Shown: positions 1 through 64,000 of the stretch, in pieces
Layout: each line of letters starts with the position of its first letter
How positions within the stretch are numbered: position 1 is the first letter of the stretch
NCBI GenBank assembly: GCA_963921825.1
Contig: OY997592.1
Span: 27,879,730-27,943,729 of the forward strand
Length of the DNA stretch: 64,000 bases
Source: Erodium maritimum
Taxonomy: Eukaryota; Streptophyta; Magnoliopsida; Geraniales; Geraniaceae
Direction of reading: 5' to 3'
Notes under the pieces: model-generated
What the model was told of the DNA's origin: nothing
Database searches by the model: none
Seen by the model: the letters and a program-made list of their open reading frames with translations, nothing else
Translations under genes and position numbers: made by a program

Positions 1-667
1 ATGGATCCTACAGCAGTTGCCACAACTCTGAGGTCCATTTCGTGCTTTCCAAATCTCTCCTACTTTCAGCCACCATATATTAGTGCATGTGTGAGATTCA
101 GTCATGGTATCTAATACCCATGAATCTTTGGAAGTAGAGAGATGTAGCTCTATAGAGTTAATACCGAATGAAGGCACGATCCCACCGCCCTTCCTTAGAT
201 CATCCAGGTTTCCTGATGAAGGCGCAGTCCTACTGCCCTTCTTCAGATCATCCAGGCTATTTGATGAAGGCGCAGTCCCACTGCCCTTCTTCAGATCAGC
301 CGTGAACTTCCTGTAATCCCGGTTCCAATGACCAGGCTGTTGGCAGTAGAAGCAGACATTCTCAGGTGTCTCATCTTTCCTGCCAAGTGCGCATGGGCCC
401 AGCCCTTGCCACTTCCAATTCCCTTGTTGACCATCAGAATATCCTTGGATCCCAGATCCCTGAGATATTCTTCTCAGCAGCTGATGACACTTCATGTAAC
501 TCTGATATGGTCTTAGAGACAGCCTTGTCAAGGACATATTCTTTGCGTTCAGACTTGAGGACTATCCTCAAAATTCTGTACCAGTCCAAATAGTTTGTCC
601 CATTTAGCTTGACCCTGTCAAGAATGGTTTTTAATGACAAACTATTAATGTTCGCTGAATTTGCCAT
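1..667 (-). pseudogene. copia gag-protease fragment, degenerate (copy A)
   Basis: The start codon is at 667. The first 77 codons carry the conserved N-terminus of copia Gag (KLNGTNYLDWYRILRIVLKS). The frame then shifts and most of the gag middle is missing. Around 340-380 a CCHC zinc knuckle is readable (CFYCQQPGHWNRDY), but its last cysteine is tyrosine. A short three-fold repeat rich in K, G and S follows (about 175-300). Then comes the start of the aspartic protease, SWVLDT (near 115), where the DTG catalytic triplet reads DTM. Gag would package the RNA and the protease would process the polyprotein; this copy can do neither. Confidence 0.8.
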
Positions 668-2210
668 TTGATCTACAACAGATAAAATTCAATCAGTAAA
701 CTGAATAAATTTTATGAAGATCAAGCTTAAACACCAACAATCAATTCTAAACCTTTAGAATCTGAAACCAAGATCCTTGATTCACTCGATTAAGCTGAAC
801 TAATGCTCACCACTTAATCGAGCTATGTAGGTAGGACTCCATCCAATCACATCCAATGTGACTCTTGGCTAGGGTATGTACTTATGTACACGACTTACCC
901 TATCTGTTACCCTAGCTCAACCTCAGGCCGAGAATCGTAGTCGGGTCCACCAATTTTCAACTATGGCTCGTCACTATGTAGGTGCTCCGCTAATGCGCAC
1001 GACACCCACATATGTCGTCCAAACCTACTACCCCGCTTCCCCATGGATGCTCCGCTAATGCGCACGACACCCATAGGACGGGGAGGTAGTAAGGTGTTGA
1101 TGATTGGGAGGTATCGGACATGACCCGCTTTTACTTGTCCAGTTGTGTTCAAAACTTTGGCACATCCTAGATGCGATGAGCACATCAACTACATTCCAAA
1201 TGCAATGATGCCTCAAATTACATCCAATGTAATTCTTCCTTTGAACCCTTCAACTACATCCAATGCAATGACGGTTCTAAGGGTTCACACACAAGGATTA
1301 AAATTCCAATTTTATCTTTGCATGTGAGGTGATATGCTCGGTAAATAAAGTTAAGCATGCAATTCTAAAACACATAGAATTAATCATGCATAAACTAAAC
1401 CAAGCATAAAGCGATAAATGTGCACATAATAGCCCCCTAAACTAACTCCCACTATCTTCTTGAGCTCCACCGACTCCAAGCCGATGCCAACACCCGAAAA
1501 GCCACCAAATGACCTTTTCGCCCTTTCTTCGTCTTGAGTAAAATATTACAATTTAATACACGACTCGCAGGTCGGGAATAAATAAATATTACAAACAAGT
1601 GGTTCGACGACCACACCTTGAAAGAATAATTACACGCTAACTCTAACGGCTCGCAGGCCGTGAAAAGCGATAAATAATTAAATCGAGCTCGGGGCTATTA
1701 TGTACACCATGCCAACATCACATCACACATCGTGTTATCAAACAAGCATGTTATCAAACATCATGTGATTTTCCGGTTTTAATTAATAGCCAAGTTTCGA
1801 AATTTTTTGATGCTCGGTTTATCGAAACCGTTCAAAAATGAAACTTTTGAACATTTGATCTTCGAGTTCATCATGACGGTTCCAAACTCGTCATAACTAA
1901 CAAAACGGTTTAGCCTTGGCATATCAACCATCCAATGGTCATGCTTGGCCTAGCTCCGTCCAACGGAGCCCCGTTCGGTCCCGGTTTCGGCTCCCCGAGA
2001 GTCCCGCTCCCGAGACCCGAAAAATCAAATTTTTTTTCAAAATTTCCAGATTTGAAATAATTTTCAAAAAATCATTTTACATGTATTAAATCCATAAACA
2101 ATAATTTAAAACATGTTATCAAACAATTTAGCAAAACAACATGCCAAAAACGAAACTTTCAAGCAAAACCGAAACTTTGAACACCGTCTTGTGAATCCCG
2201 AAGGTAGCAC

Positions 2211-2223
2211 GGCTCTGATACCA
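2211..2223 (-). promoter_or_regulatory. primer-binding site, tRNA-iMet type (copy A)
   Basis: On the minus strand TGGTATCAGAGCC lies one base inside the LTR end. This is the usual plant site complementary to the 3' end of initiator tRNA-Met, and it fixes the LTR boundary and orientation. Confidence 0.9.
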
Positions 2224-2224
2224 C

Positions 2225-3911
2225 TGTTGGGTCTCGAGGTAGGGTTGGAGATGAACCAACTCGCAGCGGAAAATCAAGGAAAACCAAGAGACGATTAAAA
2301 CCATGAAACAACTAACAAAGAATGGATTCACAAGAGAAAATTTCAGCACTAGTTCTTACCAAAACAAGAACACCGGGTAACGAATGATTGGCTTGAGTCT
2401 CCAAGACGCCTACGTATCCACATGGGAATCAAAGCCACGTAGTTCTTCTCTTTGAGGACTCAAGAACACAAACATGGAGGTGGAAACTAGCCAAACCCGA
2501 AATGGCCATGGAAGAGGGAGAGAAAATGTGTTTCCTATTCTTGTCTTGTGTTTGTTATGTTGAAAAAAGATGACTTAAACATAACAAAACCCATACTTGT
2601 CCAACTAAAGGCATGGGACAAGTATGGTGTCAAGTAAGGTGTAAATAGGACAAAGTATGGCAAGACAAGATTGGGTTAGGTGGTGAATCACCAACACCTT
2701 AATCCTTGTCTTGCTTACTTAGTACTAATTAATCAAGACTTGATTAATTAGTTCCATGGGCCTTGGTTGCATGGGCCTTTCATGGGCCTCTTGGAACATG
2801 GCCCATGGCCATTTCCAACGAGGTCCCGTGATTCGCTCATCGCCTCCAAGCCTTCCATACCGGAAATGTCCAACATTATCCGACGCGATCAATCCCAAGA
2901 CTCCAAGCCTTGTCTCGATCCTTAAAGTCCTATTCACTTACGGGCACATGACCCAAAACCCAGTTTTGGTCATATCCCGAGACAACTCCCTTTTGGCCAT
3001 TCTCCATATATGTGTCAATGAGTTTCATCCTCCGGTGTGACCCTTAGGTTTATGCATGTCAATAGATCAACGTAAAATCCCATTTTACTTGATCCTATTT
3101 AAGTGGCAACTAACGAGACTTTAGTATTGCCCGACATTACATAACGAATCGACCTGTCGATTCTAACCTTTCCGTCGTCCCTGTCATTATCCTTTTATCT
3201 CCGATATCCTGATTGAGATAAGGCATAGAGCCGTCATCCTTATTATTCTCAATCACCGTTCCTTGATATGTGAGATGACTGAAGATATGATACCCAGTAT
3301 CATGTGCATGGCCATGCTATTCTTCCAGTCACTCTCGATCAAGTGGCCGAGAACCGATATCTTTCCCATACCTTAGTATGAGGGATAAATCCCTTAGCCG
3401 TCTTTCGTGTCACTCATGTAGCCCGTCCCCAAGCCAATCCTGGCCGTTATGGAAGCCCTGTTACGGACAACGTTAGGCTCAGGTCAAACTCAGTTGTTGA
3501 CTACATAGCGATCACAAAGACTCCTTGGTCTAAGGATACATGACAAGCTACAACACTGAATATGTTCATGACTTAATCTATGGCACATATTCAGGGCGGG
3601 TCGTCCAATATCATGTCCCACATGATATCTATGATCAGACTCCGGAATCCCATTCCAATGACTAACAGAACGTAAGCCATAAAGAGCCATCTTTCATACT
3701 AGTCGCTTCTAGTGAAGCTTTGTTGACTAGGGACCCATCGAGTGTGATCTATCTCGATCTATGGTTCTATTCGCATGGTGGGCATAGATCAGAGCACACA
3801 TCGATATATTACTCCAACACATAAGTAATATAAAGCCGCTTTAATTTTATTGCTAACGATGATATATACATTTGGACATTTAGGATTGAACTACGGGCAC
3901 TAAGACTAACA
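2225..3911 (-). repeat. copia LTR (copy A, 5' LTR)
   Basis: A 1687-bp LTR that begins TGTT and ends AACA on the plus strand. It matches the LTRs at 5738-7069 (same strand) and 62407-63687 (opposite strand) over most of its length. The open frames inside it are not conserved coding sequence. Confidence 0.9.
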
Positions 3912-4196
3912 CCAAGTGCGCATGGGCCCCGCCCTTGCCACTTCCAATTCCCTTGTTGACCATCAGAATATCCTTGGATCCCAGATCCCTGATATATTCT
4001 TCTCAGCAGTTAATGACACTTCATGTAACTCTGATATTGTCTTAGAGACAGCCTTGTCAACGACATATTCTTTGTGTTCAGACTTGAGGACTATCCTCAA
4101 AATTCTGTACCAGTCCAAATAGTTTGTCCCATTTAGCTTGACCCTGTCAAGAATGGTTTTTAATGAGAAACTATTAATGTTCGTTGAATTTTCCAT
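3912..4196 (-). pseudogene. copia gag N-terminus (copy B)
   Basis: The 77-codon frame starting at 4196 is nearly identical to the gag start in copy A, including LNGTNYLDWYRILRIVLKSE. It stops at 3963, and homology ends at the copy A LTR at 3912, so only a Gag N-terminal fragment remains. Confidence 0.8.
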
Positions 4197-5723
4197 TTGA
4201 TCTACAACAGATAAAATTCAATCAGTAAACTGAATAAATTTTATGAAGATCATGCTTAAACACCAACAATCGATTCTAAACCTTTAGAATCTCAAACCAA
4301 GATCCTTGATTCACTAGATTAAGCTGAACTAATGCTCACCACTTAATCGAGCTATGTAGGTAAGACTCCATCCAATCACATCCAATGTGACTCTTGGCTA
4401 GGGTATGTACTTATGTACACGGCTTACCCTATCTGTTACCCTAGCTCAACCTCAGGCCGAGAATCGTAGTCGGGTCCACCAACTTTCAACTATCGCCCGT
4501 CACTATGTAGGTGCTCCGCTAATGCGCACGACACCCACATATGTCGTCCAAACCTACTACCTCGCTTTCCCATGGATGCTCCGCTAATGCGCACGACACC
4601 CATAGGACGGGGAGGTAGTAAGGTGTCGATAATTGGGAGGTATCGGACATGACCCGTTGTTACTTGTCCGATTGTGTTTAAAACTTTGACACATCCTAGA
4701 TGCGATGAGCACATCAACTACATTCCAAATGCAATGATGCCTCAAATTACATCCAATGTAATTCTTCCTTCGAACTCGTCAACTACATCCAATGTAATGA
4801 CGATTCTAAGGGCTCACACACAAGGACTAAAATTCCCATTTTATCTTTGCATGTGAGGTGATATGCTCGGTAAATAAAGTTAAGAATGCAATTCTAAAAC
4901 ACCTATAATTAATCAGGCATAAACTAAACCAAGCATAAAGCGATAAATGTGCACATAATAGCCCCGTAAACTAACTCCCACTAGCTTCTTGAGCTCCATC
5001 GACTCCAACCCGATGTCAACATCCGAAAAGCCACCAAAGGACCTTTTCGCCCTTTCTTCGTCTTGAGCAAAAAATTAAAATTTAATACACGACTCGCAGG
5101 TCGGGAATAAATAAATATTACAAACAAGTAGTTCGACGACCACACCTTGAAAGAATAAATATTACAAACAACTCTAACGGCTCGCAGGCCATGAAAAGCG
5201 ATAAATAATTAAATCGAGCTTGGGGCTATTATGTAAACCATGCCAACATCACATCACACATCGTGTTATCAAACATCATGTGATTTTCCGGTTTTATTTA
5301 ATAGCCAATTTTCGAAATTTTTTGATGCTCGGTTTATCGAAACCGTTCAAAAATGAAACTTTTGAACATTTGATCTTCGAGTTCGTCATGACGGTTCCAA
5401 AATCATCATAACTAACAAAACGGTTTAGCCTTGGCATATCAACCATCCAATAGTCATGCTTGGCCTAGCTCCGTCCAACGAAGCCCCGTTCGGTCCCGGT
5501 TTCGGCTCCCCGAGAGTCCCGCTCCCGAGACCCGAAAAATCAACTTTTTAAAAAAATTTCCAGATTTGAAATAATTTTCAAAAATTCATTTTACATGCAT
5601 TAAATCCATAAACAAGAATTTAAAACATGTTATCAAACAATTTAGCAAAACAACATGCCAAAACGAAACTTTAAAGCAAAACCGAAACTTTGAACACCGT
5701 CTTGTCAATCCCGAAGGTAGCAC

Positions 5724-5736
5724 GGCTCTGATACCA
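5724..5736 (-). promoter_or_regulatory. primer-binding site, tRNA-iMet type (copy B)
   Basis: The minus strand reads TGGTATCAGAGCC, one base from the LTR edge, as in copy A. Confidence 0.9.
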
Positions 5737-5737
5737 C

Positions 5738-7069
5738 TGTTGGGTCTGGAGGTAGGGTTGGAGATGAACCAACTCGCAGCGGAAAATCAATGAAAACCAA
5801 GAGACAATTAAAACCATGAAACAACTAACAAAGAATGGATTCACAAGAGAAAAATTCAGCACTATTTCTTACCAAAACAAGAACACCGGGTAACGAATGA
5901 TTGGCTTGAGTCTCCAAGACGCCTACGTATCCACATGGGAATCAAAGCCACGTAGTTCTTCTCTTTGAGGACTCAAGAACACAAAAATGGAGGTGGAAAC
6001 TTGCCAAACTCGAAATTGCAAGGGAAGGGGGAGAGAAGTTGTGTTTCCTATTCTTGTCTTGTGTTTGTTATGTTGAAAAAAGATGACTTAAAAAAACAAA
6101 ACCCATACTTGTCCAACTAAAGGCATGGGACAAGTATGGTGTCAAGTAAGGTGTAAATAGGACAAAGTATGGCAAGACAAGATTGGGTTAGGTGGTGAAT
6201 CACCAACACCTTAATCCTTGTCTTGCTTACTTAGTACTAATTAATCAAGACTTGATTAATTAGTTCCATGGGCCTTGGTTGCATGGGCCTTTCATGGGCC
6301 TCTTGGAACATGGCCTGTGGCCATTTCCAACGAGGTCCCGTGATTCGCTCATCGCCTCCAAGCCTTCCATACCGGAAATGTCCAACATTATCCGACGCGA
6401 TCAATCCCAAGACTCCAAGCCTTGTCTCGATCCGTAAAGTCCTATTCACTTACGGGCACATGACCCAAAACCTAGTTTTGGTCATGTCCCGAGACAACTC
6501 CTTTTGTCCATTCTCCATAAATGTGTCAATGAGTTTCATCCTCTGGTGTGACCCTTAGGTTTATGCATGTCAATAGATCAAAGTAAAATCCCACTTTACT
6601 TGATCCTAACGAAGCCCTGTTACGGACAACGTTAGGCTCAGGTCAAACTCGGTTGTTGACTACATAGCGATCACAAAGACTCCTTGGTCTAAGGATACAT
6701 GACAAGCTACGACACTGAATATGTTAATGACTTAATCCATGGCACATATTCAGGGCGGGTCGCCCAATATCATGTCCCACATGATATCTATGATCACACT
6801 CCGGAATCCCATTCCAATGACTAAAAGAACGTAAGCCATAAAGAGCCATCTTTCATACTAGTCGCTTATAGTGAAGCTTTGTTGACTAGGGATCATCGAG
6901 TGTGATCTATCTCGATCTATGGTTCTATTCGCATGTTGGGCATAGATCAGAGCAGACATCGATATATTACTCCAACACATAAGTAATATAAAGCCGCTTT
7001 AATTTTATCGCTAACGATGATATATACATTTGGACATTTAGGATTGAACTACGGGCACTAAGACTAACA
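5738..7069 (-). repeat. copia LTR (copy B), internally deleted
   Basis: A 1332-bp LTR with TGTT...AACA ends. Compared with the LTR of copy A it lacks about 350 bp, corresponding to roughly 3104-3450. The full segment is present in the LTR at 62407-63687, so this is a deletion in copy B. Confidence 0.9.
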
Positions 7070-10000
7070 CACTCATCAAACAAATCAATACTTTCTACTT
7101 CAGATGATGTAACACCTAGGGCCAACAAGCGCATGTTCTGCGTTAACTCAAACACCTTAAAGGAATGCCATAAATAAGAAGAACTCAACGTGGCGTCAAT
7201 AACGTCTGCTCGTGAGCCTCTTTTAATCACAGGTAGAACTTTCCTGAAGTCTCCACCGCAAACAACAGTTAAACCTCCGAACGGTTTTGCCAAACTATTT
7301 GGGTAACAGGGTTGCAATATGTCCCGTAAACTCTTGTCTAACGCTTCAAACCCGAACCTAGTGCACATTGGGGCTTCTTCCCATATGATCAATGAAATTT
7401 CTTGTAGGAGCTCAGCCAGATTTGTTCCATAACGGATATCACATGTTGAATCATTTTTGGGGTCAAGGGGTATTCTGAACCGAGAATGAGCGGTTCTACC
7501 ATTAGGCATGAGCAGGGCTGCAATAACAAACGATGCAACTGGTAAGACAATCTTAGATTATTGGCCCGATATTTTTTCAATCCTTAAGACTTTTTCTCAT
7601 TCTTAACAAAATTGTTTCAATCTCTGCCAATGCCATTGCTTCAGCTTGTGCGCGAGACAACCTCAAATTATTGGCCCGATATTTTTTCCCATGTGTAACA
7701 GCTAAATCCTCAGATAGCGTTAAGGAATGAATTTCCCATGGATTCGGAGCATCAACAACATGACAATGGACCAATAACATGGCAAACAACCGTCATAGTT
7801 CATGCCCAGATGCCCAAGTAGATGCTTCTTCCAAACACTGTACCCATTCACCATCATCTGCTAATAATCCAAGCGCATGGCAAGTAATTTTGTAGGTCGG
7901 ATATAGTGTGCCAATAACAGTTTTAATATCGTCAAACGAACTACATCCTATGACGTGGTTCAAAAGCATGCGGAGGTAAAAAAATTCTCCAGATGCAGGA
8001 TGTGAAAAATATTTTCGAGCAACTGCTATGCCTTGTTTCGGACGGACCCACATACGTTGTTCTGAATTCCAAACAAACATGGTTGGGATGGCGGCATACG
8101 TCAAATGGAGAGTTTCCGGACACCTCTTGTTAATGTCCATCCATGCGGTTAATTTGGTATGTTGAATACCCGGCCGGGTCAAAACCGCGTCGATGCTAAT
8201 ATTCTCATTAAAAATAATGGTTTGCTCATCTGGTAGGTGGAAGGATAATCGCTCAACCGCTGGGTACCTATACTAAATGTCAAACTTGAAAACACGACAA
8301 CAAGCTTCAGCAGCTGATATATACCTACAGTCAAGATATCTTTTAATTTCATCGCGAATCGGTTCTTCGCCAACTTTCTCAAAAGTCGCTTTTGCTCTGT
8401 CAGGGCCCTTGTGTAGGTATTTGAATATGTATTTAATAGCCCGACCATGGTTACAGATCTCAACATTAATATGTGCATTGTATTTTACAACTAGGTCCCG
8501 ATTATGCGGGACAACTGACCTGTTATCAAGAACCTTGCCTTTGCTTGTTACCATGATATTCGTGTCCCTCCTTCTGTACACAGGAAATCGCTCATCATCA
8601 ATAGTGGTAGTTGGGTTCCATTCTTTAGGGTAGTGCTTAGAATAACACCCGCTGACCATGCATGGAGAGTTTGGGTACCCAATGCCGCACGGTCCATGAA
8701 CCAAGAGGTTGCTTATAATTTCATATGCTACTGGATCAACGGCAGGGTGAGGAAGCTTGGCACTTACCCTGAGCAGCCGATGGATTTTTATGGACTCCAG
8801 ATAAAAATAAAAGAATATGAGCACGCAGAAACCCTCTTTTCTTGAACTCAATGGTGTACAAACCTGTATCATAGGGAAAAACAAATATGGTACCATAAAT
8901 ACTACATGTGTATAACGACTGGAAAATAGAAAGGTTTGAAGTACGTACACGCAACTACTTCGCCAAAAATCTTTTCGTTGCGGACATCTTTCATGAGTTG
9001 CTTTAGTTTAATCTCAAATATGCGTGCAACCACATCATGCCTATTACGGTCTCCATCTCGGTCGATTTTTCCAAGCATTAGATTGTTTTCTGGCCATTTG
9101 GGGTTACAGGTAAATGTCAAAAAAATATCTGGGTAGCCAGCCCAACGACAAATAGCCATAGCATCCTGGTAATTCTGGACCAAATAACGCGGGCTCCCTG
9201 TATGGGTAGACAGGAGAATGATGGTCTTTCCAACTCTTTTTGGGTCAGAATCACCACGCTCTACTGCATCCATCAACCCAGAAAACAATCCAGCTCACAA
9301 AGTGTTGTGTAAGCATCAACCATATATTGCTGCAGTAATCGACCGGAGTTAATCAATGTCTTACCTTCATGAAGTCTTTGTTGGAACCTATAAGCATAAT
9401 ATTGGCGCATGCTAATGAAAAGATGCTTTGACACTTTTCCATCAGCTTGCATGAGCGGCATCTTTGGATGGAACCCGTCTTCGCCATAATGGTGTATCAA
9501 TGGATACGACATGGCCATGTAAGAAGGATGCACATCCGAAATACACTTCAACCCGTTTGAGAGATGATCAACGACAACATCCTTTTCAAGAGAACCATTT
9601 GCAAAATCCCCAACAATGAGACCAACAACTTCATCGTGTGTAGGCATCGTGTATTGGCGGTTGCTCTCTTTGCGGTCTGAAATAATTCTGAGTCTAAACG
9701 GTTCGGACGGGTGTGCTTCATGCCAATCTCGGGCAGTTCTAAAATATTGAACCAAAATGTTTTGCTCGTCTAGCATTGCAGATATCGCTTCAATCAAAAT
9801 GTCATTAATACGATCATTTGTAGCATCAGGTCCTAAAGCATGTCGACAATTTTGGACCTCAGTATCGTAGATGTACAAATGGGCGAATTGCGGCCGATTT
9901 CAAAAGGGAACCAATGTTGTGGTAGTTTTGCCCGCTGATTCTATACACAGAAGGTCCATTACCTCGATTGACGATGACATCAATACGCCCTCCCAAAGAT

Positions 10001-10785
10001 GTCAAGGAGAACATGGCATTGTATGTGTGAATCTCAATGTGAAATTGAGCATATCGTGGGTCACTCGTCGAGTTCAATAATGGTTCTAATAATGTTGGCG
10101 GCTTTGGTATCAAAAGGGATGCGCACACGACCCGCTGAGCAGCAAAGTGTGAAAACAGGTACAACTGTTGTTCCCAAGCTTGGACTACGTTCTTCGTCCC
10201 ACATCATTGCCCTGCAAAATGAACATGTGGAAGTGGGCTCTCCAATGGACCACGTGGCTTGGGCTGCATAGCACAGTGAGGAGTCAATATGTGCACGCGA
10301 CATCTGACGCGTACTTGAGAAAACAGTTGTACGGGAAAATATGTACTTACCTCGATGGATATTCGACTTAACTTTTGTAGTGCGTTGGGAAGTTGATGCG
10401 GTAGTAGTAGTCGGAGATAGGGTGCCTGAGTTCCGTGTCCCAATCGGTAGGATACGAAGTACATGCACAAAGTCATCAAAAAATGAGTGTTTTTTTTTCC
10501 TTTAAAAAAGACAAAGGAAATACCTCCAGGTCCAACATCGACATTGGAGAATGGGAGACTCTGTTTCGTTGGACGCATAGGGTGGAGCGAGCTACTACTA
10601 ACAGGCATGGTTAGCATGGCATTTGTGCCCATCAAATTGATAGTTGTAGATAGAACGACGGGCGGCGGAGTCGTCAGAGTCGTAGGGGACGGGGTATGTG
10701 GGGTGGTAGACGATGTAGGAGTTGGGAGGGGCATCGGAGAGCCCGGTGCAATTTGGCGCAACGGTATTGCTGGAATGGGTCGCAA
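7070..10785 (-). pseudogene. Helitron Rep/helicase (rolling-circle transposase), broken
   Basis: Several frames together give the Helitron protein in order: proline-rich N-terminus (10785-10480), CxxC finger (STCSFCRAMMWDEER, near 10220), Helitron-like N domain (10164-9273), Rep nuclease (9288-8270) and PIF1-type helicase (8182-7070). An intron (about 8865-8950) splices the Rep frame through VACLYTIEF. The Rep HUH motif reads GFLRAHILLFL, so the first histidine is arginine; the tyrosine pair survives (IKYIFKYLHKG, near 8430). The helicase keeps GRTAHSRF and the Walker B-like LIIWEEAPM (near 7380), but the stretch with Walker A is deleted near 7580. A 22-bp direct repeat (7557-7579 and 7667-7688) marks the scar. 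The frame ends at FDEC, where the copia LTR inserted. Frameshift near 9280. Not functional. Confidence 0.88.
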
Positions 10786-11279
10786 ATATTGTGATACGAA
10801 GTGACGGACAACTCGTAATTGAAGTCGCGCACTAATAACCCCTTACAAATGCAGGTTGCGACGAATAATAGCCAAACTTAGTTGTAGCCTATTATATCGA
10901 CAACCGAACAAATGCGCATTCCTCAAATAGGCAAACAAATTAGCTCTGATCATGGTCCGACGTCGCTTAGCAACATCGAGTAGGCGATCCTATTCCACCG
11001 AGCAAGTCGGCCCAACAAAGAAGTGATATCCATTATTGGATCCCCATCGTCCATAATTACTTTTCCTGTGACACACCGTATGGTGAACTACATTGATTCA
11101 CATATGGGAAAAAATAAGTTTGCACCAAAGCACTTGAACTTCCAAGGGAAAAAACAGATAAACAAAAAACAAAAAAGGAAACTGGTTCTGATCTTTATTC
11201 ATTTCAGCAATTAAAAAAACACATAGAACAACATAGATCTCTAAATGGCTACACTAAGATCAGCATGCTTGGCCATGAA
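10786..11279. other. spacer between Rep/helicase and F-box gene
   Basis: No supported gene. Minus-strand frames near 10850-11000 give a basic stretch that may be an upstream coding remnant of the Helitron protein, but I cannot align it to a known motif. Confidence 0.4.
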
Positions 11280-12051
11280 TTATTCAATGGCATGCCGAAG
11301 TTTATATGTTTCAATATCAATAACACAATAGGGACAGTAAATATCAAGTTTTAGGTCCCCTAAAATTACAACAATAGTTTTAGGAAACCAATGACCAAGG
11401 CCTGTGAAAGAGCAAAAGCGAGTGACACGAAGTTCCTTGTGCTTGTAGGGCAGCAACATTTCCCGGAAGAGTTCTCGGCAGGCTCTAAGTTCAAACATAT
11501 TGAAGTCCATGGACTCAAGAAGAGAATGTATGATATGGGCACCACTTCGAGTACGATTAACCTTGAACAGCGTCATTGCATATATGTACCGGGTGACAGA
11601 TAACTTATCTTTCCGCAGGGGAGCAATGTACTTAGCTCCTTTACGTGTGTCGAGGCAATTGAAAGCTAGGTAAAAGCCAAGAAGACACTGGGTATATATG
11701 TTCCCAGAATCTCTGGCAGCCTGCAAAACAGTTATACTGTTCTCTGTAAACAACCTAACGATTTGAGGCACACAATCGCATCGCAACAGTTGCAATATAC
11801 GGGGAGAGTGCAACACCCTATAAAACTCCTTACAACTGCAGACAATATAGGACAATGAGCTAGAGCAGCAAAGGAAAAAAAATACAAATATTGAATGGAG
11901 ATTTAATTTTAAAAGGGGAATGGGGCGCACCAGCATGAAAGAATGGCGAAGGGTTGATCACTATCTTCAAGTGCTCGGAAAAAATCTCAAAAAGCATGTC
12001 GTCTGGAAGGCAGATAATAAGGAGGCAGCTAGAGACATGAGCAAGTGCCAT
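11280..12051 (-). CDS. F-box protein of the At1g67623/At2g35280-like type, two exons
   Basis: The ATG at 12051 starts a short exon with an F-box-like core (CLPDDMLFEIFSE). A second open block (about 11870-11280) carries the family pattern: SCKEFYRV, then RDSGNIYTQCLLGFYL (the region of single-repeat type seen in these F-box proteins), and a C-terminal CPYCVIDIE cysteine pair, ending at 11280. F-box proteins usually act as substrate adaptors of SCF ubiquitin ligases. The intervening sequence looks like an intron (GTGCGCC at its start, TGCTCTAG or TGCAG before the second exon), but I did not find a GT-AG pair that keeps the frame, so the gene may be damaged. It lies between the Rep/helicase and RPA genes on the same strand. 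The F-box itself is short of the usual 40-50 residues. Confidence 0.55.
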
Positions 12052-13713
12052 TTCTGTAGCTATAGGTAGATGAAGGTGTTTTTTAAATTACTGTCATAAT
12101 CCGCTAGGTAAAGCAAAAAACTCAGTTGAGCTATAATACCACATGGACATTGGAAAGCCATTTTGGATTTCACAGCAAAAATTTGGTTACACAACCAAGA
12201 GGGAAAAGACATTAGAATACTAAAACAGACAGGGCAAGCAACAAAAAACATTTAGAAAAAAAAACCCACTATTAGTATTTCTAGAACGACACGCTATACG
12301 TAAAAGGATCATAGCAAATAAAAGGAAAAAGACAACTACTTTCTGTAGAGCAGTCAGCACAAACCATGCACACAAACACCAGTGAAGGGAAATAGTAGTA
12401 AAGACCAAGGTAAAATAAAAATAAATACCTTAACGTGTAGACTTGTGTGAGCAACAAATGGGAGGAAATTGTCAGATATGGAACAGACTATGGACAATTA
12501 GTCATACAATTCAGTTGTTATATACCAAGGAAAATGCAGATGAAAAGATGGAAAACAAAAGGACATGGGAATGTAATTACTAAGGAATGACAACTGTTTC
12601 AGAGAAAATCAAATGTGAGCATTAAAAGATGTAATTGACTGCATTGATACTTAGGGGAAATACAATATATACAGCCCTGGAACTGAAGCATCCACGACCA
12701 TCAAAGGGCAGAACCAGTAAAGTTGGAGTGTGCACTCCAAACCTGCAAGCTGAAGCCAAAGGATTTTACAAACGTGTAGGAAAAAATATATATGTATAGT
12801 TGCAAGGAAGGGGCAAGGCAGCACAACACACCGATAAGATCAACGAATAAAAACCATAAAGCTGTTACATTGACCAATCACCACAGTATGTTAAAGCACC
12901 AATTATTTTTTTGAAGAACTGGAAATAGGCGATGCAGAAGGGAAGAATAGTACCACCATACTTTAGTAGTTCAAATATCCATGTCCATGGTCACCACCCA
13001 ATGTAAAAAATGCGGAAAATAAATCCTAAATGGTTGTTATCGATATCAATAACAAACAACACCGTATCTGATGGTATGTATACAAAACAAAGAATTTAAC
13101 AGTGAAACTAATTAACGAACGATTGCTGGTTTTTTGTGTGATTAAACGGGTGAACACCAATGCAACGTACCATATGCAGGGAACAAAAGCCCATAGGCAA
13201 AATGGGTAACGAACAACAGGGATAGTATGGAGGAAGAGGCAAGTGCTGAAACTAATAAACGCACACTTGTTGGTTTTCGTATAGTTAATCTGGTAAACCC
13301 CAAAGAAAAGTAACATATAAAGGGAACATAAGCCCATAGGCACAACGGGGAACGAACAGCAGGGATAGCATGGGGGAAGAGGCAAGTGCTAATCACAAAT
13401 AATGCTAATTTCTAGTAAAGGAACAACGATATCAAGTAGCAAAAAATGCGAAACACGATAAAGTATTTACAAGTGCCAAGAAAAACCAGTAAATAGGCGA
13501 TGAGCAGCACTGTTGTGTGCCAAATAGAAAAAGATCATGCACAAACTTCAACTTAATAAATCCACAAAATACGGAAAAGGGAAATAAATTGTCTTCAAAC
13601 GACAATCCACAAAATCGTGGGAAACACAAATAACGTAACTCCCAAAAAGTATATGCACAGAACAGAAGTTCAAAGTAAATTAAGTAGAATTAGAGCATAT
13701 AACAGTTGCTTAG
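12052..13713. other. intergenic DNA between F-box and RPA genes
   Basis: AT-rich with no conserved coding frame. The only structure I see is a two-copy tandem repeat at 13100-13395. Part of it may be RPA 3' or F-box 5' flank. Confidence 0.5.
13100..13395. repeat. two-copy tandem repeat, unit about 146 bp
   Basis: Two adjacent diverged copies. Each contains GAAACTAATWAACG, a GTTGGTTTT-like block, AGCCCATAGGCA and GAGGCAAGTGCT at its end (near 13247 and 13390). The frames across them are repetitive shadows. Confidence 0.75.
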
Positions 13714-15210
13714 CTATTTGATTGTGTCGTCCAAGTCAGTGTCTTTCCTTTTTGATGGAGTCAACAGAACCTCGGACTGTTCTGGAACAGCATGGCCCTT
13801 TGCCTTGGCTCGCGCCTGGGCTAAAGCCAAATCTTCAGCCCCATCATCAAGCACAATGGTAGAATTCCCAACCTCGCAGGAGGCTGAAGACGACACAGGA
13901 AGTTCAACCTCGGAAACAAAGACGTAAGAGGCGTGAATGTCAAGACGGAATAAAGGACAGGTGCACACAAATGATTAGAACACAATAGAAAGAGGTCAGA
14001 TGTACCTTAGAGAGTTTCTCTTTTTTGTGCCTGCCTCCAAAACAGGGTCAGTAGTAAGACATCGGAGACCGTGAAGACGGCACTGCCTTCAGTGAGGTTG
14101 TATTTGGTTAAGGAAACCTTACTAATAAAAACCTGCCCAACAAGATCGAGAATATGCCGAGGAATTTCTTCGATATTGGCACCGAGGCGATTGAAAATAT
14201 TCATCGCGCAGGAGTCGACCATACGCTCGGACACACCATTCATAGTTGTGCATGAGAGGACCCCCGTGGAATCTTTGGCAGTGAAATGGATCTTGTATCT
14301 GGGAACCAAAAACAGTTAAAATATCCACTAAAAAGTCTAGTACTTTACAGATCATTGACACTGAGAACTTACAAAACTACTGGAGAATCAAGCGTTTTCT
14401 TACACTTGCCACAACTGGACACGAAGTCTGTAGGCTGAATTTTGCTCTTGCATATTTCACAACCAAAATAATGCCACCCAAACCTCGTATCAACCTCATC
14501 AATTGACCCAGAAAAGGTCAACTTGTAACCCTGCAGTTAAATAGCTAAAGTCACCACATACAGGAAAGAAAGCAATGAAGAGAACAGGAAAAAGCAGTAA
14601 ACCAAAATTTTCCCAGCCCATCCAGCATCCAAAATCTCAGCAATTGTCTGGCGATTCTCAAAATTTCTTCTTCAGTTGTACCGTTGACCACCAGAGATCG
14701 ATTTTTAAAAGTTACCTGTGGAACCTTTCTTCCAAATTCACGGGCCAACTTCTGCACATATTTATGGTATAAATTGACAAAGACATAGGTTGCAGGAGTT
14801 ACCAAGAAGTTGACATCATCTGGCCCAAAATAAAGGAGGGAAATATAAACCGAAAGAAGTTTAGGGCATTTAAAACAGACATGAGAAAGAGCCTACACAG
14901 ACCCATAAAATGCTTGACTTTCATACAGGTGAAGATCAGTACGAAAGGTTCAGTGGAGCTGCCAATGTTATTGTCCTTGACAAAATTCTGGGCAAGGTCA
15001 TACCAGAGGGTTACCCTCACCTTAAGCGTGCTGCAAGTGAACAAAGCGTAAGCATGGCAGCCAACAAAAGGAAGGAAAAAGAAATGTGTGAGAGAAAAAG
15101 TGATTACATGTCTGTCCTAATATACAAGTCGTGCTTTATATGACCGCTGGTAACAACCTCAACGTCACCAACAGACACAAAACAACCAGCGACATCTAGC
15201 ACGGGGCAAA
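13714..15210 (-). CDS. RPA1-like single-strand DNA-binding protein, multi-exon, 5' truncated
   Basis: Exons on the minus strand rebuild the DBD-B and DBD-C parts of replication protein A large subunit. DBD-B starts at 15210 (VLDVAGCFVSVGDVEVV) and splices in frame (donor 15107, acceptor at 15031) into TLKVRVTLWYDLAQNF and KVKHFMG. Further exons lie near 14800-14717 and 14665-14600 (RQTIAEILDAGWAGK). The zinc-ribbon exon at 14530-14373 holds two CxxC pairs (GCEICK and CGKCKK) and splices in frame to 14298-14050 (YKIHFTAKDSTG). The last block ends in TPSKR near 13740. RPA binds single-stranded DNA; Helitron-borne copies are thought to assist rolling-circle transposition. The N-terminal DBD-A was not found: homology stops before 15341, where the tandem unit begins. 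Confidence 0.75.
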
Positions 15211-15340
15211 AAATTGTTGGCCAAACAAACATAGAAGTGGTAATTTAAAAATCGATGAATTAACGGAGCAAACATGCCAAAAAAGTGGAATCAGCTGAGC
15301 GTGGGAGAATATCTGAGGCTGAAATAAATTGGAAAGCATG

Positions 15341-15457
15341 CATGGGAACCGCAGGCGACGGAGTAGAGGAGGAAGAGGTGGGACGCCCTAAATACGGAGT
15401 TGGAACGTCGATCTGATATCGGGAGAGTCAAAGTCTTCTCAGATGAGAAGCCTCCAT
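15341..15457 (-). pseudogene. remnant of MEAS-type frame, unit 1
   Basis: The ATG at 15457 gives MEASHLRRL and then a TGA. The remaining sequence still matches the intact frames in units 2 and 3 (YQIDVPTPYLGRPTSSSSTP) up to 15341, where it is joined to the 5' side of the RPA gene. Confidence 0.55.
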
Positions 15458-15924
15458 TGATGTTAGCAGTTGCGAAACCCTAGCAGAGCTATTAGAAACC
15501 TAATATTTGAGAATTTAGTTAATACTCTTTCCTTATGGAATGTCAATCTTTTTTATTTAATTTAGATTTTATTAACTTAAAATATTATTTATATAAGTAT
15601 ATATCATTTTTTTTCATATATGTTTCTTTCTTTGCCATTTCAATTTCCAATCAATGTGATATTTGTATTATTTCAAATAATAAATGTATGTGGTTTATTT
15701 AAATGTATGGATGAAAGAGTAAATACTTGGAACAATATATTTGAGAAATGTTTTATTGGAGATAATATACTTTCCTTTATCATTACAAAAATTCTTCCAT
15801 CACTCAAAATAAAACATTTGAATTTATTCATAATTTTGTGCATTGCACAACTAATTACATACATGAATAGCGATCACACACATTACATATATGTTTATTC
15901 ATTTATTTGTAATATTAATTTGCT

Positions 15925-16303
15925 TCACCCAGTTTTTGTGAATACGTTGCCAGCCACATTTTCTTTTTCTTTATGACAAATACATAAGTTGATATTACAT
16001 TCACATTTAGTCGGATTGAAGCAATCATTCGGACTATTGTATTTCGTAGGGACTGCATATCTCGCTTCAACTTCACCTTCTAAATCTGCAATCGTTATTT
16101 TTTTTTCCTCTTGATCATTGATTCTTAATATAATGTATTTCCATATTCATTTGAATAAAAATGCACGAATAAAAAATATGTATATTCTTCTCTACTAAAC
16201 ATTTTATATGAACTAGAAAAAAAACGAGGGGAGAAAGAAAGTTACTTGAAGCTATGATCAAAAGTGAAATTAGAAAAGTGAGGGCGAGTGATCCCTTCAC
16301 CAT
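15925..16303 (-). CDS. defensin-like secreted peptide gene, copy 1 (first cysteine lost)
   Basis: Exon 1 (16303-16246) encodes a signal peptide, MVKGSLALTFLISLLIIAS. The intron (16245-16086) has a GTAACT donor and a TTGCAG acceptor. Exon 2 (16085-15925) continues in frame to a TGA. The product is 72 residues. The mature part should have six cysteines spaced C-x5-C-x5-C-x-C-x4-C-x-C, but the first is tyrosine here (TAC for TGC, in PTKYNSPNDC), leaving an odd number. The TATA box is intact near 16377-16389. Two-exon genes with this layout are typical of plant defensin-like, NCR-like or LCR-like peptides, which act outside the cell or in symbiosis or defence. The exact family is uncertain. Confidence 0.7.
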
Positions 16304-16376
16304 ATCTTCAAGTATGAAATTAGTAAAATGTGAATTATATGTTTAGCGATGTGTATTGCTTAGAGTGAACACTCAT

Positions 16377-16389
16377 ATGTATATATAAC
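16377..16389 (-). promoter_or_regulatory. TATA box of defensin-like copy 1
   Basis: The minus strand reads GTTATATATAC about 80 bp upstream of the ATG, at the same place as in copy 3. Confidence 0.55.
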
Positions 16390-17405
16390 ATTTTAAATAT
16401 CGTAAATTAAAGAATGAAAAATTGAATCCCCATATTTGAAAATTATATTAAATTTAATATTGTACCAACTTTAAAGGATTTTTACACAATGAGGCATAAT
16501 AAATTTTATTATTTTATGACTTATTTAGCAACTAAGTTGATTTTTGGATTTAATTTAGTATCGTTACCTTATATTCTCCTGATAGGAGGTTGCAGTCGCC
16601 GATAATTGATAGGATATCGATTTTCAAACATTTATATTGTACGACATTAAACGAATACTAAGATGAAAATTTATTCAATGGAAGTCTAATTATATTCAGC
16701 ATTAAAAATAATAGTTCTTGTCTGAAAAATTTATGTAGTTTTATAGTCGCCTGAGAGTAAGATTGATCCACTTATAATAGTTGTTTACATGTCTAACTCT
16801 TTTTAATTTGGAACGGGCAAAATAACTTATGGGATGAGATCCTAAAAACTAGGAGTAAGAGGACAAAAAGAACAGAAGAACACACCAAATTGAAATAAAC
16901 CATTATTCCTTCAATTGCGACCAGTTTCACTACTGCTTTAGTTGGCGTACCCTAATTATTCATATGTGGATATGTTATGTGATGTCTTTTATTCATTTGC
17001 CCTCTTCGAATGCAAATTTCTCGAAAGAAATTTTTACGAGATCCCCACCAACCAAACTTTTGACTTTTGGATCCGTCAAACGAATAATCATATTGAGTCC
17101 TCCTTTTTCCGGACAACACATACAAAGAGACACGTATAATCAATCTCCCTCAATCCTTCTATACGAAACTAAACGATTCATTTCACAACTAAGAGAATGT
17201 AGATAGGTCTTTATTGTGTGGAACCCTCTTTCTTAAGGGACTTATTATGCTTTTACATATAACGGATTAACCCAATTATGGCGAGCCTTTATGCTTTTGC
17301 ATTCCAAAATCGAGAGAGGACATGTAACGAGTCATTGCATTCAATAAATATATAGTTCTCGCTCTTAACATCGAAGCCCTTTGGGTTTTGTTGATGAGTC
17401 AAGAT

Positions 17406-19940
17406 TGTCACGCCCCAAATCCGGTATAACCGAACCCGGAACGTGAAAGGAAGACAAGAACAAAAAGATAGCTAAAAAAATAAGACAACGCTTAGAATCC
17501 ACCACTCAAGCATTAGAGTAAACTAATAAATGTACACTTTGAGTTTTAAGCTCAAGTTCGAACAAAACAAAACTAGATCAAAAGTGTGTACGTCTCTAGA
17601 CAAAACCCAGAAACCCGAACTCTCGCTCCCCTGCTCTTCAACCTTCGAGACGTCCTCCTAATCAGACTCACGATCAATACCTGTAGGAAAAGCAGCAGGG
17701 GGTGAGAATTTCACTCACCGCCACGGATACCCGACTGACCATGGCATACGAGTAAAAAATATTCCAGGAATACACCAACACATTTACCACCCTTTCACGC
17801 AATGAAAACAAACAACAGAGATTACATCCTCAACAAATCAAATTGCAAACCCACACAATATCATGCAATATCAACACACACAACTCACAGTTTCCGGTAG
17901 CAAACCGGCTGGGCCTGGCCTGCCCCGCAATCCTTTTTCCGATCGCCAATCGGAAAGGCGAGCCGACCTCTTCGCGGAACAAATCGCAACACTTTACCGA
18001 TTGCTAGTCGGAAGGTGGGCCCACCTCATCGCGGAACCACGTCTCCCTTCGCCGATGGCGAATTGACAGGCAGGCCATACCTTAACCAACCATCACCACA
18101 TTGATCACCAACACTCAACCAATTATCACAACACACTATCAACTATCGCATTTAACATGTCAAGGCACTACCACCTATCAAGTCATACGAGTCATTCAAT
18201 ACACACGCGAGTTCAACACTCCAAGCGCACAACTAGTCAATCATACAAAAACAACAGACGCTACAGGTATAACACGGCAATTTGCGGAGTATACACAACC
18301 TACGGGCACAACCAGGTACCCACATACAATTCTACATACATGCCGAGTATAATCAACCTACGGGCACAACCAGGCACCCACATGCATTTTTACTAGTAAC
18401 TTTCCCAAGTCAAAAACTGATATCCGGCTACTTTTCCCTACCTCGTAACGCAATCCAAAATGTAAGCTCCAGAAGCGCTCGCGACAACCCGCCTAAAGCT
18501 TCCCCTTTCTGCGATTGGTGGAAAAATCTAAAGTGACGAAACAACACACTTTTTAATACGCAAGCCAACTTCGATTTTTATGAAATTAACGCCCAAATGC
18601 AACCCCGACAAGTACCGATCACTCCCAAACTTCCCAATTACTCGACATTGTCAAAATGGGCACGGAAAGGCCCATTTCGCCCGGCTTGGCGAATTTGCCC
18701 AGAATCGGGAAAACGTCCCTCGGGGCTACGAAAATTCCCATTTTCGTTTCTACAATTCCTAATCATACTAACGCGTTCCCACGCAATTGGCGGAATCAAT
18801 TTCCGATGCCCGAGCATTTTAACTCCGCATTTAAAGTTTCTAACCACATTTTCCGAATTCTCACGAATTACTTCCATAATTCTTTCCGGGTGTGAATTAT
18901 CGACTCGGGGGTCACCCAAGACCACCCGAACACTACAAACCCGAACCCTGGCCAAGTGGGCCCCACACGGCCACACTTGGGCCGTGGGTGACCGGACCGG
19001 ACCGCCACTATCGTGGCCGGTCACAGCCACCGTGGCCCTCCCTCCAACCACGGCTTGGCACGCCACACGGTGGCCGGAGCTCCAGCAAACCTCCCGTCGC
19101 CGGAAAAAATATCCCCTTTTTTCCCCAAAACTTTCCTAACAAGCTCTAGACTCCCATCCACCCATATTTCATCCATTTCTACCACAAACCCAAAATTCAA
19201 CCTTGTCAAATGGAGAAAATAAAGGGTGCCCACCGTAGCAAACGTCGAGAGGATCACGAATACGCAAAAATCAACCCGATTCGTCGGTTGGAACGTCGGG
19301 AAATCACCACTCTTCTTCTCCTCCTTCTCTTTCTTATTCACCTTTCTCTCTTCTCCCCTTTGCTAGTTTTGGCCGGTCACAACACCCACCACACAATTAT
19401 AGATCCAAATATTAAGTGAAATGATTAAAATGCCCTCCCTCTCTTTTGTCTTTTAGCTTTTAAGTCGCGGGTAATGACATCTCCCTCTCACTTCATTAAC
19501 ACATGGTGACATGTGACAAGGTGGGTCCCACTACTCACAAAATATCTTTGTAGATATTTATTAGTCAGATTTGCCAAAATTGGACGTCTCGGGCCCCGTG
19601 CGGGTCCGTTTTTACGAGACTTCCCCGAAATCTCGCGCTTTACATAAAATGACCCAACTAAGACCGTTGCGATGACGGTTGAGCTTTTTGGATCCAAATC
19701 GAGCCTCGAACGGACCAAAACGTCGCTCGGTTGACTTTTTCGTCAAAAAGTCAACTTTTCCTGAATTGGTCAAAAGTTGCCCTAAGTCACCCAGAACTCA
19801 TTTTGGTCGGAATCGGGGTCAGCTTAGGTCCGATATGACCCTCGGGGTCAAGTTTAGGTCCATTTAGGAGGTGCCCAAAATTTAAAATATTTCCCGTTTT
19901 CCACCGACTTGACCGGAGTTGACCAAGAGCGGTCCTTACA
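17406..19940 (-). mobile_element. solo LTR, gypsy family, with AAGAT target duplication
   Basis: The plus strand starts TGTCACGCCCC and ends GGTCCTTACA, the ends shared by the gypsy LTRs elsewhere in the window. It is 2535 bp and flanked by AAGAT at 17401-17405 and 19941-19945. The empty site is visible in unit 2 (GAGTCAAGATAATTTA near 51150). No internal region, so it is a solo LTR from recombination between two LTRs. A short repeat of CTACGGGCACAACCAGG occurs near 18300-18380. Open frames within are not conserved. Confidence 0.92.
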
Positions 19941-20833
19941 AAGATAATTTATGAAAAATGTATTTAGTGGTTAGGACGAACATCTCTACCCCTATCGTTA
20001 ATTGTTATAATTAGTTATGTCTAATAATGTTCAAATTTTCTTAACATTTCCATGTTGAATACCACTTTTGGCAATTCGTAATTATTAAACTTAGTATCCG
20101 AGGTATATATATATATAGTGGTTTAATTTGATTTTCTTAAATATCAAAGAAGATATTGTATTTTTTATGATAATTTGGTGCACTCATGTCACAAAAAAGA
20201 AGTTAAAATAGTTTCTTTCATCAGTGGATTAATTTAGTTAACAAAACTATATTTTTACACAATATTACAAATACTCTTTGCTTATTATTTTTTTACTAAA
20301 AGGTGCAATTTAATTTATTGGAATTTCAAAGATAATAGTAGTGCATCAGGGAAACCCAAAACCACGGTAGAAGAGTTATGTTATGGTATCGAGCCTTTAA
20401 GATTTGTCTACGCATAGCTCTGTAACAAATAAAACGACACACGGGGTTTGTTGGGGAGCCATAAAGGCGAACAGAAATTAAATAACAATGAAGTCGGTGT
20501 CTGTTGTTGAAGGTATTGCCAAGCTGCTGCACATTTTGTAAAATGCGGCCGAACCTGCTGACACCAGCTTCCAAGGGAGGAGAGCGACAATAGTAGATGT
20601 CATTCAGGGATCCCTCCTGATAAAAGTCCCTGAATCCTTGGGTAGAATTCCTGAATCTTCGTTCACCACTTATGAACCTTGCACAAAAAAGACAAAACAG
20701 GTAAAGTAAAACAAATCCAGGGGATCATCCTGGCCTAGAACGAGGATAGAGATCGAGAAGAAAGCCACGGCGGAGGCCAAAGAGGTGGATACACCGATGG
20801 CGGCTTCAATTGTTGTTGTAGGGGCGGCAGGGG

Positions 20834-21100
20834 CTACTCAGTAGAGGGGATCCAGATTGGCAGCGATGGTGATCGAGGGGATGTTGTGGAGAAAAGTGGG
20901 GGTGGGCGATTCATGGGAACCGCAGGCGGCAGAGGTGGTGGTGATCGTGGGGATGCTGTGGAGAAAATTGGGGACAGGCGATTCATGGGAACCGCAGGCG
21001 GCGGAGTAGAGGAGGAAGAGGTGGGACGCCCTAAAGACGGAGTTGGAACACCGATCTGATATCGGGAGAGTCGAAGTCTTCTCAGAGGAGAAGCCTCCAT
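20834..21100 (-). CDS. hypothetical proline/serine-rich frame (MEAS type), unit 2
   Basis: An 88-codon frame from the ATG at 21100. It starts MEASPLRRLRLSRYQIGVP and then holds two imperfect copies of a proline-rich block beginning PPAVPMNR. A 91-codon relative is in unit 3 (52355-52080). I do not recognise a domain. The repeat may be coding (a first exon) or a transcribed leader; preservation of the frame in two of three units is the only support. Confidence 0.35.
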   Translation of the reverse strand: MEASPLRRLRLSRYQIGVPTPSLGRPTSSSSTPPPAVPMNRLSPIFSTASPRSPPPLPPAVPMNRPPPLFSTTSPRSPSLPIWIPSTE

Positions 21101-21561
21101 TGATGTTGGCGGCTGCGAAACCCTAGCAGAGCTATTAGAAACCTAATATTTGAGAATTTAGTTAATACTCTTTCCTTATGGAATGTCAATCTTTTGGATT
21201 TAATTTATATTTTATTAACTTAAAATATGTAAGTATATATCATTTGTTTTCATATATGTTTCTTTCTTTTCCGTTTCAATTTCCAATCAATAGGATATTT
21301 GTATTAGTTCAAATAATAAATGTATGTGGTTTATTTCAATGTATGGATGAAAAGAGTAACTACTTGGAACAATATATTTGAGAAATGTTTTATAGGAGAT
21401 AATATACTTTCATTTATGATTACAAAAATTCTCCCACATCTCAAAATAAAACATTTGAATTTATTCATAATTTTGTGCACTGCACAACTAATTACATACA
21501 TGAATAGCGATCACACACATTACATATATTTTTATTCATTTATTTGTAATATTAATTTGCT

Positions 21562-21940
21562 TCACCCAGTTTTTGTGAATACGTTGCAAGCTACATTTTC
21601 TTTTTCTTTATGACAAATACATAAGTTGATATTACATTCACATTTAGCCAGATTAAAACAATCATTTGGACTATTGCATTTCGTAGGGACTGCATATCTC
21701 GCTTCAACTTCACCTTCTAATAATGCAATCATTTTTTTTTCTCTTGAGCATTGATTCTTAATATACTGTATTTCTATATTCATTTGAATAAAAATGCACG
21801 AATAAAAAATATGTATTTTTTTCTCTACTAAACGTTTTATATGATCTAGAGAAAAAAAATACGAGGGGAGAAAGAGAGTTACTTGAAGCTAGGATCAAAA
21901 GTGAAATTAGAAAAGTGAGGGCGAGTGATCCCTTCTCCAT
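21562..21940 (-). pseudogene. defensin-like peptide gene, copy 2 (acceptor lost, promoter split)
   Basis: Exon 1 (21940-21883) keeps the signal peptide MEKGSLALTFLISLLILAS and the GTAACT donor. Exon 2 (from about 21722 to the stop at 21562) keeps all six cysteines (TKCNSPNDCFNLAKCECN, then LCIC) and has an extra cysteine near the C-terminus (ENVACN). The acceptor that reads GCAG in copies 1 and 3 reads GCAT here, so normal splicing should fail. A solo LTR inserted at 22013, 72 bp upstream of the ATG, separates the gene from its TATA element, now at 25117-25127 and altered (TATACATA). Confidence 0.75.
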
Positions 21941-22012
21941 ATCTTCAAGTATGAAATTTCTAAAATGTGAATTATATGTTTAGCTCTATGTATTCCTTGG
22001 AGTGAACGCTCA

Positions 22013-25000
22013 TGTAAGAACCACTCCCGGTCGATCCCGGTCGAACCGGTGAATTCTAGGCAAGTTTGACTTTCGGTCGGAAAAGTCAACCGATAGCTCA
22101 GGAAGCCATTCGGGACCTTTCCGGGGCCCAAATAGCTTAGCCGCCATCACGGTTAGCTTAGTTGGGCCGTTTCCTTCAGTTTGACTGTAATATTGGTTAG
22201 GTCAAATTTTGGTCAAACTTGGACTTTATATCGGTTATTTTTCCGATAAAATCTTGTAAAGCTGGAAATTATTTAAGTGGAAGTGACCCCACATGAAACT
22301 TGTCATATTTGGCTTGGAGGATGAAAAAGGAGCTTTAATTGACTCTTGTACCCTCCCAAGTTACCTTTAAAGGGATAGGACCTTAAGGGCTTTTTGGAAA
22401 TTGGACAAAATAGGTCATTTAAAGCAACATGAGCACACAACTCAGCTCATTCCCTATTGTTGCAGCCGAAAATCACAAGGAGAGGAGAGGAGAAGAGATC
22501 ATTTCTTGAGTAAGTAGAAAGAGAAGAAAGCTTGGATTTTGGAGCTTGTTCTTAGTCCTTTTGCCTCCATTTTCCTTCCATCTTCTTCATCTCACCATCC
22601 TAGAGGTCTGGATGCTCTCAACTGTCCATTTCATCTACTTTCCAATTCGGGTTTTTGTGGGTTTTTGGCTTGAAGTTGAAGAACTAGCTTTGTGGTTGTT
22701 GCTTGGAGAAGAAGTAGTGAAGTAGGTTGCTTGGATTATGTTTTTGGTTGAAGTTTTGATGAACCCATTGAGGGTGTTGATGTTTGGCAACTTTGGATGA
22801 ACATTTTGGAGTTAGAAGGACTTGGAAATGTGGTTTTTGATTTGATTTTCATGAAACTCGAGCTGGGGAAGAAAGGGGGAGAACCTGGACTGGTTCGCTA
22901 CAGAGCGTGACCTGGACCGGGCCCTGTGCCGGCACGGCAAGCCGCACGGAACGGGCCAGGTACCGGCACGGTGTGCTGCGCGGAACGGACGTGAGTCCGG
23001 CACGGAACCTCGCACGGTCCATGTCAGACTCCGGGCCGGTACGCCGCACAGTCTATGGTGGTTACCGGACCGGTCTATGACACGGTCCATGCCAGATTCC
23101 GGCACGGCCTGTGCTACGGTCAGGGCCGCCTTCCGGATCAAACCTCCAGATCCAAAAACTCTTCCTTTAAGCCCCTTTCGATTTCTAGATCACTTCGTTG
23201 ACCTTGTTTCCATTGTTTGAGGTTTATTCTGTAAATTTTAGGTTGAGGAACACTCCGTTGGTTTACTAATTTTGGTATTGTTGTGGTCCAAGACTGTGAG
23301 CCTGAGCTCAAGAGAAGGAAAGGCCTTGGACCCGAGCTAGAGAGTCGAAGATTACTCCAGAACCCGTGTGAAGAACGGAGGAGCAACTAACCGGCTTTAC
23401 AGTAGATTTTTAGAGGAAGACCTTAAGGTAGGGAAAGGCCTAACTACTCGAGTATTTCATTAATAGTATGCATGTTAGGTTAATAAAATCGGAAAGGTCC
23501 TAGAATTGCCTATAGGATGCGAATAACTAGAATAATCGTCTTTCAATTACTAATAACCGGATGTGTCTAGTATGCATGCTTAGGATGAGAATAACTAGTG
23601 TAACTCGCTTTCAATACTTGGGAATTGTTTTACAGGTAGAGAGGTCGTGATGAGCCCTCGGATTAGTTGTTGTGCTAGGTTCACATGCTTGGTTGCTTAG
23701 TTTGAATAAGATAAGAGTCTAACGAAACTAGCTAAATCGTATGCTTGATTGATTGATTGAATGTTTACATGATTGGTTGATTGATTGAATGTTGTATGAT
23801 TGAATGCTTGAACAGATGATCGAGTATGACTGGTTGTACCAAGGGGTATGATCAGGTGATCGATGGACCGTTGGATCGTGACAGGTAAGTATAACGGTAA
23901 GTGTAATGATTGAATGGATGTCTTTGGTGTGTTTTGGTGAAAGTGTGATTCGATAAGCATTCGTTGGTTGATGTGTTATGGGTGTTTCCTTGTTCTTATT
24001 CTTAGAATGTTTGGTTGTTCGGTATGGTACTTACACTGGGGGGGGGGGGGGGGGGTAATCCGGTGGTGTTATAGTAGTTGGTGTTGGCAGATCCTGTGGG
24101 ATAATGGTTGGTTATTGGACCCTACGGGGCATTGATTATTGGAGCCTGCGGACATTGATTATTGGACCCTGCGGGGCATTGATTACTGGAGCCTGCGGGC
24201 ATTGATTATTGGACCCTGCGGGGCATTGATTTCGGAACTTGTGGGCAATTGGATGTTTACCCTGCGGGGAAATGGTTACTGGTGTTTTCACCCAAGTGTA
24301 TGCGTCCTATGGGAGCACTACATTGGTTCCTTATGACATATGGTCCTTTCGATGCATTTCCGAGAATTCTGACGATGAGCATCCCTTTGGGCTGGTTTCC
24401 GGTGCCCCGATGTATGTGCCTCCTCTGGACCGAGGGAAAATCTGATATGATATGGATACTCTGGTGGATCGGAATATGGGAACCGATGTGACACCAGAAT
24501 CTATCCGTGGATCGGAGGCTTGAGAAAGCAAGTGATTGGTGTGCTATTAATTGTTCCCATTTTTGTAGTTATGATACTTTATAGTACTTTTCATGGATCC
24601 TTTTAAGTTATTGCAATCTTTAAGAATATGTAACTTTTCTCATTCATTCTGATTATTAGTGTTCAATTGCTTAATAGTATTTAAAGTTTTACTAGCATTT
24701 CATTGTTAATCATATTTAAATCGTTATTTGCGTTATCTTGTTAAAGCAGTTTCATTATTGATCTAAAGGTTGAGTTGTTTACGATTATTCCTACTGAGCG
24801 TAAGCTCACCCCTTTAGTTTTCTTACTGTTTTACAGGCGTACCTGATGTCTAGTGAGTTCGAGGCTCGGGAGCTTCCGGACGTCTTGGGGATTATTATAG
24901 AGTTGTGTTGGTCGTTTGTGCTAAACACTATTTATCTTACCCTTTATGTTGAGCTTTGACTCATATTTGCAGTTTTCGGATTATTTATTTATGAGTATTT

Positions 25001-25109
25001 GATGGAGTTTATTTGTATTTTTAAAGGATTTATCAATTGTTTATTATCTTTCTATTATTAACTCAGGTCACGTCTCGTGTCCGGTCAAAACCGGATTTGG
25101 GATGTGACA
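22013..25109 (+). mobile_element. solo LTR, gypsy family, with GCTCA target duplication
   Basis: It starts TGTAAGAACC and ends GGGATGTGACA, 3097 bp, flanked by GCTCA at 22008-22012 and 25110-25114. No internal region. It holds a run of 18 G (24038-24055) and a short tandem repeat of TTGATTATTGGACCCTGCGG type (24105-24245). The stretch TGTGACA at the end matches the other gypsy LTRs. It sits in the 5' region of defensin-like copy 2. Confidence 0.92.
24038..24245 (+). repeat. poly-G run and GC-rich minisatellite in solo LTR
   Basis: Eighteen consecutive G are followed, after 50 bp, by 4-5 diverged copies of a 20-24 bp unit around GGACCCTGCGGGGCATTGATT. Confidence 0.8.
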
Positions 25110-25932
25110 GCTCATATCTATGTATAACATTTTCAATATCGTAAATTAAAGAATGAAAAATGGAACCTCCATATTTGAAAATTATATTAAATTTAATATT
25201 GTACCAACTTTAAAGGATTTTTACACAATGAGGCGTAATAAATTTTATTATTTTATGACTTATTTTGCAACTAAGTTGATTTTTGGATTTAATTTAGTAT
25301 CGTTACCTTATATTCTCCTGATAGGAGGTTGCAGTCACCGATAATTGATAGGATATCGATTTTCAAACATTTACATTGTCCGACATTAAACGAATACTAA
25401 GATGAAAATTTATTCGATGGAAGTCTAATTATTTTCAGCATTAAAAATAAATTTTTAAATATAGTTGTCGTCTGGAAAAAAATTATGTAGTTTTATAGTC
25501 GTCTGAGATTAAGATTGATCCACTTATAATAGTTGTTTACAATAACTTATGGGATGAGATCCTAAGAACTAGGAGTAAGAGGACAAAAAGAATAGAAGCA
25601 CACACCAAATTGAAACAAACCATTAATCCTGCAATTGCGGCCAGTCTCACTACTGCTTTAGTTGGCGTACCCTAATTCTTCATATGTAGATATGTTATGT
25701 GATGTATTTTATTCATTTCCATCTTAAAATGCCAATTTCTCGAAAGAAATTTTTACGAGATCCCCACCAACCTAAATTTTGACTTTTGGATCCGGCAAAC
25801 GAATAATCATATCGAGTCCTTCTTTTTCCGGACAACACATACAAAGAGACCCGTATAATCAATCTCCCTCAATCCTTATATTCGACACTAAACGATTCAT
25901 TTCACAACGAAGAGAATGTAGATAGGTCTTTG

Positions 25933-26457
25933 TGTTGGATGATAATGAAAAATATGATGGTAAATATCATATTAATCTTTTTATTAAAATTCTGATTTAT
26001 TTAAAAACTTTATAAGACTAATAATGTGAGTTAATTAGAATTGACTGACAGTCAATTCTAGGAGGAATTCATGGGACTTGTCACCCTATGAATTCCCCAA
26101 TTTGCCCTTTCCGAAAGGCTATAAATATTCACATAATTAGTCTTATTTTACACACATCAAAAACCATCTCTAAAATAGTCTCCCCTTTACACTTTCTCTA
26201 TTCTTTGTTACTGGTGACTTTCTCGACGGTTTTGAGCTCGCCGACGTTAATCGTTGTATCCTGGGAGACCGTTGCCTATACGGGGCAATAAGTGTCTTAA
26301 GGAAAGTGGAGTACCACGCCTCGATTAAACTCCAATTTACTTAATCCTAATCAGTAAGCTAGCTGATTGGAAAGGTTATTCTAAATTCGTTTTGTAATTT
26401 CTATTATTATTATTATGATTTTTTTTATTGTTGATATACTAACCCCTATATCCTACA
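25933..26457 (+). repeat. 5' LTR of LARD
   Basis: 525 bp, TGTTGG...CCTACA. A TATA-like box (CTATAAATATT) lies near 26119 and would place the RNA start around 26150. The word AATAAGTGTCTTAAG is at 26287-26301. Confidence 0.9.
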
Positions 26458-26459
26458 AT

Positions 26460-26474
26460 CTTAAGACACTTATT
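26460..26474 (+). promoter_or_regulatory. primer-binding position of LARD, complementary to its own LTR
   Basis: CTTAAGACACTTATT starts two bases after the 5' LTR. It is the exact reverse complement of AATAAGTGTCTTAAG in the LTR (26287-26301; also 50787-50801 in the 3' LTR). It lacks the TGG start expected when a tRNA 3' CCA end is the primer. Confidence 0.7.
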
Positions 26475-27569
26475 CAAAAGGTGTATTGACGATGAACAAG
26501 TTCTATAAATTCTAATTTTTAGCTTTGCTAGTTCTTTGATCTCTAGAAATGAAGTACCTGAAAAGAAAGTTGTAAACACCATTTTAGAATTCAGTTTGAT
26601 ATTATGTTTCTAACAATCTGTTTCGTAGGTTTATATACCGGAAAAAAAAACTTTTCTAAAAAATTGATTCTGGTTTTTATTTCCGTTGCCGAATCTGGTT
26701 TAGAGGAGACGTTTGTCGTGCTGGAATCAAGGAAAAATCAAAACTTTCTGGAAATTGATCTGGAAATTCATTTTTTTCGAATCTATTTGGGAAAAAAATC
26801 CTGACAACCGAAGGGTTCATAGATTCAAGTGCGATTCTGAAGAAGTCAGAAAAAAAAAATTAATCCTTTGGTTCGAATTTGGATATTTCCAAAACGATTA
26901 CAAAGTATCAAATCAGACTTTGAAGAGCACCAGAGCAATTTTTTTTCCGGAGCAATGTTTCAATAATCTGAAATCAAACGTTTGATTCAAAGTCTTAAAA
27001 CTTATTTTCGGATTTATATTTTCAGGGGGCTTTCGAATTTCAGTTTTGAATCAGTATCAAAAGAGAAAAAAAACGTTATTTTTGAACAGAGATTCAAATG
27101 GGAAAAAAATTGTGGATCTTACTTGGGTGTTGATTTATGAGACTTGTAATCGTCTTTTAGGGCACGAGTACTTGTTTTTCCTTGTGGTTGGTTGTTGGTG
27201 TTTCTCCTTCCAGGTCCAAATATTTGTTTTTCGCTGTTGAAGCCATGCGGAACTGGAAATAGAAAAAAAAAAGTAGTGGGGCGCTAATGTTGTGCTGCTA
27301 CTAATTTGCGGCGTCAAAAACAACCCTAAAAAGGGTTGTGGTGTTTTTTTTATGTGGGTCGCAGCTGTTGTACAAGCCCAGAAAGAAAAGAACACCCCAA
27401 AACGCAAAAGGAGAGACGCGCGGATCTGTCAGCTGATCGGGTCAGTAGTGGATCGGGTCAGCCCACGAGTCGGTGCTGGAGCGGGTCTCCAGATATGGAC
27501 CCAGACCGGGTCAATCATATGGATCCGGATCGGGTCACCCAACCCGGCTGGACAACTTGAAAAAAAAGT

Positions 27570-27571
<2 letters not shown>

Positions 27572-27611
<40 letters not shown>
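27572..27611. repeat. TA microsatellite
   Basis: About 20 TA dinucleotides in a row; insertion site of the adjacent MITE. Confidence 0.9.
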
Positions 27612-27613
<2 letters not shown>

Positions 27614-27911
27614 CTTGGTATCAGGTACAAACCACCCCCCCTCCTTATTGTGCAAACTACGAACCAATCTGAGTCATAGGATCCCCCCAAAGTGATGTCA
27701 GCAGAGCGCACCAGATGCTGACACGTGGGCAATAAATATATAAAACACCGCACCTTATTGTGCAAACTACGAACTCACCAGGTGCTGACACGCGGGCGCG
27801 CGCGCGCAGAGTACTGATAGTTTGCGTAGCACGGTGCTGATAGTTTGCGCGCACAGTGCTGATAGTTTGCATTTTTACTAAACTATCAGCACCGTGCTTG
27901 TAAACTATCAG

Positions 27912-30637
27912 TGTCACGCCCCGAATTCAGTAGGACCGAACCCAGAATGCGAACGGTGAAACAATAAAACAATTTTCAAACATTTTAATAAAACCGCTTA
28001 AAATCACCACTTCAGTTAAACAAAAACAATATTTTACAACTGAAAAGCGTCCAAAACAAGCGGACAAAAACTAAAGCGTATGTCGCTAAACTACCAAAAA
28101 CTCGGACTCCCCACTCCCAGCTCTTCAAGCTTCGAGAGTTCCCCTTGTCCGCCTTGCGACCAGTACTTGTAGGAAAAGCAGCTAGGGGTGAGCGTTTCGC
28201 TCACCACCACGGATACCAGACTGACTACGGCATACTAGTAGAAATGCCGGAAACACCAACAACAGACAAAACACCGGGGACTACCATCCCAAACACAACT
28301 AACCCGACTGTCAAACGAAAACTGTTACTTTCCCCAACCATCTAAACACCCGTACCCGTAATATAGACCTGACACAGTAAAGACGACCTCAAAGAACACA
28401 ACACAAAAGTGATCAAAGTCACGCAAACCACAACCACAAGCCTCAGCACTTTACCGATCACGCGCCGGAAGGTGCGACACACCTGACGGGGACCACATCC
28501 CTCTGCTCTTTACCGACCGCGCACCGGAGGGTACGACACACCCCTCGGGCATAAATCCAGCCTCAACACTTTACCAGTCACGCGCCGGAAGGTGCGACAC
28601 ACCTGACGGGGACCACAACCTATGCTCTTTACCGACCGCGCATTGGAAGGTACGACACACCTCTCGGGCACAGCTCTAGCCTCAGCACTTTACCGATCAC
28701 GCGCCAGAAGGTGCGACACACCTGACGGGGACCACAGCCCTATGCTCTTTACCGACCGCGCACCGGAGGGTACGACATACCCCTCGGGCATAGCTCAACA
28801 TGTATCACCAGAACGATCATAGTCACAACCAAATAGCACACAATACCCCGCAAAGGAAAGGAAAAAGAATATAACAACACGACTAACTACCACTCGGCAC
28901 GTAAGTCAACCAAATACGGGTTCAACTCCCCACAGGCACTCATGGCCTCCCACAAACACAAACAATTCAATCAACCTACGGGCACAACCAAAAGCCACAA
29001 TCACTTCTAATGTTCGATACTTTCACTTATCCTATGACACCACTAAGTGTCGCATGCATTTCTATTGTTTGATACGTTCACTTATCCTACGACATCTCTA
29101 GGTGTCACATGTATTTCTAATGTTCGTTACGTTCACTGATCCTACGACACCCAAGTGCCACATGCATTTCTAATGTTAACTTTCCCTAGTCAGGGCCGAG
29201 ATCCGGCTACTTTTCCCTATCTCGTAACGCTTTCCCAAAATTCCACGCCCAAGCTCCGGCGTGCTCGCGATCAGTCGCCTAGCCTCCCCTTTCCGCGGTC
29301 GGTGGCACGATCTAACATGAACACAATTAAAACACTTTTTAAGTTCGCAGACAAAGCTGAATTTTAAAGAATTAGACGCCCAAACACAACCCTGGTAATG
29401 CCGATCAGTCCCAAACATCCCAATTACTCGACATTGTCAACAACGGGCCCGGAAAGGCCCGATTCGCCCGGCTCGGCGAATCTGCCCGGGATTGGAAAAC
29501 GCCCTTCCGAGGCTCCGAAAATTCCCGTTTTCGTTTCTACGATCTTAGAATAACTCAAGGGTTCCAATGCAATCGACGGAATCAATTTCCGACTTTCGAG
29601 TGATTTAATTCGCGTTTAAAGTTTCTAAACCCGAAATTTCCAACTTTCACAATTTAATTCCATAATTCGTTCTAGGTGTGAATTATCGATTCGGGGATCA
29701 TCCAAAACCACCCGAACACGAAAAACCTGAGGCCCGGCAAGTGGGCCCCACACGACCACAATGGAAAATTTTCCTTTTTGCCCCAAAACGTTCCTAACGA
29801 ACCCCAAACCTCAACCATTCGTCTTTAAACCAATTCTAACCAAAACCCAACCACATTTGACTCGTTTAAACTCAAACCCTAATTTTCAAACGTACCAAAA
29901 CGAGAAAAGAATGGGTTCTCACCGTAGTGAATGACGAGGGGAGTTCGAATCCGCAGCCATTGAGTCGATCGGTCGGTCGGATCGTCGGGAAATCACCAAA
30001 CCCTAACCTTTCTCTTTCCCTTTCCTTTTTATCTTTCTCCTTCTTCTATCTTCTTTCTCTCTCCTTCTTTCCCTTTTTTTTCTTCTCTGTGGCCGAACAC
30101 CACCCTTTCTTTCCTTTTATTTGATTCAAAAACTATCAACCTCTTAATTACAAAACTACCACTTCTTATTTCTTTATTTTAAAAACCAACTACCACCACT
30201 TGGGTGACAAGTGTCTTGTGGGTCCCACCTTTATGAAAAATATCTTTGTAGATATTTTCTGTCAAATTTGCGAAATTCGGCCGTCTCGGGCCCCGAACGG
30301 GCCCATTTTCCAAGAAATTACGAAATTTCACGTGCTACAAGGAAACGGCACAACTAAGAACGTTGTAACGACGACTAAGCTTTTTGGATCCCAAACGGGC
30401 CTCGAACGGACCAAAACGTCTCTCGGTTGACTTTTACTGCAAAAAGTCAACTTTTCCCGAATTGGTCAAAAAGTTGCCCTGAGTCACCCAGAACTCACTT
30501 TGGTCGATATCGGGGTCAACTTAAGTCCGATATGACCCTCGGGGTCAATTTTAGGTTCATTTAGGTGTATGTCCAAAATTTTAAATTTTTCCGTTTTTCC
30601 GCCGATTGACCGGCGTTGACCAGGAGCGGTCTTTACA
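27912..30637 (-). repeat. 3' LTR of G3
   Basis: 2726 bp from TGTCACGCCCCG to GGTCTTTACA on the plus strand. A minisatellite with unit of about 118 bp is at 28440-28800 (CTTTACCGATCACGCGCCGG and CTTTACCGACCGCGCACCGG alternate). C-rich pyrimidine stretches near 30000-30100 are not coding. Confidence 0.9.
28440..28800. repeat. LTR minisatellite (3 units of about 118 bp)
   Basis: Each unit holds two half-units beginning CTTTACC and passing through GGTACGACACACC or GGTGCGACACACC. The same array is in the G3 5' LTR at 35550-35915. Confidence 0.8.
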
Positions 30638-30654
30638 GTCTACCCCCTTAAAGG
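30638..30654 (-). promoter_or_regulatory. polypurine tract of G3
   Basis: The minus strand reads CCTTTAAGGGGGTAGAC immediately before the 3' LTR, as expected for the plus-strand primer. Confidence 0.75.
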
Positions 30655-33600
30655 AATTTCGTCCGCGAAATTTGTATCAAACGTACTTCCGGAGTCAATC
30701 AGGTTGGTGTACTTCGCGCGAACCTTGTCCTTGTGCTCCCAAATCGACTCGGCTCCTTGGTGCCGCCACTGTACCCGTACTAGGCGGACAGTCTTGCCAC
30801 ACAGGACCTGATCCCGTATATCGATTTCTCGAACCGGCGTCTCCTCATACGAGAAATCACCAGCCACCTCGACATCTGCCTACTCAATGACGTGAGAGGG
30901 GTCCGCATTATACTTCCGCAACTGGGAAACGTGAACATTCCCAAGCTGCGCTGGTAGTGCAAGTCAGTATGCAACTACTCCCACTCTACTCAGACCTTGC
31001 AAGGCCCGATATACCGCGGGGCTAAATTTCCTCTGTCGCGGTTGAAACGTACCAGTCCATTCTCCGGACTCACCTACAGGGATGCACGGTCACCCACTGC
31101 GAACTTGAGAGGTCGGCGCCGTCTGTCAGCATAGCTCTTCTGCAGACTCTGCACGGTCTTCAACCGCTCACGTTTCGACTCGACCTACTCAGTCGCCTCT
31201 CGAGCCAGTTCTAGACCCAGTAACTCTTATTCCTCACTTCTGCCCAGCACACGGGCGATCGACCCGGCCTACCATACAACGCTTCGAACGGTGCCATCTC
31301 GATACTGGCCTGAAAGTTGTTGTTGTAGGCGAACTCGGCTAACCGCTCACGAAATCCATCGTGACATGCTCCCATCTCCACTGTGCAACCTGGAGTGGCT
31401 GCAATAACCCAGCGGGACGCTGATGTTCGGCTCTCACATGCTGACAAGTGAGGCACCGCGATACTAACTTTGCAACCGCTCTCCACATCCTGCTCCACCA
31501 GAAAGGTGGCTTGATGTCGAGATACATCTAAGTGCTACCCCGTGCACTCTAAGACGCGAATGATGTGACCCTTGCGGCACGCCTACTCCGCAGTTGCGTG
31601 GCACGAATAACCCTCCTCGATAACGTAACCCCCAATCAGCACTAAGTTCCCAGCCTTCCGCCTCGACACCGCTGACGACCTCTCTCGGAGCTCTGACGTC
31701 TCGACATCCTCCGACTGCGCCTCCATCACTCGGGCAAGTAGTGATGGCTGAGCCACTAACGAGCACATGGCCACGCCACCAGTAACCTCCTCTAGCTCAA
31801 GCCCAAACGTGCCCAGTTCTCCCATCATGTCCCACTCTCGGACTGATATGCTAGCAAGGCCCGGAACCGACTTCCTACTCAGGGCGTCGGCAACCACATT
31901 CGCCTTACCCGGATGGTAGTGTAGCTCAAAGTCGTACTCCTCAAGTAGCTCCATCCATCGCCGCTGGCGCATGTTCAGGTCTCGTTGGGAAAAGATGTAC
32001 TTGAGGCTCTTGTGATCCGAGAACACCTAAAAACGCTCGCCGTACAGATAATACCGCCAGCCCATTAGCGCGAACACGACTGCTGCTAGTTCCAAGTCAT
32101 GGGTATGATAGTTGCGCTCATGTGTCTTCAACTGCCTGGAGCCATAAGCAACAACTCTACCCAACTACATCAGTACACAGCCCAGTCTTTCCCCGGACGC
32201 GTCACAATAGACCTCATACCCGACCCCTCTCTCTGGCACTATCAATACTTGCGCGGTAGTCAGACGAGTCTTCAGCTCCGTGAACGCACGTTCACAATCC
32301 TCTGTCCACACAAACCCGACTCCCTTGCGCGTCAAAAGAGTCATAGGCGCGGCTAGTTGCGCAAAGTCCTGGACAAACCGCCGATAATATCCTGCCAACC
32401 CCAAGAAGCTGCGTATCTCGAAGACACTCGTGGGCCGTGCCCACTTCGAAACCGCGTCGATCTTCAATGGATCGACCAGTATAACGTCACGGTATACAAT
32501 GTGACCGAGGAATTACACCTCAGCGAGCCAAAACTCGCACTTCTCCAGGTTGGCATATAGCTGATGTGTGCGCAGCAGGGTCAGAACAGCTCTCAGATGC
32601 TGCTCATGTGCCGCCTCGTTCTGCGAGTAGATCAAGATGTCGTCTACAAACACCACCACAAATTGATCTAAGAACGGCCGAAATATACTGTTCATCAGAT
32701 CCATGAACGCTGCAGGTGCGTTCGTCAGTCCAAATGGCATCACCAAGAACTCGTAATGCCCATAGCGTGTCCGGAATGCAGTTTTTGCAACGTCCCAATC
32801 CCGGACTCGCAACTGGTAATATCCGGATCGCATATCGATCTTCGAGAAGCATGTCGACCCTCTCAACTGGTCGAACAAGTCGTCAATTCTCGGCATCGGG
32901 TATCGGTTCTTCACCGTAACCCAGTTCAGCTTCCGATAGTCTATACACATCCGAAGCTCTCCACTCTTCTTCTTCACGAAGAGTGCTAGTGCTCCCCACG
33001 GCGATGTGCTCGGACGGAAAAACCCCTTCTCCCGAATCTCCTTGAGCTGACGCTTCAGCTCGGTCAACTCTGCTGGCGCAAACCTGTAAGGCGCCATCGA
33101 TATCGCTGTTGTTCCCGGCATCAGGTCAATCCCGAACTCCACCTCACGAACTGGTGGTAACCCGCTCAACTCCTCAGGAAAGACCTCGGGGAACTCACAC
33201 ACCACTCGCGGTAACTCTCGAATCAGCACGACCGATACTTCCTCCACTGCGGACAATGCCGACAGGAGAACCCCGCTCTTACTGCCCAGAATACACGAAC
33301 CTTTCGTGTTTCCTGTTGACACCGTCACTCGGCGCCTATAACAGTCGATATTGGCTCGGTACTTCGCCAGCCAATCCATTCTCAGGATCACGTCAAAGGC
33401 TGTCATTTCGTAAGTATCCTTCCCACGGATACACGCACAAGCTCAGTCGCTGCCGAACCTTACGGGCCCTCGCAGTCTCTCTAAGACCTCGCCCCACTAC
33501 CACCGTCGTGCCCACCAACTCCGAACATACCCAAATCCTCGGGGTGAGGACTCGATCCAGCATCAGGGCTCTTGAGCCCTCTCTTGATCCTCCTGTATCA

Positions 33601-33837
33601 GTTTGCTTTTCTAACCTCGCAGGCAAGACAGACCCTAGTCAACACCACATCGCCCCCAACCGGCGTGTCCAGACGCAGGGGTGGACTCAACGGCTCTAAA
33701 CTCAGCCCCAACATCTCAGCACAACTCGACGAAGCAAACGAATGTGACGCCCCCGTATCCAATAAAAATGACGCCCAAATCAGAGACCGAACAACCACTC
33801 CATTAGTCACACCGATAAGGTATAGCACAACCCTCAC
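30640..33837 (-). pseudogene. gypsy pol: protease, RT, RNase H, partial integrase, chromodomain-like tail
   Basis: Protease near 33760 shows LLDTGASHSF. RT (33406-32513) carries [29 protein letters not shown] and the catalytic FVDDIL. RNase H follows in the same frame ([36 protein letters not shown] to [15 protein letters not shown] near 31870). Integrase keeps its zinc-binding end ([20 protein letters not shown]) and [11 protein letters not shown], then jumps straight to [14 protein letters not shown], losing about 100 residues that include the DDE catalytic residues. The tail (30867-30640) is chromodomain-like (VRLVRVQWRHQGAESIWE). In-frame stops at about 32513, 32165 and 32030 sit mostly where glutamine is usual. 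Protease and RT are separated by further damage near 33400-33600. Not functional. Confidence 0.88.
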
Positions 33838-35380
33838 ACGATCCTATATGCATTCACTTATAACTTTCCGCAACCAAACCAGTATTCGCTACTCGTCCCC
33901 TGCGGGAAAAGTAGTAAAGGGGATGAGCGTTCTGCTCACCTCCACAGACACCCGTTCGATTATGGCATACTAGTAAAGCACTAACGACTCACCAATCTAA
34001 CCAGGGCAAACCACTACCTCAAAACCTGATACCAAAACGTCACACTGCTCACGATATCAATACCTCAAATACTCGCTCACGTAAGGTAAACCTCGAATGG
34101 GGATCATATTCTCAACTCCGCAAGCCACTATTTCTCACAACCTCAATACCCTAATTACCCAATCACGTAGAGAAACCTCAAATGGGGATCATGTTCTGAA
34201 CTCCGCAAGCCACTATTGCTCACAACCTCAATACCCCAATTACCCGATCACGTAGGCGAAACCTCAAACGGGGATCATGTTCTCAACTCAGCAAGCCACC
34301 ATTGCTCACAACCTCAATTCCCCAATTACCCGATCACGTAGGGAAACCTCAAACGGGGATCATGTTCTCAACTCAGCAAGCCACTATTGCTCACAACCTC
34401 AATACCCCAATTACCCGATCACGTCGGGAAACCTCAAATAACCCACTCACGTGAAGGAAACCTCAAACCACCCGTTCATGTGAGGGAAACCTCGAACACC
34501 CGTTAACATAGGGGAAACCTAGTTCGTATGGCGCCGCAGCGCATCAACCCTAACCCCTCTCCGTGGTGAGACTCTCACACCGAGGCGATGTATCACTATC
34601 GTAGGTTATTGATGAGTCTCAAACCCAAGACCTCACCCTTTAACACCGAACTTACGACCTCTACAACCAACACAATCATGAACACAGCCACGCAAAACCA
34701 ACACACAAACTGCGCAATCAAGACGGTGGATAAAGGCAGGAAATCACGGAACCGTGACAGACACCGTCACTTGGGGTCACGGAGCCATGACGAAGGTCCA
34801 AAATTCGCCAAAACGCGCTGATCCGTCACAGATCCGTGATAGGGTCCGTGACGCTCGCGCAGGCCTGTTTCACAAATTCGTTTCAGACTTGATCTTTACC
34901 CCTTTTTAACCCTAAAACAGCCTTAAGCGCCACACACACTCGATCACCAATTTATCAAAGACACGCACAGCAATTTACAGAACAATTCAAGTCACCCAAC
35001 CTCAATCACAAGCCCACAAGGCCAACCAATTTTTAAAATTTTCTCCTTTTCATCATAAAATCACATTTTTGACATCACCTAGTTACAACCCGGTCCAGGC
35101 GTCCCCGAACTAAATTGTACCCACTTGATATCAGCACCGTCACGTTCGACTACAGGGGCGCCCCTGAGTCGAGTCGCGACAGCTTAAAAATGTTTCACAC
35201 AGCAGCAAGCAATCATTATGCCAGTATCAGCAATACTGCACATACACACAACAACAAACAGGACTCAGGACACTACGGATCTACACACGGTTTCGACTTG
35301 CGAAACCAACGCACGACGGGACTTTTAATGACTCAACTCTCCCCACCTAATTGACGTACAGTCCGAGGTGTGAAACCTCG
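33838..35380. other. aberrant leader of G3, no gag
   Basis: Between primer-binding site and protease there is no Gag motif. The segment 33890-33990 resembles the LTR block with GTAGGAAAAGCAG and GGGTGAGCG followed by CTCACC, suggesting LTR-derived filler. A tandem array is at 34075-34520. The part 35040-35340 matches the leader of G4 (CACTTGATATCA, CTACGG, CGACGGGACTTTTA). Confidence 0.6.
34075..34520. repeat. tandem repeat, unit about 90 bp, with shorter 3' units
   Basis: Four copies of a unit with GGGGATCATGTTCTCAACTC, CAAGCCACTATTGCTCACAA and TTACCCGATCACGTAGGG, then three short units around CTCACGTGAAGGAAACCTC. Confidence 0.85.
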
Positions 35381-35392
35381 AGCTCTGATACT
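35381..35392 (-). promoter_or_regulatory. primer-binding site of G3, mutated
   Basis: The minus strand reads AGTATCAGAGCT where the intact G4 site reads TGGTATCAGAGC: the second G of TGG is A. The adjacent LTR end is also changed (TATCATGCCCC for TGTCACGCCCC), as expected from cytosine deamination. Confidence 0.7.
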
Positions 35393-35396
35393 AAAC

Positions 35397-37489
35397 TATC
35401 ATGCCCCGAATTCAGTAGGACCGAACCCGGAACGCGAACGGTGAAACAATAAAACAATTTTCAAACATTTTAAATGTAGACCCGACATAGTAAAGACGAC
35501 CTCAAAGAACACAACACAAAAGTGATCAAAGTCACGCAAACCACAACCACAAGCCTCAGCACTTTACCGATAACGCGCCGGAAGGTGCGACACACCTGAC
35601 GGGGACCACAACCACCTGCTCTTTACCGACCGCGCACCGGAGGGTACGACACACCCCTCGGGCATAAATCCAGCCTCAGCACTTTACCAATCACGCGCCG
35701 GAAGGTGCGACACACCTGACTGGGACCACAACCCTCTGCTCTTTACCGACCGCGCATTGGAAGGTACGACACACCTCTCGGGCACAGCTCTAGCCTCAGC
35801 ACTTTACCGATCATGCGCCGGAAGGTACGACACACCTGACGGGGACCACAGCCCTCTGCTCTTTACCGACCACGCACCGGAGGGTACGACACACCCCTCG
35901 GGCATAGCTCAACAGGTATCGCCAGAACGATCACAGTCACAACCAAATAGCACACAATACCCCGCAAAAGAAAGGAAAGAGAATATAACAACACGACTAA
36001 CTACCACTCGACACGTCAGTCAATCAAATACGGGTTCAACTCCCCACAGGCACTCATGGCCACCCACAAACACAAACAATTCAATCAACCTACGGGCACA
36101 ACCAAAAGCCACAAGCACTTCTAATGTTCGATACTTTCACTTATCCTATGACACCACTAAATGTCGACTGCATTTCTATTGTTCGATACGTTCACTTATC
36201 CTACGACACCTCTAGGTATCACATGTATTTCTAATGTTCGTTACGTTCACTGATCCTACGACACCCAAGTGCCACATGCATTTCTACTAGCCGAGATCCA
36301 GCTACTTTTCCCTACCTCGTAACGTTTTCCCAAAAGTCCACGCCCAAGCTCCGGCGTGCTCGCGATCAGTCGCCTAGCCTCCCCTTTCCGCGGTCGGCGG
36401 CACGATCTAACATGAACAAAATTAACATTTTTTAAGTTCGCAGGCAAAGCTGAATTTTAAAGAATTAGACGCCCAAACGCAACCCCGGTAATGCCGATCA
36501 CTCCCAAACTTCCCAATTACTCGACATTGTCAACAACAGGCCCGGAAAGGCCCGATTCGCCCGGCTCGGCGAATCTGCCCGGGATTGAAAAATGCCCTTC
36601 CGGGGCTCCGAAAATTCCCGTTTTCGTTTGTACGATCTTAGAATAATTCAAGGGTTCCAATGCAATCGACGGAATCAATTTCGACTTCCGAGCGATTTAA
36701 TTCGCGTTTAAAGTTTTTAAACCCGAAATTTCCAACTTTCACAATTTAATTTCATAATTCGTTCCGGGTGTGAATTATCGATTCGGGGATCGTCCAAAAC
36801 CACCCGAACATGAAAAACCCGAGGCCCGGGCAAGTGGGCCCCACACGGCCACAATGGAAAATTTTCCTTTTTGCCCAAAACGTTCCTAACGAGCCCCAAA
36901 CCTTAACCATTCATCTTTAAACCAATTCTAACCAAAACCCAACCACATTTGACTCGTTTAAACTCAAACCCTAATTTTCAAACGTACCAAAACGAGAAAA
37001 GATTGGGTTCTCACCGTAGGAAATGACGAGGGGAGTTCGAATCCGCAGCCGTTGAGTCGATCGGTCGGTCGGATCGTCGGGAAATCACCAAACCCTAACA
37101 TTTTCTCTTGCCCTTTCCTTTTTCTCTTTCTCCTTCTTCTCTCTTCTTTCTCTCTCCTTCTTTCCCTTTGTTTTCTTCTCTGTGGCAACACCACCCTTTC
37201 TTTCCTTTTATTTGATTCAAAAACTATCAACCTCTTAATTACAAAACTACCACTTCTTATTTCTTTATTTTAAAAACCAACTACCACCACTTGGGTGACA
37301 AGTGTCTTGTGGGTCCCACCTTTATGAAAAATATCTTTGTAGATATTTTTCTGTCAGATTCGCGAAATTCGGCAGTCTCGGGCCCCGAACGGGCCCATTT
37401 TCCAAGAAATTACGAAATTTCACGTGCTACAAGGAAACGGCCCAACTAAGACCGCTGTACAGGCGGCTAAGCTTTTTGGATCCCAAATG
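35397..37489 (-). repeat. 5' LTR of G3, inner part
   Basis: Matches the 3' LTR but lacks about 390 bp (27984-28368 equivalent). It is interrupted at 37489 by G4 and continues at 44147-44389. The minisatellite is at 35550-35915. Confidence 0.88.
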
Positions 37490-39134
37490 TGTCACGCCCC
37501 AAATTCAGTAGAACCGAACTCGGAATGCGAACGTTTAAAACAATAAAACATTTTCAATCCTTTTAACTAAATCACTTTAAAACCATCAAGTAGTTAATCA
37601 AAATAATTATTTACAACTCAAAAGTACGTCCCAACAAACGGACAAAAAAATACAAGTGTACGTCGCTAGACTCAAAAGTAAACCCGGACTCCCGCTTCTA
37701 GCTCTTCAAGCTTTGGAAGCTCACCTAGTCCATCCTGCGACCAGTACCTGTAGGAAAAGCAGCTAGGGGTGAGCGTTCGCTCACCACCATGGATAACATA
37801 CTGACTACGGCATACTTAGCAGACAATGCCGGTTACACCAACAACAACCCAACTGACACACACAAACTGTTACTTTCCTCAACCGACTCAACACTCGGAC
37901 CTGTAATGTAGACCCGACACAACGATTGCCGACTTCCTCCAAAGACACGACAGATAACCACGCAACACCCAAGATCACTAAGGATCGCACTCCAATTGCT
38001 TAGTAACCCCCACGCCCTTTACCAATCCCTGTCAGGCCAGGCGGTCGACCTGTCGCACTTTTCCCGACACAAAGTCGGATCAGGCTGTCGACCTGTCACC
38101 CCAATCCACGTGGGCCCCACCCGGCCAACCTTGGCCATGGGTGGCTAGGGCATTTTGGGCCCGGCTCACCATGGTGTTGGCCGGCCCTAGCTCCGTCCAG
38201 CCACCCCATGGCCGGCAGCCACCACCCACGGTGGCCGGAGCTCCCCCCGAGCCTCCGGTCACCGGAAAATGCTCATCTCTTCGCTCCAAACACATCCAAC
38301 AAACCCCACACCTCAACTCATCCATATTCAACCAATTTCAAACCAAACCCTAACTTTTAAACTTAGCAAAACGAGAATCGGTTAGGTGCTCACCGTAGAG
38401 AATGTCAATGTGAGCTTGAATCTTCTATCGTTGAGACGATCCAATGGTTTGATGCTCGTGAATAGTGGCAAAACCCTAGCAAGCCTTCTCTTTTTCTCCC
38501 CTTTTCTCTCTTCCTTCTAGCTCCTTTCTCTCTCTAAAAAGTCACCCTTTTCTCCTTTTTTTTGTAAGTGGCCGAACCATCCTATTTGCGTCCCTTTTGT
38601 TTTGTTTTAAAAAGTAACAAATAATACTTAATTACAAAACTAACACTAATGTAGTATTCTCTTGTCTTGTCCAAAAACCTAACACCAGCACATAGTTGAC
38701 ATGTGGCCAAGTTGGTCCCATACCTTTTTGGAAAATATCTACCAGATATTTTCCAATCAGATTCGCGAAATTCGGACGTTTCGGGCCCCGAACGGGCACT
38801 TTTTCCAAGAAATTACGAAACTTGACGGGCTACAAAGAAACGGCTCAAATAAGACCGCTGCGACAACGGATAAGCTTTTTGGATCCAAAACGGTCCTCGA
38901 ATGGACTAAAACGTCGCTCGGTTGACTTTTCCAACGAAAAGTCAACATTTCCCAAATTGGTCAGAAAGTTGCCCTGAGTCCCCCGGAACTCACTTTGGTC
39001 GATATCGTGGTCAATTTAAGTCCGGTATGACCCTCGGGGTCAAATTTAGGTTCATTTAAGTGCATGTATAACAAAATTTAAATTTTCCCGTTTTTCGCAG
39101 ATTTGACTGCCGTTGACTGGGAGTGGTTATTACA
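37490..39134 (-). repeat. 3' LTR of G4, internally deleted
   Basis: 1645 bp. Relative to the 5' LTR it lacks about 1.27 kb (42010-43280 equivalent); the joint lies at a shared CACG. Confidence 0.88.
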
Positions 39135-39151
39135 ATCTACCCCCCTTAAAG
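39135..39151 (-). promoter_or_regulatory. polypurine tract of G4
   Basis: The minus strand reads CTTTAAGGGGGGTAGAT next to the 3' LTR. Confidence 0.75.
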
Positions 39152-39186
39152 GAATTTCGTCCGCGAAATTTAAAAACAGACGTACC

Positions 39187-40656
39187 TCAGGAGTCGAACA
39201 ACGCAGGGTACTTCGCGCGAACCTCTTCCTCGTGCTCCCAAGTCGACTCAGCCCCGTGATGCCTCCACTGCACCCGTACTAGGCGGATAACTCTTCCCTT
39301 TGACGCCTGCTGCCTCTGACCTGGCGCACTGACTGCTGGATACCCAGATCCCTGCTGCTGTCTCGGAACTGGTGCGCTCATGGACGGCTGCGACAACCTC
39401 GACTGTTGACTCTGACGAGGGCGACCCCTGGGTGACTATACTGTACGTGTCTGCTACGGACGCTGCGCTGACGTTGCCCCCAACGGCTCATGATACCTGG
39501 CAATAGTGTGCCCAAACTGGCCGCACCGGTAACACCTGGCCTCGTCGGCTCTCGACCCTGTGTCCATCGGACACTCTCGCCGTATGTGGCCTGTCTGCCC
39601 GCAGCCAAAGCATCTCAGACGTCTCTTTGAAGCAACTGGCCCCACTGATGCTACCGACCCCATCCGTCTCGCTCCGCCCTGTTGAGCCTGTGGCCGGAAG
39701 AACCCCATGGTCCTCTGTCTCCTCGGATCTCGGGACTCGGACGGCCCGGCCACACTGGTTGGCCGCTGTCGAACCTCACGGGTCCTGGCCGCGTCCCGGA
39801 TACCCTGCTCCACTATCGCTGCAGTGTCCATGAGCTCTGAGTACTCCCGCAACCTCAAGGGGAGGACTCGATCCCGAATCACCGGCCTCAGTCCCCCCTC
39901 GAACCGCAGGCAACGGTTCTGCTCTGTCGCCACCATTTCTGGCGCGAATCTCGTCAGGGCCGTGAATCTGGCCTCATATTCTGCCACTGACATCCCATCC
40001 TGCTGTAGGTCCAGGAACTGCCGATGCTGGTCCAACCGAGCCGACTCGGGGAAATACTGTGCCAGAAAGACTGTCTGGAAGATGCCGTAGTCGTGCCCGA
40101 CTCTGTCCCTCACACGCCCCCACCAGTGGTAGGCGATGTCCCTCAGCTGATGAGCTGCAAAGGACACTCTGTGGCGGCCATCCTCGATACCTGATGTGTC
40201 CAGGTCCCGCGAGACCTGCTCCAGGCACCTCTTGGCTACGTCGGGGTTCGGCTCCCCGACAAATGTGGGTATGCCCAGCTTCAGAAAGTCCAGCAGTGTC
40301 CGGGCCGTATGGTCCTCGGCCTGAACGGGCCTCGCTGGGACCGCTGCTGTGTCCAGAGCTGGCGATGCCAACTCTCTACTGGCGATGATCGCCACCAAAC
40401 TCTGCAATGTCCTGGTTAGATCGTCCAGGGCGGTCGTAGTGGGAGGGTCTGCGACCGGCGGGACGCTGGGCGTGCCCGTAGAAGGTCCTGCGTCGCTCCT
40501 CCTGTCCTCTCCGACAGGAGTACCCTGGGCCTCCGCGTACTCAGCGGGCTCAACGGTGGGCACCCGTCCTGGTGTCCCTGCTGACCGTCCCCGCCTGCCT
40601 CGCGCGGGCGCTCGTCCCCGTGTCATGGCTGATCGTCCTCGTCTGCCACGAGCCAC
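39187..40656 (-). pseudogene. gypsy gag with fused pol tail; start codon and read-through lesion
   Basis: The frame encodes about 400 residues of Gag: basic RGRRGRSA start, capsid region (FVGEPNPDVAKRCLEQV to FAPEMVATEQNRCLRFEGG) and two zinc knuckles, CFGCGQTGHIRREC (intact) and CYRCGQFGHTIARY (last C to Y). The position homologous to the G1 start is GTG (40656); the first ATG in frame is 40626. The frame meets TAG at 39456, where CAG would be expected. It then stays open through 39453-39187 and ends in a chromodomain-like tail (IRLVRVQWRHHGAEST) that normally terminates pol. So gag is joined to the last piece of pol with everything between deleted. Confidence 0.85.
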
Positions 40657-41345
40657 GAGTCGCTATCCTCTGCACGGATACACGCAAACGTTCAGTTTGC
40701 GAACTTATATAATGACAACATTCTCAAATACACTAGCGTTCACACGGTCTACGTCTACCCTAACGTACTTATTACTAAAACGTCACACCGCTCACGCTAT
40801 TAATATTTAAATTTATAATAATACGTAAAGGAGAACTCAAATGACCGCACAACGACTCACAGACCAAATCGGGTCACTCAACCTCAATCACAAGCCAACA
40901 CGGCCAAGCAACAACAACACACGCCCATCGGGCCAACCAAAGTCAAAGCACGCCCACAGGGCCAATCCAAATCAAACATTCCCACAGGGCCAACCAATTT
41001 TAAAACTTTCTCCACTTCATTAAAAACCTCATTTCTTGACATCACGTAGTTACAACCCGGTCCAGGCGTCCCCGAACTACATTGTACCCACTTGATATCA
41101 ACACCGTCACGCTCGACCACAGGGGCGCCCCTAAGTCGAGTCGCGACAGCCTAAAAATGTTTCACGCAGCACACACAAACAGTATGCCAGTAATGACCGT
41201 ACTGCACATACACACAAACACAAACAGGACTCACAACACTACGGGTCTACACACGGTTTCCGACTTGCGTACCCAACGCACGACGGGACTTTTACTGACT
41301 CGACTCTCCCACCTAGTTGACGTACAGTCCGAGATGTGAAACCTC
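40657..41345 (-). other. leader of G4
   Basis: Non-coding region between primer-binding site and gag. It matches the outer leader of G3 near 35040-35340. Short CACGCCCACAGGGCCAA-like repeats occur near 40920-41000. Confidence 0.6.
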
Positions 41346-41359
41346 GAGCTCTGATACCA
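41346..41359 (-). promoter_or_regulatory. primer-binding site of G4, tRNA-iMet type
   Basis: The minus strand reads TGGTATCAGAGCTC, three bases from the LTR end. Confidence 0.88.
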
Positions 41360-41362
41360 AGC

Positions 41363-44146
41363 TGTCACGCCCCAAATTCAGTAGAACCGAACTCGAAACG
41401 CGAACGTTTAAAACAATAAAACATTTTCAATCCTTTTAAATAAATCACTTTAAAACCATCAAGTAGTTAATCAAAATAATTATTTACAACTCAAAAGTAC
41501 GTCCCAACAAGCGGACAAAAAAAATACAAGTGTACGTCGCTAGACTCAAAAGTAAACCCGGACTCCCGCTCCTAGCTCTTCAAGGTTCGGAAGCTCACCT
41601 AGTCCTTCCTGCGACCACTACCTGTAGGAAAAGCAGCTAGGGGTGAGCGTTCGCTCACCACCACGGATAACAGACTGACTACGGCATACTTAGCAGACAA
41701 TGCCGGTAACACCAACAACAAGCCGACTGACACACACAAACTGTTACTTTCCTCAACCGACTCAACACTCGGACCCGTAATGTACACCCGACACAACGAT
41801 TGACGACTTCCTCCAAAGACGCGACAGATAACCACGCAACACCCAAGATCACTAAGGATCGCACACCAAACAATATCACAAAGGATCGCACTCCAACTGC
41901 TCAGTAACCCCCACGCCCTTTACCGATCCCTGTAAGGCCAGGCGGTCGACCTGTCGCACTTTTCCCGACACAAAGTCGGATCAGGCTGTCGACCTGTCAC
42001 CCCAATCCACGCACACGCGGCCAGGACCCCTTTCCTCACAGGCGGGCCCCCTACCTCGTCTGGACATGCAGACGCGTGCGATCACAGGACCCCCGTTATT
42101 ATGAAGCGGGCCCCCAACCTCAGGTAACCACAATCACAATCACAAACAAAGTTCAACAAACAACAACAACAACGGTTTGACACTCCACAAGCACTCATGG
42201 CAACCCAAGACACCAACGGTAAAACACTGGTTCGACAACCCCACAGGCACTTAAGGCAACCCAAAACACCAACGGTAGAACACGGGTTCAACAACCCCAC
42301 GGGCACTCAAGGCCACCCAAAACACCAACGGTAGAACACGGGTTCAACAACCCCACGGGCAATCATGGCCACCCAAGACACCAAAAGTAAAGACACGGGC
42401 TCTCATGGCCACCCAAGACACAGCAGTAAAATACGGGCTCTCATGGCAACCCAAGACACAACAGTAAAATACGGGCTCTCATGGCCACCAAAGACACAAA
42501 TTAAACAATCAACCTCCGGGCATAACCAAATGCCTCCAGTAATTCTAATATCGAAAGTTCACTGCTCCTACGACACTACTAAGTGTCACATGCATTTCTA
42601 TTGTTCGATACGTTCCCGTATCATACGACACCACCCGGTGTCGCCTGCCTTTCTAATATTCGATAAACCTACTTAACCCACGACACCCAATTGTCACATG
42701 CATTTCTACTGTTAACTTTCCCTAGTCAGGGCCGAGATCCGGCTACTTTTCCCTACCTCGTATGCCTTCTCCAAAAGCGCACAAACAAGCTCCGGCGTGA
42801 TCTCGATCACTCTCCTAGCTTTCCCTTTCCTCTGTCTGCGGCACGATCTAAAAATAACACAATTTTAAATACTTTTAAGCTTGCAGGCATAAACTGAATA
42901 TTCATAAACTTGACGCCCAAATGTAACCCCGACAATGTCGATCACTCCCAAACTTCCCAAAATTACTCGACATTGTCGATAATGGACCCGGAAAGGCCTG
43001 TTTCGCCCGACATGGCGAATCTGCCCGGGTTTTGAAAACGGCCTTCCGGGGCTCCGAAAATTCCCGTTTTCGTTTCTACGGTCCTAGAATAATTCAAGGG
43101 TTCCTAAGCACTCGACGGAATCAATTTCCGACTTCCGAGTCATTTAATTTGCGTTTAGAGTTTCTAAACCCGTCAATTACAACTTTTACAATTTAATTCC
43201 AAATTTCGATCCGGGTGTAGATTAATGACTCGGGGAACGTCCTAAACCACCCGAACACGAAACCCGTACACCCGAGCACGTGGGCCCCACCCGGCCAACC
43301 TTGGCCGTGGGTGGCTAGGGCATTTTGGGCCCGGCTCACCATGGTTGTGGCTGGCCCTAGCTCCGGCCAGCCACCCCATGGCCGGCCAGCCACCACCCAC
43401 GGTGGCCATAGCTCCCCCCGAGCCTTCTGTCACCGGAAAACGCTCATCTCTTCGCTTCAAACACCTCCAACAAACCCCACACCTCAACTCATCCGTATTC
43501 AACCAATTTCAAACCAAACCCTAACTTTTAAACTTAGAAAAACGAGAATCGGTTAGGTGCTCACCGTAGAGAATGTCGATGTGAGCTTGAATCTTCTATC
43601 GTTGAGACGATCCAATGGTTTGATGCTCGTGAATAGTGGCAAAACCCTAGCAAGCCTTCTCTTTTTCTCCCCTTTTCTCTCTTCCTTCTAGCTCCTTTCT
43701 CTCTCTAAAAAGTCACCCTTTTCTCCTTTTTTTTGTAAGTGGCCGAACCATCCTATTTGCTTCCCTTTTGTTTTGTTTTAAAAAGTAACAAATAATACTT
43801 AATTACAAAACTAACACTAATGTAGTCTTCTCTTGTCTTGTCCAAAAACCTAACACCACCACATAGTTGACATGTGGCCAAGTGGGTCCCACACCTTTTT
43901 GGAAAATATCTGCTAGACATTTTCCAATCAGATTCGCGAAATTCGGACGTTTCGGGCCCCGAACGGGCACTTTTTCCAAGAAATTACGAAAATCCCCGGA
44001 ACTCACTTTGGTCGATATCGGGGACAACTTAAGTCCGGTATGACCCTCGGGGTCAAATTTATGTTCATTTAAGTGTCTGTATAAATTTTTTAAATTTTCC
44101 CGTTTTTCGCAGATTTGATTGGTGTTGACCGGGAGTGGTTATTACA
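41363..44146 (-). repeat. 5' LTR of G4
   Basis: 2784 bp from TGTCACGCCCC to GGTTATTACA. It has a deletion of about 180 bp near 43990 compared with the 3' LTR, and it keeps a minisatellite that the 3' LTR has lost. Confidence 0.88.
42175..42490. repeat. LTR minisatellite, unit about 58 bp
   Basis: About 6 diverged units around CACGGGCACTCAAGGCCACC and CAACCCACG-type joints. It is the reverse complement of the array in the solo LTR at 48515-49215. Confidence 0.8.
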
Positions 44147-44389
44147 ACGGGCCTCGAACGGACCAAAACGTCGCTCGGTTGACTTTTACTGCAAAAAGTC
44201 AACTTTTCCTAAATTGGTCAAAAAGTTGCCCTGAGTCACCCAGAACTCACTTTGGTCCATATCGAGGTCAACTTAAGTCCAATTTGACCCTCGGGGTCAA
44301 TTTTAGGTTCATTTAGGTGTATGTCCAAAATTTTAAATTTTTCCGTTTTTCCGCCGATTGACCGGCGTTGACCAGGAGCGGTCTTTACA
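44147..44389 (-). repeat. 5' LTR of G3, outer part
   Basis: Continuation of the LTR interrupted at 37489, ending GGTCTTTACA next to ATCAG (44390-44394). Confidence 0.9.
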
Positions 44390-44577
44390 ATCAGCACCCC
44401 CGCGCGCGCGTGGTCAACACGCGCACGCTTACTGGTAGAGGCGCGCGCGAAGCGGCCACGTGTCAGCATCGCGCGCGCTCTGCTGACGTCACTTTGACTG
44501 CATCCTGTGGCTTAGATTGGTTTGTAGTTTGCACAATAAGAGTGGTTTTTACTGGATGGCTACCCTATATATATATA

Positions 44578-44837
44578 GGATAACAATCAGGTACAAACTT
44601 GTATCTTTCGTCAGAACGTAGAACTATCAATCTGGGCCCTTGGATCGTAGAATTAATGGCCCAGATTTAATGCATATCTTTTAATATCTTTTTAATTAAT
44701 GCATATCTTGTAATTGATTTCGTAATCAATCACCACCGCCCCCCCTGAATTTCGGTGGCCATCCGATCTGGATAATCCATGGTCCAGATTAGTTCTACGT
44801 TCTGACCCGAAATAGGGTTTGTACTTGATTGTTCCCC
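44578..44837. mobile_element. second TA-flanked MITE, 260 bp
   Basis: Inverted ends read GGATAACAATCAGGTACAAA and GGGGAACAATCAAGTACAAA and continue with GTCAGAACGTAGAACTA. TA repeats flank both sides. It is non-coding and lies 12 bp from the first MITE. Confidence 0.8.
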
Positions 44838-46847
44838 TATATATATATATATATATAATTTTCTCTACGGTTTGAATTTAATAGAAAACAAATTGGAATT
44901 ACGTTCCTAAACGGTTTTCTTCAAATTCAAGATAAGAGAAACAAACTTGGAGTTATTCCTAAACGGTTTTCCCTTGATTCAAGAAACAAATTGGAACTAG
45001 TTCCTAAGCGGTTTCTTATTCATTGATCTTGTTTCTTGGAAACACGTGGAGATGATCAACAAATTCGAATTCATACAAAATTCATGGTCGAGGGAAAGAA
45101 ACTTGGAATTTTAATTCCTAAATGTTTTCCCAAGAGAAACAAACTTGAAACTCAATTCCTAAACGTGTTTCTTATTTTTTTTCAAGAAGAAAACAAATTG
45201 AAAATAATTTTCCAAAATGGTTTTCTATTTTGAAAAAAAAAACGTATTTTCCACAACGGATCGTGGAAAATACGTGGAAAAGGAAAATTAACATTTGTTT
45301 CAAGATTAATTTCCAAGGAAATTATATATTCTTGAACAAATTTCGAATTCATATGGAATTCGAAAATGAAAGAAACAAACTTGGAATAAAATTCCTAAAC
45401 GGTTTCTTTAAATTCAAGAGAGAAACAAAGTGGAATATTTCCTAAACGGTTTCTTATTTTCCCAAAATTATAAGAAGGAAATAAATTGGAAATATTTCTG
45501 AAACGATCTACTATTTTCCAAAAGGGAATTTAAATATCTCCTTAGGAAAACGGTATTTGTAAAATTGATCGTTCTTGTTTCCTGGAAACACGTACAGATG
45601 ATCAACAAATGGATTCGTGAAATTCGTAACGTATATCTTCTTCGGTTCTAAATGTAGAACATGTACGAATAGATAAAAATGAGAAGTGTTTCAACGAATT
45701 GAAAACTATACGATCAAAAATGACAAATTGAATACTATAAAAGATCGATGTGGATCTAAAAAACAATTTGATCATCGAATGTATCGACTTCTCATTGATA
45801 TAGTTAATTTGATCTTTGTTCAATTAATCGATTTCTGTTTCGTTGTGAAACAAGGTAGAATTATTAAACTTGGACTCTCAAAATTTAATTGAGAATTAAA
45901 AAAATCAAAGTTGATTTTATGACCAAATTGATTAATTTCAATCTTGGGTAGCTATGAAAGAAAAGGGAAACCTTTCGCATAATTACCCGTCAATGTGGGG
46001 GTCGATCCCATTACTAAAGAGAAATTCTTGACGTAAAGTTCTCGGGTAACCAAGATTCGTGTCCAAGTTATGTGTGCATAATAAAGCATCAACTAATAAG
46101 GCACGAAACTTGAGTCAACACGTGTCATTGACATACCAACTGATCTCAAACGAGAGTTATTGCCTTTGATCTCTCAAAAGTTAAATCGAGATTTAGTTGG
46201 AGAAACATCAAAGGGAATGTGACTAATACCCGGACCATTTAAGACGTCATGTGAAGGAAAATTCAACCTAGTTGACTGGAGATCCCAAAATCTAGGTTCA
46301 ATGGGCCAACCTAACTACATAAACCTTATAAGGTCACTATGGGGGGTTAAACCTGTGTCCATTCCTATGATGTAGAAACAGTGACGTAAAACGTGTTGAG
46401 TATTCTTTGATACAAGTTATCGATTTATAAGACTAGTTTGATTAGTGACCAATTAATCGGTTCTGTTTCATTACGAAACACGTTAGAACGATTAAATTTG
46501 GATTCTTAAATCAAGCAAATTTTTTACTTTGACCAAGTTGAATGATTTCAATTTTGGATAAATACTTGGAAATATGGGGGTCGGTCCCAGTACACAGAAT
46601 ATTTCCGATCGACTAAGATCCGTGTCTACGATATACGAGTATAATTCAGTAGCTACTAATAACACACAGAACTTGAGTTGACACAACAACTGATCTCAAA
46701 CGAAAGTTATTGCCTTTTGATATTTCAAAGGATAACACCGCGGATCCGCTAATCTAAGTGTTAAATTAAGATCAAGTTGAGAAAAAGACATCCAAAGGAA
46801 TGTGATTAAAGCCCATTTAAAGGCTTTATGCGAAGGAAAACCCCAAC
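44838..46847 (+). other. LARD internal region, right part
   Basis: Non-coding. From 44880 to 45500 it is built of diverged short repeats around TTCCTAAACGGTTTTC and AGAAACAAACTTGGA. From about 45890 a block with GGGGGTCGATCCCA, AAGATTCGTGTCCA and ATCTCAAACGAGAGTTATTGCC occurs twice (45950-46380 and 46490-46847 continuing at 49922). Structured, but no protein motif. Confidence 0.6.
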
Positions 46848-49800
46848 TGTAAAACCCACTTCGTTTTAAAAGAATAGTAAACTGAAATTCGAAACTTGGA
46901 GGTAAGCTTTTGTAAACAAGTGGGTCAAAGGGAAAAGTCAAAAAAAAATGAAAGAGATTCAGGCTCGGACAAGGCCTAGCGCGGAGGCCCAATCCCAGCT
47001 GGCCCGACCCATTTTTCGCCAGAAGCCCAAGCCAGATGAGGGCTTGGGTATAAAAGTCGAAATTAGGGATTGAAACCCTAATTTCGCAGCCTCACTTCGA
47101 GCTTCCCCCCTTCTTCATCTTCCTCCTTCGTCAGTGCCGTCCCCGACCCCTCGTCTCTCCCCTCTCCGGTCAGCTTAAGTCTCCGGCACCATAATCCGAG
47201 TCCCCCTTTCCCTCTTCTCCGTTCAACAAAACAACCGCCGCCACTACGCCCTCGCCCCGAGCTTCCCGACCCCTCTCCGTCTCTTCCCCGTTCAGACGTG
47301 CCGCCGCCGTCGACCTCGCCTCCGAGCCACCATCGTCCCCAACCTCTCCCTCGTTCGGATCACCTCCTCCATCCAGCTCCGTTCTCCGGTCCGTCCCGCC
47401 CACGACCCGAGCTCCTCTCGCCTCTCTCTCCCGAGCCTCCATCGTCGGCCTCTCTCGGATCTGAGCCGCCGCCACCGCCCTTTCTTTTCCCCCTACGGTT
47501 AGCCCCTACCAGCGTGCGACCCTGGTCGGCCGAAATAAAACCCGAGCCCTTTTTCCCCTTTTTGTTTTCTGTCCGAGCTTTGTGTTGGATCTGAGCAAAT
47601 CTGTGCAACTGGATTTGAATCTTTGGGTTTGAGTAAGAACAGAAAATTTTTGGTTTAAAATAAAATCAGAGTTATATAATAAAAGGAGTTTCAGAAACGT
47701 TTTTAAGTTAAAATGGTATTAACTAGTTTTGAATTAAATCTGGTGTGTCTTGGGTTGTTGAACGATTCTTGGGGAACCTCAAACGGTTGAGCTGGAGGTT
47801 TAATTTGGACTTAAAACGAGACTAAAAACGGGATGTCGAATCGGATACCTCGGGAATCGTGCCCGAAACCTGGGTATCAGAGAACGTGCACCGGGTTTGT
47901 GCTCGGAGCCCGAATACTCGAACCCGTTTCGTCGTAGTTCCACTTTTAGCCCGCTCGAGTTTAAAGGGCAACTGTTAAACCCAAATCGAAACCGTCGTAC
48001 CGTTTATTTATCTTCGGAACCGCTTTTGATTGTGACTTTCGTTTAAATTAGAGTCCAGCTTCGATCGAAGAGAAGACCGGAGTTAGACCTAGACGCGGAC
48101 TTCGCCCTAGAAGACGGTGTTGGCTCGGTCGTCAGCAGCTAGGAGACGCTGCTGTGGTATCGTCTTGAGGTAGCGAAAAGTAGCCGGATCTCGGCCCTGA
48201 CTAGGGAAAGTTAACAGTAGAATTGCATGTGACACCGGGGTGTCGTGGGTTAAGTAGGTTTATCGAATATTAGAAAGGCATGATACGGGAACGTAGCGAT
48301 TATTAGAAAAGCATGTGACACTTAGTAGTGTCGTAGGAGCAGAGGACTTACCGATGTTAGAATTACTGGAGCCATATGACCATGCCCGGAGGTTGATTGT
48401 GAACTTATCGATATTAGCAGTACTGGAGGCATATGACCATGCCTGGAGGTTGATTGTGAAACTGTTGACATTAGGACTGTTGGAGGCATTGGTTATGTCG
48501 GAGGTTGATTGTGTATTTTCGTGTCTTGGGTGGCCATGAGTGCCTGTGGGGTTGTTGAACCCGTGTCTTTACTATTGGTGTGTCTTGGGTGGCCATGAGT
48601 GCCCGTGGGGTTGTTGAACCCGTGTCTTTACTGTTGGTGTGTCTTGGGAGGTCGTGAGTGCCTGTGGGGTTGTTAAGCCCGTGAGTTACTGTTGGTGTGT
48701 CTTGGGTGGCCATGAGTGCCTGTGGGGTTGTTGAACCCGTGTCTTTACTGTTGGTGTGTCTTGGGTGGCCATGAGTGCCTGTGGGGTTGTTGAACCCGTT
48801 TCTTTACTGTTGGTGTGTCTTGGGAGGCCGTGAGTGCCTGTGGGGTTGTTAAGCCCGTGAGTTACTTTTGGTGTGTCTTGGGTGGCCATGAGTGCCTGTG
48901 GGGTTGTTGAACCCGTGTCTTTACTGTTGGTGCGTCTTGGGTGGCCATGAGTGCCCGTGGGGTTGTTGAACCCGTGTCTTTACTGTTGGTGTGTCTTGGG
49001 AGTCCGTGAGTGCCTGTGGGGCTGTTAAGCCCATGAGTCACTGTTGGTGTGTCTTGGGTGGCCGTGAGTTCCTGTGGGGTTGTTGAGCCAGTGAGTTATG
49101 GTTGGTGTGTCTTGGGAGGCCGTGAGTGCCCGTGGGTTGTTGAGTCCGTGTTTTACTGTTGGTGTCTTGGGTGGCCATGAGTGCATGTGGAGTGTTGAAC
49201 CTGTGTTGTTGCTGTTTGTTGAACTTTGCTTGTGATTGTGACTGTGCTTGCCCGAGGTCTGTTGAGGAAGGTAACGGGTTGTGAGTGTAACAGGTCGACC
49301 GCCTGGCCCGACCTTGTGTCGGGGAAGCGCGTGATTGAGGGAGGTTACTGAGCAGCTGGTATGCGATCCTTTGTGATCTTGTTTGGTGTGCGATCCTTTG
49401 TGATCTTGGGTGTTGTGTGGTGGTCTTTTGAGTCCTTGGAAGATGCCGTGATCGTTGTGTTGGGTCTACCTTACGTGTCAGAGTGTTGAGTCGGTCGAGG
49501 AAGGTAATAGTGGGTGTGTGTCAATCGAAGTGCTTGAGTTGGGGATAGTGATCCCCGGTGTTGAGTTTGTTGTTGGTGTTACCGGCTTTGTCTGCTGATT
49601 ATGCCGTAGTCAGTCTGTTATCCGTGGTGGTGAGCGAACGCTCACCCCTAGCTGCTTTTCCTACAGGTACCGGTCGCAGGTTGGACTAGGAGAGCTTCTG
49701 AAGCTTGAAGAGCTAGGAGCGGGATTCTGGGTTTATTTTGAGTCTAGCGACGGATACTATACTTTTGTCCACTTGTTGGGACGTATTTTAAGTTGTAAAT

Positions 49801-49916
49801 ATTATTTTGATGAACAGTGGTGTTTTTAAAGTGATTTAGTGTAAAAGGTTCAAAAATGTTTTGTTGTTTTAAAGGTTCACGTCCTAAGTTCGGTTTACTA
49901 AAATTGGGGCGTGACA
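46848..49916 (+). mobile_element. solo LTR, gypsy family, with CCAAC target duplication
   Basis: Starts TGTAAAACCC and ends GGGGCGTGACA, 3069 bp, flanked by CCAAC at 46843-46847 and 49917-49921. Rejoining the flanks restores a CAACCTAGTTGACTG sequence also seen near 46265. It contains a GC-rich pyrimidine tract (47090-47500), a 58-bp minisatellite and, near 49630, the CTCACCCCTAGCTGCTTTTC block shared with G3 and G4 LTRs. Confidence 0.92.
48515..49215. repeat. minisatellite, about 12 units of 58-59 bp
   Basis: Units contain GTGTCTTGGGTGGCCATGAG, TGCCTGTGGGGTTGTTGA and CCCGTGTCTTTACTG. Every third unit or so is a variant with GGGAGGCCGTGAGTG and TTAAGCCCGTGAGTTACT, giving a higher-order pattern. 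Confidence 0.9.
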
Positions 49917-49921
49917 CCAAC

Positions 49922-50436
49922 CTAGTTGACTGAAGATCCCAAGATCTAGGTTCAATGGGACAACCTAATTGCATAAACCGTGTACGGTCACTGTTGGGGT
50001 CCAACCCCTAGTCCATTCCTATGATGCAAACTAGTGACATGTTTAGGATAAGCATTTCTTTAAATGATTCCTTGCATCAAGAGTACTGAGCAAAGTGAAT
50101 CACCTATGTGAGAGGAAGTGGGGTCGCTTCAAGGGTGGCTAATGGGGCTAGTCATCTTAAACTCTTGCAGAACCAGGTAGTGCTCATGACCATAACGGAC
50201 ACACCCATGAGAACCAAAACTGTTCGTGTTGGTTCTTGTGTGGGGTATATTATCATTTGCATAAACGACAGAATAGTTCAAGGACATCGCGTCTACTAGT
50301 TAGTCAGCAGATTAAATATACTTTCACAAGGGAAGGTTCAAGGATGAAAATCTACCTATCCTATGCAGGTATCGACTTTGAGAAATCACCACCTCCTCGT
50401 TATCCTCTCTTTCACCATCACATTTTTGTGGGGGAT
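49922..50436 (+). other. LARD internal region, 3' end
   Basis: Non-coding. Ends in a polypurine tract (GTGGGGGAT at 50428-50436) directly before the 3' LTR. Confidence 0.6.
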
Positions 50437-50958
50437 TGTTGGATGATAATGAAAAATATGATGGTAAATATCATATTAATCTTTTTATTAAATTCTGATT
50501 TATTTAAAAACTTTAAGACTAATAATGTGAGTTAATTAGAATTGACTGACAATCAATTCTAGAAGGAATTCATGGGCCTTCTCACCCTATGAATTCCCCA
50601 ATTTGCCCTTTCCAAAAGGCTATAAATATTCACATCATTAGTATTATTTTATGCACATCAAAAACCATCTCTAAAATAGTCTCCCCTTTACACTTTCTCT
50701 ATTCTTTGTTCTTGGTGACTTTCTCGACGGTTTTGAGTTCGTCGACGTTAATCGTTGTATCCTGGGAACTGTTGCCTATACGGGGCAATAAGTGTCTTAA
50801 GGAAAGTGGAGTACCACGCCTCGATTAAACTTCAATTTCCTTAATCCTAATCAGTAAGCTAGCTGATTGGTAAAGGTTATTCTAAATTCGTTTTGCAATT
50901 TCTATTATTATTATTATGAATTTGTTTATTGTTGATATACTAACCCCTATATCCTACA
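50437..50958 (+). repeat. 3' LTR of LARD
   Basis: 522 bp, nearly identical to 25933-26457, with AATAAGTGTCTTAAG at 50787-50801. Confidence 0.9.
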
Positions 50959-52079
50959 CTTTATTGTGTGGAACCCTCTTTCTTAAGGGACTTATTATGC
51001 TTTTACATATAACTGATTAACCCAATTATGGAGAGCCTTTAGCCTTTTGCATTCCAAAATCGAGAGAGGACTTGTAACGAGTCATTGCATTCAATAAATA
51101 TATAGTTCTCGCTCTTAACATCAAAGTCTTTTGGTTTTTGTTGATGAGTCAAGATAATTTACGGAATACATATTGATTGGTTAGGACGAACATCTTTATC
51201 CCTATTGTTAGTTGTTATAGTTAGTTGTGCCTAATAATGTTGAAATTTTCTTAACATTGCCATGTGGAATACCATTTTTGGCAATTCGTAATTATTAGAC
51301 TTAGCATCCGAGATATATATAGTGGTTTAATTTGATTTCTTAAATATCAAAAAAGATATTGTATTTTTTATGATAATTTGGTGTACTCATGTCACGTTCA
51401 AACCTTCCATATTCTCGACCTTTCTATATATTTAAGGAGGATGTGACAAGTATAAGAAGTTAAAACAGTTTCTTTCATTAGTGGATTAATTTAATTGACA
51501 AAACTATATTTTTACACAGTATTACAAATACTCTTTGCTAATTATTTTTTTTTACTAAAAGGTGCAATTTCATTTATTAGAATTTCAAAGATAATAGTTG
51601 TGCATCAGGGAAACCCCTGACCATGGTAGAAAAGTTATGTTATGGTATCGAGCCTTTAAGATCTATCTACGCATAGCTCTATAACAAATGAAACGACACA
51701 CGGGTTTGTTGGGGAGCCATAAAGGCGAACAGAAATTAAATAACAATGAAGTCAGTGTCTGCTGCTGAAGGTATTGTCCAGTTGCTGCATATTTTGTAAA
51801 ATGCAGCCGAACCTGCTGACGCCGGCTTCAAGGGAGGAGAGCCGCAATGGTAGATGTCATTCAGGGATCCCTCCTGATAAAAGTCCTGAATCCTTGGGTG
51901 GAAGTCCTGAATCTTCGCTCACCACTTATGAACCTTGCAAAAAAAGACAAAACATGTAAAGTATAACAAATCCAGGGGATCATCCTGGCCTAGAATTGGG
52001 ATAGATATCGAGAAGAAGGCCACAGTGGAAGCCAAGAAGGTGGATACATCGATGACAGCTTCAATTGTGGTTGTAGGGG

Positions 52080-52355
52080 CTATAGGGGCTGCTCAGTAGA
52101 GGGGATCCGGATTGGCGGCGGTGGTGATCGAGGGGATGCTATGGGGAAAAGTGGGGGTGGGCGATTCATGGGAACCGCAGGCGGCGGAGGAGGTGGTGAT
52201 CGTGGGGATGCTGTGGAGAAAATTGGGGACGGGCGATTCATGGGAACCGCAGGCGGCGGAGTAGATGAGGAAGAGGTGGGACTCCCTAAAGTTGGAGTTG
52301 GAACGTTGATCTGATATAGGGAGATTCGAAGTCTTCTCAGAGGAGAAGCCTCCAT
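52080..52355 (-). CDS. hypothetical proline/serine-rich frame (MEAS type), unit 3
   Basis: A 91-codon frame from the ATG at 52355, starting MEASPLRRLRISLYQINVP, with two PPAVPMNR blocks. It is the same frame as 21100-20834. Function unknown; coding status uncertain. The proline-rich part crosses the unit 2/unit 3 boundary at 52239. Confidence 0.35.
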   Translation of the reverse strand: MEASPLRRLRISLYQINVPTPTLGSPTSSSSTPPPAVPMNRPSPIFSTASPRSPPPPPPAVPMNRPPPLFPIASPRSPPPPIRIPSTEQPL

Positions 52356-52823
52356 TGATGTTAGCAGCTGCGAAACCCTAGCAGAGCTATTAAAAACCTA
52401 ATATTTGAGAATTTAGTTAATACTCTTTCCTTATGGAATGTCAATCTTTTGGATTTTATTTATATTTTATTAACTTAAAATATTATTTATGTAAGTATAT
52501 ATCATTTGTTTTCATATATGTTTCTTTTTCTGTCGTTTCAAATTCCAATCAATGGGATATTTGTATTAGTTCAAACAATAAATGTATGTGGTTTATTTCA
52601 ATGTATGGACGAAACGAGTAAATACTTTGAACAATATATTTGGGAAATGTTTTATAGGAGATAATATACTTTCATTTATCATTACAAAAATTCTTCTACC
52701 ACTCAAAATAAAACATTTGAGTTTATTCATAATTTTGTGTGTTGCACAACTAATTACATACATGAATAGCGATCACACACATTACATATATGTTTATTCA
52801 TTTATTTGTAATATTATTTTGAT

Positions 52824-53201
52824 TCACCCAGTTTTTGTGAATACGTTGCCAGCTACATTTTCTTTTGCTCTATGACAAATACATAAGTTGATATTACATT
52901 CACATTTAGTCAGATTAAAGCAATCATTCAGACTATTGCATTTCGTAGGGACTGCATATCTCGCTTCAACTTCACCTTCTAAATCTGCAATTATTTTTTT
53001 TTTCTCTTGAGCATTGATTCTTAATGTACTGTATTTCTATATTCATTTGAATAAAAATGCACGAATACAAAATATGTATATTCTTCTCTAATAAACGTTT
53101 TATATGAACTAGAAAAAAAATACGAGGGGAGAAAGAGAGTTACTTGAAGCTATGATCAAAAGTGAAATTATTAAAGTGAAGGCGAGTGATCCCTTCTCCA
53201 T
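52824..53201 (-). CDS. defensin-like secreted cysteine-rich peptide, copy 3 (intact)
   Basis: Exon 1 (53201-53144) encodes a hydrophobic signal peptide, MEKGSLAFTLIISLLIIAS. The 159-bp intron (53143-52985) has GTAACT and TTGCAG ends and splits an asparagine codon in phase 1. Exon 2 (52984-52824) completes a 72-residue product ending VFTKTG. The mature part has all six cysteines, C-x5-C-x5-C-x-C-x4-C-x-C (TKCNSLNDC, FNLTKCECN, INLCIC). Signal-peptide exon plus one cysteine-rich exon is the layout of plant defensin-like, NCR-like and related secreted peptides, which work in defence, pollen-pistil signalling or symbiosis. The C-x-C pairs differ from classical eight-cysteine defensins, so subfamily and role are open. 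A TATA box lies 80 bp upstream. Of the three copies only this one shows no lesion. Confidence 0.78.
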
Positions 53202-53276
53202 ATCTTCGAGTCTGAAATTTCTAAAATGTGAATTATATGTTTACCGATGTGTATTGCTTAGAGTGAACACTCATAT

Positions 53277-53287
53277 CTATATATAAC
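53277..53287 (-). promoter_or_regulatory. TATA box of defensin-like copy 3
   Basis: The minus strand reads GTTATATATAG about 80 bp upstream of the start codon. It is kept in copy 1 and altered in copy 2. Confidence 0.6.
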
Positions 53288-54588
53288 ATTTTCAATATCG
53301 TAAATTAAAGAATGAAAAATGGAATCCCCATATTTGAAAATTATTTTAATTTTAATATTGTACCAACTTTAAAGGATTTTTACACAATGAGGCATAATAA
53401 ATTCTATTATTTTATGACTTATTTAGCATCTAAGTTGATTTTTGGATTTAATTTAGTATCGTTACCTTATATTCTCCTGATAGGAGGTTGCGGTCGCCGA
53501 TAATTTATAGGCTATCGATTTTCAAACATTTACCTTGTCCGACATTAAACGAATACTAAGATGAAAATTTATTCGATGGAAGTCTAATTATTTTCACCAT
53601 TAAAATTAAAGTTTGAAATATAGTTGTTGTCTGAAAAATTTATGTAGTTTTATACTCGTCTGAGAGTAATATTGATATACTTATAATACTGTTTACATGT
53701 CTAATTCTTTTTAATTTGGAACGGGAAAAATAATTTATCGGATGAGATCCTAAGAACTAGGAGTAAGAGGACAAAAAGAATAGAACCACACACCAAATTG
53801 ACACAAAACTTTATTCCTGCAAATGCGGCCAGTCTCACTACCGCTTTAGTTGGCGTACCCTAATTCTTCATGTGTAGATATGTTATGTGATGTCTTTTAT
53901 TCATTTGCCCTCTTCTAATGCCAATTTCTCGAAGGAAATTTTTACGAGATCCCCACCAGCCAAAATTTTGACTTTTGGATTCGGCAAACGAATATCATAT
54001 TGAGTCCTCCTTTTTTCGGACAACACATACAAAGAGACCCGTATAATCAATCTCCCTCAATCCTTATAGTCGAAACTAAACTATTCATTTCACAACGAAG
54101 AGAATGTAGATAGGTCTTTATTGTGTGGAACCCTCTTTCTTAAGGGACTTATTATGCTTTTACATATAACGGATTAACCCAATTATGGAAAGCCTTTATC
54201 CTTTTGCATTCCAAAATCGTGAGAGTACTTGTAACGAGTCATTGCATTCAATAAATATATAGTTCTCGCTCTTAACATCGAAGCCTTTTGGTTTTAGTTG
54301 ATGAGTCAAGAAATTTACAAAAAATATATTGATTGGTTAGGACGAACATCTCTATCCCTATTGTTAATTGTTATAGTTATTTGTGTCTAATAATGTTCAA
54401 AATTTCTTAACATTGCCATGTGGAATACCACTTTTGGCAATTCTTAATTATTAAACTCAGCATCCGAGATATATATAGTGGTTTGATTTGATTTTCTTAA
54501 ATATCAAAAAATATATTGTATTTTATATGATAATTTGGTGTACTCATGTCACATTCAAACCTTCCATAACCTTGACCTTTCCAAATAT

Positions 54589-55020
54589 GGATAATTCCAC
54601 ATCCGTACCCTGTATCTTTCATATTTCAATTAGAGAACCCTAAATCTTTTTTATGTTATTTCAGTACCCTAAACTTTCATTATTTCATTTACAGTACCCT
54701 AAATCTTTTTTGTGTCAGCTCAGTACCGTAAACCTTCATTAATTCTATTTTAGTACCTATGGTTAACTTTTCATTTGATTTTCCACCCAAAACAAATAAA
54801 TTACCATAATACTCTTAACTAATAACTAAATTTAGGGTAAAGTTAACGGTGGGTACTAAAATGGAATTAATGAAAGTTTAGGGTACTGAGGTGACATAAA
54901 AAAGATTTAGGGTGCTCTAAATGAATGAATAAAAGTTTAGGGTATTGAGGTGACACAAAAAAGATTTAGGGTACTCTAAATGAAATATAAAACATTTAGG
55001 GTACTAAGGTGGAATTATCC
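54589..55020. mobile_element. MITE with long inverted repeats, 432 bp
   Basis: Both ends read GGATAATTCCAC inward and continue with variants of a GTACCCTAAATCTTTTTT-GT-GTCA block repeated two to three times per arm. The arms pair over most of their length. The target duplication is not clear (flanks ATAT and CTTATAT). Non-coding. Confidence 0.75.
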
Positions 55021-56587
55021 CTTATATAAATTGACACATTCAGTACAATAGTTATTTTTGGAACAATACAAACATTTTATTTAATTAGAAAGCATTGAGA
55101 ATAGAAATTTGGGTGGGGTGAGCCGTCCAACAAACTCGTACCGGAACCTTCTGGAGCTACAGAGCTACATTGCGGCTAGTGAACACCGTCCTCAACACTG
55201 ATCGTCTAGTGCATATGCTTTTCTTGGATTGCCCTACTAAAGGCCTCGCGGGCTTAAAAAGAAGTTTGGATTCTTTCATGGGGAGAGATATCAATGTATG
55301 CATCCAGTCTACTGGATGGAGTGTAGGTGTGGACACTAGGGTCTTGAGGGATGCGACATGAGTGACCTTGTCCTTCGAAATTTAGGTGGGTGCATCCCGA
55401 TACCCTAACGGTACTGACATCCCTCCCCATTGGTACAGGCGGGGTTTTTTGGCAACATGCGTTGATCCATCGACTCCCACCCTCGGTCACCACTACCTTC
55501 GTAGAGATCTCGTTTGCATCAGCATGTACCCTCTTCATAGCGTTGTCAAGGAAATCGCAATCGTTGCCTTATCCCAAGCATGGGTCTTCATGTTGTTACG
55601 TACCCTTAACATGAAGGTGCGCTGGGATGCCTTCGGCAAGTGTGAGATATGGAAACCAATAGTAGATCCCTTCTCGTTAGTCCTTCCGAGGGTCTCCAAA
55701 TCCGAAGGTTTCCTTTTCATGTGAGATGTTCTGCTCCATTGTTACTGCCCAATCTCTTCCTTTATAAAAGTGAAGGATCGGTCTTTACCTTCCTTCGGTG
55801 TCGGAGGTTCTACGGCTGGCGCTACCGGACTTTGTTCCCCCAACAAGACATGGTAAGTCGGGCTTGATGGGCCAAACATATGATGCCTTGTATATTTTCA
55901 TATTTAAGTGGGTTTTCCTCATGTTTTAGCCTATGAGTTCCTTATTTATATATATTTTTTTAGCAGATAACAAGGATATATATTAATAAAGAAAAATCTC
56001 CAGGGGGTACAGTCCTAAAAAGGGCCACCCCAGAGAAACAACTACCAATTGAAATAATTGCAAGGAATTAAAAAGACACTCTGTCACCGAAGTGCATCAA
56101 GGGTGTCAACCGGAGAATACTGCGATAGCGGCCGAGGCAACAGGTACAGGGACTGAAGACTGTGTAATAAGGCCGAGTGAGCCTTATGATCAGAAAAGGC
56201 ACATATCGACTCTGTGTTGTGCTCCAAGAGGCTATTACGTAAATGGTTGGAACCACCGAAACAGTTGCTGGAGCCCGAGAGTGACGGCCTGGGCAGTCCT
56301 GTAACAAGGGACTAAGATGGCTCAGTTGGACTAAGCATCCTCCCGAAAAACCAGCTGACGTCGTCCCCCACTGATGATAATGAGGGCCTTTAGAAACGTA
56401 AAATTTATAGTTCTCGATATGGTAGGAGAATGTTGTGTCGGTACTTGATGGAACCGATGCCACCCTACGTCCAGTGAGGCGGTACTACCGACAGACCCCC
56501 CACTTCACCTCGAGGTCCTCATTGATCAAGGCGAGGGTGCTTTCCGCCCCTCGCCGGTTGAAATGTTCCATTGGGCCCCGTAGGGCC
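55021..56587. other. unassigned sequence
   Basis: Several frames of 60-130 codons occur on both strands, but none shows a motif I recognise. Near 55960-56030 the plus strand has ATATTAATAAAGAAAAATCT followed by CCAGGGGGTACAG, which looks like the reversed 3' end of a LINE, though I see no LINE protein. Confidence 0.35.
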
Positions 56588-57249
56588 TGTAAAGACCGCC
56601 CCGGGTAAAAAGAGTTTTTATTTTTAAGTTGGTTCGTTGGGAACGTCGGGGTTGAAAATCGAGTTGAATTTTGGAACGAATTCTAAATAAAAGAAAAGAA
56701 AAAAAAGGTAAGAAGCAGTTTTGGGCTCAGTCAATTGGACCAAGCCCAAACCGCACGCTCGAGCCCAAGCCCAACACGGGCAACCCTAACCCTAACGCGA
56801 CGCCCCAGCTCCTCATTCGCATGCACGCACCCCGAGGACCTTCTTCCTCCTCTCGCTTTCTCTCTCGCTTATCTCCCTCGCGAACCAGAGCCAGACGCCA
56901 CTGTCCCTTCTCCGACCTCCCTCCATCCTCCTCCTTCTTCTGCTTCCACCCGCGACAGAGCCTCACCACCAGAAACCCTCTTCCTCCCCCTTCTCCTTCC
57001 TCGAATCAAAGCGAACCCTAGCCTCCATCGTCGATTCAAACCTCGCCGCACCAGAAACGTGAAACCCAGCGCCGGCGAGCTTTCCACGACGTCAGATCTG
57101 GACGGAGGGACTCGGAACTCTCCCCAACCACCTCTCCCTCGTTACCCCGAGCTCCTGACGCCGCCGCCACCGTGGAGAAACCCCCCCAAGCCACCTGACG
57201 CCGCCGGCGTCGCCGGAGTTGAAACCCTAGCTCCGCTCGTATCCTTCGA

Positions 57250-57540
57250 GCCTGACACGGGACTGGGCCTCGGACCAGACTTGGGCCAGAACCAGGTTTG
57301 GGCCCCATCTCGGGTTTGGGCATGAGGCCTGGACTTGAACTGGGTCGGCCTAGACTTGGATCGGGCTTGGGTCTGGATCATGGACTTGGGTCTGGACTCG
57401 GGTCAGGATCCGGGTCTGGATCGGGCTCGAGTCGGTTTGGGTCTGGACTCGGATCCGGGTCGGTTTCGGATCCAGTTTCTGGATTTGGGTCGGGTTCGGG
57501 TCGGACTCGCGTCGGGCCGGGTCGGGCAGTTTTAAATAAA
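57250..57540 (+). repeat. G-rich low-complexity array in G1 LTR
   Basis: Many short units of GGGTCGG, GGGTCTGGA and GGATCCGGGTC. The proline/serine- or glycine-rich frames across it are by-products of composition. Confidence 0.8.
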
Positions 57541-58384
57541 TTATTAAATTAAATAATTGGACTTAAATCAGATAATTCAAGGGCTTAACGGTTATATTAA
57601 ACGACGAACTTGTTAAATTAGAGGACTGTTATAACTGGACCGGGACCGATTATGAACTTTATCTGTTAAAACCAGACCTTGACTTCGCCCGAGAAGACCG
57701 GAGGTAGGCCCGGACGTCAGCAGCTTGGAGACGTAGCTGTTGGTTCTTCTTGACGTAGGGAAAAGTACTAAACTCCTCGAGTAATTTAAGAACAGTAATA
57801 GTATGCCTATAGGATAATAATAACCGGAAAGGTCCTAGTATGCATGTAGGATGTGATTCACTAGTATAGCCGCTTTTCAATTATACTAATAACCGGAAGA
57901 GTCTAGTATGCATGTAAGACGTGATTCACTAGTTAACCGCTTTCAATATTTTGGGAAATTGCCGTGCTGGTAGAATGGCCATGTCGATCCTTAGGACTTG
58001 CTTGTTGAATGTATTTATTGATGATCGTTGGCCTTAAAGCGGTAGTATGTTCTGTTCTTAGGTTAAGACAAGAGTCAAACTAGATTAATTGAACCTTGAT
58101 GATTGTAATGTGAATGGTTGATCCGTGTTATGATTGATTGCATGAATGTTTGAATGTGATGTGATTGATTAAGTGAATGTTTGAATGTGATATGTTTGTG
58201 CCTAATGTGATGATCGGGTGATTGATAGACCGATGGGACATTTTTGGTAAGTATTGTCGGTAAGCTTGGTTGATAGTATGAGTTTGTTGTGTTGTGCCTT
58301 GTCGGGAATTGCGTGCCTTTGTTGTTTTACTTGCCGGGGGTGTTTTGGGCTGATATCTGATCGAGGGGGTAAACCAATCTGATA

Positions 58385-58700
58385 CGTTACATTGTTGTTT
58401 CATCCCGATGCTACGTGTTACGGGAAGACCTAGACCGAGAGACATTCTGGTATGGTATATTATTGTCTTATCCGATGCTACGTGATCCGGAAAGACTGGT
58501 TCCACCCCGATGCTACGTGTTCCGGGAAGACCTAGAGCGAGAGACATTCTGGTATGGTATATTATTGTCTTATCCGATGCTACATGTTCCTGAAAGACTG
58601 GTTTCACCCCGATGCTACGTGTTCCGGGAAGACCAAGGCCGACGGATGTTCCGGCATGGTATTTTATTGTCTCATTCCGATGCTACGTTTTCCGGAGAGA
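58385..58700 (+). repeat. minisatellite in G1 LTR, unit about 115 bp
   Basis: About 2.5-3 units containing CGATGCTACGTGTTCCGGGA, GAGAGACATTCTGGTATGG and TATTATTGTCTTATCC. Confidence 0.85.
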
Positions 58701-58909
58701 CTCACTTATTCCCGATGATCTATGGTCCTTTGGGGACATTTTAGGGAGTTCCGAGAATGTGCGTTCCTAGGGAACTTTTCCGGAAATCCCGATGATAGTG
58801 TTCCTCCGGACCGAGGGGCATTCTGACATGATGTACCAGTTAGTGTGCGGATCAGAGTCGTGGAATTCGATATTAAGTATTTCAGTATTTGTGTGCTTCT
58901 TTAATTAAT

Positions 58910-60107
58910 GGTTTATTTACGATAAGGTACCCTAATGTTTCGTCCACGAACGATAAGGTACCCTAATGAATTTTGTGTACGATAAGGTACCCTAATGATT
59001 CGTCCACGAACGATTTGGTTTAAAATTGGCATATTTCGTTAAAAACTAACGGAATATTCCTCTAAATTAGACATTTGCAGTTAAGTGGGGTGTGAAATGA
59101 CGATTTTACCCTTTCTTATTTTAAGCTTATAAATTTGATTGACAAAATTACCATTATACCCTTAATTATATAATACAATAAAAATATAATAAATAAATTT
59201 AAAAAATTTAAATATAAAAATTAAATTATTTAAAATAATAAAAAAATATTAAGAAATACAAAAAATTAAAAAATTAAAAAAATCATTTTTATTTTAAAAA
59301 AAATTAATTTTATTAAAAAAAATAGAAGCAGAGCCACCGGCGTCGTCTCCGGCCACCCCACCTCCGCCGTTGTCGTCGTCCCCGGCCACCCCACCTGCGC
59401 CGCCTCCTCCTCCCTCTTCCAGCTCCTCCCCCTCACCAGATCGAATCGCAGAGCTGAAGCTCTGCGATTTGGTTCAGACCCAAACCAAATCTGATGTGAG
59501 AGGGAGGAGGAGGCGGCGCAGGTGGGGTGGCTGGAGACGACGCCGGTGGGGTGGCCAGAGAAGACGAAGATGCTCTGCGATTTTTTTTTTGTTTTTTCAA
59601 TAAAATTAATTTTTTAAAAAAATTAAAAATGATTTTTTATATACAAAACTGTTTTTAATAAAAAAAAATATTTATATATAAAAAAAAAATTATTAAAAAA
59701 AATAAAACTAATTAAATAGAAAATCTATTTTAAAATATAAAAATCTGATTTTTAAAAAATAAAAACTGATTTTTGAAAAAAAAAAACAAATTCAGTTTTT
59801 AAAAAATATAACTTAAAAAAATATATATAATTTATTTATTTTATTTTGAAAATTAAAATTAATTTCAAAATATAAATTAAGGAAAAATAAAAATGAGGGT
59901 ATAATGGTCATTTCACTCTTAAGTCAAAAGTCAACTGAAATGTTAAAGGGCAAAATAGTCATTCTACATAATTCTATTAGTTTTTTAACAGCATTAAACC
60001 AAATCTTTCGTGGACGAATCATTAGGGTACCTTATCGGACACAAAATTCATTAGGGTACCTTATCGTTCGTGGACGAAACATTAGGGTACCTTATCGTAA
60101 ATAACCC
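58910..60107. mobile_element. foldback Mutator-like element, 1198 bp, with 9-bp target duplication
   Basis: Flanked by TTAATTAAT at 58901-58909 and 60108-60116. The ends read GGTTTATTTACG and GGGTTATTTACG inward and continue with tandem ACGATAAGGTACCCTAATG blocks (three per arm). Nine-base duplications and long terminal repeats of about 100 bp fit Mutator-like elements. The AT-rich arms surround a GC-rich core (59325-59580) that is itself inverted around a palindrome at 59440-59470. No transposase. Confidence 0.85.
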
Positions 60108-60594
60108 TTAATTAATCCCCTTGATAAATTTGTTCTCTTTCCGTTAATCTCCTCGAGTGTCACTTTCTTTAAAGCATTGGAACTTTCATTGATCTATATT
60201 TACAGCACCTTTTGTTTAAATCGTTCTAACTGTAAACTTTGAATAATTTTACTACTTAGTTTTATCTTTTAACGAGGGTTTCTTTTACTTTACTGCTTTT
60301 TCCTACTGAGCGTAAGCTCACCCCTTCGTGTCTACTGTTGTTTTACAGGTTTCCTTGCTGAGTAGGTTGTGGGACGTCTCAGGGCTCGGGAGCTCACTGA
60401 GGGTTCGGGTGTTGTTATGTTAGAGACGTACCTTCAATTTTGTTCAAAACGTTGTCGCATTGTTTTATTTTGAACTTGTGTAAGAGGATAACTTGGAGTT
60501 TTACTTTATTAAAGTTTATCTAATTACGGTTATTTATCTTTATTTTAACTCACGTCTCGAGTCCGGTCAAAACCGGATTAGGGGCGTGACAATA

Positions 60595-60607
60595 TGGTAT
60601 CAGAGCC
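60595..60607 (+). promoter_or_regulatory. primer-binding site of G1, tRNA-iMet type
   Basis: TGGTATCAGAGCC, three bases after the LTR end. Confidence 0.9.
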
Positions 60608-61685
60608 TGGTTTCATTTTGAAATTATTTTCAAAACCTCGGACCGTACGTCAAATAGGTGGGTAGAGTTAGGTGGTTTAAGTCATAGTGCTCGGTGACGC
60701 TAGTCAGAAATATCCGACGCGTAGAGTCGAAACGACAAGAGTCTCGATTGTTAAAGCGCCTTGTTTAAGTTTCACCTTACTTGAAATGTACCTTATTCTC
60801 TGTTTTGTTGTACACCTTAAAGGATCTATGATGCCGACCGGTTGAGATTGAGGTTGGTTTAACGAGCGATGCTCGGGCTGTTTATGACGTATGGGTTAAA
60901 TAAGTGTTAAGTGGGTTGCCGCTTTGGTCGGGCGTTGTTGGGTTGGTACAGTTGAAATGTTGACTTGACCGAGTAGTAAACGAGAATTATTGAGAACCGA
61001 GTTGTGTATTTTTGTTTTCGTACAGTGGTGTGTTGTGTGATATCTGCGGTGTGCTTATTGTGCTGAATGTCGTACGCGGTTGGTTTATTAAATGTTCCGC
61101 CTAAGCGGATGGTTAGTGGAATATACGAACGGGTCATACCGAAATTTATGCAAAGCTGAAATGTTTGTACTATCACGGGTTGACTCAGGGGCGCCACTGT
61201 AGTCGAACGTGATAGGGGGATGTCAAGTGGTTACAACGAGATTCGGGGACGCCTGAATCGGGTAGTAACGACGCGAGATCGACATGAATGTTGTGATGGA
61301 AAGAGAGAAGTGATGAAAACCTACGAATTTGAATTAACGCTAAGATTTGTGAAATTATTGTGGGTTGTGATTTTGAACCTTATGCTATGGGAAGATACCC
61401 GACCGAAGTGTATGCCGGTCTAGTATGCTGTTTTTGTGACTTGTTTGAAGTTGTGCCTCCTGCGGGAATTGGTTGAATTGTGTGAATTGATTCTGTGAGA
61501 CGCACAAGGGGGCAGACTTATCTTCTTATATGAAGTATTAATTATGGCTATACTAAGACTAAGTATACGGTTGATCCGAGTGTGACCCTTGTGAAACGCG
61601 TGTGGACGGTTTTGCTTTAACCAAGTTGCTTTTTCGAAATCTGAGGAACTGAACATGTGCGTTATCCTTGCAGAGGATATACGAC
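60608..61685 (+). other. leader of G1
   Basis: Non-coding leader between primer-binding site and gag. Parts (GGGCGCC, GTTACAACGAGATTCGGGG) are the reverse complement of the G3/G4 leaders, showing a shared family. Confidence 0.6.
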
Positions 61686-62406
61686 ATGTCTCGCGTCTAC
61701 ATTCCGAGAGGCACTAGAGGTCGCTCAGCCGTGGGTCAGGGGCAGCTACCCGCCATTGGGCAGGCAGGGGCAGCGAATGCCCAGGGTGACTTCGTTGAGG
61801 ATCACGTGAGAGTATCTTTTGCGACGTTCCAGCTGGAGGGAGTTACATACCATGAGTGGTATCGCGAGGAGGTACGAGTTGGGGATAACTTTCAATTGTT
61901 CAGAGAACTATTCCTAGAGCAGTACTCCCCATAGTCAACCCGGGAGGACAAGCATCAGCAGTTCCTGGAACTGCGTCAAGGAGGGATGTCGACCTCTGAG
62001 TACGAGACGAGAGTGAATTCCTTTTCCCGCTTTGCACCGGAGATGGTGCCGACCGAGACTCGCCATGGCAGATGGTTTGAGGGAGGGCTCCGCCCTGCGT
62101 TTGTGGATCGGGTTACCGCAGTCAGGACCCGGGTGTATTCAGAGCGGGTGGATCAGGCACCGGCAGTGGGGTGACGCTTACGTGAGACAGCCAGAGCCCG
62201 GGGAAGCAGGCCGAGTCTGAGTGGCTTCTTAAGGCCAACGGGGGTCCGTGATCCACGGAGGCAGAGGACCTCAGGATTCTTTCGGCCTCAGACTCATTCT
62301 GGTAGGGCAAGACAGGACGGGTCGGTGGCATCGGCCGGACCCGCCGCATCGGAGCGACCGCCACTATGTTACTTTTGCCACCAGTCAGGCCATCGGAACC
62401 GAGATT
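61686..62406 (+). pseudogene. gypsy gag fragment of G1, truncated in the zinc knuckle
   Basis: The ATG at 61686 (MSRVYIPRGTRGRSAVGQG) aligns with the start region of G4 gag, but a large part of the N-terminal half is missing. Capsid homology follows (RVSFATFQLEGVTYHEWYR; GGMSTSEYETRVNSFSRFAP). There is a stop at 61932 and a frameshift near 62170. The zinc knuckle CYFCHQSGHRNRD is reached at about 62365-62405, and the copia LTR begins inside it at 62407. Confidence 0.82.
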
Positions 62407-63687
62407 TGTTAGTCTTAGTGCCCGTAGTTCAATCCTAAATGTCCAAATTTATATATCATCGTTAGCAATAAAATTAAAGCAGTTATATATTACTTATGTG
62501 TTGGAGTAATATATCGATGTGTGCTCTGATCTATGCCCACAATGCGAATAGAACCATAGATCAAGATAGATCACACTCGATGGGTCCCTAGTCAATAAAG
62601 CTTCACTAGAAGCGACTAGTATGAAAGATGGCTCTTTATGGCTTATGTTCTCTTAGTCATTGGAATGGGATTCCGGAGTCTGATCATAGATATCATGTGG
62701 GACCTGATATTGGACGACTCGCCCTGAATATGTTCCATAGATTAAGTCATGCACATATTCAGTGTCGTAGCTTGTCATGTATCCTTAGACCAAGGAGTCT
62801 TTGTGATTGCTATGTAGTCAACAACTGAGTTTGACCTGAGCCTAACGTTGTCCGTAACAGGGCTTCAATAACGGCCAGGATTGGCTTGGGGACGGGCTAC
62901 ATGAGTGACACGAAAGACGGCCAAGGGATTTATCCCTCATACTGAGGTACGAGAAATATATCGGTTCTCGGCCGCTTGACCGAGAGTGACTGAAAGAACA
63001 GCATGGCCATGCACATGATACTGGGTATCATATATTCAGTCATCTCACATATCAAGGAACAGTGATTAAAGAATAATAAGGATGACGGCTCTATGCCTTA
63101 TCTCAATCAGGATATCGGAGATAAGAGCATAATAACAGGGACGACGGAAAGGTTAGAATCGACAGGGTCGATTCGTTATGCAGTGTCAGGCAATACTAAA
63201 GTCTCGTTAGTTTCCACTTAAATAGGATCAAGTAAAATGGGATTTTACGTTGATCTATTGACATGCATAAACCTAAGGGTCACACCGGAGGGTGAAACTC
63301 ATTGACACATTTATGGAGAATGGCCAAAAGGGAGTTGTCTTGGGACATGACCAAAACTAGGTTTTGGGTCATGTGCTTGTAAGTGAATAGGACTTCACGG
63401 ATCGAGACAAGGCTTGGAGTCTTGGGATTGATCGCATTGGATAATGTTGGACATTTCCGGTATGGAAGGCTTGGAGGCGATGAGAGAATCACGGGACCTC
63501 TTTGGAAATGGCCACGGGCCATGTTCCAAGAGGCCCATGAAAGGCCCAAGCAACCAAGGCCCATGGAACTAATTAATCAAGTCTTGATTAATTAGTACTA
63601 AGTAAGCAAGACAAGGATTAAGGTGTTGGTGATTCACCACCTAACCCAATCTTGTCTTGCCATACTTCGTCCTATTTACACCTTACT
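62407..63687 (+). repeat. copia LTR (same family as copies A and B), truncated
   Basis: Starts TGTTAGTCTTAGTGCCCG and follows the reverse complement of the LTR at 2225-3911, including the segment missing from copy B. It is interrupted at 63688 by a gypsy LTR; the remaining third would lie outside the window. Confidence 0.9.
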
Positions 63688-64000
63688 TGTAAGAACCACT
63701 CCCGGTCAACGCAAGTCAAATCTGCGAAAAATAGGAAAATTTAAATTTTTTTAAGACAGACACTTAATTGAACCTAAGTTTGACCCCGAGGGTCATACCG
63801 GACTTAAGTTGACCCCGATAACGACCAAAGTAAGTTCCGGGGGACTCAGGGAAACTTTCTGACCAATTTGGGAAATGTTGACTTTTCGTTGGAAAAGTCA
63901 ACCGAGCGACGTTTTGGTCCATTCGAGGACCGTTTTGGATCCAAAAAGCTTAGCCGTTGTCGCAACGATCTTAGTTGAACCGTTTCCTTGTAGCCCGTGA
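63688..64000 (+). repeat. start of another gypsy LTR (G5), cut by window end
   Basis: Begins TGTAAGAACCACTCCCGGTC and matches the reverse complement of the G4 LTR end (GACCCCGAGGGTCAT; GTTGACTTTTC; GGATCCAAAAAGCTTAG). It lies in the copia LTR just after CTTAC. Confidence 0.85.

Follow-up and report, generated by a model that had tools for sequence, protein, structure and literature searches.

A putative lineage-specific family of small secreted cysteine-rich peptide genes in 3.16-kb tandem units of Erodium maritimum

Defensin-like genes number 317 in Arabidopsis, where they form 46 subgroups of cysteine pattern (PMC3525529), and general gene finders frequently overlook short peptide genes of one or two exons (PMC3924332). 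A system of this kind is the AtLURE1 (CRP810_1) cluster of Arabidopsis, a lineage-specific set of clustered, near-identical secreted peptides (80%–95% identity) with six cysteines and a CxC near the C-terminus, in which functional copies stand beside a pseudogene and for which expression and a pollen-tube role are established (PMC3525529). In E. maritimum, the single plant genome examined here, the genes found in a 64-kb stretch of DNA (hereafter, the window) and their relatives likewise show six cysteines, a C-terminal CxC and clustering. The likeness is one of description, and the two systems differ in size: AtLURE1 comprises six genes with precursors of about 90 residues, as described in PMC3525529, whereas the Erodium family runs to 39 matches or more, spread over five clusters, and has predicted precursors of 72 residues. 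We consider it probable that the locus belongs to a putative lineage-specific family whose genes encode small, cysteine-rich secreted peptides, travel in 3.16-kb tandem units and are in part still functional; birth-and-death evolution of this family is our best reading of the data.

An earlier note on this DNA had described three minus-strand genes, each with a signal-peptide exon, a phase-1 intron and a six-cysteine exon, and all of its gene coordinates and splice sites were confirmed (Table 1). The three fates that it had assigned to the copies also hold: copy 3 is the only intact copy in the window, copy 1 has its first cysteine replaced by tyrosine while retaining both splice sites, and copy 2 has lost the acceptor AG, replaced by AT at positions 21724-21723. 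This account of copy 2 proved incomplete, however, because a 3.1-kb solo-LTR-like insert lies 73 bp 5' of its ATG and separates the TATA-like box from the start codon, cutting the promoter. The predicted spliced product of copy 3, MEKGSLAFTLIISLLIIASNLEGEVEARYAVPTKCNSLNDCFNLTKCECNINLCICHRAKENVAGNVFTKTG, has the cysteine spacing C-x5-C-x5-C-x-C-x4-C-x-C; the signal region is encoded in exon 1 except for its last residues, which come from exon 2. As a short precursor with an N-terminal hydrophobic signal and a conserved cysteine pattern in the mature part, it has the precursor layout of the broad class of plant secreted cysteine-rich peptides. Charge is near zero or mild, a point against the secreted-peptide reading. 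The structure model of exon 2 contains three short strands, with pLDDT of 70-90 in 25 of 52 residues and a low overall confidence (pLDDT 60, pTM 0.36), and no helix of four or more residues is present in this low-confidence model.

Table 1. Gene copies, tandem units and insertions, in positions of the window
Feature	Position	Strand	Remarks
Copy 3, exon 1	53144..53201	-	58 nt with ATG and hydrophobic signal stretch; phase 1 at its end
Copy 3, intron	52985..53143	-	159 nt, GT...TTGCAG
Copy 3, exon 2	52824..52984	-	remainder of the signal, then core with six Cys, tail and TGA
TATA-like box of copy 3, TATATATA	53278..53285	-	about 80 bp upstream of ATG; putative function
Copy 1	15925..16303	-	exon 1 16246-16303, intron 16086-16245, exon 2 15925-16085
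Copy 2	21562..21940	-	exon 1 21883-21940, intron 21723-21882, exon 2 21562-21722
Unit 1, partial, with copy 1	15338..17208	-	
Unit 2, with copy 2	17209..25932	-	interrupted by insertions 17406-19940 and 22013-25109
Complete 3157-bp unit, with copy 3	50959..54115	-	ends arbitrary
Further unit, truncated start	54116..54588	-	93% identical to 50959-51431; stops short of the gene
2.5-kb TG...CA insertion, solo-LTR-like	17406..19940	.	5-bp target duplication AAGAT
3.1-kb insertion, solo-LTR-like	22013..25109	.	target duplication GCTCA
LTR retrotransposon with nested elements	25933..50958	.	between units 2 and 3; target duplication CTTTG/CTTTA

The 3.1-kb tandem unit of the earlier note is borne out as a repeat period, given that two stretches of 93% identity, 50959-51431 and 54116-54588, start 3157 bp apart, with the copies arranged head to tail in a single orientation. 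The ends assigned to the complete unit are arbitrary, as they follow from the phase of the repeat where the retrotransposon inserted. The period does not describe the present spacing, because three LTR-type insertions now separate the copies. One of these sits in the opening 200 bp of unit 2, between copies 1 and 2, and the LTRs of the retrotransposon (25933-26457 and 50437-50958) are identical at 502 of 521 aligned sites. A search of Rfam returned nothing at gathering scores.

The 'triplet' of the earlier note is a genuine tandem duplication with three copies in the window, but these are part of a larger set, with no fewer than 39 matches, full or partial, distributed over five clusters of the 763-Mb genome. 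Sixteen of the 39 matches fail to span both exons, which leaves 23 full-length copies. The ATG, splice sites, six cysteines and a frame open to codon 57 are retained in 17 of these, and 12 are wholly intact, which does not support the earlier hint of a single functional copy; six of the 23 carry core lesions. The intron begins with GT in all 23 copies and ends with AG in 22, AATAAA is present in every one, and the TATATATA box is found in 20, being absent from copy 2 and altered by one base in L018a and L021. When the genome was searched with the exon 2 protein, 32 of 95 matches had E <0.001, all of them within the five clusters, and the other 63 had E values of 0.013 to 2.5. Six of these weaker matches were examined as potential distant paralogues and rejected, since they represent one dispersed repeat, with approximately 83%–95% mutual identity over the longest alignments; the aligned stretches of L073, L076 and L078 lack Cys1, Cys5 and Cys6.

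Clustering of six cysteines is not in itself proof of a gene, because the window holds 11 places (21 rows) with six cysteines in 23 residues, two of which are copies 2 and 3; simulated 64-kb sequence yields 0.95 such rows. The case beyond chance rests on a gene model preserved across copies. This preservation has to be weighed against the view that an ancestral peptide gene was trapped in a multiplying unit, with all copies now decaying neutrally, a possibility that we regard as unlikely. It would account for the lesioned and incomplete copies enumerated above, for the several transposon insertions and for a whole-gene dN/dS (omega) of approximately 1.0-1.2; it is also in keeping with a cruder fixed-site test, whose result is weaker (P=0.045, base-matched, or 0.10; tail read-out without L023 and L028), and with the stretch 50959-51118 of the unit, which bears no gene and yet is as conserved as the gene (0.04-0.055, 7-8 copies). 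The number of copies with a retained core, however, exceeds what two neutral controls predict: neutral simulation gives 7.2 (sd 3.2; P=0.001), and transfer of noncoding column patterns to the gene gives 7.5 (sd 3.2; P=0.0006), the latter result persisting with intron patterns only (P=0.0018) or with UTR and 3' flank patterns only (P=0.0054). Moreover, most of the remaining unit diverges more (0.07-0.13) than the gene region (approximately 0.05). Divergence of the exons as far as the core extends is lower than that of the near flanks (Wilcoxon P=0.0001) and of the intron (P=0.036), the copies being non-independent. Counting against the secreted-peptide reading, the intron and 100 bp upstream are almost as conserved as the exons. 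The dN/dS comparison that the earlier note had proposed for the three copies was run on the family, where the overall value is near 1; nonsynonymous changes in codons 21-57 fall below expectation (28 observed versus 43.9, P=0.007), whereas those in the tail exceed it (30 versus 17.7, P=0.005), the tail past the core changing at approximately 1.7 times the neutral rate. Omega for codons 21-57 or 35-57 is 0.5-1.0, depending on the set, and not significantly below 1. The frameshifted copies L022, L023, L025 and L028 were left out of the dN/dS analysis and kept in the retention, fixed-site and column-pattern tests, and the topology used in the neutral simulation came from a tree that included them, the rate values of the two runs that retained these copies being set aside; the contrast between 'lesioned' and 'intact' dN/dS sets was not used, given that the former contains the core-intact L012, L024 and L026 and the latter omits L026.

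Two other explanations concern the nature of the unit and the affiliation of the peptide. A mobile nature of the unit, as an element or as the passenger of one, with the peptide frame as part of the element, might be suggested by the similar identity of clusters that lie on four chromosomes, and by the additional presence of the unit segment 51546-52385 at C9:44.3 Mb and C1:80.0 Mb (40 of 1217 candidates scored). The peptide exons, on the contrary, were found only inside the five clusters, as were all 33 matches of the signal exon in the genome, tandem copies share one head-to-tail orientation, and the unit contains no open reading frame of 150 residues or more, all of which make this explanation very improbable. 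We consider it just as doubtful that the family belongs, in the strict sense, to the legume NCR (late nodulin) peptides or the plant defensins, to which the earlier note had likened it. The resemblance is fair, extending to two exons with a signal exon, six cysteines, an aspartate before Cys2 (C-x4-D-C) and a C-x4-C-x-C end, but several observations speak against membership: the lack of an accepted Pfam match for 18 family members, six cysteines rather than eight, the absence of a C-x3-C motif and a third loop of one residue versus seven in NCR13. PF07127 (Nodulin_late) matched neither the peptides nor the genome, the genome search being a weak one in which the control genomes matched none either. 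The libraries searched, Pfam, NCBIfam and PDB, yielded no relative: a single member reached zf-AN1 in Pfam at E 0.13, taken as chance, and the best PDB sequence hits (E 0.77 to 1.7) were unrelated proteins. Foldseek with the low-confidence exon 2 model gave no structural match. Short strings of the core occur in no paper found in the literature search, a result that leaves room for an earlier publication of the family. The two plant papers that matched a spacing formula deal with zinc-finger proteins and with Citrullus peptides; in the latter, the formula is that of a potato carboxypeptidase inhibitor, whose overall pattern is different.

Returning to a partly functional family of secreted-peptide genes, an intact gene, read from its sequence, would be expressed as the 72-residue precursor, with a signal peptide that spans exon 1, runs into exon 2 and is probably cleaved between VEA and RY (the signal stretch and the site were judged by eye, following a general cleavage rule). 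The resulting mature peptide of about 45 residues would hold three disulfides in a 23-residue core, followed by some 15 residues of variable tail, and, by analogy with defensin-like peptides, would most likely act extracellularly, its target being a microbe or else a partner cell, the many near-identical copies supplying dose and tail variants. We put forward more tentatively the stronger proposal of a new class of plant secreted peptides, with a double C-x-C core and no relatives found elsewhere in its genome, whose 3.16-kb unit was amplified into five clusters, and in which selection maintains signal and core but drives diversification of the tail beyond Cys6, as in peptides of arms races or mate recognition. 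The array records birth and death directly, with intact, mutated and transposon-broken peptide genes side by side, and, if expressed, the family would add a cysteine pattern absent from the libraries searched; the general view of such genes is unchanged by this family alone.

Legume six-cysteine NCR peptides parallel the Erodium family in encoding the signal peptide in the first of two exons and the mature peptide in the second (PMC9515463), in having a mature part of 20-50 residues with six cysteines, and in the aspartate before Cys2, the C-x5-C start and the C-x4-C-x-C end (PMC9515463, PMC7314904, PMC11637438, PMC7230169). NCR13, the sole NCR compared, has the spacing x5,x4,x7,x4,x1 versus x5,x5,x1,x4,x1 in the Erodium family, so that loops 1, 4 and 5 are equal, while loop 2 has 5 residues versus 4 in NCR13 and loop 3 has 1 versus 7; unlike legume NCR, the family yields no Nodulin_late match in Pfam. 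The CSab fold of defensins carries a C-x3-C helix motif, which is absent from the Erodium peptide. Classical plant defensins (gamma-thionins) are likewise small, secreted and cysteine-stabilised, and are described with eight or more cysteines (PMC7230169, PMC7314904), as opposed to six in the intact Erodium copies. Plant knottins and related inhibitors also have six cysteines (PMC7565491), and short strands are predicted for the Erodium core, although the Erodium spacing fits none of seven loop patterns drawn from that source, such as x6,x5,x3,x1,x5 of a squash trypsin inhibitor. Collectively, these comparisons point to a resemblance between the Erodium family and the six-cysteine DEFL, NCR and LURE peptides.

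Read on the minus strand, the three peptide genes of the window lie where the earlier note had placed them, with the cysteine spacing C-x5-C-x5-C-x-C-x4-C-x-C and the three different fates that it described: copy 3 yields a gene model without lesion, copy 1 has Cys1 changed to Tyr and copy 2 has its acceptor AG replaced by AT. Each gene consists of a 58-nt exon 1, which starts with ATG and encodes a hydrophobic product, a phase-1 intron of 159–160 nt starting with GT and a 161-nt exon 2, in which the cysteine core is followed by TGA. Copy 2 carries two lesions, since, in addition to the acceptor loss, the 3.1-kb insertion 73 bp upstream of its ATG cuts the latter off from a TATA-like box.

Self-comparison of the window revealed units repeated in tandem every 3157 bp (50959 to 54116), in agreement with the proposed length of about 3.1 kb, and the array comprises three gene-bearing units and the beginning of one more; the unit boundaries, set by unit phase, are arbitrary. 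Judging from their ends, target duplications and length, the 2.5-kb and 3.1-kb insertions resemble solo LTRs. The LTR pair of the retrotransposon is identical at 502 of 521 sites (3.6% divergence), whereas the units diverge by 6.1%–7.5%, suggesting that the unit duplication probably predates the retrotransposon insertion.

Positions of the peptide genes, tandem units, insertions and other features in the window
Feature	Position	Details
Peptide gene, copy 1	15925-16303	minus strand
Peptide gene, copy 2	21562-21940	minus strand
Peptide gene, copy 3	52824-53201	minus strand
Unit 1, partial	15338-17208	assigned by unit phase
Unit 2	17209-25932	assigned by unit phase
Unit 3	50959-54115	assigned by unit phase
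2.5-kb insertion close to unit 2 start	17406-19940	TG...CA ends; target duplication AAGAT
3.1-kb insertion in unit 2	22013-25109	target duplication GCTCA
LTR retrotransposon with nested elements, between units 2 and 3	25933-50958	target duplication CTTTG/CTTTA
Unit segment with proline-rich frame	51546-52385	minus strand; frame opens MEASPLRRL...; 72-bp tandem duplication inside
Foldback element adjoining end of last tandem unit	54589-55020	193-nt arms, 83% complementary, built from ~30-bp repeats containing TTTAGGGTAC
3.5-kb direct duplication	383-3911 and 3912-7070	95-97% identity (window self-comparison)
Inverted partial copy of this duplication, toward opposite window end	62407-63689	96%
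Broken ORFs, presumably resembling Helitron replicase/helicase	6967-9899	minus strand
59-bp tandem repeat	48521-49206	11.8 copies
Short array related to the 59-bp repeat	~42185-42402	opposite strand

The tandem triplet holds for the window, but the family is wider. Used as the query, the copy 3 gene (378 bp) matched the 763-Mb assembly, in full or in part, at no fewer than 39 places (a lower bound; 38 of 38 candidates scored), distributed among clusters on chromosome 1 near 49.9–50.1 Mb (13 matches) and 135.2–135.5 Mb (15), chromosome 2 (four), chromosome 5 (four, the fourth copy lying ~27 kb before the window) and chromosome 6 (three). The unit is also present in the other clusters, and in the 135-Mb cluster units stand head to tail, with two genes 3104 bp apart. 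Searching the genome with the exon 2 protein produced 95 matches with E no higher than 10; the 32 with E<0.001 all fall within the five clusters, as do all 33 matches of the signal exon; no further relative was recognised beyond these clusters by the gene, exon 2 protein or signal exon searches. A repeat with internal near-repeats (L073–L078; six copies read), which probably has dozens of genome copies, weakly mimics exon 2 in the protein search. The unit segment with the proline-rich frame also occurs on chromosome 9 at 44.3 Mb and chromosome 1 at 80.0 Mb (40 of 1217 candidates scored); it probably represents a dispersed repeat of greater age.

Gene models were built for 30 of the 39 matches, the remaining nine being partial; 23 models cover both exons, and the other seven are either truncated or miss some of the gene (L017b, L027, L029, L031, L032, L033 and L038; L-numbers denote matches elsewhere in the genome). 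Twelve full-length copies are wholly intact (copy 3, L009, L010, L013, L015, L016, L017a, L018a, L018b, L020, L021 and L026), whereas five retain the signal, splice sites and six cysteines and are altered in the tail following Cys6, by a premature stop (L012), absence of the stop (L024) or a one-base deletion (L022, L023 and L028). The last three, all from the chromosome 2 cluster, have this deletion 3′ of the core in common, which creates a new tail (NVFQQLGEAN in L022). Core lesions affect the other six, namely, copies 1 and 2, L011 (Cys4 to Tyr), L014 (Cys1 to Phe), L019 (Cys2 to Phe) and L025 (frameshift and Cys1 to Ser).

Neutral simulation along the family tree, with the rate taken from adjacent noncoding sites and the gene model scored (2000 runs, without indels), predicted 7.2 (sd 3.2) intact cores against 17 seen (P=0.001), and 14.0 cysteine losses against five (P=0.04). 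A second control, in which noncoding column patterns were transferred onto the gene, preserving real rate variation and relatedness, predicted 7.5 (sd 3.2; P=0.0006), with P=0.0018 for intron patterns alone and P=0.0054 for those of the UTR plus 3′ flank; a coarser test, scoring 19 critical sites that were fixed, returned P=0.045 base-matched and 0.10 unmatched. By parsimony, nonsynonymous changes among the 19 in-frame copies numbered 28 versus 43.9 expected in codons 21–57 (P=0.007), 14 versus 22.9 in the signal (P=0.03), 72 versus 84.4 in the whole gene (P=0.09) and 30 versus 17.7 in the tail (P=0.005, uncorrected for region choice). The dN/dS check proposed for the three window copies, run on these 19, gave omega of ~1.2 for the whole gene and ~0.68 for codons 21–57, the latter not significantly below 1. 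Divergence is ~0.05–0.06 across the gene and ~240 bp upstream, and 0.07–0.13 over most of the remaining unit. Nevertheless, because the intron (0.059) is close to exon 2 (0.055), and positions 50959–51118, distant from the peptide gene, are as conserved as the gene (0.04–0.055; 7–8 copies), some of the low divergence may stem from gene conversion or from constraint of another kind. Overall, the frame is likely to be under constraint, though not a strong one.

The peptide-gene observation is sound, broader than first claimed and a known kind of thing; it is of interest for a core with unusual cysteine spacing, for a tail that changes fast and for how clearly the fates of the copies are recorded. 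Every step beyond the gene anatomy is an inference: most likely, the product would be secreted, carry three disulfides and act extracellularly, in either defence or cell–cell signalling, with defence slightly favoured because families of this type generally serve it. The charge of the mature peptide, ~+2.8 in copy 3 and ~0 in L013, does not imply strong membrane attack.

The peptides have no match in Pfam, NCBIfam or PDB. The AlphaFold2 model of exon 2 (18 family rows; mean pLDDT 60, pTM 0.36) places 25 of 52 residues at pLDDT 70–90 and gives the core three short strands; Foldseek found no PDB match for it. Given this absence from the libraries searched and the recent copies, the family appears to be lineage-specific. 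None of seven plant inhibitor and antimicrobial loop patterns tabulated in PMC7565491 agrees with its spacing. Of the suggested defensin-like or NCR-like affiliation, the layout agrees with NCR genes: these have a signal exon and a mature exon with four or six cysteines (PMC9515463) and an Asp before Cys2 (PMC7314904), and both the exon layout and this Asp are common to our family, but neither these likenesses nor the parallels below establish membership. NCR13, with cysteines at 4, 10, 15, 23, 28 and 30 (PMC11637438), shares loops of 5, 4 and 1, its other loops being 4 and 7 versus 5 and 1 here. In genome behaviour, the nearest parallel is AtLURE1 (PMC3525529), a species-specific cluster with six cysteines including CxC, in which functional copies are accompanied by a pseudogene.
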